Shown: in pieces, positions 1 to 64,000 of the stretch
How the letters are laid out: each line of letters opens with the position of its first letter
Position numbering within the stretch: the first letter of the stretch is position 1
From: Pedobacter sp. V48
GTDB taxonomy: Bacteria > Bacteroidota > Bacteroidia > Sphingobacteriales > Sphingobacteriaceae
Assembly: GCF_000523515.1 (NCBI RefSeq)
Contig: NZ_AWRU01000013.1
Span: forward strand, 307,908-371,907
Direction: 5' to 3'
Length of the DNA stretch: 64,000 bases
The notes under the pieces: model-generated
Database searches by the model: none
Seen by the model: only the letters and a program-made list of their open reading frames with translations
Told to the model about the DNA's origin: nothing
Made by a program: the position numbers and the translations under genes

Positions 1-731
1 TCAATCTTTCCTTCTCCACTCTTTCCTTTTTTGGTGGTGATCAAAATCACACCATTGGCACCCCTTGATCCATATAAAGCCGTTGCCGACGCATCTTTTA
101 ACACATCAATACTAGCAATATCATCAGGATTTATGGTGTTGAACGCTTGTTCTATTACCAAGCCATCCACTACGTAAATAGGATCTGCGCCAAATTTAAT
201 GGAGTTATTTCCTCTTACTTTTATAGATACACCGCCTCCAGGTCTGGGGTCATTACTCTGTACCAGTACACCTGCAATACGGCCTTGCATTGCCTGGTTA
301 ACATTGGTTACAGGCAATTCACTGATGGTTTTGTCTGTTATACCTGCAACCGATCCGGTAAGATCTTTTTTCCTAATGGTTACACCTACCACTGTGACCT
401 CTTCCAGATTGTTGTCCTCGGGAACAAGAGATACATTCATAGTGCCCGAAGCAGGAAGTTCCCGAGTTACATAGCCTACCGAAGTAAAAACAATTGTTGA
501 GTTTGCCGCGGTACTTAGCGTAAACTTACCGTCTTTGTCGGTTGATATACCGGTGCCCGTGCCCTTGACCTTCACTGAAACACCTGGAATGGGTAATTTG
601 TCGTCCTTTCCGGTTACCCGGCCTGCGACATTAATTGAATTCTGAGCGAAAACTGTAAAACTACACTGTAAAATGAGAAATATGAGTAAAGCATACCATC
701 TTACAGTTCCTTTAATCGTAAAGAAAGACAT
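1..731 (-). CDS. SusC-like TonB-dependent receptor, N-terminal part (runs off left edge)
   Basis: Reverse-strand reading from the ATG at 731-729 stays open to the window edge, giving about 243 residues. It begins with a hydrophobic signal peptide ending near FAQ, followed by a carboxypeptidase-regulatory-like domain (GVSVKVKGTGTG, then FTSVGY) and a TonB plug domain. The plug carries the SusC hallmarks VRGNNSI, YVVDG and VLKDASATALYGSRGANGV. The family imports glycan or peptide fragments across the outer membrane together with a SusD lipoprotein. The beta-barrel and any SusD partner must lie to the left of this window. The gene is divergent from the AraC-type regulator at 898, its probable activator. 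The family is clear; the substrate cannot be read. Confidence 0.93.
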   Translation of the reverse strand, partial: MSFFTIKGTVRWYALLIFLILQCSFTVFAQNSINVAGRVTGKDDKLPIPGVSVKVKGTGTGISTDKDGKFTLSTAANSTIVFTSVGYVTRELPASGTMNVSLVPEDNNLEEVTVVGVTIRKKDLTGSVAGITDKTISELPVTNVNQAMQGRIAGVLVQSNDPRPGGGVSIKVRGNNSIKFGADPIYVVDGLVIEQAFNTINPDDIASIDVLKDASATALYGSRGANGVILITTKKGKSGEGKI

Positions 732-801
732 AGTGAATAATATTTGGTTAATCCCGTTTAATATTTGTTAGGATAAACTTACGGGGAAATTAGAAGCCAG
801 A

Positions 802-829
802 AATGGACTAACTAAGACAAATAATGGAC
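802..829. promoter_or_regulatory. Candidate AraC-type operator (direct repeat AATGGAC)
   Basis: Two identical heptamers AATGGAC start at 802 and 823, 21 bp apart, which is two helical turns. They lie in the 166-bp gap between the divergent SusC gene (start 731) and the AraC-type regulator (start 898). AraC-family dimers typically bind direct half-sites about 21 bp apart, so this is a plausible site for the neighbouring regulator. The half-site is short and no binding is shown. Confidence 0.4.
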
Positions 830-897
830 AATATTATCATAACTGAAGTGTTACAAACTGTAAGATAAGTTACATTTATTATACCTTAGCGTTTAAT

Positions 898-1785
898 ATG
901 ACAGAGGAAAAAAAGAAAATTAAAGAGGGATTTTTGGGACAAAAAATGATTGTCCTTACGCCTAATATTAGGAAAAGTATTAAGAACAATCCCTTAATCA
1001 ATTCTTTTTACCTTACGGCAATAGGCTACTATCCCCATGCCTTGGGGCATGATCGTGAACGGAAAACAGGTTCTGCAGAGTTTATTTTACTTTATTGTAT
1101 TGATGGCGAAGGTACTGTTGAATTGGATGACAAGGTTTATGTTTTAAGAGCAAATACATTTTTTATCATCCCTAAAAATGTGCCCCATAGATATTTCAGT
1201 TCCTTGAAAAACCCATGGAGCATATACTGGATGCATTTTAGTGGGGTTAATTCAAGGATGATTTATGAACGTTCTCTTGTTGAGGGACAGCACGAAGTAC
1301 ATTCAATTCCTTTTGAGCAAGACCGAATAGATATTTTTAACCAAATATATACCATGCTCGAAGAAAGTTTTGGTACAAAGGAAATGGAGATCATGAACTT
1401 CAGACTACTCTATCTTGTTACCTCGTTAATTTATTACAAAGAGATAAACCCTTCTGTTTATAATAAGGATGCTGTAAGCAGTTCCATTATATTTATGAAA
1501 GACCATCTTGATAAGAAACTAACTGTAAACCAACTTGCCGACCAACAGAAGATCTCTCTATCACATTACTTAAGGATATTCAAACAAAAAACCGGTATTT
1601 CACCAATAGCCTATTACAACCAGCTAAAAATACAGCACTCTTGCCAGTACCTTTACTTTACTGACAAAAGCATTAAAGAGATCTGTTCGGTATTGGGTAT
1701 TGATGATCAATACTATTTTTCACGATTATTTAGCAAGCTTATTGGTACATCTCCATCAGAATACAGAAAGAAACATAAAAAATAG
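898..1785 (+). CDS. AraC-family transcriptional regulator
   Basis: A 295-residue cytoplasmic regulator. The N-terminal half has a cupin-like ligand-sensing fold of the AraC-binding type (ILLYCIDGEGTVELDD, then FFIIPKNVPHRY). The C-terminal part, from about residue 195, carries the two helix-turn-helix units of AraC/XylS proteins, ending in the usual DDQYYFSRLFSKLIGTSPSEYRK block. Sugar-sensing members such as RhaS and AraC have this layout. It is divergent from a SusC gene and most likely controls it. Its 3' end is only 2 bp from the convergent gene at 1788. The first ATG is used; an in-frame ATG about 16 codons later is possible. The ligand is unknown. Confidence 0.93.
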   Translation: MTEEKKKIKEGFLGQKMIVLTPNIRKSIKNNPLINSFYLTAIGYYPHALGHDRERKTGSAEFILLYCIDGEGTVELDDKVYVLRANTFFIIPKNVPHRYFSSLKNPWSIYWMHFSGVNSRMIYERSLVEGQHEVHSIPFEQDRIDIFNQIYTMLEESFGTKEMEIMNFRLLYLVTSLIYYKEINPSVYNKDAVSSSIIFMKDHLDKKLTVNQLADQQKISLSHYLRIFKQKTGISPIAYYNQLKIQHSCQYLYFTDKSIKEICSVLGIDDQYYFSRLFSKLIGTSPSEYRKKHKK

Positions 1786-1787
1786 AT

Positions 1788-4244
1788 TTAGTTCTTCACC
1801 CTGTTCTTTTCACTTTCTGCTCCTGATTCACCATGTTTAGCTGGTGTAGTAAAGGCTTTTCCAAAACGATAATTAAAGGAGAGCACTGCGGTTCTTGAAT
1901 CACCTTTGTTGGTCCAGTTTGCTTCGGTTTGTGCAAGGTTATTAATAACTCCCCTATTAATTCTACTGTAAAACAAATCATTGATGGCTAGCTTTAACGT
2001 CGTGCTGGGCGACAATTTCTTTTGAATGGCTGTACTGGCCTGCCATACACTTTTCAGTTCAAACTGGACATCTATAATCCGGTTTCTATAGTTGCCACTT
2101 AATTCGGCATCCCAACCACTTCCCATGGCAAATTTTGCATTTGCACTTGTAAAATAGAAAGTGCCGCTGGTATTTAGTTTTCCGGTATAGAAATCGCTTA
2201 TTGTGGTGATATTGGTAAGCTCCTCATAAACATCAATACTAAGCCATTTTGCAACATCAAGTGTCCCGTTAAATGAAATGCTTTTAACCCTTTTTTTCCC
2301 AATATTACCAGGTCTGCTGTAGTAACTACCGTTTAATATCTCTATAGTTTCATTAACTTCATCCCTGGATTTCGAATAGCTTATGGTAGTGGTATACTTG
2401 TTTTTATAGGTATGGGACAATTCTATCGATTGAGTGTATGACGGTCTCAGAAATGGATTTCCAACATAAAACGTAAATTTGTCCAATGGGGAAATAAAAG
2501 GATTTAAATCCTGGTAATATGGACGATCAATTCTCCTTCCGTAATTAAGGCCAAGTTGATTGTTAGCAGCTGTATCCAATTTATACAATACATATACAGT
2601 AGGAAAAAGCCCTGTATAATTTCTTTTAAATGCTGAATCAGGCTTCATTGCGTTACCTAGTTGATGACCATCAGAGATAGTATTCTCGAGTCTTAGCCCA
2701 AGTTGTATAGAAAATTTTTTCATTTCTCTGTTTAAGTTCAGGTACCCGGCACTGATATGCTCTTTGTATATGAAATGGTTGCTCTTGTCGAAATCCGCTT
2801 TAGTAACTTCTTTTATTGTATAGGCATAATCTGCGGTATTATCCGTTTTAGCATAGCTGATCTTTAGTCCGGATGCCAGCTTCCAATCAGACTTTAATGG
2901 CAATGAATAATCAGTTTTCACCGAATAGATATCAATGTTTCCCGGAAGGTATCCTGTTAGGATATCTTCTGATTTTAATGACCCATCCGCAAAAAAGCTT
3001 GAATTGTAGTAAGTCTGATCAGTTTTGTTCCTGTAAGCCAGATAATCAGCATCGGCCGTAATTCCATGTCCTTTTTTATCAAATTGATGTCGATAGTTTA
3101 AATTAACGCCGCCATTACTAAAATCAATTACATCAATATTTTTAGCCTTAATTACGGAATCGAGTTGTTGTAGTGAATTCAACAGATGACTAGAATTATT
3201 GTTTATCTGTGTAGACGCTCTCGACATTCCGCTAACCAGGATACCCCATGTAATATCGTCAGACTGATAATAATCAACCCCCGCTTTCGCATTTAAAGAA
3301 TTTCCATGTCTGTCAAAATAACTGTTCTGGTTGAAATACGATTTTGGACTGTTGTCAGCATTTTTATAGGTGCGGTTGATATCAAGATCCGAAAAGCCGG
3401 TATTATAGTTATAGCTGAAATTTAAAAAGTAATTAAACTTATTGTTCCTTAAGTTGAAGTTCAGACTATTTAGTGTTCTTGTTTTTTGGCCTTGATTAAG
3501 GCTTAAGTTAAAACCACCATTAAAGCCTTTAAGGCTTCCTTTTTTGGTTCTTATATTAATTACCCCGGCGTTACCAGCTGCATCATACTTAGCAGGAGGA
3601 TTTGTCATGATCTCTATTTGATCTAATGACGAGGATGGCAACGATTTCAAGTAGTTTTCCAGATCCGCACCGGATAGGTATGTTGGTTTATCGTCAATGA
3701 GTACCAGCACCCCCTGCTTGCCTTTAAGGCTTATTACGCCGTTCTGGTCAACCTGCACACCCGGAGATTTCTCTAGAACTTCTAATGCAGTAGAACCGGT
3801 ATTGGATATCAGGGCATCTACATTTACAATCACCCGATCAATCTTATGTTCAATAAAAGATTTTTTACCGGTAATATTTACCTGATTGAGGCTATTACTG
3901 GAAGGAATAAGTTTAATATTAGGGATAAAAAAGTCAGGCTGTGCTGCATTTAAAGTGATCACCTCACTCTTATAGCTGGTATAACCCATTGCAGAAACTT
4001 TTATTTGATAATTCCCTGTTTTTAACTGATTGAAACTGAATTTACCATCACCTTCAGTAAAGGTAGATTTAAGTACAACTGAATCTTTAGCACTAAGCAA
4101 GGCAACTGTGGCCAGATTAAAGGCTTTATTTTCTGCATCCCTTATCTGTCCGGAAATACTTACCTCCGTCTGTTGGGCAAAGGAAACAATTGGGGCAATA
4201 CAAATCCCTATGGCTAAAATAGCCAATATCTTTTTTGTCATCAT
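1788..4244 (-). CDS. Outer-membrane beta-barrel protein (TonB-receptor-like, OMP_b-brl_3 type)
   Basis: An 818-residue outer-membrane protein. A signal peptide (about residues 1-23, ending FAQ) is followed by a carboxypeptidase-regulatory-like domain (about 27-110), a plug-like domain with LEVLEKSPGVQVDQNG, LIDDKPTYLSG and NPPAKYDAAGNAGVINI, and then a long beta-barrel rich in aromatic alternating strands. The family resembles TonB-dependent receptors but is shorter than SusC and has no SusD partner. It lies 99 bp downstream of the M56 peptidase and BlaI genes on the same strand and is probably their target or output. The protein at 56151 is a clear paralogue sharing the plug motifs. Substrate unknown. 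Confidence 0.88.
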   Translation of the reverse strand: MMTKKILAILAIGICIAPIVSFAQQTEVSISGQIRDAENKAFNLATVALLSAKDSVVLKSTFTEGDGKFSFNQLKTGNYQIKVSAMGYTSYKSEVITLNAAQPDFFIPNIKLIPSSNSLNQVNITGKKSFIEHKIDRVIVNVDALISNTGSTALEVLEKSPGVQVDQNGVISLKGKQGVLVLIDDKPTYLSGADLENYLKSLPSSSLDQIEIMTNPPAKYDAAGNAGVINIRTKKGSLKGFNGGFNLSLNQGQKTRTLNSLNFNLRNNKFNYFLNFSYNYNTGFSDLDINRTYKNADNSPKSYFNQNSYFDRHGNSLNAKAGVDYYQSDDITWGILVSGMSRASTQINNNSSHLLNSLQQLDSVIKAKNIDVIDFSNGGVNLNYRHQFDKKGHGITADADYLAYRNKTDQTYYNSSFFADGSLKSEDILTGYLPGNIDIYSVKTDYSLPLKSDWKLASGLKISYAKTDNTADYAYTIKEVTKADFDKSNHFIYKEHISAGYLNLNREMKKFSIQLGLRLENTISDGHQLGNAMKPDSAFKRNYTGLFPTVYVLYKLDTAANNQLGLNYGRRIDRPYYQDLNPFISPLDKFTFYVGNPFLRPSYTQSIELSHTYKNKYTTTISYSKSRDEVNETIEILNGSYYSRPGNIGKKRVKSISFNGTLDVAKWLSIDVYEELTNITTISDFYTGKLNTSGTFYFTSANAKFAMGSGWDAELSGNYRNRIIDVQFELKSVWQASTAIQKKLSPSTTLKLAINDLFYSRINRGVINNLAQTEANWTNKGDSRTAVLSFNYRFGKAFTTPAKHGESGAESEKNRVKN

Positions 4245-4343
4245 CGAAAATTAATTTTTAAAATCCGGGCATAGTATGCCTCTGTCAGTGCTTAAAATAA
4301 CGCTGGTTGTTGCAATAGGGTAAAAAGTAAGATTAAACTATTT

Positions 4344-6074
4344 TTAGTCCGTGTTTACTGTTGTCGTAATTGTTCCTTTACGATTTTTAAGATACTTTTT
4401 CATATATTTCTGGTGAACCGCATCCGATTGTTTCCTGCCATTAATAATCAGTTCATCGGCATCCAGCTTGTATTTAAAGTTATTTATTTGTTGTAATAAG
4501 CCATCGTTTTGCAGTTCCTTAGTCATATCCTTTGGTTCTGCCTGATCCTGAATCACTACTCTGTCACCGATTCTAACTTTCGGAGCTACGGGTTGGGCAG
4601 GAACATATGTTTTTCTATATATCGGTGCTATCGGGGCTACTGGCACAGGGGGAACCGGATAATGTTCTGGATCTGCCGCGTATTTTGCCGCCTCGTCTGC
4701 ATATTTTGCGGCATCCTTTTTATACTGCTGGCTTGCTGCAGCGTATTTTTCGGCCTCTTTTTGATACTGGGCAGCATCAAAAATCTCGCTGCTTAGGTCC
4801 TTCTGTCTTGCTATGTCATGTGCTGTTTTTGTCTTTTCGGCTTCCTCTCTTTTTTGTTCGGCAATAACCCTCGCTCTTTCTCTTGTCTGTTCTCCAGTTT
4901 TAGCATAATTTGTATTCCTGTGTTTAACTGCAGACGTCTTTTTAGCGATACGATTCGTTGTGTTATGCTTTATAGTTGTATCCTGATATGGCTTTATATT
5001 AACCACTTCATGAACCGGACTTTTATCAGCCGGAACAGTTTTTGAACTTCTGGTAAAAGCTGCTGTAAAAACCAATGTTGATATTAACGTAACGGTCAGA
5101 ATAATCTTCTCCATTTTATTTAGCGAAGAACTTTTGTTGAATACCATCCTGCTCACACGCTCCAAAAGTTGATTCTTTCCGCCGGTAAGCGCCATGACAT
5201 ATTGGTTTGATTGAAATTCCTGACAAGAAACAAGCGCTTGAATATAGTCTTGCTTATTTAAAGTACAAGTTAATGCAAGATCATCGCAGCAGTTTTCTCT
5301 TTCTTCTTTGATCAATTTAGACAACCACAATACAGCAGGATTAAAAAAGAATATGATCTCAATCAAGCTTTGAAGTATGTTTACCAGGTAATCACTACGC
5401 TTAATATGCGCAAGTTCATGACTGATTATCGCTTCAACTTCGGCAATAGACAATCCATTTAACAAACCAAGTGGAATCAATATCACCGGCTTCAGGTGTC
5501 CTGCAACAACAGGTACTTTCGTAAGTCCAGATTGTAGAATCTGAATATTTTTGGGAATGCTCAATTTAATTGAAAGTTCGGTTACCTTATTTTCCCAGAA
5601 ATTACCCGCTGAATAGATTTGGGTATTCTTTAGGTAGTAAATTGCATGCATTCCCATCATGAGCTGGATGCATTTAATGCAAATGATCAAAAACCAAATC
5701 AATACTATTTGAACGGAATAAGATGTCCATATATTCATCAAAGACCCCATTCCATCAATAAATCCAGAACTTCCCTGAGTTAATGATTGAGAATTGATTG
5801 CAGTAGCGGCTTCTTTATTTATTTGGGGCGAGAAAAGTGTCGCTCCGCCTGACTTAGCTAAACTTTGGTAGATACCCCCTGAGTTTAAGGTATCATAAAA
5901 TACCAGGCTCATGACGATCACAAACAAAAATAAAACAGCGGTAAGTAAATTATACCTTATTGCAGCACTACTTTTTCTTGTGGCAACTATAATCAGACTT
6001 GTTAATAAAGCAAGGATCATCCCTATCCATAATGAATGGAAAAAAGTGATGCATAAAGCGTATTGAAATTCCAT
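4344..6074 (-). CDS. M56-family membrane metallopeptidase (BlaR1/MecR1-like sensor)
   Basis: A 576-residue inner-membrane protein. Hydrophobic segments lie near residues 8-30, 40-60, 118-140 and 325-345. A zinc-peptidase motif HELAH is at about 219-223, with a downstream EERENCCDD block supplying the third ligand. M56 peptidases such as BlaR1 sense an outside signal and inactivate a BlaI/MecI repressor; the BlaI gene lies 32 bp upstream. Unlike BlaR1, the C-terminal part has no penicillin-binding domain. It is instead a charged, alanine-rich coiled coil (repeats around EAAKYAADPEHY) followed by a proline-rich stretch. The signal is therefore unlikely to be a beta-lactam bound by a classic sensor domain. 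Confidence 0.9.
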   Translation of the reverse strand: MEFQYALCITFFHSLWIGMILALLTSLIIVATRKSSAAIRYNLLTAVLFLFVIVMSLVFYDTLNSGGIYQSLAKSGGATLFSPQINKEAATAINSQSLTQGSSGFIDGMGSLMNIWTSYSVQIVLIWFLIICIKCIQLMMGMHAIYYLKNTQIYSAGNFWENKVTELSIKLSIPKNIQILQSGLTKVPVVAGHLKPVILIPLGLLNGLSIAEVEAIISHELAHIKRSDYLVNILQSLIEIIFFFNPAVLWLSKLIKEERENCCDDLALTCTLNKQDYIQALVSCQEFQSNQYVMALTGGKNQLLERVSRMVFNKSSSLNKMEKIILTVTLISTLVFTAAFTRSSKTVPADKSPVHEVVNIKPYQDTTIKHNTTNRIAKKTSAVKHRNTNYAKTGEQTRERARVIAEQKREEAEKTKTAHDIARQKDLSSEIFDAAQYQKEAEKYAAASQQYKKDAAKYADEAAKYAADPEHYPVPPVPVAPIAPIYRKTYVPAQPVAPKVRIGDRVVIQDQAEPKDMTKELQNDGLLQQINNFKYKLDADELIINGRKQSDAVHQKYMKKYLKNRKGTITTTVNTD

Positions 6075-6106
6075 AATTGTGGCTCTAAAATTATTCGAAT
6101 TTTTTA

Positions 6107-6499
6107 TTATTTATCTAGTTTCTTTAACATCTGTTTAATAGCATCAAGATCTTCTTTAGACGTTTTTTCGTTGCCTAATAATTGCATTACCAGTTTGGAA
6201 GCAGATCCTTTATACAACGTATTTACAAAACGGTTCAACAGTTGATCTTTAGTTTTATTTTCGGCCTCTACGGGAATGTATATATGCTTCATCTGCCGCT
6301 CATCGCGTTTAAGGATCCCTTTATCTGCCATGATTTGCATTTGTTTAAGTGTTGAGGTGTAATTTACATCTCTATGCGCATTCAATGTGTCGTTAACAAA
6401 TCGCACTGTTGAAGGGCCAAATTCCCATAAAACCTGTAAAATTTCAAGCTCTGCCCTTGTAGGCTCAGGAATAGCATCTATAGGTATATTTCGTTTCAT
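6107..6499 (-). CDS. BlaI/MecI/CopY-family transcriptional repressor
   Basis: A 130-residue cytoplasmic repressor. The N-terminal winged helix (about 10-80) has the family pattern PTRAELEILQVLW, then NYTSTLKQMQIMADKG, and a C-terminal dimerisation helix pair follows. Such repressors bind palindromes in their own promoter and are inactivated when the partner M56 protease is triggered. It is the first gene of a likely operon with the M56 peptidase (start 32 bp downstream) and the beta-barrel protein at 1788. A perfect 12-bp palindrome sits 20 bp upstream of the start codon and is a candidate operator. Confidence 0.93.
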   Translation of the reverse strand: MKRNIPIDAIPEPTRAELEILQVLWEFGPSTVRFVNDTLNAHRDVNYTSTLKQMQIMADKGILKRDERQMKHIYIPVEAENKTKDQLLNRFVNTLYKGSASKLVMQLLGNEKTSKEDLDAIKQMLKKLDK

Positions 6500-6518
6500 A
6501 GCATAAAGGTAGGATAAC

Positions 6519-6530
6519 TTTCGTACGAAA
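6519..6530. promoter_or_regulatory. Candidate BlaI operator (12-bp palindrome)
   Basis: TTTCGTACGAAA is a perfect palindrome located 20 bp upstream of the BlaI start codon, where an autoregulatory repressor would bind. BlaI-type operators are palindromic and often built on TAC/GTA half-sites, which this contains. I did not find a second copy before the beta-barrel gene at 4244, consistent with one operon promoter. Function is inferred from position and symmetry only. Confidence 0.4.
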
Positions 6531-6553
6531 CAAATAATATGTGGAATATTTTT

Positions 6554-7519
6554 TTAAGCTTTCTTTTTAATATCGCTTATGATCTTAACAGCATGGTCTC
6601 TTGAGTTTTCTATAAACCATAAATGGGTATCCATACCTCCGCAAACTACACCAGCCAAATAAATACCTTTTTCATTGGTTTCCATTGTTTGGGAATTATG
6701 TTCAGGCAAGCATTTGTCATCTTCAGTAAGTTTCACGCCAAATTTCCTTAGGAGCTCAAAATTGGGTTGATAACCCGTTAAGGCCAACACAAAATCATTA
6801 GGTATCGTAATTATTCCCTCTGGTGTACGAATATCCGCGGTATCTTTAGCTATGCTAACCAACTCAGAATTGAAATAGGCTTTAATGCTTCCTTCCTCTA
6901 TGCGATTAATGACATCGGGTCTAACCCAGTATTTAACACGCTTACTTATCGATTCGTCGCGTACTACCATAGTTACATCAGCGCCTTTTCTATAGGTTTC
7001 CAAAGCGGCATCCACCGATGAATTACTGGCCCCAATTACAATAACATTTTGCATTGCATAATAATGAGGGTCTTTATAATAGTGAGCCACTTTAGGAAGA
7101 TCCTCTCCAGGTATATTTATTTTGTTCGGGAGATCGTAGAACCCGGTAGAGATGATAATATTTCTGGTCAGGTAGCTTGATTTTGAAGTGGTTATTATAA
7201 AACCAACATCTTGTTTCGCAACGTCATCAACAGATTCAAAAAGCTTCGTATTTAATTCAAATTTAAGTGCTACCCTGCGATAATATTCTAACGCTTCGGC
7301 TCTGGTAGGTTTAGGATTATTTGAAACAAAAGGAACTCCCCCTATTTCCAGCTTCTCTGATGTGGAGAAGAAAGTCATGTTCTGAGGGTAATTGTATAAT
7401 GAATTCACCAGACATCCTTTTTCGATGATCACATAAGATAAGCCCGCTTTTTTAGCTTCAATGCCGCAGGCAATACCAATTGGGCCCGCTCCTATAATAA
7501 GTATATCTGTAACTACCAT
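6554..7519 (-). CDS. ypdA: YpdA-family FAD/NAD(P)-dependent disulfide reductase
   Basis: A 321-residue flavoprotein. The FAD-binding GAGPIG motif is at residues 10-15 and a second Rossmann motif, GASNSSVDAAL, near 160 binds NAD(P)H. The typical ALTGYQPN and GIYLAGVVCGG segments lie near the C-terminus. There is no thioredoxin-reductase CxxC centre, which separates YpdA (Bdr) proteins from TrxB. In Firmicutes YpdA reduces bacillithiol disulfide, so this gene suggests a low-molecular-weight thiol such as bacillithiol here (inference). It lies 7 bp downstream of the dGTPase gene and may share its transcript. The exact substrate in Bacteroidota is less certain than the fold. Confidence 0.85.
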   Translation of the reverse strand: MVVTDILIIGAGPIGIACGIEAKKAGLSYVIIEKGCLVNSLYNYPQNMTFFSTSEKLEIGGVPFVSNNPKPTRAEALEYYRRVALKFELNTKLFESVDDVAKQDVGFIITTSKSSYLTRNIIISTGFYDLPNKINIPGEDLPKVAHYYKDPHYYAMQNVIVIGASNSSVDAALETYRKGADVTMVVRDESISKRVKYWVRPDVINRIEEGSIKAYFNSELVSIAKDTADIRTPEGIITIPNDFVLALTGYQPNFELLRKFGVKLTEDDKCLPEHNSQTMETNEKGIYLAGVVCGGMDTHLWFIENSRDHAVKIISDIKKKA

Positions 7520-7526
7520 TTTATTA

Positions 7527-8870
7527 TTAACTCATTGAAGGAAAAGATATTCCCTTAATTTTCCTAAATAACTCAACAGCGTAGATGTCTGTCATTCCTG
7601 AAACAAAATCCAATACACTTTGGATTTTAGAATAAACATCATTTTTCTCTGTTAAAAATTGCTTCGGTATCAATTCAACCAGTTTCTTGTGATATTTTGA
7701 TTCGTTTTGCAGATAGGCCGGAATAAATTCCTCTAAAAGCCCTCCCATCACCTGATAACCTGCCACTTCAATCTGTACAACAGAAGAATAGTTATATATT
7801 TTCTTAATCGAAATCTTTTCTATTTCTTTCATTACAGATAAGAATGGCGCTTCAATAGCATCCATCAAACTTATATTGAAATCACCGTTTAGTATCGACT
7901 CCTGTTCCTGATAAAACACATTTGAACATTGCCATATCAATGTGCTTATCGACTTTGCCCTCATCAGCGTGATTTTTGCATCATCATCTTCCATTTCAGC
8001 TAGTCTTGATGGCATTTTAGCATCATTACACAAGGGCAAAAGTAAACTCTCAACTTCCTTGTACGAGAGAATTTTTAAGCGATGTGCATCCTCCAGATCA
8101 ATAATATTATAACAAATATCATCTGCTGCTTCTACTAAATACACAAGCGGATGCCGCTTATAAATCAAAGGTGACTCCTGAACCTTAATAAGGTCCATCT
8201 CTGCCGCGATCTTTTCAAATCCGCTTTGCTCTGACTGGAAGAAGCCGTATTTTTTAGTGTAAATGTTCTTTTTGTTATGCCCCGCTACAGATGCACATGG
8301 ATATTTAGCTATCGCAGCAAGTGTAGAGTATGTTAATGCAAATCCTCCTGTTCCTTTTCCTGCAAATGGGTGGGTCAATATTCTTAGTGCATTGGCATTT
8401 CCTTCAAAATGGATCAAATCTTCCCACTGTGCTTCGTTTACCTGTTCCTGATATACTTTTCCGTCGCCACTGTTAAAATAATGCGATATGGCTGATTCAC
8501 CAGAATGACCAAAGGCCGGATTACCCAGATCATGAGCCAGGCAAGCAGATGCAACAATGTTTCCTATTTCACATAGCAACGGACAGGTTTCATCTATATT
8601 GGTATCTGAATCTTTTATTCTGTTGTAAAAGATCGTACCTAATGAACGTCCAACACTTGCAACTTCCAGGCTATGTGTAAGTCGGTTATGAACAAACACA
8701 CTGCCTGGTAAAGGAAATACCTGGGTTTTGTTTTGTAATCTTCTAAAAGGTGATGAAAATATGATCCTGTCATAATCTCTTTGAAACTCAGAACGAGCTT
8801 CTTTTTGATTTCCATTAAATCTATCTTCATTCCCCCATCTTTTTGATGACAATAATTTTTCCCAATTCAT
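7527..8870 (-). CDS. dgt: dGTP triphosphohydrolase (dGTPase, HD superfamily)
   Basis: A 447-residue cytoplasmic enzyme that would hydrolyse dGTP to deoxyguanosine and triphosphate, shaping dNTP pools. HD-domain metal ligands are visible: H66 in RLTHSLEV, H113-D114 in LAHDLGNPAFGHSGE, and a late D in EAADDICYNIIDLED. The N-terminal block DYDRIIFSSPFRRLQNKTQVF is typical of the family. The length is close to that of other bacterial dGTPases. The gene starts 21 bp after the stop of the aldehyde dehydrogenase gene at 8892, with no hairpin between them, so it may be read through from the upstream sugar operon although its role looks like housekeeping. Confidence 0.93.
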   Translation of the reverse strand: MNWEKLLSSKRWGNEDRFNGNQKEARSEFQRDYDRIIFSSPFRRLQNKTQVFPLPGSVFVHNRLTHSLEVASVGRSLGTIFYNRIKDSDTNIDETCPLLCEIGNIVASACLAHDLGNPAFGHSGESAISHYFNSGDGKVYQEQVNEAQWEDLIHFEGNANALRILTHPFAGKGTGGFALTYSTLAAIAKYPCASVAGHNKKNIYTKKYGFFQSEQSGFEKIAAEMDLIKVQESPLIYKRHPLVYLVEAADDICYNIIDLEDAHRLKILSYKEVESLLLPLCNDAKMPSRLAEMEDDDAKITLMRAKSISTLIWQCSNVFYQEQESILNGDFNISLMDAIEAPFLSVMKEIEKISIKKIYNYSSVVQIEVAGYQVMGGLLEEFIPAYLQNESKYHKKLVELIPKQFLTEKNDVYSKIQSVLDFVSGMTDIYAVELFRKIKGISFPSMS

Positions 8871-8891
8871 AGCTTAAAAATAAGCACGAAG

Positions 8892-10487
8892 TTAAGTTAT
8901 TAAATCAGTTTTCCATGAGCCATCTACCAACCTCAAAATACTCAAGGGGTTACTGTTTTGTAATGCTGCAGGAAGTAATTCATCTGGAATATCCTGATAA
9001 GCTACCGGTCTTAAAAAACGATAAATTGCTGCTGTACCCACAGATGTTGATCTTCCATCAGTAGTTGATGGGAATGGTCCTCCATGTTGCATCGAATGAC
9101 AAACTTCTACACCTGTAGGAAAACCATTGTAGATCACACGACCCGATTTTTGAGTGATTATATCAATTACAGGGATTAAATTACTTTTATCCTCAGTCTC
9201 GGCATGAACTGTCGCCGTAAGTTGGCCTTCCAGTTGATTTAAGACCAGATGAAGCTGCGCTGTATCTTTAACCAAAACAAAAAGTGTTACGGGACCAAAA
9301 ACCTCTTCGTTTAATTGTTTGTTCGAAAGAAAATCATCAGCAGAAACCGTAAAAGCAATAGGTCTGGCTTCATTTCTATCGTCATTTGCTAATTTTATTC
9401 CCTCAGCCAAAACATTAACTCCTCTAACTGTTTTAGTGGTTTCGATACCTTTAGTGTATGATTGACAGATATTCTTGTTCAGCATAGTTGCAGGTTCAGT
9501 TGCTCCCAGATATTTCACGAAGTGATTTAGGAAAAGTTTGCCCGCTTCACTTTCTATTAGCAATACCAATCCCGGGTTAGTACAAAATTGGCCTGCCCCC
9601 ATAGTTACTGAGCCAGCCAATCCTTTAGCGATTGCTTCTCCTTTTACTTTTAATGCTTCTTCCATCAAAATTACCGGATTTATAGCGCTCATTTCTGCAT
9701 ATACAGGAATGGGTTCCGATCTTTTCGCAGCCGCATTAAAAAGAGTCATGCCTACTTTTCTGGACCCTGTAAAACCTACTGCTTTTATCGCAGCGTGCTG
9801 TACAAGTCTTACCGACTGATCGTTAGTAAGGTTTAGGGCCGAAAATACACCCTCAGGCATGCCTGTTCTTTTAGCTGCCTGAATAATTGCAGAAGATATC
9901 AATTCGCTAGTGCCAGGATGAGATGGGTGTGTTTTAACAACTACGGGACATCCTGCAGCAAGTGCAGAAGCGGTATCACCCCCTGCCGTAGAGAAAGCCA
10001 ATGGGAAATTACTGGCGCCATAAACAGCAACAGGACCAATTGGAATAAGCATTCTTCTGATATCAGATTTTGGTAATGGTGTTCTTTCAGGTTGTGCCGT
10101 ATCTATTCTTGCATCCACATACCAGCCATCGCGTAGTAACTGGGCAAACATTTTTAACTGACCACAGGTACGACCTCTTTCGCCTGTTATTCGTCCAATA
10201 GGCAAACCTGATTCTGTAACCGCTCTTTCTATCAATGTTGCTTCCAATGCCATTATTTCTTCAGTAATTGCTTCTAAAAACTCAGCACGCTCAATTGTTG
10301 AAGTATTCTTATAGCGAACAAAAGCATCCTGAGCTAATGATAATGCCCGTTCAAGTTCTTCTTCTGTTGCGTAAGTAAACTTTTCTGATATTAAAACATT
10401 CCCAGTGGGATTGAAAGCCTGAAAGCTATCAGCTCCATTGCCACTACGAATATTTCCAATAAAATTCTCACCTGTTATAGACACCAT
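8892..10487 (-). CDS. NADP-type aldehyde dehydrogenase, probably 2-oxoglutarate semialdehyde dehydrogenase
   Basis: A 531-residue enzyme of the ALDH superfamily. Visible features are the cofactor-binding GFTGSRKVG, a general-base Glu in AEMSAINP and the catalytic Cys near residue 303 in GQFCTNPG. The divergent motif around the Cys and the length match the 2-oxoglutarate semialdehyde (2,5-dioxopentanoate) dehydrogenases that end oxidative pentose and sugar-acid pathways. The context supports this: the two genes just upstream encode a KdaD-like FAH-family protein and a UxaA-type sugar-acid dehydratase, giving a Weimberg-type series. It is the last sugar gene of the leftward array. Other aldehyde substrates remain possible. 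Confidence 0.83.
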   Translation of the reverse strand: MVSITGENFIGNIRSGNGADSFQAFNPTGNVLISEKFTYATEEELERALSLAQDAFVRYKNTSTIERAEFLEAITEEIMALEATLIERAVTESGLPIGRITGERGRTCGQLKMFAQLLRDGWYVDARIDTAQPERTPLPKSDIRRMLIPIGPVAVYGASNFPLAFSTAGGDTASALAAGCPVVVKTHPSHPGTSELISSAIIQAAKRTGMPEGVFSALNLTNDQSVRLVQHAAIKAVGFTGSRKVGMTLFNAAAKRSEPIPVYAEMSAINPVILMEEALKVKGEAIAKGLAGSVTMGAGQFCTNPGLVLLIESEAGKLFLNHFVKYLGATEPATMLNKNICQSYTKGIETTKTVRGVNVLAEGIKLANDDRNEARPIAFTVSADDFLSNKQLNEEVFGPVTLFVLVKDTAQLHLVLNQLEGQLTATVHAETEDKSNLIPVIDIITQKSGRVIYNGFPTGVEVCHSMQHGGPFPSTTDGRSTSVGTAAIYRFLRPVAYQDIPDELLPAALQNSNPLSILRLVDGSWKTDLIT

Positions 10488-10512
10488 ACTTAGTAAAATT
10501 TAAAGCTATCTT

Positions 10513-11364
10513 TTATACACGAATAGCTATGTGATTTGTTAATGTTCCAATATTATCAATACTTATGCTAACCTCGTCCTTTTCATTCAAAGTAAAGTCA
10601 TTAGGAGGTACAATACAAGTTCCGGTCATTAAAAAACATCCGTTTTTAAAGTCGCACTCAGCATACAAATAGATTACTAACTCATTCAGAGAACGTTTCA
10701 TTCTGCTAATAGAAATCGAATCACGAAAAACCTCATCATTGTTTCGTTTGATAACCATCTCTATCATTGTTTTATCAGATATTGGCTTTTCAGGTACATA
10801 TAAACAAGGACCCAGTGCAGCACTCCTTTCATAAATCTTTGCCTGCGGCAGGTACAACGTATTTTCTCCTTCAATGCTTCTGGAACTCATGTCGTTTCCT
10901 ATAGTATAAGCCTGTATGTTTCCAGAAGAATTGATAAACAGCGTTAATTCAGGTTCTGGCACGTTCCAGGTCGAATCTTTTCTAATGTTTACGTGTTGTT
11001 TATGGCCGGCTACACGATGAGGTAATGACTTAAAGAATAATTCAGGGCGATCTGCATCATAAACTTTGTCGTACATGCTCGCTCCACCGGAATCTTTAGA
11101 TTCCTCTTTTCTGGCATCGCGACTGCGCAGATAGGTTACTCCCGCTGCCCACACTTCCTGCTGTCCGATTGGTGCCTCAACATCGTTTTCCAATATTGCT
11201 AACGCTTTATTTTCCTGCAAGGATTCAGGGTGCTCAGTCAGTACATGAACTAAATATTGGTAGAGGTTGTCATTGTTAATCAATGTATCCCAATCAATAT
11301 TTAGTAAATAATATCCCGCATCACTATGCAAAATAGCGCCTTGTTTAGTTTTATATAATTTCAT
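10513..11364 (-). CDS. FAH-family protein, probable 2-keto-3-deoxy-D-arabinonate dehydratase
   Basis: A 283-residue fumarylacetoacetate-hydrolase-fold protein. Metal-binding acidic residues are visible in PEPELTLFI (near residue 134). The blocks VWAAGVTYLRSRDAR, GNDMSSRSIEGEN and LYLPQAKIYERS resemble the archaeal KdaD type of 2-keto-3-deoxy-D-arabinonate dehydratase more than true fumarylacetoacetases. That enzyme makes 2-oxoglutarate semialdehyde, the substrate expected for the aldehyde dehydrogenase encoded 25 bp downstream. The UxaA-type dehydratase 38 bp upstream would supply its substrate. The stereochemistry of the sugar acid (D-arabinonate, L-arabinonate, D-xylonate) cannot be settled from sequence alone. 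Confidence 0.78.
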   Translation of the reverse strand: MKLYKTKQGAILHSDAGYYLLNIDWDTLINNDNLYQYLVHVLTEHPESLQENKALAILENDVEAPIGQQEVWAAGVTYLRSRDARKEESKDSGGASMYDKVYDADRPELFFKSLPHRVAGHKQHVNIRKDSTWNVPEPELTLFINSSGNIQAYTIGNDMSSRSIEGENTLYLPQAKIYERSAALGPCLYVPEKPISDKTMIEMVIKRNNDEVFRDSISISRMKRSLNELVIYLYAECDFKNGCFLMTGTCIVPPNDFTLNEKDEVSISIDNIGTLTNHIAIRV

Positions 11365-11402
11365 AATTTATTTATCCGTTTTAATTTGAAATTGTCTGTA
11401 TG

Positions 11403-13061
11403 TTATAAGGATATTCCTCTTTTCCAGGGAATAAAATCGTTGTGACCTAATGCTTCGGCCTTAGCTTTAACCTCCCCGCTTGCGATCTCTATGATGTAAT
11501 CGAGGATTCGTTCTCCTACCTGTTCAATGGTTTCTTCACCAGTTATTATTGTGCCTGCATCGATGTCAATGATGTCATTCATCTTTTTGTACAAAGTTGT
11601 ATTGGTTGATATTTTTACTACAGGTGCAATAGGGTTGCCCGTCGGGGTGCCCAGTCCAGTTGTAAAAAACACTAGTGTAGCTCCCGCTCCAACCTCTGCC
11701 GTTGTCGACTCTATATCACTACCTGGCGTACATAGTAACGTTAGCCCTGATTTAGAAACCTGCTGAGGGTAGTCGAGAACATCAATAACCGGCGATGTAC
11801 CTGCTTTTTTTGCTGCACCGGCAGATTTAATGGCATCAGTAATTAAACCGTCGCGAATATTGCCTGCCGATGGATTGGAATCAAAACCTGAACCAACAGC
11901 TTTAGCTCTTTCATGATAAGCAGTCATTAAGGTCATGAACTTCCGGGCCACGGTCTCATCTATACAACGATCGCTCAATTCCTGCTCCACACCACAAAGC
12001 TCCGGAAATTCCGAAAGTATTACTGATGAGCCCAAAGCAACCAATAGATCTGAAGTATATCCTAAAGCGGGGTTAGCCGAAATTCCTGAAAAACCATCTG
12101 ATCCTCCGCACTCCAGTCCAATACAAAGTTTGCTTAAAGGAGCGGGTTTGCGCTTAAGGTCATTGGCTTGCATCAAGCCTGCAAAGGTTTGTTTTATAGC
12201 CAATTTCATTAATTCAGACTCGGTTCCTACCTGTTGCTGCTCAAAACAATACAAAGGTTTGGAAAACTGGGGATCTCGCTTCGCAATTTCCTCTTTCAAT
12301 AGCGGTATTTGCGCGTTCTGACAACCAAGACTTAACACCGTAGCTCCTGCAACATTAGGATGCGTTATATATCCGGCAAGCAAGCCACAAAGGTTAATGG
12401 TATCATCTTTTGTGCCACCACAGCCTAACGAATGTGTTAAGAATTTAACGCCGTCAACATTCGGAAACACCCTGTTTTCTGCCTCTGCATCGGTACCTAA
12501 AGTTTCTATGTCTATGCTCAATATATCTTCAACAGCTATACCGGCTCTGTGCATCTTAACCAACTGTTGTACCTGATTGTAATAAGATGAGTCATTGTCA
12601 TGATACCCCAGTCCTTTCATGAAGGCATCCTGAATAACCTGTACATTCTTATTTTCACAAAATACCAAAGGGATAATCAGCCAGTAATTGGCCACACCAA
12701 CCTTGCCATTATCTCTATGATATCCCATAAAAGTTTTATCGCGCCATGAAGATACTTCCGGCACTTCCCAGCCGGTTTTTCTTTCCTTAAGCTTATAGTT
12801 ATTAGCCGCATGACTAACATTGCCCGTTGTAATTACCTCGCCTTTTTTAATTGCTTCAGTTGCCTTGCCTACAAGCACCCCGTACATCCGAACATCATCT
12901 CCGGGCTGTAAGTCTATAGTCGCAAATTTATGCTTTGCCTGAACATCTGTAACCAGGTCATAAGTTCCTGCATCACTATTTATGGCATCACCTGCTTTTA
13001 AATCCGATAATGCTACCTCTATATTATCTGTGCGATTTATTTTAAGTGTTTTTGACTTCAT
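11403..13061 (-). CDS. UxaA-family sugar-acid dehydratase (altronate/galactarate dehydratase type)
   Basis: A 552-residue protein with an N-terminal SAF domain (about 1-100) and a C-terminal altronate/galactarate dehydratase domain. Typical blocks are GYHRDNGKVGVANYW, LGCGGTKDD, GCQNAQ, GLECGGSDGFSG and GAGATLVFFTTGLGTPTG. Conserved Cys and His residues in these blocks probably hold iron. The family dehydrates aldonates or uronate-derived acids to 2-keto-3-deoxy acids. Next to a KdaD-like enzyme and an aldehyde dehydrogenase it most likely acts on a pentonate such as D-arabinonate rather than altronate: no uronate isomerase, altronate oxidoreductase or KDG kinase gene is in this window. It lies 11 bp after the DUF4091 gene. 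Confidence 0.85.
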   Translation of the reverse strand: MKSKTLKINRTDNIEVALSDLKAGDAINSDAGTYDLVTDVQAKHKFATIDLQPGDDVRMYGVLVGKATEAIKKGEVITTGNVSHAANNYKLKERKTGWEVPEVSSWRDKTFMGYHRDNGKVGVANYWLIIPLVFCENKNVQVIQDAFMKGLGYHDNDSSYYNQVQQLVKMHRAGIAVEDILSIDIETLGTDAEAENRVFPNVDGVKFLTHSLGCGGTKDDTINLCGLLAGYITHPNVAGATVLSLGCQNAQIPLLKEEIAKRDPQFSKPLYCFEQQQVGTESELMKLAIKQTFAGLMQANDLKRKPAPLSKLCIGLECGGSDGFSGISANPALGYTSDLLVALGSSVILSEFPELCGVEQELSDRCIDETVARKFMTLMTAYHERAKAVGSGFDSNPSAGNIRDGLITDAIKSAGAAKKAGTSPVIDVLDYPQQVSKSGLTLLCTPGSDIESTTAEVGAGATLVFFTTGLGTPTGNPIAPVVKISTNTTLYKKMNDIIDIDAGTIITGEETIEQVGERILDYIIEIASGEVKAKAEALGHNDFIPWKRGISL

Positions 13062-13072
13062 TAATCAAGTAT

Positions 13073-14752
13073 TTATTTTTCTAGTATTCGTTTCATGGTC
13101 TGATTTATCCATTCTTCTTTCTTGGGGAAATCAGCGTAAGTTTTTATTTCAGATAGCATGGGATCGTCCTGCTTAATACCGGCCGACTGCAGAATGGCAT
13201 AGTCCTGAAGAGATTCTGCAAATACTTCCCATCTTATAGAATCGTATGGGCCATCTGGTCCAGGATAAACTACAAAAGGATCTCCAACAGCAATTCCAGG
13301 ATAAGCATTTCCAGAGGCATTGGTAAAAGGATCAATAGGTTCTTCTTTTTCCACTACGTTCCAATAGTTGTACCCCCAGTGTAAAAAGCCCTGTGCTTTC
13401 AAATGATAGAATAAAAACCCTGACATTCTGATTTTAGCAAGAGGGGTATCATAGAACCGATTAAGCCACTGATCTCTAGGTCCTGTGCAGTAATAAACCC
13501 AATGAGAAATATTCTCTTTAAGGTAATCACCAGCCGAACTAATGATTGGAATTGGTATATCTGTTAATTTTTCTCTTCCATACCTCACATCACTTAATGC
13601 ATCCATCACTTTCATCCAGGGAGCCAGTTCCTGCAATATCTTTCTAGCCCTCTTGTAGTTTTGTATATGTTCCGATCCGGGCTCATCCGATAAATGGAAG
13701 TAGGAATCTGCTAATACGTTTTCCTGCTTAAGGAAGCGATGAAACTCTGGTAGATACTGTTTTAAAAAATTCAGGTAAACCGGAGATGTTGCAGAAAGAT
13801 TCTCGTCCCAAAGCAGTTCGTATTTGTCACCTTTTTTTGTGTAAACATGCATTGCATTTTCAACACCCCAGTAAAGAAAAAGATGGCCCCATTCAAATTT
13901 TTTGTACCCCAATTCCTTGGTCATATCAAGGAACCGTTTGATACGCGACCAGTCGAAACTATATTTACCGGGACTGATTTCATCGATAATCAGCATCTGA
14001 CAAGGCTTTTTAAATACTGTTTTAAGTTCAAACAAGTTTTGAATGAAGGCTACGTCATTTCCATGATCAATTAAATTCTTCATCTGTGCTTTAGTAAGCT
14101 GCCACCACTTTTCATCATACATTTCAGTTTTATACTGAGCCCAGGTAGCCTCGCCTCGCCACCAATGGGTTACATGAAAGTTCTTACGGGGCTGAACAAT
14201 AAGCTTGCTAATGTTTAAATCGACCAGAAGTGTTTTTTCCATATTTACTTTTCCCTCATTCCAGCTTACTTTTACTTTGCATTGGTGAATACCCGGTTCT
14301 ATATTTTCCGGAATCCTTAGGGTTACCCAAAATGAACGGCTTGCATAGGGACTAGCATCTACGCGGGTAAGGGGATAAAGTGGATCCGGTAACATGCCCG
14401 GTAAGAAACCAATCCCATCCAGCTCTTCCTCCCGTACATCAGTATTAAAGTTCTGAAAGGGAACCAGGCCTACATAACGGACTTCATGTTTAACTGCACC
14501 AGCTTCCATATTACAGGCAATCTGTACCCTGTCTTTCATATTACTATGAAAGCCAACCTGAAAGGATACTCTGCTGTTTCTAGCTACGATTAGGGTAAGA
14601 CGATCATTGGCTTTACCTGCCGATTGAGGAAAGATTCGTTTCAGCGAGCTTTCCAGCCAAACGTCCATATTTTTATCTTTACCTAAGGCATCCTTATGTA
14701 ACAGCAGGCCTAATAAAATAAATACAAATGCTATTTTTTGAACTCTTTTCAT
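13073..14752 (-). CDS. Secreted DUF4091 protein (GH123-like putative glycoside hydrolase)
   Basis: A 559-residue exported protein with a signal peptide (about 1-24, ending ALGKD). An N-terminal beta-sandwich-like region is followed by a TIM-barrel-like domain of the DUF4091/GH123 type. Visible motifs are THWWRGEATWAQYK, KKFEWGHLFLYWG, the acidic HLSDEPG pair where GH123 enzymes hold catalytic acids, GFLFYHLKAQGFLHWGYNYWN and a late YPGPDGPYDSIRWE block. GH123 enzymes are N-acetylgalactosaminidases, but DUF4091 proteins are broader and mostly uncharacterised. In this operon it is probably an accessory glycosidase for the target glycan. The exact activity is unknown. Confidence 0.75.
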   Translation of the reverse strand: MKRVQKIAFVFILLGLLLHKDALGKDKNMDVWLESSLKRIFPQSAGKANDRLTLIVARNSRVSFQVGFHSNMKDRVQIACNMEAGAVKHEVRYVGLVPFQNFNTDVREEELDGIGFLPGMLPDPLYPLTRVDASPYASRSFWVTLRIPENIEPGIHQCKVKVSWNEGKVNMEKTLLVDLNISKLIVQPRKNFHVTHWWRGEATWAQYKTEMYDEKWWQLTKAQMKNLIDHGNDVAFIQNLFELKTVFKKPCQMLIIDEISPGKYSFDWSRIKRFLDMTKELGYKKFEWGHLFLYWGVENAMHVYTKKGDKYELLWDENLSATSPVYLNFLKQYLPEFHRFLKQENVLADSYFHLSDEPGSEHIQNYKRARKILQELAPWMKVMDALSDVRYGREKLTDIPIPIISSAGDYLKENISHWVYYCTGPRDQWLNRFYDTPLAKIRMSGFLFYHLKAQGFLHWGYNYWNVVEKEEPIDPFTNASGNAYPGIAVGDPFVVYPGPDGPYDSIRWEVFAESLQDYAILQSAGIKQDDPMLSEIKTYADFPKKEEWINQTMKRILEK

Positions 14753-14767
14753 TTTTTCAAATAATTT

Positions 14768-15103
14768 CTAACAGCAACCCTTCGGGCCACAATAATCGTC
14801 TAACATCAATGGATTTAATCCCTTTTCCAGTTCTTCTTCACTGGCGTATCGAACCTTGTCCACAATAACCCTAATATGAAATTCATCATCTAAGCCTTCA
14901 AATCCGGTCTCCTTTGATAAAAAAAACTGTTTTTCATCTCCTTCATTTAAACCTTTAAGTTCAGCTTCCAAGGAAGGAAGAATTGTTCCATGACCATGTA
15001 AATAATTGATTGGTAACCCATCCAAAATATCCTCAAGTATCTCTCCTTTACTGTTTTCCATCTTATATCTAATGGATACTACAGTTTTATCCTCAATTTT
15101 CAT
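14768..15103 (-). CDS. Short SlyD-type FKBP peptidyl-prolyl isomerase with Cys tail
   Basis: A 111-residue protein starting MKIEDKTVV, the start that matches SlyD proteins. A longer reading from 15136 exists but would overlap the aquaporin gene further; the chosen start overlaps it by 11 bp. It has the FKBP blocks INYLHGHGTILPSLEAEL and RVIVDKVRYASEEELEKG. The chaperone flap (IF) domain, inserted between these in SlyD, is missing and replaced by about 20 residues. The tail ends DDYCGPKGCC, a small Cys cluster recalling the metal-binding SlyD tail. It sits with a CobW-type metallochaperone GTPase and an aquaporin, suggesting a role in metal handling or metalloenzyme folding (inference). Confidence 0.78.
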   Translation of the reverse strand: MKIEDKTVVSIRYKMENSKGEILEDILDGLPINYLHGHGTILPSLEAELKGLNEGDEKQFFLSKETGFEGLDDEFHIRVIVDKVRYASEEELEKGLNPLMLDDYCGPKGCC

Positions 15104-15806
15104 AGGCACCAATTCTTGATTTTTCAACGTCTGCATGCGTTTGTGGAATAAAGGTTTCAGCTAATAAAAATTTACAGACTAAAACAGCGAAGATGGCACC
15201 AAAAACGGTAGCGCTTAGATACACCCACAGGTGTTCAGTATGACCAGAAATAATAGCCGGAGCTAATGATCTCGCCGGGTTCATTGATGCGCCACAAATT
15301 GGACCTGCAAACAGCGCTTCCAAACCAACCACACCTCCAATTACTATTCCTGCAAGGCTCCCTTCTCTTTTACGCTTTCTTCCTACAGTAAATATAACGA
15401 GCATTAAAAAAAATGTCAGAAAAAACTCAAGTATGAAAGATTGAAAAGCAGAACCTGCAGGCAGTGTTGATCCTAGTGTAGCATTAGCCGGAAATAAGGC
15501 ATGCAGTGTGCAACTTGCCGTGATGGCTCCCGTTACCTGACTTAAAACAAAAGGCACCAAATCTCTTAGCGGATGCTTTCCTGATATGGCAAGGGCGATG
15601 CTCACCGCAGGATTCATATGCGCACCTGAAATACTTCCAAAAGCATAAATCATACTCATTACGATCAAACCAAAGGTGATTGCTATACCCATATGCGTCA
15701 CTACTCCACCCGATTCCTGGTTAATGATAATTGCCCCTGTACCACAGAAAACCATTATAAATGTGCTTATAAACTCAGCGGTATATTTTTTTACTGGACT
15801 CTGCAT
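15093..15806 (-). CDS. MIP-family channel (aquaporin)
   Basis: A 237-residue inner-membrane protein with six hydrophobic segments and the two MIP signature loops, GAHMNPAVS and GASMNPARS. The second NPA is followed by R-S, not the R-D of glycerol facilitators. Counting back from the second NPA as in AqpZ, the selectivity-filter positions read Phe, Ala, Ala, Arg; the water-specific His is replaced by Ala. This suggests a wider pore, as in NIP or metalloid channels, rather than a strict water channel (inference). It lies 18 bp after the CobW gene and overlaps the SlyD-type gene, inside a sugar operon. No arsenic genes are nearby. Confidence 0.88.
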   Translation of the reverse strand: MQSPVKKYTAEFISTFIMVFCGTGAIIINQESGGVVTHMGIAITFGLIVMSMIYAFGSISGAHMNPAVSIALAISGKHPLRDLVPFVLSQVTGAITASCTLHALFPANATLGSTLPAGSAFQSFILEFFLTFFLMLVIFTVGRKRKREGSLAGIVIGGVVGLEALFAGPICGASMNPARSLAPAIISGHTEHLWVYLSATVFGAIFAVLVCKFLLAETFIPQTHADVEKSRIGAYEN

Positions 15807-15824
15807 TTTATTCTTCTGATAGAC

Positions 15825-16898
15825 CTAATCGATAATCCTGTGTGTTGGTTTCGGGTAGCCCGGTTTAAATGAGGAAATATCTTTCGTAATAAATTTATAC
15901 CCTGAAGTTGCTTCAATTTTGCTAATTGTATTAAACACCAACGCTTTAAGATGTTCTGGCTCTGTTTGCACTCTTGCATTGATCAGTATATCTGCCTTTG
16001 CCGAAACTGTTTTTCCTATCTCATTGATAGACGTCTGCACTCCCGATGTAAAGCTTATCTTCTTCTGTTGCACACCATCGTCAATAAAGAATTTTAAATG
16101 ACCTATTGGTAATTTCTGTTCGGTTATTTCCCAATGAATTTCTTTTGCAAGCGTTACTCCTGTCTCAAACGCATTATTTTCATCAGCAAACAGCTCCATT
16201 TCAATATCAAGCCAGGCAAGCTCGGCTTCTCCAGCACCATAAATATCATAGTCGATTTCCAAAGAGCTTCTCGCACCTGATTTAAAATTTTCCAAAGTAA
16301 TTAACCACTGGATTATACTGTCTTTATCAAGCGAGTTTTGAAACAGAATTGTTTTCTCAGGAAACTTACTATTTACCAAACGGTCCATCTTGCTTAACTC
16401 ATCGTCAGTTAAAGAATCGATCTTGTTGACAATAAGGATATCTGCCTCTTCAATTTGTTTCTTATAAATATAAGTTACACTATCCACAAATAACGGTGCA
16501 GACTGGAGCATAGTCGGCAACACATTTGCATCCACAAAAACAGAGATGACGGTTTCTATATCCTTGCGAAATTTTTGTAGTGGTTTTACAACTGTAGCAA
16601 TCATATCTGTGCAGGAACCCACGGATTCGGCAAACACTATCTCTGCATAATGAGATTCTTTTAGCACCTCAATTAAGCTGTCTACTTTATCATAATTACA
16701 ACAAAAACAGCCATCTGTAACTTCCATAACTGGAACATTTGCATTGCGCATGAATCGGGTATCCACCAACTGCACCCCCTGGTCGTTTGTGATTACACCA
16801 ACATTCACCTTTTCTTTCATTAATTGAGTGCATGCATTTTGAATAGCTGTTGTTTTACCACTACCCAGAAAACCGCTGATCAGATATAACTTCATCAT
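15825..16898 (-). CDS. CobW/COG0523 G3E-family GTPase, putative metallochaperone
   Basis: A 357-residue cytoplasmic GTPase. The P-loop GFLGSGKT is at residues 9-16, the metal-binding CxCC motif (C64, C66, C67) lies in DGCFCC, and the NKID guanine-specificity motif is at 158-161. A C-terminal CobW-like domain follows. G3E GTPases use GTP hydrolysis to place metals (Zn, Co, Fe, Ni) into client proteins. The switch I sequence NDQG differs from the usual NEFG of ZnuC-linked zinc members, so another metal is possible. It stands 27 bp after the GH116 gene and before the aquaporin. Metal-dependent isomerase and dehydratase enzymes of the same operon are possible clients (inference). Confidence 0.87.
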   Translation of the reverse strand: MMKLYLISGFLGSGKTTAIQNACTQLMKEKVNVGVITNDQGVQLVDTRFMRNANVPVMEVTDGCFCCNYDKVDSLIEVLKESHYAEIVFAESVGSCTDMIATVVKPLQKFRKDIETVISVFVDANVLPTMLQSAPLFVDSVTYIYKKQIEEADILIVNKIDSLTDDELSKMDRLVNSKFPEKTILFQNSLDKDSIIQWLITLENFKSGARSSLEIDYDIYGAGEAELAWLDIEMELFADENNAFETGVTLAKEIHWEITEQKLPIGHLKFFIDDGVQQKKISFTSGVQTSINEIGKTVSAKADILINARVQTEPEHLKALVFNTISKIEATSGYKFITKDISSFKPGYPKPTHRIID

Positions 16899-16925
16899 TT
16901 CTATTTTAATTTATACGCTTTATGA

Positions 16926-19565
16926 TTACGACAACCGTGTTTCTTTACCTGCTATCAATACCTTTTTAACAGGTATTTTACCGTAAGCAATGTTTAGTGA
17001 TGCTTTATTATCTTTAAAGCTTACTGTGCCGAAACCTGTGGCTGTTGATAAGAAACTGGTAAAATCTCCTACTTTGGAATCCATATATAAGGTCTTCTCT
17101 ACTGCATCATAACGCACTCCGGTAAGCCCTTGTATCATTCCATAGCTAGACATTGCCCTGGCGTACCAGTGTCCGCATTCATATTCATTGAAAGGATTAC
17201 GTACTCGTCCATCATAGCGGTCACGACAAGCTTTTACAATATCCAGGCCCTCATTTACTTGTCCCATTAGCATCAGATGTGATGCTACCTGATACTCAAT
17301 TCCTGTCCACACTTCATTGCTGTACACAAATGGCAGAGAAAGCATCCCGCCTTTAGGCCATGAGCAGAGTAGCAATCCACCTTCGTGTCCTGCTGCATAT
17401 GATGGACGCTGAGGATTTACGTGGTCACTTAAATCTGCCTTCAAATTGTACTTGTGAACAGATAATAGATGACTTTTGGTTTTTTCAACATCCAACGGTT
17501 CTTCAAGTCCGCACATTCTGGAAATCCATCCGCCAAGAATACCGTCAGATAAGCAACCGGTTCCATATTGGTATTTTGGTCCCTCTTTCTTTAGTATTTC
17601 TAATGCTTCAGCGGTATATTGTGTAGCGAAAGATTTTTCATTTACCGGATTTGGCGCATTTAGCCCTGTCCACTGTATTTTTTGATTAAAATATTCTCCA
17701 TTATATAATTCACTTTCCATGAATTTTTTGCCGGCGGCGTAAAGTGTTTTATATTTTGAGATGTCTTTTTTAAGAAACTGCCCCATTTTAACAATTGCAT
17801 TCAAGGCTCCCAGGTAAAAACTTGTACACATACCGTCAGGTCCCCAAAACTCAATATCGTAGGTGTTATGATGGGGTTCTTCCACAATTCCCTTACTTCT
17901 GGGATCCCAGGTGTTAATTGAATAATCCATGCTGGTTTTTACCATTGGGTACATTTTTTTCAGCCACGCAGCATCCCCACTAATTCTCCATTCTCTGTAT
18001 ACTTTCATGATTCCCCCAAGCTGGCCATCAGCAGCGGCATGAAAATCATGTTTGGCCTGGCTTATAGGCATATTCGCTCTAAATTGCTGATGCCCTTCAA
18101 AATTTTGATTTTCACAGAATTCTGTAGTTCTAAGGCTCCTTTCCAGGGATGGAAAAAGATGAGGAATTGCCTGTGCATAATTCCAAACGTGGGTACAACT
18201 ACCATGACAGCACCCGCCATCATCTCCGCACCCTTCCCAGCTCCATAGACGACCATCAAATTGTCTTAATACTGTTGGCGATTTAAGGATAGTAAGGTTT
18301 GCTGCAACCGCTTCAATGACTGCCGGAGGTAAAGTGCTGGAGTAAAATGCATCACGAAATATTGCTGACTTTTTTTGCAGCTCCTCATAATTGTTTTTCC
18401 AATAAGCTGCTGCCTCTTCAATTCCCTTAAATTTACTGCTATACCACGGTTTATAGTTCCGATCATTGTAATTTGATTTCTCTTCAAGACCAATGGCAGA
18501 TGGGGTTACGCAACAATCCGCCGATTCGGCCTTTTTTGGATCAACAACCACATCTCCAATATGAAGATCTGAATCAGGAACATACCATGTCATCATGAGT
18601 CTGATGGTTTTTTGTTCTCCAGCGTTTAATTTAAACGGCACAAATAACGATGCACCTGGCGCATCAGAGTCAGGCTCCTGAGCCTTAACTTTCCCCTCTT
18701 TAATGGTATTCCAGACCATGGTTAAGGGGTCAAACCATCCGCCCCTGAACCAGCAATAATCCACAGTTGCAGGCTCACTGGTAAAAATAGCAAAATCTGT
18801 TTTTAAATGTGGTTTTTCAGTTGTTCCTTCTTGCGACAGTATGAATCCGTCTGACAACTTTTTAATGGCTCCTTTTTGGCCGCCCTGCAACACAAAATTT
18901 CTCGCATTATAAGAAAAGACCGCTTCAATAGCTTCTGAAGTATTGTTTGTAAATTTATATTCTAATGCACCTGCTGGTAAACTTGAGTTGTCTTCATCAG
19001 TTGGAATAAACGGACTCCATCCAATGACCTGTGTTTTTAATGGTATGTCCTTTTCTTCGAGATCAATCGTTGCAAATGGAAAGCGATCTGTAAAAACTGC
19101 ACTGTTAAATCTGGGTAAACCGTAGTTACTCCCACTGGCCCCATTACCTGTACCACGCTGACCAAACATCTTCCATTCCTCAATTGGTCCTTCCAATACA
19201 CGTGCTACCGTCTGTTTGCCTTTTACAGCGATAGCAGCAAACATATTGGGTTCATGAAATATTTCAGGCCTGTTGCGGATGGACATATGAGATATGGCTC
19301 CGCTGCCTTCTAAGCAGAACATCCCTGAACCCAAGCCCCCAATCGGAAATGCTACTCTTCTAAGATTTTCGTTTTTGTAGCTGGTATTGTAAGCTCTTTT
19401 GATATTCTTTTCATCCTGCTTTAACGACGTCTGTAAGGTTTCATTTTCCTTATCAATATTGTCGGTTCTGGTCTCGGCCATCATTACCGATGGTATTGCC
19501 GTAAGTCCAATACCCCCGATGGTTATTTTTTTTATAAATGAACGTCTGTTATCATTATTTTTCAT
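16926..19565 (-). CDS. GH116-like glycoside hydrolase (DUF608), Tat-exported
   Basis: An 879-residue protein from the chosen start MKNNDNRRSF; a start three codons earlier is possible. The N-terminus has a twin-arginine signal (NRRSFIKKI then a hydrophobic run to VMMAE). A GH116 N-terminal beta domain (about 50-350) is followed by an alpha-barrel catalytic domain. The SWEG segment near residue 440 and TYDIEFWGP near 570 match the positions of the catalytic Glu and Asp in GH116 enzymes. A Cys-rich loop (CGDDGGCCHGSC) lies between. GH116 includes glucosidases and glucosylceramidases. Here it stands with GH172 and pentose genes, so an arabinofuranosidase role is worth considering (inference). 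Spacing to the upstream kinase gene is 28 bp. Confidence 0.83.
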   Translation of the reverse strand: MKNNDNRRSFIKKITIGGIGLTAIPSVMMAETRTDNIDKENETLQTSLKQDEKNIKRAYNTSYKNENLRRVAFPIGGLGSGMFCLEGSGAISHMSIRNRPEIFHEPNMFAAIAVKGKQTVARVLEGPIEEWKMFGQRGTGNGASGSNYGLPRFNSAVFTDRFPFATIDLEEKDIPLKTQVIGWSPFIPTDEDNSSLPAGALEYKFTNNTSEAIEAVFSYNARNFVLQGGQKGAIKKLSDGFILSQEGTTEKPHLKTDFAIFTSEPATVDYCWFRGGWFDPLTMVWNTIKEGKVKAQEPDSDAPGASLFVPFKLNAGEQKTIRLMMTWYVPDSDLHIGDVVVDPKKAESADCCVTPSAIGLEEKSNYNDRNYKPWYSSKFKGIEEAAAYWKNNYEELQKKSAIFRDAFYSSTLPPAVIEAVAANLTILKSPTVLRQFDGRLWSWEGCGDDGGCCHGSCTHVWNYAQAIPHLFPSLERSLRTTEFCENQNFEGHQQFRANMPISQAKHDFHAAADGQLGGIMKVYREWRISGDAAWLKKMYPMVKTSMDYSINTWDPRSKGIVEEPHHNTYDIEFWGPDGMCTSFYLGALNAIVKMGQFLKKDISKYKTLYAAGKKFMESELYNGEYFNQKIQWTGLNAPNPVNEKSFATQYTAEALEILKKEGPKYQYGTGCLSDGILGGWISRMCGLEEPLDVEKTKSHLLSVHKYNLKADLSDHVNPQRPSYAAGHEGGLLLCSWPKGGMLSLPFVYSNEVWTGIEYQVASHLMLMGQVNEGLDIVKACRDRYDGRVRNPFNEYECGHWYARAMSSYGMIQGLTGVRYDAVEKTLYMDSKVGDFTSFLSTATGFGTVSFKDNKASLNIAYGKIPVKKVLIAGKETRLS

Positions 19566-19593
19566 CAGTATCAATAATTAGTGATGGTTATAA

Positions 19594-21264
19594 TTAAATA
19601 GTTGTTTCCAGGTACTTTCCTAATCTTTCATATTTTTTGTGCCGCAATTCATACAAATGAGCTAGCCTATCATCAGGATGGTAAGTTTTATCAAATCCTT
19701 TTCCTATTGCGTTCATTGCTTCATTTACATTAGAATAAATACCTGCAACGGTTGCGGCGAACATGACCGCTCCCAGTGCACAGGTCTGTTCAGACTGGTG
19801 GACACGGATAGGCATATTCATGACATTTGCGAGCGTCTGCATTACAAATGGTGATTTCTTTGCGATACCTCCCACACCAATTAAACCCTTTATGGCAATG
19901 CCCTCAGTTTTAAACCTGTTGGATATACTTTTTGAGCCGAAACAGGTAGCCTCTACAATTGACCTGTATATGGAAGGAGCATCGCTTCCCAGGTTTATAC
20001 CCGTTATGGCACCTTTAAGCAATTGATTGGCATCGGGCGTTCTGCGGCCGTTAAACCAATCAACAGACAGTTCGCTCTGATCATTAAATTCCAATGCGGC
20101 GGCGCTTTTCTCCAACTCAACCAATAGCTGCTGAGAGATATTCTCAGAAATTGCTTTCGTATTTCCGGCATCAATTCCAGCTGAACCCGAAACTAAATGC
20201 TGTAAAGGCCATGATAAAAGATTCTTAAACCATGCATATGCATCCCCAAAGGCTGACTGTCCAGCCTCCATGCCTATCATTCCTGGAATAATAGATCCAT
20301 CTACCTGTCCACATATTCCTTTTACTATGGTTTCATTTATATCATTTTTTGGTGCAACCAGCATATCGCAGGTGGATGTACCAATCACTTTGCTCAGGTA
20401 ATAGGGTTCTATTTGTCCCCCAACAGCTCCCATATGTGCATCTATTGCGCCAATACCCACCAAAACATCAGCATTCAATCCCAATCGTTCAGCCCATTCT
20501 CCACTTAACCTACCGGCTGCTTTATCTGAGGTATAAACTTCCTTACCTAAAGTAGCCGAATATCCTGTTAATAGTGGATCAAGCGTAGAGAAGAAGTGAT
20601 CGGGAGGAAAGCCACCATGCTCTTCGGCCCACAAACCTTTATGCCCGGCCGCGCATACACTTCGCTTTATTTCCGTGGCATTTTTACCTCCGGTTAGCAG
20701 AAACGGCATCCAGTCACAATGCTCAACCCAGGTATAAGCAGCATTTCTGATCCACTCATTTTTTCGAAGGATATGCAACAGCTTCGACCAAAACCATTCT
20801 GAGGAATAAATGCCTCCGGAATATACCGTGTAGTCAGGACTATGTTTTTTCGCATGTGCATTAATTTCGGCAGCCTCTTTAACGGCAGTATGGTCTTTCC
20901 AAAGAATAAACATTGCATCTGCATCTGATTCAAATTCAGGTAGCAATGCCAGTGGAATTCCTTTATCATTTACGGCTACCGGAGTCGAGCCTGTGGTAGC
21001 GATAGATATTGCTCTGATATTTGTGGCTACAAATGTTCCTGCTTGTTTTAAACACCCTTTTATGGTGTGTTCAATCCCTTCAATATAATCGAGCGGATGT
21101 TGCCTGAATTGATTCTGACTGGCAATGCAGTAAAGTCCGCCATTCCATCTTGGGTAGATAAATGAAGACGAGGCAACTTCGTCACCATTATGTGCATTAA
21201 CAATAATGGATCTGACAGAATCTGTTCCAAAATCAACTCCTATACAATAATCTTGATTTGTCAT
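19594..21264 (-). CDS. FGGY-family carbohydrate kinase, ribulokinase (AraB) type
   Basis: A 556-residue cytoplasmic kinase from the chosen start MTNQDYCIGVDFGTDSVRS. A longer reading from 21309 would overlap the transporter gene and lacks family support. The N-terminal GVDFGTDSVRS, YPRWNGGLYC and FRQHPLDYIEG blocks match AraB ribulokinases closely, and the ATP-binding GLIGVGGIAKKSP and TCALGAVMFAA blocks follow. AraB enzymes phosphorylate L- and D-ribulose at C5. It follows a FucI-type isomerase and a FucP-type transporter, where an L-fuculokinase would be expected. An AraB-type kinase fits D-ribulose made from D-arabinose better. No aldolase gene is nearby. Confidence 0.85.
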   Translation of the reverse strand: MTNQDYCIGVDFGTDSVRSIIVNAHNGDEVASSSFIYPRWNGGLYCIASQNQFRQHPLDYIEGIEHTIKGCLKQAGTFVATNIRAISIATTGSTPVAVNDKGIPLALLPEFESDADAMFILWKDHTAVKEAAEINAHAKKHSPDYTVYSGGIYSSEWFWSKLLHILRKNEWIRNAAYTWVEHCDWMPFLLTGGKNATEIKRSVCAAGHKGLWAEEHGGFPPDHFFSTLDPLLTGYSATLGKEVYTSDKAAGRLSGEWAERLGLNADVLVGIGAIDAHMGAVGGQIEPYYLSKVIGTSTCDMLVAPKNDINETIVKGICGQVDGSIIPGMIGMEAGQSAFGDAYAWFKNLLSWPLQHLVSGSAGIDAGNTKAISENISQQLLVELEKSAAALEFNDQSELSVDWFNGRRTPDANQLLKGAITGINLGSDAPSIYRSIVEATCFGSKSISNRFKTEGIAIKGLIGVGGIAKKSPFVMQTLANVMNMPIRVHQSEQTCALGAVMFAATVAGIYSNVNEAMNAIGKGFDKTYHPDDRLAHLYELRHKKYERLGKYLETTI

Positions 21265-21274
21265 TTGACTCTGC

Positions 21275-22606
21275 TTAATGGTGCTGCAATGAAATGTTTT
21301 TAGCGTCAATCTTTTTCCCTATTCCTTTTATAGCATACCAGGCAATAAATGCGAAACATACCATTGGTATCACAAAGGCTATAGACATCCCGAAATGATC
21401 TCCTATCAGACCCATTACTGGCGGGCAAAATGCACCGCCTGCAACTGCCATTACCAAAAATGAAGCTCCTTTTTTGGTTAAAGGCCCTAAATCATATATA
21501 CCTAAAGCAAAAATTGTTGGGAACATGATCGACATAAAGAAATAAGTAAAAAATAGGGCTACTACCGAAAACCATCCTATCTCTAACAAAACTATAAATA
21601 CCAGTACGGTATTAACGACAGCATATATTCCAAGAAGTTTTTGCGGCGATAAATATTTCATCATGTATGACCCTGATAATCGCCCGATCCAGAAAAGCCC
21701 CATCCCTCCAATCGCAAGAATAAGAGATGCTGCCTGCTCAGGATTTTTTGGTGTAAACACTTCACCAAACCAGCCTAAGTGCTGCATGATATCTTGAACA
21801 GGCCCTGTTACATTAGGTATGGTCTCTGTTACATAGTTAATAAAGAATGAATTAACACCGGTTTGGGCAGCTACATAAAGAAATTGTGCAATTACAGCCA
21901 ATACAAAAGCCGGATGCTTCAATAGATTACGCATCGGCGGATCTTCAGCTGTTTCGGTGTCACTGGCTTCCTTTACTTCAGGAAGCTTGATGAGCATAAA
22001 AACCAGCGCAACAACCACAACGATTCCTCCAACCATCATGTATGGCTTAACCATGGAATCGAATTTATCTACACCTGGTGTGTGCTCGGTCCCAAAGATG
22101 AACAAACCGCCCATTAAAGGGCCCAGTATCCATCCTAAGCCGTTAAAAGATTGAGAAATATTGATCCGCCTGGCGGCATATTCCTTTGGTCCAAGAATAG
22201 TTGAGTAAGGATTGGCTGCAGTTTCCAGACAAGCCAGTCCGCATGCCAGCACAAATAAAGCAAGCAAAAATGGTATAAATGCTTGGAGTTTAGCTGCCGG
22301 GTAAAAAAGAAAGGCACCAATGGCAAATAAAACCAGACCTAAAATGATCCCCTTTTGATAGCCGAATCGCTTCATAAACAGCCCGGCTGGTACAGCCATA
22401 GCCAGATAACCGATGTACAATGAAAATTGTATAAAGCCCGATTGTGCTTTTGATACATGCAATATATTCTGAAAATGCTTGTCCAGCACATCCAACAAAC
22501 CATGTGCAAAACCCCATAAAAGGAATAAGCTGCATATGAAAATAAAGGGCATGAGATAACTCTTGCCGGTTTCTGTTCTGAACAGTGAAGTTGATTGTTT
22601 ATTCAT
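21275..22606 (-). CDS. Sugar MFS transporter, FucP (L-fucose/proton symporter) type
   Basis: A 443-residue, 12-helix inner-membrane carrier from the chosen start MNKQSTSLF; a longer reading from 22693 would overlap the isomerase gene. FucP-type features are LLWGFAHGLLDVLDKHF in the first helix, with the conserved Asp, and CGLACLETAANPYSTILGP, with the Glu used in proton coupling. FucP carries L-fucose and also L-galactose and D-arabinose, which share ring configuration. The gene lies 11 bp after the isomerase gene and 10 bp before the kinase gene, so uptake, isomerisation and phosphorylation are encoded together. Confidence 0.88.
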   Translation of the reverse strand: MNKQSTSLFRTETGKSYLMPFIFICSLFLLWGFAHGLLDVLDKHFQNILHVSKAQSGFIQFSLYIGYLAMAVPAGLFMKRFGYQKGIILGLVLFAIGAFLFYPAAKLQAFIPFLLALFVLACGLACLETAANPYSTILGPKEYAARRINISQSFNGLGWILGPLMGGLFIFGTEHTPGVDKFDSMVKPYMMVGGIVVVVALVFMLIKLPEVKEASDTETAEDPPMRNLLKHPAFVLAVIAQFLYVAAQTGVNSFFINYVTETIPNVTGPVQDIMQHLGWFGEVFTPKNPEQAASLILAIGGMGLFWIGRLSGSYMMKYLSPQKLLGIYAVVNTVLVFIVLLEIGWFSVVALFFTYFFMSIMFPTIFALGIYDLGPLTKKGASFLVMAVAGGAFCPPVMGLIGDHFGMSIAFVIPMVCFAFIAWYAIKGIGKKIDAKNISLQHH

Positions 22607-22617
22607 CAGATAGGTGC

Positions 22618-24381
22618 TTAACTGTATAATGATCCGTAAACTTGGCATGCCCTGTAATCCGAGCCTTCGGTATCCATTCCAAATGAAGACCATGCTGAAG
22701 GGCGAAAGATATCGCTTGAAGCAACATTATGCATGTTTACCGGAATTCTGAGCATTGAGGCTAGGGTGATCAGGTCGGCTCCGATATGCCCATAACTTAT
22801 CGCTCCATGATTTGCGCCCCAGTTTGCCATCACTGAATAAACGTCTTTAAAAGCACCGTTTCCATATAAACGCGGAACAAACCAGGTTGTTGGCCAGGTA
22901 CGGTCAGTACGCTCATCCAGTATTTTATGTACGTTTTCAGGTAAATCCACTGTCCAGCCTTCGGCAATCTGAAGTACGGGGCCAAGGCCCTTAACCAGAT
23001 TGAGTCGGCACGTGGTTACGGGCATCTCTCCCTTGGTAAGAAAATTGGAGGAATATCCTCCCCCACGAAAATAGTCGAGATTTGCAGGATACCAGGTGGT
23101 TGCTTTCAGACATTCCTCGGCCTCTTTTTCATCAATGCTCCAGAATGGCTTCATCACAGGCTTGCCATCCACCGCTTGTCTTCCTGTGCCATCCAAAGTT
23201 GCTGAACCTGAGTTTATCAAATGAATAAATCCAGCCCCTGCACGGCCATTGGGTTTCCAGCCAGACACCCGCTCTACAGCCTCCGGACTCCAATAAGTAC
23301 GTACGTCAGCAAATATTTGTGCGGTATTGGTCAGAAGATAATTAAATAGCATAGAAACGCCATTTAATGCATCGTTTTCTGTTGCCACCATATAAGGTGC
23401 CCTTATTCCATTCCAATCGAAAGAAGAATTCAGTATCGCTTCAGGAAAATCCCCGTTAGGTAAGAAATCTGTCCATTGGCGTTGCCCCTGGAAACCAGAA
23501 ACAATTGCATTATGTCCCTGGGCTTCTTCAGCATAACCGATTTTAACAAGCTCCTCATTTCCGATCATCAGATCGCGAATAATAAGTGTCATCTTTATTA
23601 CGAATTCCCAATCTTTGTCTTTTTCTTCTCTGGATTTCACTTTCTCAGACCGGTTGAAATCTTCTCCTTCCAGGCAGTATTTTTTGGTCCATTCCAAAGC
23701 CTTCTCGTATTCTTTCTGATCAAATATATTCTGCTGTATACGTCTTAAAACTTCAGAGGAATCTACATATTCATTGCGCATGCCCAAATAGTCCTGAAAG
23801 AAATCAGCATCCACAATTGAACCTGCAATACCCATAGAAACTGAACCTATGGCCAGATATGACTTGCCTTTCATAATTGCAACAGCTAAACCACTTTTCG
23901 CAAAGCGAAGTAGTTTTTCTTTAACATCGACAGGAATCACAGCGTCTCCAAGGTCCTGCACGTCTGTTCCATAAATTCCAAATGCAGGTAGCCCTTTCTG
24001 ATTGTGGCCGGCTAATGTTGCTGCTAAATATACCGCGCCTGGTCTTTCTGTACCATTAAATCCCCAGATTGCTTTAGGCAATAGCGGATCCATATCCATA
24101 GTTTCTGAACCATAACACCAACATGGTGTAACTGATAATGATACGCCTACATTATTATCTCTGAATTTTTCTGCACACGCCGCTGCTTCTTTAACTCCAC
24201 CAATACAGGAATCTGCGATGATACATTCCACAGGGCTGCCATCAGGATATCTCAATTCTTGCTTAAATAACGCTGCTACTGCTTTGGCCATATTCATTGT
24301 GGTATCCTCCAGGGATTCACGAATGCCTCCCAAACGGCCATCTATTATAGGTCGAATGCCTACCTTAGGGTATTTGTTCAT
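22618..24381 (-). CDS. fucI: L-fucose/D-arabinose isomerase
   Basis: A 587-residue cytoplasmic enzyme, nearly the length of E. coli FucI (591). The N-terminus [19 protein letters not shown], the blocks [20 protein letters not shown] (with the metal Glu) and [10 protein letters not shown] (with the metal Asp), and [11 protein letters not shown] near the C-terminus are all hallmarks. FucI is a manganese enzyme that converts L-fucose to L-fuculose and also D-arabinose to D-ribulose. The linked AraB-type kinase, the GH172 gene and the absence of a fuculose-1-phosphate aldolase favour the D-arabinose reaction here. The family assignment is firm; the in vivo substrate is inferred. Confidence 0.93.
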
Positions 24382-24462
24382 ATTCTGATCTTTATTTGGT
24401 TAAACTTCGGATAAATGCTGGTGAGATATTAAAGCGCCCACCAGCTATCCGAATACATGATT

Positions 24463-25692
24463 TTAATCTTTAAATGCCCCAGCTATCTCGTCCAGAGATA
24501 CACCAAGAACCTTTACTGCAATTTCATTTAGAGCGGTTTTGTCCCCTGTAAAATGAAATACACTATGCATGTGTGTATGCTTTTCTCCCGGTTTCAAGAA
24601 TGTAGGTGGCGATACACTTTCTAATTCGTAAAAAGGTCCCATTTGTGAGCCATCAGCTAAAGGCCCATCATTATAGGCATTCATGGCATCGCCGGTAAAT
24701 GGATCTTTGTCTGGTGTCCATTCCTGGTTTAAGTATTTTGCCTTGTTATTTATGTCAAACATCGTGATGGTAAGCACATGCTGGTCCGCGGCATAACTAC
24801 CGGCTACATTTTTAACCCTACCAGGAGGAATACCGAGTTTACCACGTGATTTACCATCGGCTTTGAACAACAGAATTCCATTCTTGTAAGTTATGCGGTC
24901 TTTAGCAATCTCTCCAAAATAATCTGTAGTAGCTACTTTACCAGCTGCACTTTCAATATATGGAATAACAATTACTGTTTTAGGCGATGGGCTAAACATG
25001 TCTAAGCTCCAGATACAAGGAGCTCCTGTTTTCTCTGTCCATTCATTAGTACCACTATTAGTGATGGTGTTTTGTGTTTTAAAGGCAACAGAGCTCACTT
25101 TACCAGCCAAACTAATATTTAAAACTTTCTCGATGTTATCCTTTTCCAGAATCTCTACATCTCTTTCCAGCTTTATCTTAAGATTGGTGCCCGCATAATT
25201 CTGCAACTCCATTTCTTTATTTAACGACGCGCGCTTTCCATCAGATTTTACCAATATCCAGCTTTCACTGTCAATTCCTGCAGGAGTATGCCAATTGTCG
25301 AACACCATGGAATCACCCTTTTTAAAATAAAGGGAAAATTTCCCTCCCTCCGGGCCAAGCCACAAACGGTCTTCACCACCATAAGCGTTCATATGCGGGT
25401 CCAAAGGTTTGCCAAAGGCTTTATAGTTAACCCAGCCAAAACTTTTGCCATCAAGCCCTTCAGCAGTTGAAGTAAATACCTTTGCCTGATATTTTGGTGA
25501 TAAAGCAAGTTGAGCGCTTCCGTCATCATTCTTTAAAACAACTATACTGTCATTTTCATTCAAAAAGTTTAAATCGTAGCCAAACGTGCCCTTTTCAAAA
25601 ACTTTCATATCATCTTGTTTTTTTGTTGTCGATTGACAAGATATGATCATCATTCCTGCCAACAATAGTGATGGAATTTTCAGTAATTTCAT
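24463..25692 (-). CDS. DUF6786-type lipoprotein, mutarotase-like
   Basis: A 409-residue exported lipoprotein with a lipobox ending at Cys19 (MMIISC). The rest reads as a beta-rich domain with blocks such as AYGGEDRLWLGPEGG, GAPCIWSLDMFSP, GKLGIPPGRVKN and PGEKHTHMHSVFHF. These look like the galactose-mutarotase or aldose-epimerase fold found in many Bacteroidota lipoproteins of unknown function. It lies between the GH172 gene (17 bp upstream) and the isomerase gene (81 bp downstream). A role in presenting or epimerising the released sugar in the periplasm is plausible, but no catalytic residues are assigned with confidence. Confidence 0.7.
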   Translation of the reverse strand: MKLLKIPSLLLAGMMIISCQSTTKKQDDMKVFEKGTFGYDLNFLNENDSIVVLKNDDGSAQLALSPKYQAKVFTSTAEGLDGKSFGWVNYKAFGKPLDPHMNAYGGEDRLWLGPEGGKFSLYFKKGDSMVFDNWHTPAGIDSESWILVKSDGKRASLNKEMELQNYAGTNLKIKLERDVEILEKDNIEKVLNISLAGKVSSVAFKTQNTITNSGTNEWTEKTGAPCIWSLDMFSPSPKTVIVIPYIESAAGKVATTDYFGEIAKDRITYKNGILLFKADGKSRGKLGIPPGRVKNVAGSYAADQHVLTITMFDINNKAKYLNQEWTPDKDPFTGDAMNAYNDGPLADGSQMGPFYELESVSPPTFLKPGEKHTHMHSVFHFTGDKTALNEIAVKVLGVSLDEIAGAFKD

Positions 25693-25709
25693 GTTCTGAG
25701 TTTTAAGGA

Positions 25710-26876
25710 TTAATTTACTTCCAGTTCATCTCTTGAAGGGAATTTCGGAAAATTACCATGAGGCTCTGTTTGGTACCAATAAGCAACAGTCATGATATCC
25801 GATTTCTGTGCCAGATACCTGCCGCCATCTCTCCATCCCAGATCCTGGATGGTTACCTTAAGGTCTTTATCAAAACGTATCGGATCCATTATATGCCACC
25901 TGTACATTCCAAATCTTTGTTGGGCTTTATAGGTCCCGTCTGGTCTGATCACCTGATGTAAACCGGCATAGGGAGTGCTATATTCTGTATATTTACCGCC
26001 TCTGTCGAAATTATAAGATCCGCAGAAATAATCCTCCGTTCCTGTTCCGGCTATGGTCGGGTATTCTTTATCACCATCTAAAAAGAACTTGATCTCACCT
26101 TCTCCCCACCATCCATTGTTGTTTACACCAAGTCCCATATATAGGCCTACAAACTGTCCTTTGCCTTTTACTCCATCAATTATAGTATGTACTGATGTAG
26201 TGTTAGGGTTCGATCTTCTATATTGTGCATGAAAATAAGCTTCGTCATCTGCAACTGGGGTAAGTGTGTAATTTACCTGATAATATAACCTCATATCATC
26301 TTTTGGATTAATGTTTTCAAGAGTGATTTTGCATTTCTTTCTGAAAGGCATCTTCCAGTAGCAGTTGAAAGCACTTCCCGGATTAACACTTACAGGTAGG
26401 GAGTTTAATGGCGCATATTCTCCCCATCCCATTCCAAAGAATGCACCTACAGGAGCTTCAATAGAAGGTTCTTTTTCATCGTCCCAGTAAAAGCGTAAAA
26501 TAGAGAACTGCCAGTTTCCCGTTGGTGTCATCCAGATCTGCTGTATCGCACCAGGACCCTCCATTTCTGCTATAGTTACGGTTTCTCCGCTTTTAACAAT
26601 TATAAAAGGATTCACTTTCCAGCCAATTCCCAGATCGCGGGCTTCGTTTGCTGCGTTGGCTACATTACGTTGCCCTTTACTTTTCACTGGGTCAGCCATT
26701 CCGCCTTTACCTTTTTCTCCGGTGAAGTTCTCCGGACTGATAGACCTGGTTTTCGCATCAGATAATCGAGACAGATTACCAAGATTCATATCAAGGCCAT
26801 CAAATTTCTGGGGTTTTTGCGCAACTGCCGGTAAAACGAAAATGGTTGCGATGATTAGTAATAAAAGCTTTCTCAT
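25710..26876 (-). CDS. GH172-family (DUF2961) glycoside hydrolase
   Basis: A 388-residue secreted enzyme from the start MRKLLLLIIATIF, which gives a clean signal peptide ending AVAQ; a longer reading from 26921 is unlikely. DUF2961/GH172 features are EMEGPGAIQQIWMTP, ILRFYWDDEKEPSIEAPVGAFFG, GTGTEDYFCGSYNF and FGMYRWHIMDPIRF. The acidic residues in GTGTEDYF and in the beta-jelly-roll blocks are the likely catalytic pair. Characterised GH172 enzymes include D-arabinofuranosidases and D-fructofuranosidases. As first gene of the leftward array, downstream of two LacI-type operators, it probably releases the sugar that the FucI/AraB-type enzymes consume. Confidence 0.87.
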   Translation of the reverse strand: MRKLLLLIIATIFVLPAVAQKPQKFDGLDMNLGNLSRLSDAKTRSISPENFTGEKGKGGMADPVKSKGQRNVANAANEARDLGIGWKVNPFIIVKSGETVTIAEMEGPGAIQQIWMTPTGNWQFSILRFYWDDEKEPSIEAPVGAFFGMGWGEYAPLNSLPVSVNPGSAFNCYWKMPFRKKCKITLENINPKDDMRLYYQVNYTLTPVADDEAYFHAQYRRSNPNTTSVHTIIDGVKGKGQFVGLYMGLGVNNNGWWGEGEIKFFLDGDKEYPTIAGTGTEDYFCGSYNFDRGGKYTEYSTPYAGLHQVIRPDGTYKAQQRFGMYRWHIMDPIRFDKDLKVTIQDLGWRDGGRYLAQKSDIMTVAYWYQTEPHGNFPKFPSRDELEVN

Positions 26877-26959
26877 AATGTTAAATTGCGACTTGCCTCG
26901 GCTACTTAATACGCTTTTCACTTGAAATTGTGTACACCAAATACCTGAGATTTGGATTT

Positions 26960-26975
26960 GCTTACACGTTTAAGC
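26960..26975. promoter_or_regulatory. LacI-type operator L2
   Basis: GCTTACACGTTTAAGC is a near-perfect 16-bp palindrome with a central CG, typical of LacI-family operators. It lies 83 bp upstream of the GH172 start. Its exact reverse complement is present at 28523-28538 before the SusC gene. Its centre is 90 bp from operator L1 at 27050. Confidence 0.75.
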
Positions 26976-27049
26976 TAAAAAGGATAAAAAAAAATGCTGA
27001 GCACTTCGGTTTTAAATGGTTTATAATTTGATTGTGTAATCAAACTTAA

Positions 27050-27065
27050 GCTTAAACGTTTAAAC
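27050..27065. promoter_or_regulatory. LacI-type operator L1
   Basis: GCTTAAACGTTTAAAC is a 16-bp palindrome with one mismatch. With its left flank it forms a 25-bp block (27041-27065) that is repeated exactly in inverted orientation at 28435-28459. It is upstream of the GH172 operon and probably bound by the LacI-family regulator encoded at 27141. Confidence 0.75.
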
Positions 27066-27140
27066 GAACAAATATTTTTTTATTTTTTTTCAGCGGCTGA
27101 TGTAACATTCTCGTTCTAACATGCGCACAGGCCATTAAAA

Positions 27141-28175
27141 CTAATGCTTTTTAACTATAGCGCTTGATTGTCTTACAATTAATTTCGACGGGATACTTAT
27201 CTGCGTGTTGAGGCTTTTTTTATCAGTAATGTTTTTAATTAAGATCTGAACAGCCTTTTTACCCATTTCAAGTAGTGGCTGTTCTATATAGGTTAAAGGG
27301 GAATAAAAGAAGTCAAAAGCTTCACTCTCATCAAAGCATACGATAGCTACGTCATCAGGGACCCTATATTGCATCTTATTTAGTGATTTCAATCCTTTTA
27401 AAGTAAGTGTATTTGTGGCAAAAAATAGTGCATCCATTCCAGGATTCTGAGCAAACAGTTCACGGATACCCGCTCCTATCTCTTCCTGGTTGGCATTGAA
27501 ATCAACCGTTTTGATCAACGGGGTTTTGGCTTTTAACAGTTTATTGTCCTTAATTGCATCAAGGTAACCTCGTTTTCTATCCAGCATATGAACTAAATCT
27601 GTTTTATACGCAACCATGCCTATGTTTGTCCTGCCCGCTTCAATTAGATGGCTCACAGCATGATAAGAAGCCTCGTAATTATTAGTCATCACGTAGTTGG
27701 TGTCCAGTCCTTTAAAATACCTGTCGATGAGTACCAGTGGAATATTGTTCTTTAAAAGCGCTTCAATTTGTTCTTGTGAATTTTCGGCCGGTGCAATGAT
27801 AAAACCGTCAACCTGTCTTTCAGTTAAAATATTGATCAGGTTTTGAGATTTCTCTGCATTTTCATCCGCACTTGCAAAAATCACGGTATAGTTAAATTTC
27901 TTCGCTTCGTCTTCTACATTTCTGGCAAGGTTAGCAAAGAACGGATTGGAAATATCTGCTACAATTAATCCAAAAGTATGCGATTTTCCTGTTTTCAGGC
28001 TTTTGGCAATCTGATTTGGCTGATATCCCATTTCCACAGCTGTATCTCTTATTACCTGGGCTATTTCTTTACCAACACGTGCTTCTTTTTCCTTATTATT
28101 TAGCACGTAAGAAACCAGCGCGGTAGAAACACCCACAGTTTGTGCAATATCTTTAATGGATACCTTCTTCTTCAT
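27141..28175 (-). CDS. LacI-family transcriptional regulator
   Basis: A 344-residue repressor-type protein. The N-terminal helix-turn-helix (VSIKDIAQTVGVSTALVSYVLNN, in part) and hinge (YQPNQIAKSLKTGKS) are clear. A periplasmic-binding-protein-like ligand domain follows, with GLIVADISNPFFANLA, GFIIAPAE, LVLIDRYF and VAIVCFDES. It sits between two divergent sugar gene sets, with matching operator pairs on both sides, and probably governs both. A weaker palindrome 14 bp upstream of its own start suggests autoregulation. The ligand is presumably a sugar of the encoded pathway. Confidence 0.94.
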   Translation of the reverse strand: MKKKVSIKDIAQTVGVSTALVSYVLNNKEKEARVGKEIAQVIRDTAVEMGYQPNQIAKSLKTGKSHTFGLIVADISNPFFANLARNVEDEAKKFNYTVIFASADENAEKSQNLINILTERQVDGFIIAPAENSQEQIEALLKNNIPLVLIDRYFKGLDTNYVMTNNYEASYHAVSHLIEAGRTNIGMVAYKTDLVHMLDRKRGYLDAIKDNKLLKAKTPLIKTVDFNANQEEIGAGIRELFAQNPGMDALFFATNTLTLKGLKSLNKMQYRVPDDVAIVCFDESEAFDFFYSPLTYIEQPLLEMGKKAVQILIKNITDKKSLNTQISIPSKLIVRQSSAIVKKH

Positions 28176-28188
28176 TACGTAAAGGTAT

Positions 28189-28204
28189 GCTTAATCGATT
28201 AACA
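28189..28204. promoter_or_regulatory. Candidate autoregulatory LacI-type operator
   Basis: GCTTAATCGATTAACA contains a perfect 12-bp palindrome (28191-28202) with a central CG and agrees with the strong operators at 12 of 16 positions. It lies 14 bp upstream of the LacI-type start codon at 28175, a natural place for autorepression. It is weaker than the other four sites and not proven. Confidence 0.45.
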
Positions 28205-28434
28205 TAAAAATATTAATTGAAACATTTGCTTAATTAGTTTGAGACTTTTAGATACCCATATCTTGAAAATGAAATAGATCTGTGTTTTTCAGGGGCTATT
28301 GTAAAGAATTTATCACGAAGCAAAATTCAACTGGAGTAAAAAATGTATTTTTAACTATTTAAAGGCCAATTCTGTAAAACCATATACTGCTTTTTAAAAG
28401 AATTATTTCATGAAATGCAAAAAACCGCTTGTTT

Positions 28435-28450
28435 GTTTAAACGTTTAAGC
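28435..28450. promoter_or_regulatory. LacI-type operator R1
   Basis: GTTTAAACGTTTAAGC is the exact reverse complement of operator L1 (27050-27065), and the identity extends over 25 bp (28435-28459). It lies upstream of the SusC gene, on the far side of the LacI-type gene. Confidence 0.75.
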
Positions 28451-28522
28451 TTAAGTTTGATATACACCAATTATAAATCATTTTTTGAACAGAGATCGCT
28501 TCGGAATTTTTTTGATCTTTCT

Positions 28523-28538
28523 GCTTAAACGTGTAAGC
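28523..28538. promoter_or_regulatory. LacI-type operator R2
   Basis: GCTTAAACGTGTAAGC is the exact reverse complement of operator L2 (26960-26975). Its centre is 88 bp from that of R1, close to the 90 bp seen on the left side. It lies about 140 bp upstream of the chosen SusC start. Confidence 0.75.
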
Positions 28539-28677
28539 AAGTATTATGGGATGCGCGCTCCCTGGAATTTCTGCTTATAATTTAGCGGCATCATTGAAAC
28601 GGAGCACTCCTACTTTTCTAACTATGGAGAACACTTACCACGCTCAATTTTTTAACCATAAACCAAATAAAATTTTT

Positions 28678-31600
28678 ATGAAAGGTTACCAGAACACTAA
28701 AACGAGTAATCGTTATGGTGGTAATGCCAGAGTAGTATTAAAGATTTTTTTCTTTTTCTTACTCGCAAATTATCACCCGCTGAAAGCACACGCTTTTCAG
28801 GTAAATGCAACACAACAAGCCCGGGTTATTACAGGAACTGTTAAAGATGATGCAGGCATCCCATTACAGGGCGTTAGTGTCACGATCAAGGGAGAAACCG
28901 CAAAAACACAAACTGATGTAAACGGAAAATACAGCATCGGCTTACAAAGCTCTGGTTCTCATCTCATCTTCTCTTATATTGGGATGGAAACCCGCGAAAT
29001 TCCCATTGGCTCTGGAAATGTTTACAATGTTACCCTACAGGATGACAGTAAAACATTGGAAGAAGTATCCATCTCTACCGGATACATGACGCAAAAAAAG
29101 GCAGACCTAACTGGAGCCATCAGTGTAATCTCAAGAGACGACTTTGCTAAAAATCCAAGTGCTAATGTGATGAGGTCTTTGCAGGGAAAGGTTCCGGGCG
29201 TTTTTATTACAACAGATGGTAATCCCGCTGAAAATGTTGGAATTCAAGTACGCGGCATTACCTCTATGAACTCCTCTCCTGCTCTGATTGTATTGGATGG
29301 TCAGCCTGTTACCATTAACCTGAGAGACATTAATCCAAATGACATCGAATCAATGCAGGTATTAAAAGATGCAGCATCGGCTTCAATCTACGGTTCCCGT
29401 GCTGCAGGTGGTGTTATTCTCATCAATACAAAAAAAGGCAGAAAGGGTGATCAAACAAAAATAACACTCGACAGTTACGTTGGTGCTTCAAAAATAATGG
29501 GAGTTCCGGATATGCTTAATGCAGTGCAGTATGGCCAGGGCTTATGGCAGGCAACCGTTAATGATGGCGACGATCCGGGACCTGGTAACATACGTATTTA
29601 TAACTACGACTGGAATCGGGATGCCAACGGGGTTCCCGTGCTAAACAAGGTCACTCCCATAGAGTGGTTAAATGCAGATCATACCATGCCTTCGTCAGAT
29701 ACGGATTGGTTTAAAGAAGGCACCAGAACTGGTTATCAGCAAAATCATCAATTAACTATATCCAGCTCAAGCGAAAGATCAACCAGTCTCTTCTCTTTAA
29801 ATTATTATGACAATAATGGTACACAGGTTACCTCAAATTTTAAACGCTATTCAGCGCGTTTCAATAATGATTATGACCTGCTAAAAGGAAGATTAACTAT
29901 AGGTGAAAATTTTGCATTATCGAAACTTGCAATTCGTGATGTTAACAGTACTTATGGGTTTCTGGTGATGCCGCCAAACATTCCGGTTTATGATCTTAAT
30001 GGAGGCTGGGGTGGTGTAGCCATGCCTCTTGGTATGGACGACTTTAACAACCCCGTTAGAGACCTGTTGATCAGAAAGGACAATAGGAACAACTATCTCA
30101 AAGCATTGGGAACTGTATATGCAAATCTGAAGATCCTGCCTAATCTCGCCCTTAAAACCCAATTTGGTGTAGATTATACGATGGAATACGACAGAACCAT
30201 TGATCCGAAATGGGTTGAGTCCGGAGGAAAAAGTAATACCATAAACAGGGTGTTTCAAAATAACACACATGACCTTGGAACTACCTGGACAAATACATTA
30301 ACCTATAACCTTAAGCTTGGAGAACATACAGTGGATATGCTGGGCGGTTTGGAAGCCTACAAACTTTTACAGGAAAATTTTCAGGGTAACCGCGATGGGC
30401 TGCTATTAGAAAATAGAGATTACGCTTACCTTGGTACAGCAACGGGTGATAGCAAAGGCCTGCTAGGCGGAGGTAATGAAAGAAAGCTGTTCTCCTACTT
30501 TGGAAAGATCAATTACGCATATGCATCCAAATATTTGCTTTCCGCAACTATTCGTCGTGATGGATCTTCTGTATTTGGAGAGAACAATAAATATGGTTTT
30601 TTTCCTGCATTCTCGGCCGGTTGGAGAATCAAGAACGAATGTTTCTTAAAGGATGTTAATTTTATTTCAGACTTGAAACTAAGGGCAAGCTGGGGCCAAA
30701 ATGGTAATTCTGCACCCCTAGCCTCAGCATTGCTGGTAAATATTTACGGAGTTGATGTCGATGGGACTTCTTACCCGATAGGTGGCAATCAAACTGGTGG
30801 AATTCCATCGGGTTACCTGAGAAGGAGTTTGGGAAATCAGGATTTAAAGTGGGAAACCACGACCCAAACAAACATAGGTGTTGATTTTGCTTTCTTAAAC
30901 AATCGCCTTACGGGATCTTTCGATTGGTTTAATAAGAAAACGACAGACATGCTTTTTCTACCACCCTATATTGGAGCTTTGGGTGAGGGTGGATACAAAT
31001 GGATCAATGGTGCAGATATGACCAACAAAGGATTTGAATTGATCCTCGGCTGGAATGATACCAAAGGTGATTTTTCTTATCACATCACCACTAATTTTTC
31101 TGCCTACAAAAACAAAATTACAGGCCTGCCTTCAAGTGTTAGGTACGCTTATGGTGGCAATGGTCTGTTAGACGATATTCTTGGTCGGCCACGTAATTCA
31201 TTTTATGGCTTAGTTGCAGACGGCATTTTTAAAACGCAGGAAGAAGTTGATAATTCTGCCCAACAACCAGGCAAGGGTATTGGAAGAATCAGGTATAAAG
31301 ATTTAGACGGAGACGGGGTAATTAATGAAGCCTACGATCGTACCTGGATAGGTGTTCGAGATCCGAATTTAATGGCCGGCATAAATCTGCAGGCTTCCTA
31401 TAAAAATTTCGATTTTACGGCATTTTTCCAGGGTGTTTTTGGAAACGACGTTTACAACTCCTGGAAAGAGCTGAGCGATTTCTGGAACATAGGTGTTCAG
31501 AACGACAGAAATCACCCACTCCGCGTGTTGGATGCCTGGACCCCTTTAAATCCTAATTCAGACATCCCAGCATTGTCACGTCGCGACTCAAATGGTGAAA

Positions 31601-31845
31601 AAAGATTGTCTACCTACTTTATCGAGCCTGGCTCCTACGTGAAGTTAAGGAGTGTTGATTTGGGCTACACATTTCCATCAAAAATCACCAACAAAATCAG
31701 TATAGAAAGATTAAGGCTATATGTTTCTGCCCAAAATCTCTTTACCGTTAAAAGTGGCAAGTTCACCGCAGGTGATCCTGAAAATCCGGGCACAGGCTAC
31801 CCAATGCCACTTACTACTTATTTAGGTATCAATGTTACATTTTAA
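28678..31845 (+). CDS. SusC-like TonB-dependent outer-membrane receptor
   Basis: A 1055-residue receptor from the chosen ATG at 28678 (MKGYQNTKTS). The frame is open from 28546, but the extra 44 residues would bury the signal peptide, whose hydrophobic core is at VVLKIFFFFLLAN. A carboxypeptidase-regulatory-like domain (GTVKDDAGIPLQGVSVTIKG) is followed by the plug (VRGITSMNSSPALIVLDGQ, VLKDAASASIYGSRAAGGV) and a TonB-dependent beta-barrel ending in TTYLGINVTF. It imports oligosaccharides with the SusD protein encoded 11 bp downstream. Two LacI-type operators precede it. The substrate is inferred from the linked GH172, GH116 and pentose genes. Confidence 0.95.
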   Translation: MKGYQNTKTSNRYGGNARVVLKIFFFFLLANYHPLKAHAFQVNATQQARVITGTVKDDAGIPLQGVSVTIKGETAKTQTDVNGKYSIGLQSSGSHLIFSYIGMETREIPIGSGNVYNVTLQDDSKTLEEVSISTGYMTQKKADLTGAISVISRDDFAKNPSANVMRSLQGKVPGVFITTDGNPAENVGIQVRGITSMNSSPALIVLDGQPVTINLRDINPNDIESMQVLKDAASASIYGSRAAGGVILINTKKGRKGDQTKITLDSYVGASKIMGVPDMLNAVQYGQGLWQATVNDGDDPGPGNIRIYNYDWNRDANGVPVLNKVTPIEWLNADHTMPSSDTDWFKEGTRTGYQQNHQLTISSSSERSTSLFSLNYYDNNGTQVTSNFKRYSARFNNDYDLLKGRLTIGENFALSKLAIRDVNSTYGFLVMPPNIPVYDLNGGWGGVAMPLGMDDFNNPVRDLLIRKDNRNNYLKALGTVYANLKILPNLALKTQFGVDYTMEYDRTIDPKWVESGGKSNTINRVFQNNTHDLGTTWTNTLTYNLKLGEHTVDMLGGLEAYKLLQENFQGNRDGLLLENRDYAYLGTATGDSKGLLGGGNERKLFSYFGKINYAYASKYLLSATIRRDGSSVFGENNKYGFFPAFSAGWRIKNECFLKDVNFISDLKLRASWGQNGNSAPLASALLVNIYGVDVDGTSYPIGGNQTGGIPSGYLRRSLGNQDLKWETTTQTNIGVDFAFLNNRLTGSFDWFNKKTTDMLFLPPYIGALGEGGYKWINGADMTNKGFELILGWNDTKGDFSYHITTNFSAYKNKITGLPSSVRYAYGGNGLLDDILGRPRNSFYGLVADGIFKTQEEVDNSAQQPGKGIGRIRYKDLDGDGVINEAYDRTWIGVRDPNLMAGINLQASYKNFDFTAFFQGVFGNDVYNSWKELSDFWNIGVQNDRNHPLRVLDAWTPLNPNSDIPALSRRDSNGEKRLSTYFIEPGSYVKLRSVDLGYTFPSKITNKISIERLRLYVSAQNLFTVKSGKFTAGDPENPGTGYPMPLTTYLGINVTF

Positions 31846-31856
31846 AACGTACGAAA

Positions 31857-33605
31857 ATGAAAAAATATAAGATAATTATAGCACTCCTTGGAATGGTCCT
31901 ATTCTTTGGGTGCAAAAAGTACCTCGATGTATCAACCAAGGGCGCTTTAACTGAAGAACAGGTTTCCAATCCGGAACAATTGGAAAATTTTGTAACGGCA
32001 GCATATGCCTATATGCCGAATTTGGGATACCCCGATACCCATGCGCCCTGGATAGCCAGTCTTCGCTCAGACGATGCCTATAAAGGCGGCGGTGGTTTAA
32101 GTGATCAAACTCCATGGTACGAAATGGAAATCTTTTCAGCCGTAACTCCAAATGTTGGAAATAATGATGGGCCATGGTACCAGGGTTACTGTGCCATCAG
32201 CCGCACCAATGGCGCGCTGCGCCTGTTAGGTAAATTTGACGAAACTCAGTTTGCTGCCAAGGAACAACGTATTGCTGAAATGAAATTTTTAAGAGGCTGG
32301 ATCTATCTGGGGATGAAATTAAGATGGAATTATGTCCCATGGATAGACGAAACTGTTGCAACAGATGCCTTGGTAGTTGCAGGAATTTCCAACCGGCCTA
32401 AAGGTTCTGTAAACGACCTTGAATTATGGGATAAGATCATCAAGGATTTGGAAGATGCCGCTAATGTATTGCCAGAAACCCAAGCAGAAAAGGGCCGTCC
32501 CACTAAGTTTGCCGCTCATGCCCTTGCCGCCAAAGCTCTATTATTTAGAGCGTATGAAAAAAATGACAGACATGAGGTAACCAATATCAACAAGGAAACC
32601 CTAAACAAATCTCTGGCACATATAAATGAGATTACTGCAAGAGATGGTTCGCAGTATGACCTGACACCGGATTTTGCTGAGAACTTTATGATCGAATACG
32701 ATAACAATACTAAGGAATCTCTTTGGGAAATTCAATATTCTTTAGACGATGGAACAACCAATGGAAGGGTAAACTGGGGCGATCAGCTTAATGCACCCTG
32801 GTGGTCTCCATATTTTGGCTGCTGCGATTTTCATAAAATCTCTCACAACATGATAAATGCCTTTAAAACTGATGGAACCGGATTGCCTGATTTCGACAAT
32901 TACAACAATACTGAATTAGGTGGACAGCTTTATAAACAGTATTTCAAGGATCATGCTTTTGACCCACGAATGGGTCATACTGTAGCGATACCTGGCTATC
33001 CCTGGAAATATGACAACAAACTTATGTTTGATGAATCAGGCTCACGTGCGCCATTTCAGTATGGATATTTCAATTCTATGAAGGAACAGGTCCGTCCTGA
33101 TTGTAACTGCATGTTCAAGCCTTTTTATGTTCAAAATTCAATGAACAAGAAAGAAATCCGTTATGCTGAAGTATTACTTTGGAAAGCCGAAATCTTAATC
33201 CAATTGGATAGAACTGATGAGGCCCTCCCTATCATAAACAGAATAAGGGCACGGGCAGCAAACAGCCTTGGCCGCTTAAAGAAAGACGATGGGAGTTTGT
33301 GGATGAATTATAAGGTAGAGCAATATAAGCCGGGGGTAAACTGTACCTGGACCAAAGATTTTGCATGGAAAGCTTTAATGTGGGAAGACAGGTTAGAGCT
33401 TGCTGGCGAAGGAAGGCGGTTTTACGACCTCATGCGTTGGGGACAGTTGAGTACAGTAATGAACACTTACATTGAAAAAGAGAAAAAACGGTTTGATTGG
33501 TTTAACCTGGCGCATTTTACTGCTGGCCGGGATGAATTCCTACCCATTCCTCAGCCTCAAATAAATTACTCTCAAGGAAGTTATGTACAGAATCCAGGAT
33601 ATTAA
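31857..33605 (+). CDS. SusD-like glycan-binding lipoprotein
   Basis: A 582-residue surface lipoprotein with a lipobox ending at Cys19 (VLFFGC). It shows the SusD/RagB layout: N-terminal TPR-like helices (SNPEQLENFVTAAYAYM), a central insertion-rich region, and the C-terminal RYAEVLLWKAEILIQL, INRIRARAA and EGRRFYDLMRWG blocks. SusD proteins cap the SusC barrel and bind the glycan at the cell surface. It lies 11 bp after susC and 13 bp before a small lipoprotein gene, forming a three-gene transcript that ends at the hairpin at 34062. Confidence 0.95.
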   Translation: MKKYKIIIALLGMVLFFGCKKYLDVSTKGALTEEQVSNPEQLENFVTAAYAYMPNLGYPDTHAPWIASLRSDDAYKGGGGLSDQTPWYEMEIFSAVTPNVGNNDGPWYQGYCAISRTNGALRLLGKFDETQFAAKEQRIAEMKFLRGWIYLGMKLRWNYVPWIDETVATDALVVAGISNRPKGSVNDLELWDKIIKDLEDAANVLPETQAEKGRPTKFAAHALAAKALLFRAYEKNDRHEVTNINKETLNKSLAHINEITARDGSQYDLTPDFAENFMIEYDNNTKESLWEIQYSLDDGTTNGRVNWGDQLNAPWWSPYFGCCDFHKISHNMINAFKTDGTGLPDFDNYNNTELGGQLYKQYFKDHAFDPRMGHTVAIPGYPWKYDNKLMFDESGSRAPFQYGYFNSMKEQVRPDCNCMFKPFYVQNSMNKKEIRYAEVLLWKAEILIQLDRTDEALPIINRIRARAANSLGRLKKDDGSLWMNYKVEQYKPGVNCTWTKDFAWKALMWEDRLELAGEGRRFYDLMRWGQLSTVMNTYIEKEKKRFDWFNLAHFTAGRDEFLPIPQPQINYSQGSYVQNPGY

Positions 33606-33618
33606 AATCTATACAGCG

Positions 33619-34041
33619 ATGAAAAAAATTATTTATATGTGTTATCTACCTTTGATTTTTCTGTTTACCGGTTGTAAGAAAGAGCCGGTTATTGAAAGCA
33701 AAGCTGGAGTGAGTTTGCCTATGGTAACCAACCTTCAATTACAAAAAACAGCTGAAAAGCAAGTAAAGTTAACCTGGGGCATTCCGTCCTCCGTTTCAGA
33801 CCAAATTGTTCAGCCTTTAAATGTATTTGTTGAGGTAAACGAGGTGATAAGTGTTACAAAAACAGTGTCGGTATTCTCTACCACACTTGCGAATGCACCA
33901 ACAGAGTTTGTATACCAATTGCCTGATGCTGCAAAAAATTACCACCTCACGGTAAAGCTTATGGGAAATACAAAAGTTGTTGACAAGAACTATTCAAGTC
34001 AGATTTATTCACTTGGACAGACCGTAGTTTATACAAAATAA
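33619..34041 (+). CDS. Small lipoprotein of the SusC/D operon
   Basis: A 140-residue exported protein starting MKKIIYMCYL with a lipobox ending at Cys19 (FLFTGC). A longer reading from 33583 overlaps susD and would spoil the signal peptide, so the ATG at 33619 is preferred. The mature part reads like a single fibronectin-III or Ig-like beta-sandwich (VTNLQLQKTAEKQVKLTWG). I do not recognise a named family. Position suggests an accessory surface glycan-binding protein in the SusE/SusF role, though it is much smaller than those. Confidence 0.72.
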   Translation: MKKIIYMCYLPLIFLFTGCKKEPVIESKAGVSLPMVTNLQLQKTAEKQVKLTWGIPSSVSDQIVQPLNVFVEVNEVISVTKTVSVFSTTLANAPTEFVYQLPDAAKNYHLTVKLMGNTKVVDKNYSSQIYSLGQTVVYTK

Positions 34042-34061
34042 ACTAAAGAAGCTTAATACTC

Positions 34062-34101
34062 GATAACGGTTTGGTACCAAAAACGGCACCAAACCGTTAT
34101 C
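34062..34101 (+). terminator. Hairpin terminator after the SusC/D operon
   Basis: A 17-bp stem (arms GATAACGGTTTGGTACC and GGCACCAAACCGTTATC, one mismatch) with a 6-base loop begins 20 bp after the lipoprotein stop codon. There is no long T run after it, but the stem is very stable and well placed to end the rightward transcript. Confidence 0.75.
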
Positions 34102-34247
34102 TCTAATATAGCTAAACCAAGACATAGTTCTCTTTCAAGTGGGGCGTTTATTTTGATAAAATAATAACATTTTACGATATTAGATTAATCATTTATAGAA
34201 AAAATTAGAACATAATCGTTTAAAATTTATCAAAAACAGTACCTATT

Positions 34248-35144
34248 ATGAAAAAAATCGCCCTATTACTTTCATTGTCGTGTGCCAGCTTTATTGGCTA
34301 TGCACAAGACACACCCGCTACCGATACGACTAAAACCTGGACTATTCACGGGGAGAATACTTTCTTAATCAACCAAAGCTCATTTTCAAATTGGGCTGCA
34401 GGCGGTGTAAATTCGATTGCCGGAAATCTCGTTTTTAACTACGACTTTAACTATAAGAAGAACAAATGGAGTTGGGATAATAAAGCAATCGCTGGATTTG
34501 GTCTGAGCAAACAAGACGATATTGGCGTTCGTAAAAATGACGACAGACTTATCCTGAACAGTTTGCTTGGTTATAAAGCATCCAAATATTGGATGTATAC
34601 CTTTTATGCGAATTTCCAGACTCAATTTGCTAAAGGATACAGATATGAAGGTGATAAAAAAGAAGTCATCTCAGATTTATTTGCTCCGGCGTATCTAACT
34701 TTAGGACCTGGTTTCGCTTACAAACGCGATGATAATTTCAGAGTCAACATTTCTCCGTTTGCATCCCGTTTTGTTTTTGTGAGGAACAGGAAGTTAGCTG
34801 CGTCATTCGGAAATGACCCAATGAAAAGACTTCGTTACGAGTTTGGTGCTTCATTAGATGCGTATTACAAAATAAATCTTGTCGAAAATATCAGTTTAGA
34901 GAATATCCTGAAATTATACTCTAACTATCTGGACAAACCACAAAACGTCTACACAGATTATACTGCTAACCTTTTCATGAAGGTAAATAAGTTTGTAACC
35001 GTAAACGCTGGGGTACAACTACTTTATGACGACAAGACTGCAATACCTGTCTTTGATGATAATGGCGCAAAGCTTGATGGTGAGGGCAAAAGAGCTTTAC
35101 AGGTTAAACAGATTTTCGGCGCCGGTTTTACGTATAAGTTCTAA
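34248..35144 (+). CDS. DUF3078 domain-containing exported protein
   Basis: A 298-residue protein with a signal peptide (about 1-20, ending YAQ). The block NQSSFSNWAAGGVNSIAGN and the repeated aromatic beta-strands (LGPGFAYKRDDNFRVNISPFASR, in parts) are typical of DUF3078 proteins, which look like small outer-membrane beta-barrels in Bacteroidota. It ends in a Phe (FTYKF), as outer-membrane barrels usually do. It stands alone after the terminator at 34062 and converges on the efflux operon. Function unknown; probably a constitutive envelope protein. Confidence 0.8.
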   Translation: MKKIALLLSLSCASFIGYAQDTPATDTTKTWTIHGENTFLINQSSFSNWAAGGVNSIAGNLVFNYDFNYKKNKWSWDNKAIAGFGLSKQDDIGVRKNDDRLILNSLLGYKASKYWMYTFYANFQTQFAKGYRYEGDKKEVISDLFAPAYLTLGPGFAYKRDDNFRVNISPFASRFVFVRNRKLAASFGNDPMKRLRYEFGASLDAYYKINLVENISLENILKLYSNYLDKPQNVYTDYTANLFMKVNKFVTVNAGVQLLYDDKTAIPVFDDNGAKLDGEGKRALQVKQIFGAGFTYKF

Positions 35145-35162
35145 CAACAATAAGTTTGTTTC

Positions 35163-35248
35163 TTCACACATTCTACACACATCCTTCACACTAAACCCAC
35201 CAATGAGTCAGTTACCTTTTTATGAAGAATGTGTATGGAATGTGTGAA
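35163..35248. repeat. Long imperfect inverted repeat between convergent genes
   Basis: Two 25-bp arms (35163-35187 and 35224-35248) pair with only three differences, all of which form G-U pairs in RNA on one strand. The 36-base loop carries no evident gene. The arms are rich in CACA/TGTG. It lies between convergent ends at 35144 and 35274 and may act as a bidirectional terminator or be a small repetitive element. Confidence 0.6.
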
Positions 35249-35273
35249 CTATGTGAGGACCAGGCATAAGCAA

Positions 35274-36869
35274 CTAGTAAGATATTGGAGCAGGTTGTTT
35301 TGATTTAAGATTAATAATCGTCCTGTTAATGTATGGAATCAATGCAATTATAAGGATTACAACAATCAATAAACCACTTATAACTGTATAGTAATCTATT
35401 GCTGATCTCAATTGAGCCTGAATTTCTATAGATCTGCCAAGCAATCCCTGAGCAGTTTTAGCAGCTTGTCCTGTAGAAACTCCCTTTGCAACTAATACTC
35501 TTTTATACAATTCAAGTTTTTCTACCGCTACCGGATTTAAAGAAGTAATATGCTCCTGAAAACGGTTTATGTGATTGGTCTTATTGTAAAGTTGGTAAAA
35601 GTTAATCAAGGCTATACTGCTGCAAAAACCTAAAAAGCGGAAAAACACTCCAACGGCCGAAGCCGTACCACCCAAACGCTCAGGAACCGACGAAACGGCA
35701 AAAACAATTACTGGAGTCATCAGCATTCCCGCCCCCATTCCCTGAACAATTAATGGAATAATAAACGTGGAAGCATCTGCCTGCGTGTTAAAAAGGAAGA
35801 TCATCCAGATATGAAATATCAACAACAATCCAAAACCATACATCCAGATCAATCTCATAGGTCTTTTTAGGATTAAAAGTCTTGAAGAGATTAAAATACT
35901 GATTACTATTCCCACAATATTGGCGGTCATGGTATAGGCGATATGAATCGGATCCATCCCTAAAACAGTAGCAAAGTATAGATTTGTAACGTTTAGTGCG
36001 CCACGAACAATATAAAGCACAAAGATTAAAAACACCCCAACAATATAGTTTCGGTATTTAAATACTTCCAGATCCTGGCTGGGTCTTTTTAAATTGAGCT
36101 GTCTTAAAATATGAATGAGCAATAGTACCAATATTGCGCCGCAACTTCTAACTATGCGCTTATCCTGCAGCCAATAGTATTGTTGTCCATAGGCTAGCAC
36201 ATAGCCAATTAAGCACAAGATTAGTGCATAGATCACAAAACTGGCCCAATCTACCTGATAAAGTGGAATCTTACGGTTTAAACGGACCGTATTCATGATA
36301 GACAGTAGCAAAATAGCACCGGGTAAATAACAAAATATGATGGCTTTATATAAGAAATTGTAATCGTAGGCATCTACAATTGGTGCGGTAAGCAGCATAG
36401 ATATCGGACTTATACACAGCAGCATTCCATAGAAAACAGAATAACCGATTTCTCTTGCTCTTTCACCCTGTATCCTGCTAAATATTAGGGTAATGCAAAT
36501 GCTTGTCGTACCACAATTGGCCATTCCCTGTATAAACCTGAATATAAAAAGCGTATGTAAATTATGCGTGTTATAGCAAATGTATGAAGTAACAATTTGC
36601 AATATAATCCCTACAAGAAAATACTCTTTAGTAGCCAAGTACACAAAAAAACGCCTTTCTAAGGCAAAGAAACTGGCAACTGCAGCGTAGAATATGATCA
36701 TTGAATATTGAACATCAGCAGGTTCAATACCATAATATCCGGCTGCAGCGTTTGGGTTGGCCGTTGATAAGCCAAAAAGCAGCAGACAGGGTAAAATAAC
36801 AATGAAAATAGTACCTCTGATGAACCATTCAGGAACCCAGCTTTTAAATACCGGCTTTACAGCGATCAT
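35274..36869 (-). CDS. MFS drug efflux transporter, EmrB/DHA2-like
   Basis: A 531-residue inner-membrane protein with about 14 hydrophobic segments, the size and topology of DHA2 (EmrB-type) drug/proton antiporters. Visible blocks include FIQGMANCGTTSICITLIFSR in helix 4 and GMGAGMLMTPVIVFAVSSVP in a later helix. Its start overlaps the HlyD-family gene by 4 bp (ATGA), and a TolC-family gene lies upstream, so the three form a tripartite pump across both membranes. An AraC-type regulator gene is divergent. Substrate unknown; family members expel drugs, fatty acids or other amphiphiles. Confidence 0.87.
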   Translation of the reverse strand: MIAVKPVFKSWVPEWFIRGTIFIVILPCLLLFGLSTANPNAAAGYYGIEPADVQYSMIIFYAAVASFFALERRFFVYLATKEYFLVGIILQIVTSYICYNTHNLHTLFIFRFIQGMANCGTTSICITLIFSRIQGERAREIGYSVFYGMLLCISPISMLLTAPIVDAYDYNFLYKAIIFCYLPGAILLLSIMNTVRLNRKIPLYQVDWASFVIYALILCLIGYVLAYGQQYYWLQDKRIVRSCGAILVLLLIHILRQLNLKRPSQDLEVFKYRNYIVGVFLIFVLYIVRGALNVTNLYFATVLGMDPIHIAYTMTANIVGIVISILISSRLLILKRPMRLIWMYGFGLLLIFHIWMIFLFNTQADASTFIIPLIVQGMGAGMLMTPVIVFAVSSVPERLGGTASAVGVFFRFLGFCSSIALINFYQLYNKTNHINRFQEHITSLNPVAVEKLELYKRVLVAKGVSTGQAAKTAQGLLGRSIEIQAQLRSAIDYYTVISGLLIVVILIIALIPYINRTIINLKSKQPAPISY

Positions 36870-37930
36870 TGGTTTTTAGCAATTATAACAATAGCATTCA
36901 TGCCGGCCTTTAGCTTATCCGTAATTTTCTTGTCGTCGTCTAACTTAATTTTAACTGGGATACGCTGCACCACCTTTACAAAATTACCTGTAGAATTGTC
37001 GGGAGGAAGTAAAGAGAACCTTGCCCCTGTTGCCGGAGATAAGGAAACAATCGTTCCCTGAAACTCCTCACCCGGATAAGCATCAGTTTCAACAACCGCA
37101 TGGCCATTTAGTTTCATGGTTGAAATTTGGGTTTCCTTAAAATTGGCAATAACCCATTTACCCGCCTCCTGATCTACAATAAATGCCAGTGTTTGTCCGG
37201 CCTGGATCAGCTGACCTTCCTGTATGGTTCGTCTTCCCATCTTACCATTGTACGGCGCAGTAATTACCGTGTAACCTACATCAAGCTTGTTTCTATCCAA
37301 TAATGCTTCTCTACGCTTTATTTCAGCCAGAAATACCTCCCTTTGAGACCTGATGTCGTTAACTTTCGAAGCCGAAGTTTCATACCCGTTGAGTGCCGAT
37401 ATGTATTCAGCATCTGCTACGTCCAGGGCAGCCTTGCTATTTTCCAATTGTTGAAGCGTCGCAGATTCTACTTTAAAAAGCTTTGAATAGCGATCATAAT
37501 CCTGCTGTTGCTTTAAAAGTTTAGCTTTTGCAGAAGCGATCTGAGATTTCATAATGCTTGCTGCCTTAGTTGTGGTGAGCTCATTGCTTTCCATTACTTT
37601 AATCTGAGCCTGTGCATTTAACAAAGCCGCTTCGGCTTCTTGCTGACCAAGTCTGTACTCACTATTGTCGATAACAAGCAAGGTGTCGCCTTTCTTTACA
37701 TCCTGATTTTCTTCGTATTTAACTGTTCTTATGTATCCTGTTACTCTTGATGTTATAGGGTTTATATATTCTTCTACTTGTGCATCATTGGTTTCTTCAT
37801 ACTTATAAAGGTCCAGTAAGGAAATTGCTCCCCAGATCATTAAACCAAGAACAATAGCGCCTGCAATCCAGGCCGTGATTTTGGTGATTAGCTGATCGGT
37901 GCTTGTATAGTTTTTCTTTTTTGTTCGCAT
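36866..37930 (-). CDS. HlyD/EmrA-family periplasmic adaptor
   Basis: A 354-residue membrane-fusion protein. One N-terminal transmembrane helix (about 17-36) anchors it, followed by a lipoyl-like half (VKYEENQDVKKGDTLLVIDNSEY), a long helical hairpin (about 85-205) and the second lipoyl half and beta-barrel (ITAPYNGKMGRRTIQEGQLI, in part). The adaptor links the inner-membrane MFS carrier to a TolC channel. It overlaps the carrier gene by 4 bp and starts 1 bp after the end of the TolC-type gene, showing tight coupling. Confidence 0.93.
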   Translation of the reverse strand: MRTKKKNYTSTDQLITKITAWIAGAIVLGLMIWGAISLLDLYKYEETNDAQVEEYINPITSRVTGYIRTVKYEENQDVKKGDTLLVIDNSEYRLGQQEAEAALLNAQAQIKVMESNELTTTKAASIMKSQIASAKAKLLKQQQDYDRYSKLFKVESATLQQLENSKAALDVADAEYISALNGYETSASKVNDIRSQREVFLAEIKRREALLDRNKLDVGYTVITAPYNGKMGRRTIQEGQLIQAGQTLAFIVDQEAGKWVIANFKETQISTMKLNGHAVVETDAYPGEEFQGTIVSLSPATGARFSLLPPDNSTGNFVKVVQRIPVKIKLDDDKKITDKLKAGMNAIVIIAKNQ

Positions 37931-37931
37931 T

Positions 37932-39257
37932 TTAAAGGTTGCCTATTGCTTTTTGTAATTGGAAATATTGTAATTGCGCTGCTATCTGCGCTGCTGCAAG
38001 GTCAAATCTGGTTTGCAGCAATTGTGTATCCGCATCTAAAAGATCAGTTAGCAGTGACAACTGGTTGAAATAAGTATTGTTAACTATCCTCAGGTTCTCT
38101 GTCGCTTGCTTTATATTCTGCTTGGCTACATCGATCCTTATAATAGCCTCTTTGTATCTTAAATAGGCTTCGTTTACTTCCTGTCTAACTTTATCTGTTG
38201 TTGCTTCGTGTTCAACCTCTCGTCGTTGAAATGCTAGCTCAGCTGCCTTGGTTTTGTGCTTGTTATGGTAAAATGCTGAGATAGGAAAACTTGCTTTTAC
38301 CCCACTTAACCCAATTCCATACATCGCTATGGAGTAAGGATAAAACTGAATTTGTGGATAGGAATAGGTATAATTTGCGAACAGCCCCACTTTAAAAGAT
38401 ACGTTTGCTTTTACTTTTTTCAGTTCCAGCTTGTTCAATTCGGTTTCCTTTTCAGAGATCTTTAGCTCATAAGCGTGTGATATGGCCTCATCCAGATATT
38501 CAGGATAAGTTTTAATAGCTAAACTAGTATTGGTTAGTGAGTCGGGCAATATTTTAAAGTCATCCTGCTCACCAATCAGTATTGCCAGCTTTTGGTTGGC
38601 TATATTAATGTCGTTATCAATCTGTATTAGCGACATCTTTTGGCGCGACAACTTAAGCTCTGCTCTAAGCACATCGCTTTTCAGGATCACTCCATTTTTA
38701 AGGAGCTGTCTGATTTCTGCTAACTGTTTTTCCTGGTCGCTTATATCCTTTAACAGCAAGTCTTTAAATACTTTACTTCTTTGCAGATCAAGGTAATATG
38801 CAGCTGACTTTAATTTAATTTCAGAGGTGGTTAGGTTTAGCTGTTCCGCAGAAAGATTCTTTTTTTCCTTCTCTTCTCTGATCTTGAGATTGGTTTTATT
38901 CCCGTTGTAAAGATTAAGGTATGCGTTGCCACCAAAACTATATGCAGTATGAACTACTTCAAATTGTGAAGGAGTATGAAACAGGCCATTGTCGTAAATG
39001 GGCATATTGCTCACCCTTGCATATTCCCCTTCGGCCTCAATATCAGGTAGTCGCTCTGCTTTGGCATCTTTTATAGCTTCTTCAGATTCGCTGAGTTTCA
39101 GATGCTGCATTCTGATGGCTTTGCTATTCGTTTCTGCTTTATTCCAGACTTCGGTTAACGACAACTGACTATCCGATGGTTCTTCTTGTGCTAACGTAGT
39201 GCTTGAAATGAGGGTGGAGAGCAAGATAAGAGCATAATGTTTTTTATAGAAATACAT
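37932..39257 (-). CDS. TolC-family outer-membrane efflux protein
   Basis: A 441-residue exported protein from the start MYFYKKHYALILL, which gives a standard signal peptide ending TLAQ; a start ten codons earlier (39287) is possible. Two repeats of long alpha-helical hairpins and short beta strands are seen, with SLTEVWNKAETNSKAIRM at the start and a C-terminal YKEAIIRIDVAKQNIKQATENL block. TolC-type trimers form the outer-membrane exit duct. It is the first gene of the efflux operon. Confidence 0.92.
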   Translation of the reverse strand: MYFYKKHYALILLSTLISSTTLAQEEPSDSQLSLTEVWNKAETNSKAIRMQHLKLSESEEAIKDAKAERLPDIEAEGEYARVSNMPIYDNGLFHTPSQFEVVHTAYSFGGNAYLNLYNGNKTNLKIREEKEKKNLSAEQLNLTTSEIKLKSAAYYLDLQRSKVFKDLLLKDISDQEKQLAEIRQLLKNGVILKSDVLRAELKLSRQKMSLIQIDNDINIANQKLAILIGEQDDFKILPDSLTNTSLAIKTYPEYLDEAISHAYELKISEKETELNKLELKKVKANVSFKVGLFANYTYSYPQIQFYPYSIAMYGIGLSGVKASFPISAFYHNKHKTKAAELAFQRREVEHEATTDKVRQEVNEAYLRYKEAIIRIDVAKQNIKQATENLRIVNNTYFNQLSLLTDLLDADTQLLQTRFDLAAAQIAAQLQYFQLQKAIGNL

Positions 39258-39340
39258 ATAATTTATAGAATGCACAAAGTTAGCCATATGATAAAGCTGT
39301 AATTTTATCTATATTGCCAATTATTTGTCCATTCCAGCCA

Positions 39341-40135
39341 ATGAATATTTTAAAAACTTCAGAATATCTCAGCGCAATTGACTTAAATCCAGATAGTATA
39401 TTCGTTTTACATGAAAAAATAGAGCGCAAGCTAACCGCCCATTCGCACACAAAAGGGCAATTAACGTACGTTCAAGGCGGCGTAGCTTTCATACACATTA
39501 AAAACGTGAGCTATATTATTCCTGCCAGGCATTATGTATGGGTGCCAGTTGGCTTAACCCACTATCTCGAAGTAAGGCATCAGGCTACAGTTATTAGAAA
39601 CATCTATTTTTATGACCAGGGTGATACCAAGGAGCCTTTCTTTCAGCAATTGGGCATCTATCCTGTCAATAACCTTTTACTTGAAATGATCATCTTTACT
39701 GAGAAATGGAATGGTAATATTTCTGCGGATAATGTAGTGCCTTTCCAATTCTTATCTTCTTTAAAGAACCTGCTTCCTCAGCTTGGCATAAAAGCATTTC
39801 CCATAGCCTTACCAACCACAAACAACGAACGGTTGATGCCCATTATAGCTTTTCTGGCCAGGCATTATAATGAACAGCTTACGCTGGAAGATATGGCAAA
39901 AAGATTTGGTATGGCCGAAAGAACACTCTCCAGATTATTTCAATCTGTAATGAGTATCTCTTTTTTACAATATTTAAAACTGCTAAGGATGGTTAGGGCT
40001 ATAGAAATGATTCTGCAAACCAGTAAATCAACCAGTGAGATTGCATACGCTACCGGATATAATAGCCTTGCGGCCTTTAGCAAAGCATTTTTCCAACTTA
40101 CAAATATCCGCCCGTCCGATTTTGGGAAGCGCTAA
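39341..40135 (+). CDS. AraC-family transcriptional regulator of the efflux operon
   Basis: A 264-residue regulator. The frame is open from a TTG at 39314, but the ATG at 39341 (MNILKTSEY) is the better start. A cupin-like N-terminal domain (SHTKGQLTYVQGGVAFIH, then HYVWVPVGLTHYLEV) is followed by an AraC helix-turn-helix pair from about residue 165 (EDMAKRFGMAERTLSRLFQ, SEIAYATGYNSLAAFSKAF). The layout resembles small-molecule-responsive AraC proteins that control efflux pumps. It is divergent from the TolC/HlyD/MFS operon with about 80 bp between and probably regulates it. Confidence 0.93.
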   Translation: MNILKTSEYLSAIDLNPDSIFVLHEKIERKLTAHSHTKGQLTYVQGGVAFIHIKNVSYIIPARHYVWVPVGLTHYLEVRHQATVIRNIYFYDQGDTKEPFFQQLGIYPVNNLLLEMIIFTEKWNGNISADNVVPFQFLSSLKNLLPQLGIKAFPIALPTTNNERLMPIIAFLARHYNEQLTLEDMAKRFGMAERTLSRLFQSVMSISFLQYLKLLRMVRAIEMILQTSKSTSEIAYATGYNSLAAFSKAFFQLTNIRPSDFGKR

Positions 40136-40163
40136 AACATAAGTCAGAAGGCCTAAAAAAAGA

Positions 40164-40196
40164 AAGCGGGAATAATCATACCGACCATTCCCGCTT
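40164..40196. terminator. Hairpin terminator between AraC gene and the 40275 gene
   Basis: A 10-bp perfect stem (AAGCGGGAAT / ATTCCCGCTT) with a 13-base loop, 28 bp after the AraC stop. On the reverse strand it is followed by a T-rich run (TCTTTTTTT), on the forward strand by an AT-rich stretch. It most likely ends the regulator transcript. Confidence 0.65.
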
Positions 40197-40274
40197 ATCT
40201 AAATTAACGCTCTCAGTATAAAGACGTATATTTAACAGTAATATTGTATTAGGTTAAAAAAAAATATTCATCCC

Positions 40275-40646
40275 ATGCCAGCAATCACAAGGAAGACTAA
40301 AATAGACGCTTCGGCTTTTTACGATACTGAAGAAAACCCTAAACAACTTATTCACCTCCTTCATCACCATATATGCAAAACAGGTGAACTGGAAAAATTG
40401 ATTCTGGACTATGAATACGGTAAAGGTAAAATAGAAAATATCGGGATTCTGAAAGATAGCCTTGTTAGTGATCACAACTTAAAAGGCAAATTTAAAGCAG
40501 AATATCAGATCAGCGAATTTTCGATGTGTGCCGCAATAGATTATACTGATGATCACGCTATGGATATCGATTTTGCCGTTGATAAAGACACCAACGAGCT
40601 GATATTAACCGGCGAAACCCGGTACGAAAGGTCAGATGAACTTTAA
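40275..40646 (+). CDS. Hypothetical protein, unknown family
   Basis: A 123-residue soluble, acidic protein without signal peptide or membrane segment. The N-terminal half is helical (NPKQLIHLLHHHICKTGELEKLI), and the C-terminal half looks beta-stranded with alternating charges (CAAIDYTDDHAMDIDFAVDKDTN). I do not recognise a family. It begins after the hairpin at 40164 and converges on the DUF4268 gene, whose stop is 8 bp away. A competing reverse-strand frame (40254-40475) has an unlikely composition. The presence of an ATG, normal composition and its placement argue that the forward frame is real. Confidence 0.6.
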   Translation: MPAITRKTKIDASAFYDTEENPKQLIHLLHHHICKTGELEKLILDYEYGKGKIENIGILKDSLVSDHNLKGKFKAEYQISEFSMCAAIDYTDDHAMDIDFAVDKDTNELILTGETRYERSDEL

Positions 40647-40653
40647 ATAAAGC

Positions 40654-41115
40654 TTATTTGAATAATTCAAAACCATAACGCGCATCGCTCCAGAACTCAT
40701 CCAGCGCTATAATACGAGGCTTAAAGAAAGAAATTAGCTTAGGCCAGTCTTCTTTGTTAAATATGCTTATGCCGGGTAAAACGGTATATATCTTACAAAC
40801 TGTTTTGCCATATTCGTCTGTAGAATGTAGTTCCCACTGCCATTCTTCTCCTAAAATTCCGGTTAACAGTTTCTTATATTCTTCAAACTGTTCAAATAAA
40901 AGCTGCTGTATGGTTAAATCAGGATTGGCTAGCTCTATTCCTATCCATGCCGACTTCTTATCAACCTGCATTTTAAATGCCAGGTGCTTGATACCAGTCT
41001 TATAGTTAATCCAGTTAATTCGTAACCCTTCAGCAGAAGGTTGCAATGCCATATACTGCCCATATGCAGTCCAGAAAGCTTGCTTAATCTGAGAAGCCTG
41101 ATCTTTTGAATACAA
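40654..41115 (-). CDS. DUF4268 domain-containing protein
   Basis: A 153-residue cytoplasmic protein. The blocks QAFWTAYGQYMALQPSAEG, KHLAFKMQVDKKSAWIGIEL and ALDEFWSDARYGFE match DUF4268 proteins common in Bacteroidota. In other bacteria the domain is found with restriction-like or nuclease-like proteins, but the stand-alone form has no assigned role. It lies 18 bp after the yfhO-type gene and probably shares the surE-yfhO transcript. Confidence 0.8.
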   Translation of the reverse strand: MYSKDQASQIKQAFWTAYGQYMALQPSAEGLRINWINYKTGIKHLAFKMQVDKKSAWIGIELANPDLTIQQLLFEQFEEYKKLLTGILGEEWQWELHSTDEYGKTVCKIYTVLPGISIFNKEDWPKLISFFKPRIIALDEFWSDARYGFELFK

Positions 41116-41133
41116 TCTTTATCGTTTAATGGT

Positions 41134-43626
41134 TTATATCAACGCAGTCTTTTTCTTAGCTCTGAAATGCAAAAATACAGCAATACCTGAAATGATTACC
41201 AGAATTAAAGAAGAAATCATTGATATCTTATCTCCAACAAGGTAAGAAGTCGGTTCAAATTTAAATTCTAAATTATGATTTCCGGCAGGTAGTTTGGCTG
41301 CTCTAAGTATGTAATTGGCTCTAAAATAAGGGATTTTATTGCCATCTAAGTAAGCATTCCAGCCCTTGTCGTACCAAACTTCAGCAAATACAGCTATAGC
41401 ATCCTGTGCACTTTTATACTTGTAAACCAGGTGATCCGGATGATATTCGGTCAGTTGAATCTTTGCAGTAGTATCAGTTAGAGTTTTTGTATCACCAATT
41501 TGAGATTTAAAAGTCTCGTCAACTATTGCAGTTGTTTTCGGATCAAAGCTGGTAATCGCTTTCATCTCTTCATCCGCATTTTTAACATAGCTCACATTGC
41601 TGATAAACCATGCATTTCCCAAAGCTGTTTTTCTTTCTATTGCCTGAGGCGTCGGACTAGCTTTATCGGCCATAATCACGTATTTGGTATTTAGCATATC
41701 CAATACAGGCTCGTTTATTTTCTCGTTAAATTGTGCTGTAATCAGCTCGTCGTAGCGCTGCAGCCTTGCAGAGTGCCTTCCCCCTACCGATTTGTGGAAA
41801 TACGAAGCCGACGCATCAAAGAAAGGATTACCTTTTGTAAAATCTATAACCCTAAAATCAAGTGCTTTATCATTTAATATCTGGAGATCAGCCGCAGTGG
41901 CCTGGTAATTTTGATCGAGCACAGATTTATCATAGAAGTTGCTGTTGTTCAGGTATCTTCTGTCTATACCCCACATATCAACCAGTATCAGCACACCTAA
42001 AACAATAAATGCAGTGTTTGCTTTAACTTTTCCTTTCAATATTGCCCATAGCATACCAAAGCCCAGTAAAATGAAAACTAAAGACCTGAAAGCATCCATA
42101 CGGGCAAGTGATATCCTGTCTTCAATCAAAGCGCTTCCTATGGAGTTGGCAAAGCCAAGATCAGCTTTAAAAGCCTCTGCAAGGTGGCTGACCATTTCCT
42201 GATGCGATGAATCTCTAAAATCAAAAAACAAGGTTGGTGCCAGCATAAATAAAACCAAGCAGCCACCTGTTATGTACAGAGAATAAAGTAATTTTTTGGG
42301 TAAATCTTTTGCCTTATCTTTCTCATCTACAAACTGCTTAAGTGCCACAAATGCCAGCAATGGTATAATTAATGCCGGTATAACCAATATAGATTCTACT
42401 GCCCGCATCTTATTATACATCGGGAAGTAATCAAAAAACAGATCAGAGATTAATGGAAAATGCCTGCCAAACGATAAAAACACAAATAGAAATGTAGAGG
42501 TTAAAATCCACCATTTCATTTTGCCCTTAACTATAAAGAGCCCCAGAACATATAAAAAGATCACAATACACCCAAAATACCATGGACCATGAGTGCTCGA
42601 TTTTTCTCCCCAATAAGTTCTTAATAAACCTTGCTCAAGCTGAGGGATGAGCTCTTTAACCTGATCTTCAGGAACGCCCTTTGCCGCCAGTGCTTTAGCT
42701 ACATTAGAATGTTCGTCTAATTGTTTGATCTGAGTAGCACCTCCATACATGTTAGGGACAAGGAATGTAGAGATTTCGCCAACACCCTGGCTCCAGAGAT
42801 AGGCATAATCACGCCCAAGTCCGGTATCTGACTTTGAGGTTGTTCTGGTTAAATTTGCTTTACCACGGATAGATTCGTTTCCATATTCGTAGGTAGTCCA
42901 TAATTGCCCTGCATTTACACCAACGGCTAAAATCACACCTGCAAAAAGATACCCTACAGCCGTAAAAAAGGCCCTTAACTGTTTAGATGCTATTGCATAA
43001 TACAGTTCAAAACCTGCCAATATGAGCAGGCACATGAACAGGTAATAAGTCATTTGTATGTGGTTGCATCTGATTTCAACAGCAAGGAAAAAAGCGGTTA
43101 ACAGACCGCCTAATAAGTATCGACCTCTAAAAGTGAGTAAAATAGAACCCAGTACAGGTGCAAAGAACGAAATTGCCATAGCCTGATTGCTGTGGCCGGC
43201 TTCAATATAAATGAAATTGTAAGAGGTAAAAGCAAAAGCAATGGCTCCTGCGGCAGCAAGCCAGGGCTTCATTTTTAATGTGCTTAATAAAAAATAAGCC
43301 CCCAGCAGATAGCAAAGCACAATATCTATCGGGTTCGGAAATACGGTTTTTAAGGTATTGATCACGTAGTTGGCTATACTGCCACTGTTCGATACCCAGA
43401 TCTGGAAACTAGGCATCCCGCCAAACATAGAATTGGTCCACAATGGCCCTTTTCCTGTTTCCGCCCTAACATCCATGATCTCCTTTGCCATTGCTTTGGC
43501 TTCAAGCACATCGCTCTGGTAAAGGTCTTTGCCTTGCATAGCAGGACTGAAATAGGCAAAACAAAGAATAGAGAATATCCCTATGATAATAAAATGTGTA
43601 CTGTTAGCTTGAAACCATTTCTTCAT
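41134..43626 (-). CDS. YfhO-family membrane protein
   Basis: An 830-residue inner-membrane protein with an N-terminal helix (about 12-30), a run of ten or more hydrophobic segments between residues 85 and 560, a soluble periplasmic-like domain (about 590-790) and a final helix before the C-terminus. This is the YfhO layout, related to GT-C type glycosyltransferases and linked in Firmicutes to lipoteichoic-acid glycosylation. In Bacteroidota the acceptor is unknown. It is in the second position of a surE-yfhO-DUF4268 gene set. Confidence 0.85.
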   Translation of the reverse strand: MKKWFQANSTHFIIIGIFSILCFAYFSPAMQGKDLYQSDVLEAKAMAKEIMDVRAETGKGPLWTNSMFGGMPSFQIWVSNSGSIANYVINTLKTVFPNPIDIVLCYLLGAYFLLSTLKMKPWLAAAGAIAFAFTSYNFIYIEAGHSNQAMAISFFAPVLGSILLTFRGRYLLGGLLTAFFLAVEIRCNHIQMTYYLFMCLLILAGFELYYAIASKQLRAFFTAVGYLFAGVILAVGVNAGQLWTTYEYGNESIRGKANLTRTTSKSDTGLGRDYAYLWSQGVGEISTFLVPNMYGGATQIKQLDEHSNVAKALAAKGVPEDQVKELIPQLEQGLLRTYWGEKSSTHGPWYFGCIVIFLYVLGLFIVKGKMKWWILTSTFLFVFLSFGRHFPLISDLFFDYFPMYNKMRAVESILVIPALIIPLLAFVALKQFVDEKDKAKDLPKKLLYSLYITGGCLVLFMLAPTLFFDFRDSSHQEMVSHLAEAFKADLGFANSIGSALIEDRISLARMDAFRSLVFILLGFGMLWAILKGKVKANTAFIVLGVLILVDMWGIDRRYLNNSNFYDKSVLDQNYQATAADLQILNDKALDFRVIDFTKGNPFFDASASYFHKSVGGRHSARLQRYDELITAQFNEKINEPVLDMLNTKYVIMADKASPTPQAIERKTALGNAWFISNVSYVKNADEEMKAITSFDPKTTAIVDETFKSQIGDTKTLTDTTAKIQLTEYHPDHLVYKYKSAQDAIAVFAEVWYDKGWNAYLDGNKIPYFRANYILRAAKLPAGNHNLEFKFEPTSYLVGDKISMISSLILVIISGIAVFLHFRAKKKTALI

Positions 43627-43664
43627 ACAGTAAAGAAAGCAATAATATCAAACAAGAGCTAGAA

Positions 43665-44411
43665 TTAATTAGTTTTTGATAAAATTACTGTCGGTTCATG
43701 ACTTTTCAATTCGGTTTCATTTGTTAAATCAAGCCTTAAAGGGGTTATAGACACCAAATCATTTTTAACCGCCCACCGGTCAGTCCCCTCTTCTGCCAGT
43801 TCAAGTGGTTTTACCGTAATCCAATAATGCTTCCTGCCCATTGGGTCATGCCCTGGAACCACGCTTCCATCGTACAATCTTACCGACTGCCTTGTCCACT
43901 GAAGCCCTTTTGGTTTACGCGGAAAATTCACATTATACAGCCCTAGGTTCGTATTTTCTAACAATACAGTTAATGCCTGCTCAACAAAAGGATCCAGGCT
44001 TTCAAAATCTGGTTCCGATTTACCAACAGGCGTACTTAATGCTATTCCCTTAACTCCCAGTAAAACCGACTGTTTAGCGGCAGCAAGGGTTCCCGAATGC
44101 CACATAGAGTTACCCAGATTTGGTCCCATATTAATGCCCGATAGCACAACTTCCGTATCAGGATACATATGTAAGCCCAGTGCAACACAATCTGCAGGTG
44201 TTCCATTTACCCTAAAAGCATCAATGTTTTCGAATGTTATTGGCGATTTTTTATAAGAAAGCGGACGCGAATGTGTAATGGCATGTCCCATTGATGATTG
44301 CTCCACATCAGGGGCTACAATTCTAACTGTACCAAAGCGCAGTGCGATGTTTGCCAGCGCCCTGATACCGGGGCTATAAATACCGTCGTCATTTGTGATC
44401 AGGATTTTCAT
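43665..44411 (-). CDS. surE: 5'/3'-nucleotidase SurE
   Basis: A 248-residue cytoplasmic phosphatase. The N-terminal ILITNDDGIYSPGIRAL holds the metal-binding Asp pair; VAPDVEQSSMGHAITHSRPL, RVNGTPADCVALGL and LSGINMGPNLGNSMWHSGT are the other SurE blocks. SurE removes phosphate from nucleoside 5'- and 3'-monophosphates and is linked to stationary-phase survival. The length is typical. It is divergent from the diacylglycerol-kinase-like gene at 44475 and lies upstream of yfhO. Confidence 0.96.
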   Translation of the reverse strand: MKILITNDDGIYSPGIRALANIALRFGTVRIVAPDVEQSSMGHAITHSRPLSYKKSPITFENIDAFRVNGTPADCVALGLHMYPDTEVVLSGINMGPNLGNSMWHSGTLAAAKQSVLLGVKGIALSTPVGKSEPDFESLDPFVEQALTVLLENTNLGLYNVNFPRKPKGLQWTRQSVRLYDGSVVPGHDPMGRKHYWITVKPLELAEEGTDRWAVKNDLVSITPLRLDLTNETELKSHEPTVILSKTN

Positions 44412-44474
44412 GATAGCTATTTAAAATAATTACTACAATGAAAACCATAGTTGTGCCAACATTGTTCAAACTAT

Positions 44475-45410
44475 ATGAAAAAAACCAGCAAACTCATCCG
44501 ATTAATTCATAATCCAACCGCAGGCGATGGTGAATACTCGAAAAAGGAAATCGTTAAATTGATAGAATCTAACGGCTACAAATGCGATTATACTTCTTCT
44601 AAAAAGAAATCAATCGGAAACATCAAACCCGAAACGGAATTTATCGCAATTGCCGGTGGAGACGGAACGATACGGAAAATGATCATCACACTGCTAAATA
44701 AGAAGCTAAAATACAAAAGGCCAATTGCCCTGCTTCCCTTTGGTACTGCGAATAATATTGCCACCTCACTACATATTAGCAACAACAACAATACAAATGT
44801 CAGTTCCTGGAACAATTATCATTTAAAGAAGTTCGATGTAGGGCAGGTAGTTGCCCCAGAGGATACTTTCTTTTTCATAGAAGCATTCGGATATGGCGTT
44901 TTCCCTAAGCTGATGAAGCAGTTAACGAAAATGAATACTGACCACATCAAAACACCTGAAGATGAGTTTGAACTGGCGCTCAAAACTTTACATAAAATCT
45001 GCAGTACATATAAGCCTTTCAAAGCCACGATTGAATTAGATCATAAGGTTTTTGAGGGTAAATTTCTGTTGATTGAAGTTATGAACATTCCCAGTCTGGG
45101 GCCTAATTTGCAACTAAGTCCTGATGCCGACCCGGGTGATGGATATTTTGATGTACTGATGGTTGCTGAAAGTAAAAGACAAACACTATCAGATTATATA
45201 TCAGTAATTCATCAGGGTAAAGAAAGCGTATTTACCATTAAATCAATAAGGTCAAAAACGGCAGCTATTTTTACAGCATGTAGGGATGCGCACGTTGATG
45301 ATCAGATTATAAAAGAAACACCTGCAAAAGTAAAAATAAAGAACATGGATAGCTTGCTTGAAATTGTGGTTAATAACAAGAAATCAGTCGCTATCGCCCC
45401 CTCTAAATGA
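44475..45410 (+). CDS. Diacylglycerol-kinase-like lipid kinase (DAGK_cat)
   Basis: A 311-residue protein from the ATG at 44475 (MKKTSKLIRL); a TTG-started reading from 44451 is less likely. The fold markers are LIHNPTAGDGEYSKKEI, the nucleotide-binding IAGGDGTIRKMI and LLPFGTANNIATSL. Downstream DPGDGYFDVLMV belongs to the YegS/DagK C-terminal domain. Such enzymes phosphorylate diacylglycerol, sphingoid bases or related lipids. Its last 27 bp overlap the convergent MFS gene. Sphingobacteria are rich in sphingolipids, so a sphingoid substrate is possible (inference). Confidence 0.88.
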   Translation: MKKTSKLIRLIHNPTAGDGEYSKKEIVKLIESNGYKCDYTSSKKKSIGNIKPETEFIAIAGGDGTIRKMIITLLNKKLKYKRPIALLPFGTANNIATSLHISNNNNTNVSSWNNYHLKKFDVGQVVAPEDTFFFIEAFGYGVFPKLMKQLTKMNTDHIKTPEDEFELALKTLHKICSTYKPFKATIELDHKVFEGKFLLIEVMNIPSLGPNLQLSPDADPGDGYFDVLMVAESKRQTLSDYISVIHQGKESVFTIKSIRSKTAAIFTACRDAHVDDQIIKETPAKVKIKNMDSLLEIVVNNKKSVAIAPSK

Positions 45411-46580
45411 CATAGCACGCTTTTTCCAGATCACCATATACACAAGGGCCATAAATGCAACACCAGCAGTACAATATAGAATCGGTGGAATCATAAAGAC
45501 CACATCCTGATATGCCCAGCCGGCAAATAATGCACCCAAACCTATACCTGCCTCTAGAGCGATGTACATGGTTGCCATAGCTTTACCCCTATGTTGCGGG
45601 TGACTAAGGTCTATAGTCCACGCGTTTAAAGCAGGAGATAAAACACCTGCACCTATGCCATAAATTACTGCTCCGGTAATTAAACCGGCTTCAGAGGTGC
45701 CATATCCTGTAATTACCAAAGAGGCACACAAAATGGTCAATCCGCAGATTGCTACATTCAAACGGCCATATTTATCAGAAACTTTTCCGGCAATAAACCG
45801 GATCAGCAATGAGGATATGGTAAACACCATAAAAAATATCCCCTTGTTGGCCAGTCCTATATAGCCGCTCCAATCGGGTATTAAGGTCAGTATTACGCCA
45901 TAACCTACATACGATAGCAAGGTTACAATAGCTGCAGGTAATACCCTGACATCAATAATATCCTTGCGGGATATTTTAAGAATAGATAAACTGAATTTTT
46001 TTCTATCCTTCAAGGTCTCTTTCATATTCATCAATATGATGATCGAAAGCAGCGCCAAAGCAGATGAGCTGTAAAACAGTACGTTTATTGAATACAGACC
46101 ACTAATAAAACTACCAATAGCAGGACCAATGGCCATTCCTGTACTAAAACACAAACCATGTATTCCCAAAGCCTCTCCCCAACGCTCCCGCGGAATGATA
46201 TCTGCAACGTAAGCCGCAGTAGCAGTTGGCTTAAAACCGGTCGAAAAGCCATGGATGAGGCGCAGAAACAAAAATCCGGCAACCGTACCCAGTATAGGAT
46301 ATAAGAATCCGCAAACAAAACATACAATAGATCCTACTGCCATAACCGGAACCCTGCCAATGGTGTCGGTTAACTTTCCGCTAAACGGCCTCGATATACC
46401 TGCCGTAAGCGTAAACAACGCGATAATCAAGCCCTTATACTCAGCGCCACCCAAACCACTAAGGTAAGCCGGCAAATCAGGTATAAGCATATTAAAACTG
46501 GCAGAAAATAAAAGTGAACTCAGGCAGAGTAATGCAAAAGGAAGGTTGTATATCGAATCTGATGCAGTGGAATTATTCAT
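45384..46580 (-). CDS. MFS transporter (multidrug-efflux-like)
   Basis: A 398-residue carrier with 12 hydrophobic segments. The MFS loop motif is visible as GKLTDTIGRVPVMAVG after helix 2, and its second copy as GKVSDKYGRLNVAICG in the C-terminal half. A helix-4/5 block FSTGFKPTATAAYVADIIPRE follows. The length and motifs match DHA1-type exporters. It overlaps the convergent lipid kinase gene by 27 bp and is divergent from cysC with a 44-bp gap. Substrate unknown. Confidence 0.85.
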   Translation of the reverse strand: MNNSTASDSIYNLPFALLCLSSLLFSASFNMLIPDLPAYLSGLGGAEYKGLIIALFTLTAGISRPFSGKLTDTIGRVPVMAVGSIVCFVCGFLYPILGTVAGFLFLRLIHGFSTGFKPTATAAYVADIIPRERWGEALGIHGLCFSTGMAIGPAIGSFISGLYSINVLFYSSSALALLSIIILMNMKETLKDRKKFSLSILKISRKDIIDVRVLPAAIVTLLSYVGYGVILTLIPDWSGYIGLANKGIFFMVFTISSLLIRFIAGKVSDKYGRLNVAICGLTILCASLVITGYGTSEAGLITGAVIYGIGAGVLSPALNAWTIDLSHPQHRGKAMATMYIALEAGIGLGALFAGWAYQDVVFMIPPILYCTAGVAFMALVYMVIWKKRAMSFRGGDSD

Positions 46581-46624
46581 TGAGCTTGCAAAGGTAGTAA
46601 ACTATTTTTTTATACATTCGTTTG

Positions 46625-47170
46625 ATGAAATTACCACATCAAAAGGGCCTTGTGATATGGCTTATGGGGCTGTCTGGAGCAGGAAAAAGTACAATATCGA
46701 ATCTGTTTGAGGAGCAATTAAATGAATCCGGCTTCTTTTCTATGAAACTTGATGGGGATGAAATGAGAAAAGGGCTAAATTATAACCTGGGCTTTAGCAT
46801 GGATGACAGGGCCGAAAATATCCGACGCGCTGCCGAAACAGCAAAAATAATCGCATCCAACGGAGTAATTGTTATCTGTTCGTTTATCACGCCTTTAAAT
46901 AGCCATAGAGCAATAGCCAAAAACATTCTGGGCGATATGTATTTCGAAGTGTTTATCGATTGTCCGCTGGATATTTGCGAGCAAAGAGATGTTAAAGGCC
47001 TATACGAACAAGCACACAACAACACATTAAAGAACTTTACAGGCGTAAGCTCAGCCTTTGAAAGACCAACAGCACCAGATTTAATCCTTCATACCGATAA
47101 TTTTACCGCTCAACAATGCTGTGCTGAGTTATACCATGCAGTAAAAAACAAAATAGCCGTTAACGCTTAA
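46625..47170 (+). CDS. cysC: Adenylylsulfate (APS) kinase
   Basis: A 181-residue cytoplasmic enzyme from the ATG at 46625. The P-loop GLSGAGKS lies at residues 15-22, followed by LDGDEMRKGLNYNLGFSMDDRAENIRR (quoted in part), the CysC APS-binding region, and ICSFITPLNSHR, which holds the conserved Ser. The enzyme makes PAPS from APS and ATP. No sulfurylase (cysD/cysN) or PAPS reductase gene is near. Instead the convergent neighbours encode PAP phosphatase and a sulfotransferase, so PAPS here seems to serve sulfation. The 3' end overlaps cysQ by 4 bp. Confidence 0.94.
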   Translation: MKLPHQKGLVIWLMGLSGAGKSTISNLFEEQLNESGFFSMKLDGDEMRKGLNYNLGFSMDDRAENIRRAAETAKIIASNGVIVICSFITPLNSHRAIAKNILGDMYFEVFIDCPLDICEQRDVKGLYEQAHNNTLKNFTGVSSAFERPTAPDLILHTDNFTAQQCCAELYHAVKNKIAVNA

Positions 47171-47931
47171 CTTACTTTACAATAAAACCCCGGATTTAGC
47201 AACGATGGTTTATTGTAAACAAATTCTTCAAAATCTGCATTAACCATAATTGCACCACTACTTACCGCTATGGCCTGTCCGGCGGCAGTATCCCATTCCA
47301 TGGTTGGTCCTTTTCTGTAATAGATTTGCGCTTTACCCTCTGCCACTAAACAGAACTTTAATGAACTACCGATGGAAAGCTTACTGACTACAGGATATTT
47401 TTTTAAGATATTTTCCTCATCCTCATCTGCATGAGAGCGACTACCTATAGCAATCCATTCACTGGTTTTCTGATCTACACTGATGGCTTCAGGGGCTTCA
47501 CCGGGTGTCATTTTCCAACTTCCTTTTCCTACAATTCCATAATAAACCACGTTCAGTACAGGGCTGTAAATTACCCCAATTACAGGCTTATTGTGTTCCA
47601 TAAACGCAATGTTAACGGTAAACTGACCATTCCTGCTGATGAACTCTTTGGTGCCATCCAGCGGATCAACACACCAATATTGCTTCCATTCTTTTCTAAC
47701 CGCATATTCAATATCAGTACCTTCTTCAGATAATATTGGTATTTCAGGATAAAGCTTACTTAAGCCTTCAACAATGATGTCATGCGAAACACGATCGGCA
47801 ACAGTCAAGGGGGAATTGTCTTCTTTCCTGGTAATTCCAAAATCTTCCTGTGTTCCGTTATAAACCTCCAAAATAGCTTCTCCGGCTTTAATGGCGATAT
47901 CAATTAGGGGCTGTATATCTGTAATGTTCAT
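47167..47931 (-). CDS. cysQ: 3'(2'),5'-bisphosphate nucleotidase (PAP phosphatase)
   Basis: A 254-residue cytoplasmic enzyme of the inositol-monophosphatase fold. Metal-binding motifs are LSEEGTD (Glu), VDPLDGTKEF (Asp-Pro-Leu-Asp-Gly-Thr) and the late MEWDTAAGQAIA. CysQ hydrolyses PAP, the by-product of PAPS-dependent sulfation, to AMP, preventing product inhibition. It starts 3 bp after the sulfotransferase gene and converges on cysC, placing PAPS supply, use and clean-up side by side. Confidence 0.94.
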   Translation of the reverse strand: MNITDIQPLIDIAIKAGEAILEVYNGTQEDFGITRKEDNSPLTVADRVSHDIIVEGLSKLYPEIPILSEEGTDIEYAVRKEWKQYWCVDPLDGTKEFISRNGQFTVNIAFMEHNKPVIGVIYSPVLNVVYYGIVGKGSWKMTPGEAPEAISVDQKTSEWIAIGSRSHADEDEENILKKYPVVSKLSIGSSLKFCLVAEGKAQIYYRKGPTMEWDTAAGQAIAVSSGAIMVNADFEEFVYNKPSLLNPGFYCKVS

Positions 47932-47934
47932 TGC

Positions 47935-48951
47935 TTAAGGTAAAATTATTGCCGCTCTTTCTTTAATTTCTTTAAGGATTTTGGCCTGTCCTTCTCTGTT
48001 GTCTAAATCACTTTGTCTGGCAGTTAATAAAGCTTCTTTCTTTAAAACTGCGTTTTCCTTATCATAAGCTGCGATATGATTGGCGTCAATTAACCTTACA
48101 TCAGCATTTTGAATAACCAGCTCGTAATCCAATTCCCTCAATACATCCCCGGCAACCAATTCAAAGATCTCCAGATCATCCCCCTTAAACTCGTTTAAAA
48201 ATTTACCGGTATTGTTACTAATGATGGGCCTTTCCAGATTGCTCCACATCTCGCCTGCTGCTGCTGTAAGTTTAGAAGTTTTGGAATCATAGAACTTTAG
48301 CATATCAGGATGATAGGCGATATCCAGATAAAGGCACAATTTCTTAATCTCTTTTTCTGGTTGTGTAATCAATGTTTCATAATTCAACGCAAAAAAGCGC
48401 TCCGCCGGTAAGCTTGCCCTTAATTTCAAACAAGCAGCCTGATCTTCGCTCCATTGCCTGGCAAGATGGTAGATGTGTTTTTCGCCAACAATAGCTTTCT
48501 TAAAAGAACAGGCTACATCTCTCCCATCCCTGCACAGGTAAATGTATTTGAGATTTAGTCCAAAATCTTCCATTTCTGTTGCGTAATGAACGTTAGCCAT
48601 GCTTTTGCAGCACCAATACTTGGCCCCTTTACTAATGGCAGCCAGTTCATATACCAACCTGTTTATCTCTAATAGATCGTACCGTGTCGATTTTTCATAA
48701 ATCTCGTCGGCATTCAGTAGCACCCCTTCCCATGGTACCGGATTGGCATTTACATAAGCCACCACATCATTAACGAGTATTTTGTAAGAATCGCTGTTGA
48801 GCTTACCATACAGATGTAAAAGCGGCATAAAAACCACTAAAATATGAGGCGGATGCGGCGATGCTATTTCAGCTGACTGGTCCAGAATTACCCTTAAAAG
48901 ATTAGATCCAGAACGTTGTGTTCCTATAATTTGTATACCGGTATTGGTCAT
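47935..48951 (-). CDS. PAPS-dependent sulfotransferase-family protein
   Basis: A 338-residue cytoplasmic protein. The 5'-phosphosulfate-binding loop IGTQRSGSNLLR is near residues 9-20, and the 3'-phosphate-binding segment YLCRDGRDVACSFKKA is near 137-152. These are the standard PAPS-binding elements of carbohydrate and small-molecule sulfotransferases. It stands directly upstream of cysQ and 27 bp downstream of the CHR-family transporter gene. The acceptor is unknown; a lipid, capsule sugar or secondary metabolite is possible. Confidence 0.88.
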   Translation of the reverse strand: MTNTGIQIIGTQRSGSNLLRVILDQSAEIASPHPPHILVVFMPLLHLYGKLNSDSYKILVNDVVAYVNANPVPWEGVLLNADEIYEKSTRYDLLEINRLVYELAAISKGAKYWCCKSMANVHYATEMEDFGLNLKYIYLCRDGRDVACSFKKAIVGEKHIYHLARQWSEDQAACLKLRASLPAERFFALNYETLITQPEKEIKKLCLYLDIAYHPDMLKFYDSKTSKLTAAAGEMWSNLERPIISNNTGKFLNEFKGDDLEIFELVAGDVLRELDYELVIQNADVRLIDANHIAAYDKENAVLKKEALLTARQSDLDNREGQAKILKEIKERAAIILP

Positions 48952-48978
48952 TCTTGTTAGTTAAAATTAATTCAGCAG

Positions 48979-50190
48979 CTATCCCATAAAGTGTACTGCA
49001 GTCCCTATTAGTAAAGAAATAATGATTAAGTATACAGGATTAAATTTAAATCTGAAACTTAAAATAAATGCAATCACAAATAATGCAACATTAATTGGTG
49101 TGGAATCCACTGAGAAAAAGAGCTTTATGCCCGAAGCGATAATCATACCCACTACAACAGGTTTTATTCCTGCCAATGCATTTTTCATCACTGTTGAGTC
49201 GGCGTTGTTCTTAAATATCTTTGAAACAATGATCATTAAAATAGAAGAAGGTACAAAAATAGCGATTGTTGCCAATGTCGCTCCTGCTACACCAGCCAAT
49301 TTATAACCTGTAAAAAATGCACTCACCAGAATTGGCCCTGGTGTTAGCTGGCTAAAAGCAATACTATCTATAAATTCCTGATTGCTCAGCCACTTCAATT
49401 CAGTTACAAAAAGCGACTGCATAATCGGGATCATTACATATCCTCCGCCGAAAAGCGATAGACTGATACCTGAAAACACAGAGGCAATTTTAAGAAGCAT
49501 CAGGTCTGTGTATCGGTATAACCCAGAAATAAAGGCAGCATATAGTATCAACAGCGATGATAAGCCCATTCTAGCACCATTGCTCAAACGCTCCCAGGTA
49601 AATTTCGGTCCTCCTTTATCAGTTAAATTGGCCAGTTTAAAATAAACACCAATTAAGCCCCCGATTAGTATCAATAATAGAATGATTAGGTAGCCTTTAA
49701 TAAAATAAAGCAGCAATATAGATATTAAACACAATGCAATTTTACCTGTATGCCCTTTTACCTCCTTTAAAAATATATTTAAACCAGTAGTTAAGATAAT
49801 AGCGCTTACAGCTGCTACTGTATAGGCCATTATACCGGAAAGATCCTTAACATGGATGTAATTAAAATAACACCACGACAGCACAAACATCAATATACAA
49901 GCCGGAAGCAGAATACCCAGCATGCTCACCAGCAAACCATTTTTCTTGTGCAGATGATAACCAATATACGACACCACATTTACCGCCAATGGCCCTGGCA
50001 ACAAACTGGCAATACTAATGGCGTTTAATAAATTTTCCTGACTCAGCGTTCTGTCCTTTTCAATCATTTCCTTTTGAACAACCGCTATTAAAGCCATATG
50101 TCCACCAAAAGAAATACATCCTATTTTTAGAAAAGTAAGGAATAGGTACTTTAAGCCAACTTCCTTTTGCACTATGCTGATATCCTCCAC
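48979..50190 (-). CDS. chrA: CHR-family (chromate/anion) transporter
   Basis: A 403-residue inner-membrane protein made of two tandem CHR domains. Each carries the family pattern: FLKIGCISFGGHMALIAVVQKE with LLPGPLAVNVVSYIG in the first half, and FGGGYVMIPIMQ with QLTPGPILVSAFFTGY in the second. ChrA-type proteins export chromate, probably in exchange with sulfate or similar anions. Lying upstream of sulfotransferase and cysQ genes it could have an oxyanion role linked to sulfate, though chromate resistance is the only tested function of the family that I know. Confidence 0.88.
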   Translation of the reverse strand: MEDISIVQKEVGLKYLFLTFLKIGCISFGGHMALIAVVQKEMIEKDRTLSQENLLNAISIASLLPGPLAVNVVSYIGYHLHKKNGLLVSMLGILLPACILMFVLSWCYFNYIHVKDLSGIMAYTVAAVSAIILTTGLNIFLKEVKGHTGKIALCLISILLLYFIKGYLIILLLILIGGLIGVYFKLANLTDKGGPKFTWERLSNGARMGLSSLLILYAAFISGLYRYTDLMLLKIASVFSGISLSLFGGGYVMIPIMQSLFVTELKWLSNQEFIDSIAFSQLTPGPILVSAFFTGYKLAGVAGATLATIAIFVPSSILMIIVSKIFKNNADSTVMKNALAGIKPVVVGMIIASGIKLFFSVDSTPINVALFVIAFILSFRFKFNPVYLIIISLLIGTAVHFMG

Positions 50191-50275
50191 TATATTTCTT
50201 TGTTTTTACGGTTATCACCTCAGGAGAACTTCCACATCTGATTTCGAAAACTTTACGAAATTAATAAATTATTGA

Positions 50276-51481
50276 TTAATCCTGCTTCATCAGTCTGTAC
50301 ATGTAGGCCGAGATCAGCAACAAAATCGTAATCACTATCCAAAGCGTGTTGTAACCATATCTTTCTGCAATAAAAAACCCGGCAATAGGACCAACAACCT
50401 GCGCTATCGACCAGCAAAGCATGTATCCGGCTGCGTACTGACCCCTATTAAACTCATTTGCCCTGCTCATTACAAAGGTATTGATAAAAGGCAAGGCAAA
50501 CATTTCACCAAAGGTGAAGAAAACGATACATAAGGTACCCAATACAATAGGACTTCCAAAAGGAAGCAAAAGAACAGCGAATGAACATGCAACTAACAAC
50601 GCACCTGCTACTATAAAAAAAATAGGAGGCCTTTTATGCTCAATCTTATGGATCATCACCATTTCAAACAGTGCAATAATAATCCCGTTTAGGCCTAATA
50701 TCAAGCCTATCTCGAACTCGCCTATCTTCCAAATTTCTTTATAAAATACCGGAACTACCCTAAACATCAGAAAAGAGCAGATGATAAAAACAGCGGTTAA
50801 CAGCAGGAATCTGATAAATACTGTATCTTCCCAGGGCTTACGCACCACAATTCCCTTAACTTTTTCCTTTAAAGCCTTTCTGTAGTCTTTAATTTTTGGA
50901 AGAAACCATAAGATGCCTAGCCCAGCAATAATACTTACCGAACCGTCAACATAAAACAACAATCTGTAATCGTAAGACGCAATTAAACCACCCATACTTA
51001 CACCTACTGCCCATCCCATATTCACCGCAAGTCGGTTTAAAGAATAAGAGCGGGTCTGCAATTCAGGCTTCGCATAGGCCGCTATGGCTACAAAGTTCGC
51101 AGGGCGAAAAGCCTCTGAAAAGAAACTGATCACAACAGCAAGCACGCATAGGGTATGGAAGTGAGTAATATTTGCAAAAAACAGAAAGAAAATACCACTA
51201 ACAATAGAGGCTACGATTTGAACTGGTCTAAACCCAATTACATCTGTAAGCTTACCACCTGCTGCTGATCCCATTATAGAGCCGACGCCAAAAAGAGTGA
51301 TGATTAATCCTGCATCGGAAGCCGGTCTGTGGAGCGATTGCGTTACAAACAAGCCCATAAAAGGTACCGCCATGTATCCACTTCGATTGATGAGCATAAC
51401 AACGCTCAAGATCCAGGTTTCGCGGCTTAAGCCAGTAAAAGAAAGTTTATAAGTGCGTGCAATTTCTTTGAATAATAACAT
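50276..51481 (-). CDS. MFS transporter
   Basis: A 401-residue carrier with 12 hydrophobic segments from the chosen start MLLFKEIARTYKL; a reading from 51538 adds 19 residues with an unusual extra hydrophobic stretch. MFS motif A appears as GGKLTDVIGFRPVQIVAS after helix 2, and a later FTFGEMFALPFINTFVMSRA block resembles bacterial multidrug exporters. It is divergent from the protease-like gene at 51563. Substrate unknown. Confidence 0.83.
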   Translation of the reverse strand: MLLFKEIARTYKLSFTGLSRETWILSVVMLINRSGYMAVPFMGLFVTQSLHRPASDAGLIITLFGVGSIMGSAAGGKLTDVIGFRPVQIVASIVSGIFFLFFANITHFHTLCVLAVVISFFSEAFRPANFVAIAAYAKPELQTRSYSLNRLAVNMGWAVGVSMGGLIASYDYRLLFYVDGSVSIIAGLGILWFLPKIKDYRKALKEKVKGIVVRKPWEDTVFIRFLLLTAVFIICSFLMFRVVPVFYKEIWKIGEFEIGLILGLNGIIIALFEMVMIHKIEHKRPPIFFIVAGALLVACSFAVLLLPFGSPIVLGTLCIVFFTFGEMFALPFINTFVMSRANEFNRGQYAAGYMLCWSIAQVVGPIAGFFIAERYGYNTLWIVITILLLISAYMYRLMKQD

Positions 51482-51562
51482 AAGTAGCGGAGCTGTCGCA
51501 AAGATAATAAAGCAATTAGTTTTTTCTATTTTAGCCAAATACTTTTACTTACACATTAACGC

Positions 51563-52816
51563 ATGCTTAAATTCAAACAACTCTTAATCCTATTTTTGCT
51601 AGCCAGCACGGCAACAGTTGCGCAGGTGAGACCAGAAAAAATAGCCGATAGTCTTTACAAAGCGAAAAACTTTAAAGAAGCAGGTAAGTATTACCTAAAA
51701 GCAACACAGCAAGCCGAATTTAGAGTGCTTAAAATAAATAACTACTATAATGCTGCATGTTGTTATGCTTTAAGTGGTCAAAAAGATAGCGCCCTTGTTT
51801 TACTTACAAATGCTGTAAATAGTGGCTATAAAAAAGTAGATCTTATTAAAAATGACACTGATCTCGAATCCTTACGTTCATTACCAGGCTGGTCTAAAGT
51901 CTTAAATAGCATTAAGACAGTTAAAAATAGTACCTCAGATCCATACAGGGCTAAGCTGATCACCAGCGATGTAAAGAACTTTTGGAAGGCATACGACCTG
52001 GCTAAAAAAGATACCGCCAACGCCATCAACCTCTATAAGAAATACTATGTAGAACCTGCCTCAAATGGCCTTCAGGATTATCTGGGGTATAAAATCAGAA
52101 ACCTGAAGAATTTTGTAAAATCTGTAAACACCAAACCACAATTTTATGCTGCTGTGCGTAAAAACACTTACGCCGTAGATCTGCAAAAGCCTCAAATGAT
52201 ACAAAGCTTTGTTAAGTTCAAGCAAATCTACAACAAGGCTCAGTTTCCAGATATTTACTTCGTTATTGGCGCGTTTAATTCAGGTGGAACCAGTACCGAT
52301 GCCGGCCTATTAATCGGTTTGGATCAATCCGCCCGCACAGAAGAAGTTCCCGTTAAAGAGCTAAACTTATGGCAGCAAAACAACTTCACAAACCTAAAAT
52401 CCTTACCAAACCTGATTGCCCACGAGCTCATCCATTTTAACCAGGATGGCCTTGCTGGCGACACCACACTCCTGGCCGGTGCGCTTACCGAGGGTATGGC
52501 CGATTTTATTGGCGAACTCATATCAGGTAAAACGGCTAATGACCGTCTGCATATCTGGGCTAAAGGTAAAGAGAAGCAGATCTGGGCAGATTTCGAGAAA
52601 GAGATGTATTTCGAGAAGTCTCGCAATTGGATCGCAAATTCCGATCAGGAAACTGCAGATAAACCTGCTGATCTGGGCTATTGGGTTGGGTATCAGATCT
52701 GCAAAGCTTACTACAACAAAAGTACCGATAAAAACCAAGCCGTAAACGATATGCTTAACATAAAAAACTATAAAGAATTTTATGTTAAAAGTGGCGCCGG
52801 GCAACTGTTTAAGTAA
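51563..52816 (+). CDS. Exported zinc-protease-like protein with N-terminal TPR
   Basis: A 417-residue protein with a signal peptide (about 1-20, ending TVAQ). Residues 25-110 look like TPR helices (YKAKNFKEAGKYYLKA, YYNAACCYALSGQKDSALVLL). The C-terminal half has a gluzincin-type motif HELIH near 287-291 and a likely third ligand Glu in LTEGMADFIGE near 309, as in DUF2268-type predicted zinc proteases of Bacteroidota. The catalytic pattern suggests a periplasmic or surface peptidase; the substrate is unknown. Frames overlapping it on both strands at 52324-52804 are shadows. Confidence 0.78.
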   Translation: MLKFKQLLILFLLASTATVAQVRPEKIADSLYKAKNFKEAGKYYLKATQQAEFRVLKINNYYNAACCYALSGQKDSALVLLTNAVNSGYKKVDLIKNDTDLESLRSLPGWSKVLNSIKTVKNSTSDPYRAKLITSDVKNFWKAYDLAKKDTANAINLYKKYYVEPASNGLQDYLGYKIRNLKNFVKSVNTKPQFYAAVRKNTYAVDLQKPQMIQSFVKFKQIYNKAQFPDIYFVIGAFNSGGTSTDAGLLIGLDQSARTEEVPVKELNLWQQNNFTNLKSLPNLIAHELIHFNQDGLAGDTTLLAGALTEGMADFIGELISGKTANDRLHIWAKGKEKQIWADFEKEMYFEKSRNWIANSDQETADKPADLGYWVGYQICKAYYNKSTDKNQAVNDMLNIKNYKEFYVKSGAGQLFK

Positions 52817-52895
52817 AATTTTTACTTTGAAATAGTTTATTTATTACATTGCCGTGTTCTAAAAATACGGGCTAAAAACCTTTATAAGGGTAACT

Positions 52896-54134
52896 TTGGC
52901 TGCTCAAAACATTTATCAATTGACAGCATCAAAACCATTAAAAGAACACAATAAGGGCATTTCAACTGTCCTTGCTTTTGCCCTACTACCCTTATCCGGC
53001 TTCGCAACAGACATCTATATCCCTTCCTTACCTACCATGGCTACAACCATGAATGTAAGCAGTTTACAAGTACAATTAACACTTAGCTTATTCCTAATCA
53101 GTTATGGAATTTCACAACTCTTTATAGGCAGCGTATTAGACAGTTTTGGCAGGTATAAACTTAGCCTTATCTGTTTACTGGTATTTGCGGCAGCAAGCAT
53201 CGTAATTGCAAACACCCATAACATCTACATCATTTACCTCATGCGAATCATTCATGGATTTACTGTAGGAACCATCATTGTAGGTAAGCGCGCATTTTTT
53301 GTCGATATTTTTGAAGGCGATAAGCTTAAACACTATTTAAGCCTATTCTCTATCATTTGGTCTACAGGCCCCATAGTAGCACCATTTTTAGGTGGTTATT
53401 TACAAACTGTATTTGGCTGGGAGTCTAACTTTTACTTCCTTGCTGGTTTAGCAATCATACTTGCCATACTCGAATTCATTTACAGTGGCGAGAGCCTGAC
53501 CCGTTTTTCTAAATTCTCATTAAGCAACATAGGCAATATCTATCTTAAAATGATTAAAACCCCAAGCTTCAGTTTGGGTATAGTGATGCTGGGTCTTGCC
53601 TATTCAATGGTAATGATCTATAACATGACAGGTCCATTTATCATAGAACACCACCTTCATTTTTCACCGGTTGTTGCCGGCTATAGCTCCCTTATTCTTG
53701 GTTTCGCGTGGATGGTTGGTGGGTTTATAGGTAAAGCAACCATAAACAAGCCGTTTCTAAAGAAAATGATTGTGAACCTTGGGCTGCAAATATTGTTTGT
53801 ATTGCTCATGCTTATCAGCATTCAGTTCATATCCAGCATCTATACGCTCATATTCTTTGCCTTTTTAATTCACGTTACAGCAGGCTATATCTTCAATAAT
53901 TACTTTACTTTTTGTCTGGGCAGATTTCCGAAAAACGCAGGTATTGCCAGTGGATTAACCGGCGGCGTTACTTATGTGATCGTGTCGTTTCTAAGCTATA
54001 GTGTCATCTCATTCTTACCGGCAAAAGACGAGCACAATTTAAATTCCAGCTACTTGCTACTGGCAGTTATATCCGGAATGGTGATGTTTGTAATCTTTAA
54101 GCTCACCAGAAAAGAAGAGATTGCGGCAGCGTAA
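52896..54134 (+). CDS. Bcr/CflA-type MFS multidrug transporter, TTG start
   Basis: A 412-residue inner-membrane carrier. The first helix holds LSGFATDIYIPSLPTMA, the signature of Bcr/CflA drug exporters, and motif A appears as SVLDSFGRYKLSLI. There is no ATG upstream of the first helix in this frame. The open stretch (from 52863) offers a TTG at 52896 preceded by a Shine-Dalgarno-like AAGGG ending at 52890, which I take as the start; a second TTG at 52920 is possible. It converges on the LytTR regulator gene with 7 bp between. Confidence 0.85.
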   Translation: MAAQNIYQLTASKPLKEHNKGISTVLAFALLPLSGFATDIYIPSLPTMATTMNVSSLQVQLTLSLFLISYGISQLFIGSVLDSFGRYKLSLICLLVFAAASIVIANTHNIYIIYLMRIIHGFTVGTIIVGKRAFFVDIFEGDKLKHYLSLFSIIWSTGPIVAPFLGGYLQTVFGWESNFYFLAGLAIILAILEFIYSGESLTRFSKFSLSNIGNIYLKMIKTPSFSLGIVMLGLAYSMVMIYNMTGPFIIEHHLHFSPVVAGYSSLILGFAWMVGGFIGKATINKPFLKKMIVNLGLQILFVLLMLISIQFISSIYTLIFFAFLIHVTAGYIFNNYFTFCLGRFPKNAGIASGLTGGVTYVIVSFLSYSVISFLPAKDEHNLNSSYLLLAVISGMVMFVIFKLTRKEEIAAA

Positions 54135-54141
54135 TCAGATT

Positions 54142-54858
54142 TTAAGAAAAGCCGAGATCTTTTAACAATTGATCTTTGTGGTTACTTCCTATCGGGATTT
54201 CATTGTTATTAATAAATATTCGATTGCCCTCTATATGGCCAATTTTAGATTTATTAATAATAAATGAACGATGGGTTCTTAGAAAAAGCGCCTTAGGCAA
54301 TAGCTCTTCAAAGCTCGAGAAAGGCATTTTAGGCAATAGCAAATTACTGGTAGTTATGATTTTGGTATAATTGCCTTGCGCTTCGGCATAAAGCAACTCT
54401 TCATATCGGATCTTATAGATCTTACCGTCGGTTTTAATAAAGATAAAGTCTTCATTATCAGAGCCAGAAACTTCATTTACCTGCACAGTTGCTTTAGGAT
54501 CTAATTTCTCTAATGCTTTATCTACAGCAATAATAAAACGATCAAAGGAGAAGGGTTTTAACAGGTAATCGCAAGCTGCCAAATCAAATGCATCAACAGC
54601 AAACTCCTTGTAGGCAGTTGTAAATATAATCTGAGGCTTATCTTTCATTGTTTTTACAAATGAAATTCCATCCATTATCGGCATGTTGATATCCAGGAAA
54701 AGAATATCGATCTTTTGTTTCTGCAGCACCGCCTTTGCTTCAAGCGCATTCCCGCACGATGCCACAACATTCAAATAATCCAAATGGCTGCAATAGCTCT
54801 TTATAATATCCCGTGCAATCGGCTCGTCATCAACAATAAGGCAACTTACTTGGTCCAT
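54142..54858 (-). CDS. LytTR-family response regulator
   Basis: A 238-residue cytoplasmic regulator. The receiver domain (about 1-120) has the acidic pair DDEP, the phospho-acceptor Asp in LFLDINMPIMDG near 56 and the late K in LLKPF. The C-terminal LytTR DNA-binding domain (about 140-238) shows IRYEELLYAEAQGNYTKI and FLRTHRSFIINKSKIGHIEGN. It pairs with the LytS-type kinase whose gene overlaps by one base. The likely target is the divergent beta-barrel gene at 56151 (inference from position). Confidence 0.94.
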   Translation of the reverse strand: MDQVSCLIVDDEPIARDIIKSYCSHLDYLNVVASCGNALEAKAVLQKQKIDILFLDINMPIMDGISFVKTMKDKPQIIFTTAYKEFAVDAFDLAACDYLLKPFSFDRFIIAVDKALEKLDPKATVQVNEVSGSDNEDFIFIKTDGKIYKIRYEELLYAEAQGNYTKIITTSNLLLPKMPFSSFEELLPKALFLRTHRSFIINKSKIGHIEGNRIFINNNEIPIGSNHKDQLLKDLGFS

Positions 54859-55898
54859 TATTTCATTTTTAAATGTAAGATAACATTGTAAAATGAATTA
54901 TCCTTTTTAATGTTCAATTCATGTTCACCGGTATAGAGCAAGCTTAACCGCTTGCTTACATTATCCAAACCAAAACCGCTGTTTTTGTTAAGCGTAGGCT
55001 GAATATTTTCTTCCTTACCATATGAATTCTTTACCGAAAAAAGAATAGAATTACCCCAGGTTTTTAGTTTTATATCTATAAAAATTTTCTCATCAACCGT
55101 ATTTTTAGAGTGTTTAAAGGCATTTTCTATAAACACAATTAACAACATCGGGGCTATTTTTATTTCAGGTACAATTACCTCTTCAATTTCAGTAGTTAGC
55201 ACCAACCTATCGCCTATCCTAATCTTTTCAAAGTCTATGTAATTATTAATGTAGGTAACCTCATCCTTTAATGGCACATATATTTCAGTAGCATCATAAA
55301 CCGAATAGCGCAATAATTCTGATAGTTTGAGCAGCAACGCAGGTATTTTCTCATGGTCCGTAATCGAAAGCCCATACATGTTATTCAAGGTATTAAATAG
55401 AAAATGAGGACTTAACTGCGATTGCAATAAGTGTAACTCACTTTTACTATGAGCAGCCATTGTTTTGGCATCTCTCAATTGATTTTCAGAAATCGCGTGA
55501 ACGATCTTGATCAATGCACCGAGTGCCAGGCTGATCAGCATAAATGGAACCCAGGATAGCAATAAATTAATAGCGGTTCTTCCCCGCAGCGGGAAATCAG
55601 CATGAAAAAACAGCAAGCCTATACAAACTATAATCAGGATAAATAATCCAAAAGAAATCGTCTGTGGAAGAACTTTCAACCGCGCAGTCCAGATCTGGGC
55701 AACAAACCTACCCGTAAAAAGCCCGATGAAAAAGAATACAGTTCCGGCAAAGGCTACCGCTTCATCTTCAAGTACCCCAACAGATCTCACATATGTTTCT
55801 ATTACCAAAAAGATAGGAATCGAAATAATAAGAGATAAGATGATATAGAGCGGCTGCCCAAAGAAGCCAATCAACGGTTTAAATTTTATCTCACTCAT
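54858..55898 (-). CDS. LytS/YehU-type membrane histidine kinase
   Basis: A 346-residue sensor kinase from MSEIKFKPL; a start ten codons earlier (55928) is possible. Four hydrophobic segments (about residues 12-140) form the membrane input, followed by a coiled coil and the His_kinase domain with the phospho-acceptor in LSPHFLFNTLNNMY and an ATPase part (MLLIVFIENAFKHS, GFGLDNVSKRL). No separate sensor domain is seen, so the signal may be read in the membrane. It is upstream of its response regulator with a 1-bp overlap. Confidence 0.93.
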   Translation of the reverse strand: MSEIKFKPLIGFFGQPLYIILSLIISIPIFLVIETYVRSVGVLEDEAVAFAGTVFFFIGLFTGRFVAQIWTARLKVLPQTISFGLFILIIVCIGLLFFHADFPLRGRTAINLLLSWVPFMLISLALGALIKIVHAISENQLRDAKTMAAHSKSELHLLQSQLSPHFLFNTLNNMYGLSITDHEKIPALLLKLSELLRYSVYDATEIYVPLKDEVTYINNYIDFEKIRIGDRLVLTTEIEEVIVPEIKIAPMLLIVFIENAFKHSKNTVDEKIFIDIKLKTWGNSILFSVKNSYGKEENIQPTLNKNSGFGLDNVSKRLSLLYTGEHELNIKKDNSFYNVILHLKMK

Positions 55899-56150
55899 AA
55901 TATTTCTATTTGTTCCTACATTATTCATAGGCTACAAATTTGGATAAGTTCATTGGGCTAATAAATATTTACTGACGAACAGGCCAAAATCATTGACAGA
56001 ATCTTAAAAACGGGTTATCAAACTGTTCAACACCTTAAAACAGCTTTCCATCAACTAACAGGCAAGTTACAACATATTTTTTTTCGGAGCTAGCGTGAAC
56101 AAGCAATATTTGATCAATCAATAACCTAATCAAATTAAAAACAACTTGTA

Positions 56151-58589
56151 ATGAAAACATATATCATATTCTTTTTCGCATCTCTGATCTCTCTTACTGC
56201 CCTTTCGCAGGTAAAACAAGGAATCATTTCTTCAACTGTAAAAGATTCAAAAAATCTGGCAGTTGGCGGTGCTACGATACGCGTGCTTAATGCCGCAGAT
56301 ACTGCGGTTATTACCACCAGAACCACTGATGTGGACGGTAGATTTCAGTTCACCAATATCGCTAAAGGTTCTTATTTACTAAAGATAACAGCTGTAGGCT
56401 ACAAGGAGTTCAATTCATCGCCCTTACATGTAGAGGATAACGCAGGGGTTGTGCTACCTGTTATTATATTACTGCCCGCTAAAAGCACAGAACTTGCAGA
56501 GGTAATGATAAAAGCCAAGCGTCCGCTAATTCAAATGGAAATAGACAAAACAGTAGTAAATGTGGATGCTATGATTAGCAGCGCCAGCAGCAATACATTA
56601 GAGGTGCTCGAAAAAACGCCCGGCATAGTAGTAAATTCCAATGGGGATATCACATTAAACGGCCGATCTGGAGTTATGGTCTTAATTGATGGCCGCCCTA
56701 CTTACATGTCAGGACAAGACCTTTCACTTTACCTGAAATCTCTTCCAGGATCACTTTTAGACAAGATAGAACTGATGGAAAACCCTCCTGCCCGCTACGA
56801 TGCTTCAGGAAATGCAATTATCAATATCAAATTGAAAAAAAACAGAATAGGTGGTTTTATAGGAAGTTTTGCTACAGGTTATTCCAAAGGTGAATACGGA
56901 AGGAATAATCATTCTTTGAATCTGAACTACAACTATAAAAAGATCAATTTATTTGGTAGTGTTGGCTACAGTTACGAGAAAAATTATAGCATCGACAACA
57001 TCACAAGAAGCTTTTTTGATTACAACAATACGCCTACTTCGACTGTTGGCATGCTAAACGATCAGGTATCTAAAAGCAACGGATTAAATACAAATGTAGG
57101 CGTAGATTATGCTGCCACTCCAAATACAACTTATGGTTTCCAGATCAATTTGAACGACAATAAAAACAATGACCTGTTTAATTACAACAGCGACAATTAT
57201 AATGCCGGACAACTCGACAACATCGGCAAAGGAAATACCATTGGTGATAACAAAAGAACCAACTTAGGCTCTAATATCAATTTTCTGCATAAATTCGGAA
57301 CAACAGGAAAGGAACTCTCTGCCGACATCAACTACTTAAATTACCGCAGTACTGGCAATCAATCGCTTATCAACTCACTTTATCAACCAGATGGATCGTC
57401 CATAAGTGATAGCAAATTCTTTTACGATTTGCCTTCAGAAATCAACATATACACCGCTAAGGCGGACTATGTGCAAACCATGAAAAACAATGCAAAGTTC
57501 GAAGCTGGTATCAAATCGAGCTTCGTTAACAACGATAATAAATCCGATTATTATAACATTACTGATCAGGGACAGATTATTGACAACAGTCAGTCAAACC
57601 ACTTCAAATTTAGGGAGAACATTAATTCAGCCTATATTAATGCCCAAAAAGGGTGGAAATACCTATCTATCCAATTGGGATTACGCTTAGAAAACACACA
57701 ATCTAAAGGCGAGCAGTTAGGTAATGAAACAGTGCAGGGAAGCAGCTTTAGCAAGAACTATACACAACTATTTCCAAGCGTATTCTTTAATTATAAATTT
57801 GATACAGTAGGTCGAAACACCTTAAACTTCAGCATCAGCAAAAGAATAAACAGACCAAATTATCAATACCTGAATCCATTTGTGTTCTTTAAAGACAAGT
57901 ACTCCTATTCTTCAGGTAATCCACAATTAACTCCTCAATATCAGACGCGTTATGAACTTAAGTATCAATACAAGCAGTTGCTTAGAATGGGTTTCAGCTA
58001 CAACAGATTCACAGACGTGATTTTCCAGACCACACGTGTAGAAAATGATGTTTTTATCAGGAAACCTGAGAACGTAGCTTTTGGTTATATGATCATACTC
58101 AACACCAGCCTTACCCTAACACCGGCAGAATGGTGGACACTCTATTTCGAACCTCAATTATCCAGAATGGGATTAGATGGAATGGCCTATGGCGAGAAAC
58201 TTAATCCAAGCACTTATGTGGCAAGAATTGGTCTATACAACCAGTTTCAATTCAAACAAGGCTGGAGCGCTGAACTGGGCGGTTATTATGCCAGCAGAGA
58301 TTTAAACGGGCAGACCTTTACAGCGGGCAGATACAGGGTAAACGCGGGTATTCAAAAGAAGATCTGGAAAAACAAAGGGAGTATCAGGTTCAATGTAGAC
58401 GACATGTTCCATAGTTGGGTAGCGAGGGAACGTTCGGTAGCGCTGGCGCAGGCCTATTCATTTCAAACCAATGAATCTGATACGCAGCGATTTGGCATTG
58501 CACTAACGTATAACTTTGGCAAGGATACATTTACACGCAAAAGCAAGCATAAGAATAATGCTCTTGATGAGGAAAGAAACCGGATGTAA
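56151..58589 (+). CDS. Outer-membrane beta-barrel protein, paralogue of the 1788-4244 gene product
   Basis: An 812-residue outer-membrane protein. A signal peptide (about 1-20, ending LSQ) is followed by a carboxypeptidase-regulatory-like domain, a plug-like domain (LEVLEKTPGIVVNSNG, LIDGRPTYMSGQDL, NPPARYDASGNA) and a beta-barrel, as in the protein encoded at 1788-4244. The two share many blocks, including QLGLRLENT and RINRPNYQYLNPF / RIDRPYYQDLNPF. Here the neighbour is a LytS/LytTR pair on the opposite strand, which probably controls it, whereas the paralogue goes with M56/BlaI. Substrate unknown. Its 3' end is 6 bp from the convergent gene. Confidence 0.9.
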   Translation: MKTYIIFFFASLISLTALSQVKQGIISSTVKDSKNLAVGGATIRVLNAADTAVITTRTTDVDGRFQFTNIAKGSYLLKITAVGYKEFNSSPLHVEDNAGVVLPVIILLPAKSTELAEVMIKAKRPLIQMEIDKTVVNVDAMISSASSNTLEVLEKTPGIVVNSNGDITLNGRSGVMVLIDGRPTYMSGQDLSLYLKSLPGSLLDKIELMENPPARYDASGNAIINIKLKKNRIGGFIGSFATGYSKGEYGRNNHSLNLNYNYKKINLFGSVGYSYEKNYSIDNITRSFFDYNNTPTSTVGMLNDQVSKSNGLNTNVGVDYAATPNTTYGFQINLNDNKNNDLFNYNSDNYNAGQLDNIGKGNTIGDNKRTNLGSNINFLHKFGTTGKELSADINYLNYRSTGNQSLINSLYQPDGSSISDSKFFYDLPSEINIYTAKADYVQTMKNNAKFEAGIKSSFVNNDNKSDYYNITDQGQIIDNSQSNHFKFRENINSAYINAQKGWKYLSIQLGLRLENTQSKGEQLGNETVQGSSFSKNYTQLFPSVFFNYKFDTVGRNTLNFSISKRINRPNYQYLNPFVFFKDKYSYSSGNPQLTPQYQTRYELKYQYKQLLRMGFSYNRFTDVIFQTTRVENDVFIRKPENVAFGYMIILNTSLTLTPAEWWTLYFEPQLSRMGLDGMAYGEKLNPSTYVARIGLYNQFQFKQGWSAELGGYYASRDLNGQTFTAGRYRVNAGIQKKIWKNKGSIRFNVDDMFHSWVARERSVALAQAYSFQTNESDTQRFGIALTYNFGKDTFTRKSKHKNNALDEERNRM

Positions 58590-58595
58590 TAGGAA

Positions 58596-60248
58596 TTAAG
58601 GGCCCTGAAAAATCTCCGGATGCTTTCTTATAAAATAAACAGGCGTACAGCTCCAGGCGTGACAATAGCTGTTTATGGGAAAAAAGTTATATGGCGAAAG
58701 CTTGTCATTATCAGGATCATAAGCCTCCCAAAAAGTATCAGCTCCCTTATTTACCATTCCGCCCCAATAATTTATAACCGAGGCTTTGGCTTCTTGTGTT
58801 AACCCACATTTAATCAAAGCCTCAATATAATAATGGTACAGATAAGGCGTGCCCGGCTTTACCACACTGGCATACTCTGTAATGGCTTTCATTGCCTTCT
58901 GGCCCTCAGACCGACTAGCTACCCCACTCATTATCATCCATGCCTGCGAAGCGTACGAAACCTGCTTAGCTGTTCCACTTACAAAAAGCCCTGTTTTCTT
59001 ATCATAAAGTCTGGTTTTAGCCACCTTGGTCATTTTATCAATTAACCCCTTCAATTGCGAAACCTCCTTATCCTTACCCAATAATTTAGCCAGCGTCAAT
59101 GTTTCTTTCATGGTAAAAATCATTATTCCCTGCAAAGAAGCCTGTTTATCCAGCCCATCTCTCCAATCCACAAAAATCCACCAACCGTCCTTTTGAGCCG
59201 CATCAACGTTAAACAATCCGTTATGGTCCAGATGCTTGCTAATGTTGTCCATTTGCCTTTTGGCTACAGGCCATAAGTCAAGCACAAATTCACTGTCCTT
59301 AGTTGCAATAAAATACTCTTTCAATGCGGCATTAAACAATAGCGAATATTCAAACAAAAATGGCGCACCAGCCTGCGCATGGGGCTTAGGATTTTCAAAT
59401 GCATTAGCATTTAAATACCCATCCGTACGACTCAATCCTGCAATTAAATAGAGGCAGCGCTTGGTAAGCTCATGATCTTTAAAAGAATAGTTGTTAGCCA
59501 ACGATTCCAGATACAGATCCCCTATCCATAATCTCCTGTCGCGTTTTGGGCCATCTTCATAAACAGTCTGCATGCATTCCTTTAAAGTAGCCTGCCCCAC
59601 GGCATCAATCTTTTTAATCATTGGATCTGTATTTGCCGCCAATTGAACAGGTACATTTGTAACAGCCGTAACAGCTTTAAAACTCATATCTGTTATCTTA
59701 AAATCAAAGTTACCGGAACCAGCTAAAAGATCAATCTTAAGGTATCTAAAGGCCATACGTCGTGGAATAGTGATTGTAGCAGGCAATTCCATTACGGTAA
59801 TTATTTCGTCCTGCAGCCATGCCCTGGTTAAACCTCCTGTGTACGGATCAAAAGGTGTGGCCAGTTCACCCGGCACTTCAGCAAATGTCATTTTAAAACG
59901 TAACGGGCCATCCAATACGTTGGCGCTTTCGTTCATGGTAAATGTATAATACCCGGTTAAATGTTCCCCAAAATCAATAACTACACCAGACTGTTTTTTA
60001 AAAGCTTGCTGATATAGCTGGTCAACTGAACCTGCAGGAGTAGCTTTCCAGCCCTGAAAAGCCTTATCTTCAGCCACGAGTTTAACCAATTGTACAGGCT
60101 TTTTTTCCTGTTCAGTCAGTTTAGGCTTATTCGTTTCTGCTTTAGCCATCCATTTATCACGCTGCTCCTGAGTATAAAAATCCTGAGCCGCTAAAAGCGA
60201 TGGAATGCCAATTCCAAAAAATAGTAGTATCGTTCTTAATCTGTTCAT
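58596..60248 (-). CDS. Secreted GH78-like (alpha-L-rhamnosidase-related) protein
   Basis: A 550-residue exported protein with a signal peptide (about 1-21, ending LAAQ). A beta-sandwich (about 60-210) precedes an (alpha/alpha)6-barrel region. The barrel shows YEDGPKRDRRLWIGDL near residues 228-242, similar to the EGCPxRDER catalytic loop of GH78 rhamnosidases, and TFWEAYDPDNDKLSP near 508, where GH78 has its second Glu. HAWSCTPVYFI follows as in the family. It is shorter than many GH78 enzymes. It is the last of four genes with GH127, GH99-like and SDR genes, suggesting action on side chains of a rhamnose- and arabinose-containing glycan (inference). Confidence 0.8.
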   Translation of the reverse strand: MNRLRTILLFFGIGIPSLLAAQDFYTQEQRDKWMAKAETNKPKLTEQEKKPVQLVKLVAEDKAFQGWKATPAGSVDQLYQQAFKKQSGVVIDFGEHLTGYYTFTMNESANVLDGPLRFKMTFAEVPGELATPFDPYTGGLTRAWLQDEIITVMELPATITIPRRMAFRYLKIDLLAGSGNFDFKITDMSFKAVTAVTNVPVQLAANTDPMIKKIDAVGQATLKECMQTVYEDGPKRDRRLWIGDLYLESLANNYSFKDHELTKRCLYLIAGLSRTDGYLNANAFENPKPHAQAGAPFLFEYSLLFNAALKEYFIATKDSEFVLDLWPVAKRQMDNISKHLDHNGLFNVDAAQKDGWWIFVDWRDGLDKQASLQGIMIFTMKETLTLAKLLGKDKEVSQLKGLIDKMTKVAKTRLYDKKTGLFVSGTAKQVSYASQAWMIMSGVASRSEGQKAMKAITEYASVVKPGTPYLYHYYIEALIKCGLTQEAKASVINYWGGMVNKGADTFWEAYDPDNDKLSPYNFFPINSYCHAWSCTPVYFIRKHPEIFQGP

Positions 60249-60263
60249 GTGAAGTATAAAAAT

Positions 60264-62114
60264 TTAGTGATCCTTTTTAGGATCAATCAACTGAGGGAAC
60301 CAGGCTTTAAAATAAGTTGCTTCTTTGCCATTACCTGCAGAGGCATAATCGCATAGATCAACAGTTACAGGCTCATCTCCCTGTTCTTTATATGACTCCG
60401 GAGAAAACTTAAGGCTAAATTGCAACCACGTTTTCCCCTCAGGATGAGGTACTGCCACCAAGTCAACATATCCGGTCTTACCTGCAAGGTTAACAATCGA
60501 TCCCATGGCAGGCCCTTTTAATGCCTCATCGCGGGCAAGTAATATAGGCCCACGCAGTACAGTTGCATATTGAGGCTTATCTCCGATAAATTCAACCCTG
60601 CCCCTCATATCCAGTTGTAAAGCCATTTCATCACCATCTTTCCAGGTTCGTTTTACGGTAGCAAACCGCCCGCTTACCACCTCAGTAACTGCAACACCGT
60701 TTACGGTTAATACACTCTTCTTGCTCCATTCAGGTATACGAATATTCATGCTAAAGGCCTCAGGCTTTGAAAGCTTAATGGTAAGACCAATCTTGCCCGT
60801 AACCGGATAATCCGTATGCTGTAAAACAGTTACATTTTTACCAGAGGGTGTAGCCAGGGCATAACTCCCTTCAACAAAATAATTTACAAATAAACCATCT
60901 GCCGCTTTCATCACCACATGGGCCGGAAGATTAAACAAACCCCTTGGCCCACTGGCCACACAGCAATTAAGATCCATGCCACACTGCCCGTTGCCCGGTA
61001 AGCGTAATCCACTTAAAGGCGTATATTTTGCCCAATGAAAACCATTGTGACTGGTAGAACCCAACAAAGCGTTGTAATAGCTCTGTTCAACCGCATCGGC
61101 ATATTTTGCTTCGCCTGTTAGTCTAAAAAGCTGATGACAAAGCTTTATCCAGGTTACTGTAACGCAGGTTTCCTGATAATGAAAAATAGGATCAGCCTGT
61201 AAAGCTTTACCACCAAACCACATTTCAGCCGATGCACCTGATCCTGCCATATTGATCTCTTTGTCGCATATATTTTGCCAGGTCTTTTCAACCGCAGTTT
61301 TATATACCTGTTTGCCCGTTAGCCTGTACAACTCCAATAAACCCTCATAGCACGACATCATTTCGTATGCCTTTTGTCCCTGTTCAAAAGAATACCAGTT
61401 TTCAGGTTTCGGAAAACGTTTAGACACATCAACATCAGCCTTAGAAATTAACTGAGGTCCCTCTGGTGTTTCCCATTGGCGAACAATCTCTTCCGCAAAA
61501 TCAAGATATTTATTGTCCTTTGTTTGCGTATATAACAAGCAAATAGGCTCCAGTACAGATGATGCCGCCATCCCCCGGTAATTCCCCTTTGTCACAATTA
61601 TGCCATCAGCCTTTTTAATATCTTCTATTAAATTATCGGCAACAGCCTTAGCTGCCTTTAAGCTCTTTTTATCGCCGGTAAGGATATAATAATCCAGCAA
61701 GCCCAGCATACAATACTTTCGTCCCCAAATGTCCCACTGCTTTAATCTGCTTTCTTTAGTGTAATTACCGATGTAACCATCAGCACTTTGTGTAGCAATT
61801 AAACCGCTAACAGCGGCATCCAGCTTTTGCCTTAGTTCAGGTGTTGGTTTATACCTATAGGCAAGCACTGCAGAAGTAAACCATTTACCCCAAAACTCAC
61901 TTTGCCATAAACTGGTCTCGTTTCTATGTTTAAAGGGCTCAATTAACGCGCCTGCATCCTGAAGCAAAACCCTGTTTTTATAAGAGTTAGACAACCTTTC
62001 GCCAATAAACCCACCTATCGTTTCAGATTTTGCCCTGCTGAGCTTATCCTGAGCTACACTAACCCCGGTTACTAAAACAAATCCTGCTAACAATAATGAA
62101 GTATATTTTTTCAT
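60264..62114 (-). CDS. GH127-type beta-L-arabinofuranosidase family protein
   Basis: A 616-residue exported enzyme from MKKYTSLLLAGF (signal peptide ending VAQ); the longer reading from 62147 is rejected since it starts inside the previous gene. The (alpha/alpha)6 barrel contains FHYQETCVTVTW near 315, holding the Glu and Cys of the zinc site of HypBA1-type enzymes, and MDLNCCVASGPRG near 384 with the Cys pair of that site. GH127/GH146 enzymes use a zinc-bound Cys nucleophile to release beta-L-arabinofuranose. All site residues seem present, so it is likely active. It starts 2 bp after the GH99-like gene. Confidence 0.87.
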   Translation of the reverse strand: MKKYTSLLLAGFVLVTGVSVAQDKLSRAKSETIGGFIGERLSNSYKNRVLLQDAGALIEPFKHRNETSLWQSEFWGKWFTSAVLAYRYKPTPELRQKLDAAVSGLIATQSADGYIGNYTKESRLKQWDIWGRKYCMLGLLDYYILTGDKKSLKAAKAVADNLIEDIKKADGIIVTKGNYRGMAASSVLEPICLLYTQTKDNKYLDFAEEIVRQWETPEGPQLISKADVDVSKRFPKPENWYSFEQGQKAYEMMSCYEGLLELYRLTGKQVYKTAVEKTWQNICDKEINMAGSGASAEMWFGGKALQADPIFHYQETCVTVTWIKLCHQLFRLTGEAKYADAVEQSYYNALLGSTSHNGFHWAKYTPLSGLRLPGNGQCGMDLNCCVASGPRGLFNLPAHVVMKAADGLFVNYFVEGSYALATPSGKNVTVLQHTDYPVTGKIGLTIKLSKPEAFSMNIRIPEWSKKSVLTVNGVAVTEVVSGRFATVKRTWKDGDEMALQLDMRGRVEFIGDKPQYATVLRGPILLARDEALKGPAMGSIVNLAGKTGYVDLVAVPHPEGKTWLQFSLKFSPESYKEQGDEPVTVDLCDYASAGNGKEATYFKAWFPQLIDPKKDH

Positions 62115-62116
62115 CC

Positions 62117-63184
62117 TTAAAGGTTTTTTAAGAAACGGTTGGTCCAATATCTGGTTCTGGTGATGTAATAATCATCGGCCAGCGGACTATAATCCAAGTA
62201 AGTAAAACCTGTAATACGCAACGGTTTGGCTGGTTCAATCTGTGTACCCTCATGCCATTCGTTAAAAGAAGTAATGGCCACATATGGGCTTTTCACGGTT
62301 ATGGCTTTTTTCCAGTAATCATCATAATACGCGCCATTATCCCTGCTTTGCGTATTGGCACTATTCTCTGGCCGGATCCGCTCATCTATATAACCTGGCC
62401 CTACACAGGGGATAAATATCTTACTGTTTTGAACTGCCCATTCCTGCATCTTAGCCCAGTTATTTGGGTTAGAGCCATAGCGGAACACCTTAGATACAAA
62501 ATAAGTGTAGAAACCATCAAATCCCGAATCTTTAAAGAACTGATGTTCGTTATCATTTACCCAAAGCCCCATAAAATCAGCGTCATATGGCGTTTTTCTA
62601 ATGGTTGAACTGCCCGAGGGGGATAATACATCCGACCATTCGGCTGCCTTACTCAAATATGAATCATACACAAAGAAAAGCGGTTTCCTTTGCTCAGAAT
62701 AGTAAAACGCAGCGTGCTGGCCATACGTATCCATAATGTATTTTACGTCAGCTTTAACCGTTAAAGGCGATCTGTTGCCATACGGCTCAATCTGAAAACC
62801 GACTTTAACGCCAGCCTTTTTAGCCTCATCCAATATTACCGGAATGCTCTTTGCTGTAAAATGATCCTTACCCCACCAGGTTAAAAAAACAGCATTTATG
62901 CCTGCTTTAGCAATCATTTTCATGTGCTTAGCCACCAAAACAGGATCATTTGTGCTGTAATTACCTAATGATGGGAAAAAATTAGCCCCTATGTTATCAC
63001 CACCCGGATAGCCCGTAGGATTGCCATTGCTCCAATGCGACCAATGTTGGTCGGCCCCATCAAAAGCCTTGGTCTGGTACCAATTGTAGTAAAAGCAAAA
63101 GACCTTAGGTTTTATCGCCAAAGCCGATCCGCAAAACAACACGGCCAAAGGCAAGGCAATTATAAATTTCAGCAATCTATTCAT
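62117..63184 (-). CDS. GH99/GH71-like secreted glycoside hydrolase
   Basis: A 355-residue exported protein from MNRLLKFIIALP (signal peptide ending ALA); the longer reading from 63220 lies inside the SDR gene. The chosen start overlaps the SDR gene by 8 bp. GH99-type blocks are FCFYYNWYQ, FLTWWGKDH, GFQIEPYGNR near residue 130 and ITSFNEWHEGTQIEPA near 310, the last two holding the acidic residues used in catalysis. GH99 enzymes are endo-mannosidases or endo-mannanases; related Bacteroidota proteins have other substrates. Substrate here unknown. Confidence 0.82.
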   Translation of the reverse strand: MNRLLKFIIALPLAVLFCGSALAIKPKVFCFYYNWYQTKAFDGADQHWSHWSNGNPTGYPGGDNIGANFFPSLGNYSTNDPVLVAKHMKMIAKAGINAVFLTWWGKDHFTAKSIPVILDEAKKAGVKVGFQIEPYGNRSPLTVKADVKYIMDTYGQHAAFYYSEQRKPLFFVYDSYLSKAAEWSDVLSPSGSSTIRKTPYDADFMGLWVNDNEHQFFKDSGFDGFYTYFVSKVFRYGSNPNNWAKMQEWAVQNSKIFIPCVGPGYIDERIRPENSANTQSRDNGAYYDDYWKKAITVKSPYVAITSFNEWHEGTQIEPAKPLRITGFTYLDYSPLADDYYITRTRYWTNRFLKNL

Positions 63185-63950
63185 TTGGCGAAGGACTAAT
63201 TGCACTCCAACCACCGTCAATCACCAAACTTTGTCCGGTGATGTGTTTTGCTCCATCCGACACCAGGAACAAAGCCGCATTGGCAATATCAATCGTTTTA
63301 GCCGGACTACCCATTGGCGTAATTCTAGACCATACGGCCTCATAATTCGGATCATCCATGGTACGCTCGGTAAGCGTAGCACCCGGCGCTATCGTATTTA
63401 CATTGATCTTAAAAGGAGAAAGTTCCAGTACCAGGTTTTTGGCCAGCATTTCGAGCGCAGCTTTAGTCATCCCGTAGGCTGCCAGATCTTTATGTGCCTG
63501 ATGTGCCGTAACCGATGAAGTAAACAACAAAGAACCACCTTTAGCCTGAGTTTTCATTTGATTGGCTGCCGCCTGGGCTAAAAAGAATGTACCACCTAGG
63601 TTTGTATGCAAAACCTTATACAAAGAATCCTGAGGGTAAGTAAAGAAATCGCCAAATAAAGTAATACCAGCATTGGCAATCACAACATCCAGACTGCCAG
63701 AGGTTTTTACAGCCAGATCGACCATGCTTTGTATAAAATCCTTATCACCAGAATCACCTGCACAGGCAATACAATTTCCACCCGCATCTTTAATTGTTTG
63801 TACTGCGCCATTGGCCAGCACCTCATCTATATCATTCAATAAAACTGTAGCGCCTTTAGCTGCAAGCTGTTTACATATTTCAAAACCAATGCCCTGTCCG
63901 GCACCGGTTACAATTACCGTTTTGTTTTCAAATGCTGTTGAAGTCATCAT
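63177..63950 (-). CDS. SDR-family oxidoreductase, sugar-dehydrogenase-like
   Basis: A 257-residue cytoplasmic classical short-chain dehydrogenase. The cofactor motif TGAGQGIG is near residues 15-22, the NAG motif in VIANAGI is near 92, and the catalytic Ser, Tyr and Lys lie in LFTSSVTAHQ and AAYGMTKAA. The C-terminal ITGQSLVIDGGW is typical. Such enzymes oxidise sugars to lactones or reduce ketones. It is the first of four co-oriented genes (SDR, GH99-like, GH127, GH78-like), so a role on a released sugar is likely. About 50 bases upstream remain before the right edge. Confidence 0.88.
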   Translation of the reverse strand: MMTSTAFENKTVIVTGAGQGIGFEICKQLAAKGATVLLNDIDEVLANGAVQTIKDAGGNCIACAGDSGDKDFIQSMVDLAVKTSGSLDVVIANAGITLFGDFFTYPQDSLYKVLHTNLGGTFFLAQAAANQMKTQAKGGSLLFTSSVTAHQAHKDLAAYGMTKAALEMLAKNLVLELSPFKINVNTIAPGATLTERTMDDPNYEAVWSRITPMGSPAKTIDIANAALFLVSDGAKHITGQSLVIDGGWSAISPSPNE

Positions 63951-64000
63951 ATTCGTCTTTCGTCTGTTTTTATATTAATGTGAATCGCGCAATACTTCAC

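Follow-up and report, generated by a model that had tools for sequence, protein, structure and literature searches.

The genes at positions 8892-34041 of the window probably form a LacI-controlled two-armed regulon for a glycan bearing D-arabinofuranose (D-Araf), a reading to which we give a probability of about 0.8 from the sequence evidence. The window is the whole analysed stretch of 64,000 nt from Pedobacter sp. V48 (host genome, G000), and all coordinates refer to it. In the proposed scheme, SusCD would import oligosaccharides, periplasmic GH172 and GH116 would remove alpha- and beta-D-Araf, the mutarotase-fold lipoprotein DUF6786 would aid furanose/pyranose interconversion and a FucP-type symporter would bring D-arabinose into the cell. 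A first route would then lead through FucI and a ribulokinase-type kinase to D-ribulose 5-phosphate. A second route would start with the conversion of D-arabinose to D-arabinonate by an SDR of L-fucose-dehydrogenase type and a lactonase, both of a separate L-fucose operon, and end with UxaA/GarD-type dehydration, KdaD and an aldehyde dehydrogenase producing 2-oxoglutarate. The CobW and SlyD-like proteins may deliver metal, such as the iron of the dehydratase. The original prediction of a D-arabinose or D-arabinofuranosyl glycan locus is thus supported by gene families observed in the sequence (matches to ExoMA1, ExoMA2 and KdaD), specificity residues, the operator map, the absence of FucA and the presence elsewhere of L-fucose and L-arabinose loci.

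Gene organisation and operators

All the genes previously named around the single LacI regulator were found where they had been placed (Table 1). A SlyD-like ORF at 14768-15103, with no Pfam match, was missing from that list. The minus-strand genes run from 26921 to 8892 in the order of Table 1 with intergenic gaps of -76 to 81 bp, so that the run can be one transcript. Tight spacing goes on beyond 8892 with a dGTPase gene (21 bp) and then a YpdA-like gene (7 bp), so the gaps do not set the 3' end of this transcript. The gene set was seen again in related genomes, in a locus comparison that covered L106 and L107 in part. Both the CobW GTPase and SlyD-like genes are retained by three oxidative-only congeners, and the MIP channel is present in G230 alone among the five congener loci compared.

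Table 1. Features of the probable D-arabinose locus in the window
Feature	Coordinates	Strand	Evidence
GH172 (DUF2961), candidate exo-alpha-D-arabinofuranosidase	25710..26921	-	PF11175 317 bits; signal peptide by eye
DUF6786 lipoprotein (by eye), aldose-1-epimerase fold	24463..25692	-	PF20583
FucI-type isomerase, proposed D-arabinose to D-ribulose	22618..24381	-	sole PF07881 match in genome
FucP-type MFS sugar:H+ symporter, proposed D-arabinose uptake	21275..22693	-	TIGR00885 341.5 bits, cut-off 280.4
Ribulokinase-type FGGY kinase, proposed D-ribulose to D-ribulose 5-phosphate	19594..21309	-	NF003154 667 bits, cut-off 428
GH116, candidate exo-beta-D-arabinofuranosidase	16926..19574	-	8ic6 ExoMA2; Tat-like signal by eye
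CobW/COG0523 GTPase, putative metal chaperone	15825..16898	-	PF02492
MIP-family channel	15093..15806	-	PF00230
SlyD-like 111-aa ORF, C-terminus CGPKGCC, putative metal chaperone	14768..15103	-	NF008008 36.9 bits, below cut-off 174
GH123 beta-N-acetylgalactosaminidase-like ('DUF4091' hydrolase)	13073..14752	-	PF13320
UxaA/GarD-family dehydratase, proposed D-arabinonate dehydratase	11403..13061	-	PF20629/PF04295
KdaD-like FAH protein	10513..11364	-	2q18 KdaD E 1.4e-50
Aldehyde dehydrogenase, proposed 2,5-dioxopentanoate (alpha-ketoglutarate semialdehyde) dehydrogenase	8892..10487	-	3v4c, 1eyy
LacI-family regulator	27141..28175	-	PF00356 + PF13377
SusC-type TonB-dependent transporter	28546..31845	+	PF07715, PF00593
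SusD-type lipoprotein	31857..33605	+	PF07980, PF14322
DUF4945 protein, possibly SusCD surface partner	33583..34041	+	PF16303
Operator GCTTACACGTTTAAGC, GH172 side	26960..26975	.	pattern scan
Operator, GH172 side, 90 bp from 26960 site	27050..27065	.	within 30-bp block repeated inverted before susC
Operator, susC side	28435..28450	.	pattern scan
Operator GCTTAAACGTGTAAGC, susC side, 88 bp from 28435 site	28523..28538	.	pattern scan

At 0-1 mismatch, the LacI-type operator occurs four times in the 6.46 Mb genome, always at the locus, as pairs before GH172 and susC. Allowing up to 2 mismatches, the window contains four matches for 0.07 expected, a number reached in none of 100 shuffles. Among congeners, an operator pair lies in the corresponding promoter region in 5/5 loci, the G045 locus itself having no GH172. 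One site precedes GH172 in each of L100 and L103, and L202 has one before lacI and one before GH172. Conserved palindromic operators, predicted to be LacI sites, are thus found at both arms, and the regulon is genuine and local. A wider regulon was rejected: the next operator-like sites appear at 2 mismatches, where the genome has three, compared with five per strand for the backward control pattern. The L-fucose operon on C2 bears no copy of the operator, which leaves its co-expression with the regulon unexplained.

The proposed oxidative and isomerase/kinase routes

The KDA dehydratase of the Route II pathway appears to be present, 2q18 being the top PDB match of the KdaD-like protein (runner-up E 4.8e-14). 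The dehydratase aligns its Cys135, 214, 247 and 318 with Cys of 6u7l and falls in a KdaD-linked clade with a support of 97/89. The tree comprised 53 loci reduced to 48 rows (L078, L080, L082, L084 and L148 being the same genes as L043, L044, L045, L046 and L058). KdaD-linked dehydratases form one clade, separate from the fucose-linked ones, with 1 change over the 32 labelled rows versus at least 6 in 300 shuffles; the count leaves out the 16/48 rows with neither label, among which L170 and L202 are KdaD loci with KdaD further off. Under the uniform 1.5-kb rule, L187, L218 and L223, labelled 'KDA' in a first pass and outside the clade, had no KdaD next to their dehydratase. For the window dehydratase, clade and neighbouring genes favour D-arabinonate as the probable substrate. 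Altronate or L-fuconate appears less likely, as 0/21 rows with L-fucose-type neighbours fall in this clade. For the aldehyde dehydrogenase, the best NCBIfam model was 2,5-dioxovalerate dehydrogenase (103 bits, far under the cut-off of 750), and relatives were found in 27/80 KdaD loci; its assignment as an alpha-ketoglutarate semialdehyde dehydrogenase is weak.

Protein family scans found neither an aldose dehydrogenase nor a lactonase in the window operon, the nearest copies lying in the L-fucose operon on C2, where the SDR gene occupies 9593-10375 of L141. D-arabinose is accepted by L-fucose dehydrogenases (PMC10746189, PMC11293516). One Herbaspirillum L-fucose dehydrogenase is described as strictly specific, and the D-arabinose and L-fucose clusters of Paraburkholderia mimosarum as induced separately, without promiscuity (PMC6336799). 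An operon without these two enzymes would also fit a scheme in which D-arabinonate from outside, or from periplasmic oxidation, feeds the dehydratase, KdaD and aldehyde dehydrogenase while D-arabinose itself passes through FucI and the kinase only, which would account for both branches coexisting in G000 and G230. We consider this scheme unlikely, since GH172, GH116 and the oxidative half persist in three congeners whose genomes lack FucI, and since the named GH172+KdaD loci include an L-fucose-dehydrogenase-type SDR in 8/14 cases and FucI in 0/14 (some contigs being short).

Oxidation of D-arabinose itself, through a dehydrogenase and lactonase shared with the fucose pathway, is the reading we prefer. 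In three Mucilaginibacter-like genomes (G006, G010 and G003), a single SDR and its lactonase are divided between the fucose and GH172 loci; the dehydrogenase stands in the GH172 locus, in one genome together with the lactonase, which implies one shared pair. Both genes lie outside the GH172 locus in G101 and G421, as in G000, so that the divided arrangement concerns only three genomes of one genus. The genome sets compared were samples of a larger group. FucI and KdaD occurred together in the GH172 locus only in the host and one congener (G230) of 23 genomes examined. GH172 of the ExoMA1-like clade was detected in 17/395 surveyed genomes of the phylum, in several families; in 10 of these 17, the GH172 locus contains neither KdaD nor an over-cut-off FucI; in two of the ten (G312 and G302), a FucI-like match under the cut-off lies some 3.3 kb away from GH172.

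FucI had also been taken as a pointer to D-arabinose. Its best PDB match is indeed the D-arabinose isomerase 3a9r, but its sequence by itself cannot tell L-fucose from D-arabinose specificity. The kinase scored 537 bits with TIGR01234 (under the cut-off of 583) and is 59.6% identical to the host's own AraB. A dedicated D-ribulokinase clade found no support, the window kinase being no nearer to the FucI-linked kinase of G001 than to AraB. D-ribulose is phosphorylated by AraB (PMC12307932), and an evolved E. coli route for D-arabinose was inferred to use FucI plus AraB (PMC6452873).

Both FucI and FucP exceed the L-fucose NCBIfam cut-offs, as would be expected of an ordinary L-fucose utilisation locus, a reading that the original prediction had judged inadequate for want of an aldolase and that we find highly improbable. 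No FucA was found genome-wide: PF00596 gave two matches, AraD (343 bits, cut-off 257) and a rhamnulose-1-phosphate aldolase/dehydrogenase fusion (TIGR02632 949 bits, cut-off 568). The kinase scores only 38 bits with the L-fuculokinase model TIGR02628 (cut-off 471) versus 667 as ribulokinase, and fucosidase families were not found among the locus proteins. A full non-phosphorylative L-fucose operon without FucI lies on C2 (L141), with genes for alpha-L-fucosidase, mutarotase, dehydratase, SDR2, FAH, lactonase and L-fucose dehydrogenase (NF052481 396 bits, cut-off 300). With one FucI in the genome, no FucA, and separate L-arabinose and L-fucose operons, the latter without FucI, the fucose reading fails. 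An L-arabinose locus was ruled out by the separate AraB-AraD-AraA set on C1.

Hydrolases and the target glycan

The top PDB match of GH172 is ExoMA1 (8ic8, E 6.6e-119; runner-up 2.3e-39), and its Asn304 aligns with the specificity residue Asn253 of ExoMA1. By its nearest solved homologue and this Asn, GH172 is predicted to be of the D-Araf-specific kind; the Asn is not unique, the host paralogue L005 also having it and four clade members having Asp (host paralogue L003 was left out of this reading). GH116 matches ExoMA2 best (E 4e-107; runner-up 1.6e-7), and its Glu447, His462, Arg499 and Asp573 align with Glu431, His446, Arg483 and Asp557 of ExoMA2, so that it keeps the predicted beta-D-Araf contacts. 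GH172 also comprises alpha-D-fructofuranosidases (7v1v; PMC10509167), but another furanoside of this sort as the hydrolase target, with D-arabinose incidental, is scarcely credible given the Asn where ExoMA1 blocks fructose, the GH116 contact residues, and KdaD and FucI, which suit arabinose and not fructose.

DUF6786 had no PDB relative by sequence (best E 0.92). Its predicted model (pLDDT 72.6) aligned to the aldose 1-epimerase 3nre with VIA-align (Z 18.9, 3.1 A over 236 residues), and we propose that this lipoprotein may act as a periplasmic D-arabinose mutarotase. The same fold is also found in the YidC periplasmic domain.

The 'DUF4091' hydrolase, earlier listed beside GH172 and GH116, turned out to be a GH123 beta-GalNAcase relative (8p4l E 7.9e-270, 8q8h E 1.3e-268) and is uninformative on this sugar. 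GH123 and the MIP channel are not accounted for by the D-arabinose reading. No GH183 endo-D-arabinanase was detected by Pfam profiles among the 20 window proteins scanned, and mycobacterial arabinogalactan, suggested at first as the target, is therefore unproven. Two PF13810 matches lie elsewhere, on C16 and C4, without the regulon operator; GH183 was rejected as a regulon member: the C16 gene has an SNF2 helicase gene on one side and, on the other, a Pycsar-effector-domain gene and then one for polyphosphate kinase. Because SusCD, GH123, GH172 and GH116 share one operator and no endo-D-arabinanase is present, we tentatively raise the possibility of another target, an undescribed glycan with beta-GalNAc and alpha-/beta-D-Araf. 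As part of the same tentative proposal, D-arabinose oxidation in Bacteroidota might have branched from the oxidative pathway for L-fucose, with the dehydrogenase and lactonase in common and with its own dehydratase, KdaD and aldehyde dehydrogenase added.

Relation to known systems and significance

D-arabinofuranosidases coupled to D-arabinose catabolism have already been published (PMC10115798, PMC10509167). The Bacteroidota locus PUL42 of Dysgonomonas gadei likewise combines GH172 D-arabinofuranosidases with a FucI-type isomerase, which was more abundant on D-arabinan than any other carbohydrate-active protein (PMC10115798), and a putative GH116 is mentioned for it in PMC10509167. PUL42 has GH183 (DUF4185) endo-D-arabinanases and three GH172, whereas the window locus has one GH172 and no GH183; compared with the part of the PUL42 gene list covered here, it adds the oxidative branch, CobW, the SlyD-like gene and GH123. 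The Microbacterium arabinogalactanolyticum D-arabinan cluster shares the GH172 and GH116 pair, with the same nearest relatives (ExoMA1/ExoMA2), and a putative isomerase and kinase leading to D-ribulose 5-phosphate; it differs in being actinobacterial, with an ABC transporter, intracellular exo-enzymes and GH183, and the accessible text mentions no oxidative branch (PMC10509167).

Route II of Herbaspirillum/Paraburkholderia (PMC6336799) and Sulfolobus has the same acid-sugar dehydratase, KDP dehydratase and alpha-ketoglutarate semialdehyde dehydrogenase steps, the D-arabinonate dehydratase being of the UxaA/GarD family in the bacteria. The accessible part of PMC6336799 mentions no link to D-arabinofuranosidases, whereas the window branch shares an operon with them and its dehydrogenase and lactonase sit in the L-fucose operon instead. 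The host's own L-fucose operon has a paralogue of the UxaA/GarD dehydratase together with the supposedly shared SDR/lactonase pair, but continues with SDR2 and a hydrolase, whose families suggest pyruvate and lactate as products, in place of KdaD and an aldehyde dehydrogenase to 2-oxoglutarate. In a literature search with subscription papers mostly outside, no paper joined D-arabinonate with D-arabinofuranosidases, or 2-keto-3-deoxy-D-arabinonate with Bacteroidetes. The new part is the combination of FucI and KdaD in one GH172 locus.

D-arabinofuranose is not known to be common outside actinobacterial walls. The ExoMA1-like GH172 distribution in the phylum suggests a pool of D-Araf glycans harvested by environmental Bacteroidota. 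The downstream chemistry departs from the published isomerase/kinase scheme, and a share of the loci look built for oxidation to 2-oxoglutarate. With both routes in one operon of the host, the value of each would be separable by single deletions. Finally, a clade of 'altronate/galactarate dehydratases' gains D-arabinonate as a candidate substrate, and DUF6786 a candidate role as mutarotase.

Gene content and predicted LacI operators of the locus

The ORF table and family scans agreed with the gene list and coordinates of the original prediction and added one SlyD-like ORF, which had no match in the Pfam scan and scored below the cut-off of the SlyD-type isomerase profile. The minus-strand run is ordered GH172 - DUF6786 - FucI - FucP-type MFS - ribulokinase-type kinase - GH116 - CobW - MIP - SlyD-like - GH123 - UxaA/GarD dehydratase - KdaD-like FAH (KdaD, 2-keto-3-deoxy-D-arabinonate dehydratase type) - ALDH, with intergenic gaps of -76 to 81 bp.

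Coordinates of features of the locus in the window
Feature	Position	Remarks
dGTPase and YpdA-like reductase genes	6554-8870	directly after the ALDH gene; gaps 21 and 7 bp
CobW GTPase and SlyD-like genes	14768-16898	
SlyD-like ORF	14768-15103	111 aa; C-terminus CGPKGCC; missing from the original prediction
MIP-family channel gene	15093-15806	
Palindromes, GH172 side	26960, 27050	90 bp apart
LacI gene	27141-28175	between GH172 arm and susC arm
Palindromes, susC side	28435, 28523	88 bp apart
susC, susD and DUF4945 genes	ending at 34041	opposite direction to the GH172 run

A 30-bp block containing one palindrome of each pair is repeated in inverted orientation. Scanning the whole V48 genome with the operator pattern returned four sites at 0-1 mismatch, all at this locus, and three more operator-like sites with 2 mismatches, the reversed control pattern giving five per strand. 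In each of the five congener loci (G230, G249, G216, G153 and G045, picked by dehydratase identity of 86-95%), the promoter region that follows lacI keeps the predicted operator pair, and G230 also has a pair before susC. One operator lies upstream of GH172 in each of the loci L100 and L103; in the Chitinophaga locus L202 one precedes lacI, one precedes GH172 and a third, weaker one is near GH116. The operator map supports one local LacI regulon, in which the promoter region of GH172 would have been duplicated before the susCD arm.

Several neighbouring genes deserve mention. The CobW GTPase and the Cys-tailed SlyD-like protein accompany the oxidative half in three congeners, and a SlyD-like gene is also present at the locus of G421 (L108); the two look like a metal-delivery pair, perhaps providing metal for the iron dehydratase. 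The MIP-family channel lies in the sugar operon and, among the congener loci compared, is common to G230 only. The dGTPase gene occupies the same place in G230, G249, G216 and G153, and a dGTPase-like gene likewise follows KdaD in G680 (L151). Transcription of the sugar operon may possibly run on into this nucleotide-pool gene.

D-arabinose and L-fucose as candidate sugars

Among solved proteins, the window GH172 is closest to ExoMA1, the exo-alpha-D-arabinofuranosidase of Microbacterium arabinogalactanolyticum (8ic8, E 6.6e-119; next match 2.3e-39), and the window GH116 to ExoMA2, the exo-beta-D-arabinofuranosidase of the same organism (8ic6, E 4e-107; next match 1.6e-7). ExoMA2 Glu431, His446, Arg483 and Asp557 align with GH116 Glu447, His462, Arg499 and Asp573, if the published numbering is taken to run a constant 4 positions apart from the chain index, a shift deduced from the agreement of all four residues. 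Asn253 of ExoMA1 is reported to block fructose, alpha-FFase1 having Gly at that site (PMC10509167), and Asn304 of the window GH172 falls in the same alignment column. This column holds Asn in 7 and Asp in 4 of eleven same-clade GH172 compared, and Gly (L002), Tyr (twice) and Asn (L005) in the four readable V48 paralogues, at low identity. The Asn fits D-Araf, yet it is not a unique mark, because of the Asp in four clade members and the Asn in paralogue L005. Five further GH172-family genes occur in the genome (L002-L007: contig C7 twice, C32, C15 and C6), the first C7 copy having Gly where ExoMA1 has Asn. The hydrolase originally listed as 'DUF4091' is present; it is a GH123 protein related to beta-N-acetylgalactosaminidases (8p4l, E 7.9e-270; 8q8h, E 1.3e-268) and hence lends no support to D-arabinose. 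A full-length GH183-family (DUF4185) gene (L017:9985-11085) lies outside any sugar locus, beside genes for a Pycsar-effector-domain protein, a polyphosphate kinase and an SNF2 helicase.

FucI is the sole PF07881 match in the genome, and its sequence does not discriminate between L-fucose and D-arabinose. As a ribulokinase the kinase reaches 667 bits, compared with 38 bits as an L-fuculokinase. The genome-wide Aldolase_II search gave two matches: one is AraD, next to the AraB of the genome, and the other fuses rhamnulose-1-phosphate aldolase to a dehydrogenase. FucA was not detected. On contig C2, a separate L-fucose operon (L141) encodes an alpha-L-fucosidase, an MFS transporter, a RhaM-type mutarotase, a second UxaA/GarD dehydratase, SDR2, an FAH hydrolase, a lactonase (L-fucono-lactonase-like amidohydrolase, 278 bits, under the cut-off of 400) and an L-fucose dehydrogenase that passes NF052481 with 396 bits (cut-off 300), without FucI. 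For L-arabinose there is a separate AraB-AraD-AraA set on contig C1, apart from the window. An ordinary L-fucose locus fails on the lack of a detected FucA, the ribulokinase-type kinase and the separate FucI-less L-fucose operon.

The D-arabinose interpretation holds on the GH172 and GH116 relatives, their residues and this genome evidence against fucose. FucI with AraB was inferred as the D-arabinose route of E. coli evolved on this sugar (PMC6452873), a precedent for the window FucI and kinase, and AraB is reported to phosphorylate D-ribulose (PMC12307932).

DUF6786 was modelled (pLDDT 72.6) with an aldose-1-epimerase fold (3nre, Z 18.9, 3.1 A over 236 residues). DUF6786 may act as a mutarotase, given that furanosidases liberate the furanose form and that PMC11293516 describes a preference of one L-fucose dehydrogenase for pyranose. 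It also occurs in FucI-type loci.

Proposed oxidative branch and its first steps

The window dehydratase retains the four UxaA/GarD-family cysteines; a D-arabinonate dehydratase of this family is known from Herbaspirillum (PMC6336799). A 48-member tree of the family places the window protein in a 13-row clade (support 97/89). Labelling rows uniformly by genes within 1.5 kb, all 11 KdaD-neighbour rows were inside this clade and all 21 L-fucose-type rows outside, 16 of the 48 carrying neither. The labels require one change, whereas none of 300 shuffles took fewer than 6, or fewer than 2 once the five congeners were removed. The ALDH assignment is weak taken alone.

The proposed first steps, an L-fucose-dehydrogenase-type SDR and a lactonase, are absent from the window operon. 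The nearest pair is adjacent in the L-fucose operon, likewise in G249, G153 and G101. The fucose-type clusters of G006 and G010 contain a lactonase without SDR, the sole SDR at E <=1e-60 lying in the GH172 locus. G003 has SDR and lactonase in the GH172 locus only. The simplest reading is that one pair may serve both sugars, as L-fucose and D-arabinose are alike at C2-C4, and L-fucose dehydrogenases of other organisms are reported to accept D-arabinose (PMC10746189, PMC11293516). Against such sharing, the pattern scan found no LacI operator in the C2 operon, and PMC6336799 describes unmixed D-arabinose and L-fucose pathways in P. mimosarum and one strictly specific Herbaspirillum L-fucose dehydrogenase.

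In G223 (L078, L079), KdaD, dehydratase and ALDH lie beside nucleoside-hydrolase-family and ADP-ribosylglycohydrolase-family genes, with a PfkB-family sugar kinase further off. This set is possibly a D-ribose/D-ribonate version which, if so, would lead to the same keto-deoxy acid.

Distribution of the two halves

GH172 of the window clade was found in 17 of 395 genomes of the phylum survey. KdaD shares the locus in 4 (V48 at ~14 kb; G003, G006 and G421 within 7 kb), an over-cut-off FucI homologue lies within 10 kb in 4 (V48, G001, G561 and G412, the last distant), and 10 have neither, G010 among them having an SDR adjoining GH172, and G312 and G302 sub-cut-off FucI-like matches ~3.3 kb off. 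The G006 genome belongs to the same family as V48; the four best matches of its GH172 among the listed KdaD loci are from Mucilaginibacter (82-86% identical).

A KdaD-alignment scan of named genomes gave at least 580 loci. Among the best 80, DUF6786 occurs in 24 and GH172 of the window clade in the flank of 14; 13 of the 24 belong to these 14. Hosts of the 14 include species of Mucilaginibacter, members of the Chitinophagaceae and Chitinophaga sp. BIN2, whose locus has LacI, GH172, ALDH, SDR, dehydratase, DUF6786, KdaD, MFS and GH116. The 14 loci, several on short contigs, include SDR (8), lactonase (2), dehydratase (2), GH116 (2) and ALDH (1), and neither FucI nor kinase (0/14 each).

The congener G230 has the same composite operon as the window. 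G249, G216 and G153 have LacI - GH172 - DUF6786 - MFS - GH116 - CobW - SlyD-like - dehydratase - KdaD - ALDH, without FucI, kinase, GH123, MIP or SusCD beside LacI, and FucI was found nowhere in their genomes. The G045 locus lacks GH172 through SlyD and looks like a decayed copy: at L074:17440-18020 intact operators and an MFS 3' fragment are followed by dehydratase, KdaD and ALDH, the arabinofuranosidases being missing and the oxidative genes kept.

Among 23 genomes examined for both, FucI and KdaD occur together in the GH172 locus in V48 and G230 only; G680 has both at separate places. Because G001 has the identical order GH172 - DUF6786 - FucI - MFS - kinase, the window operon can be read as two joined parts, the front half of the isomerase type and the back half oxidative. 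The system is best read as a D-arabinofuranosidase locus in which the sugar would have a second fate, oxidation.
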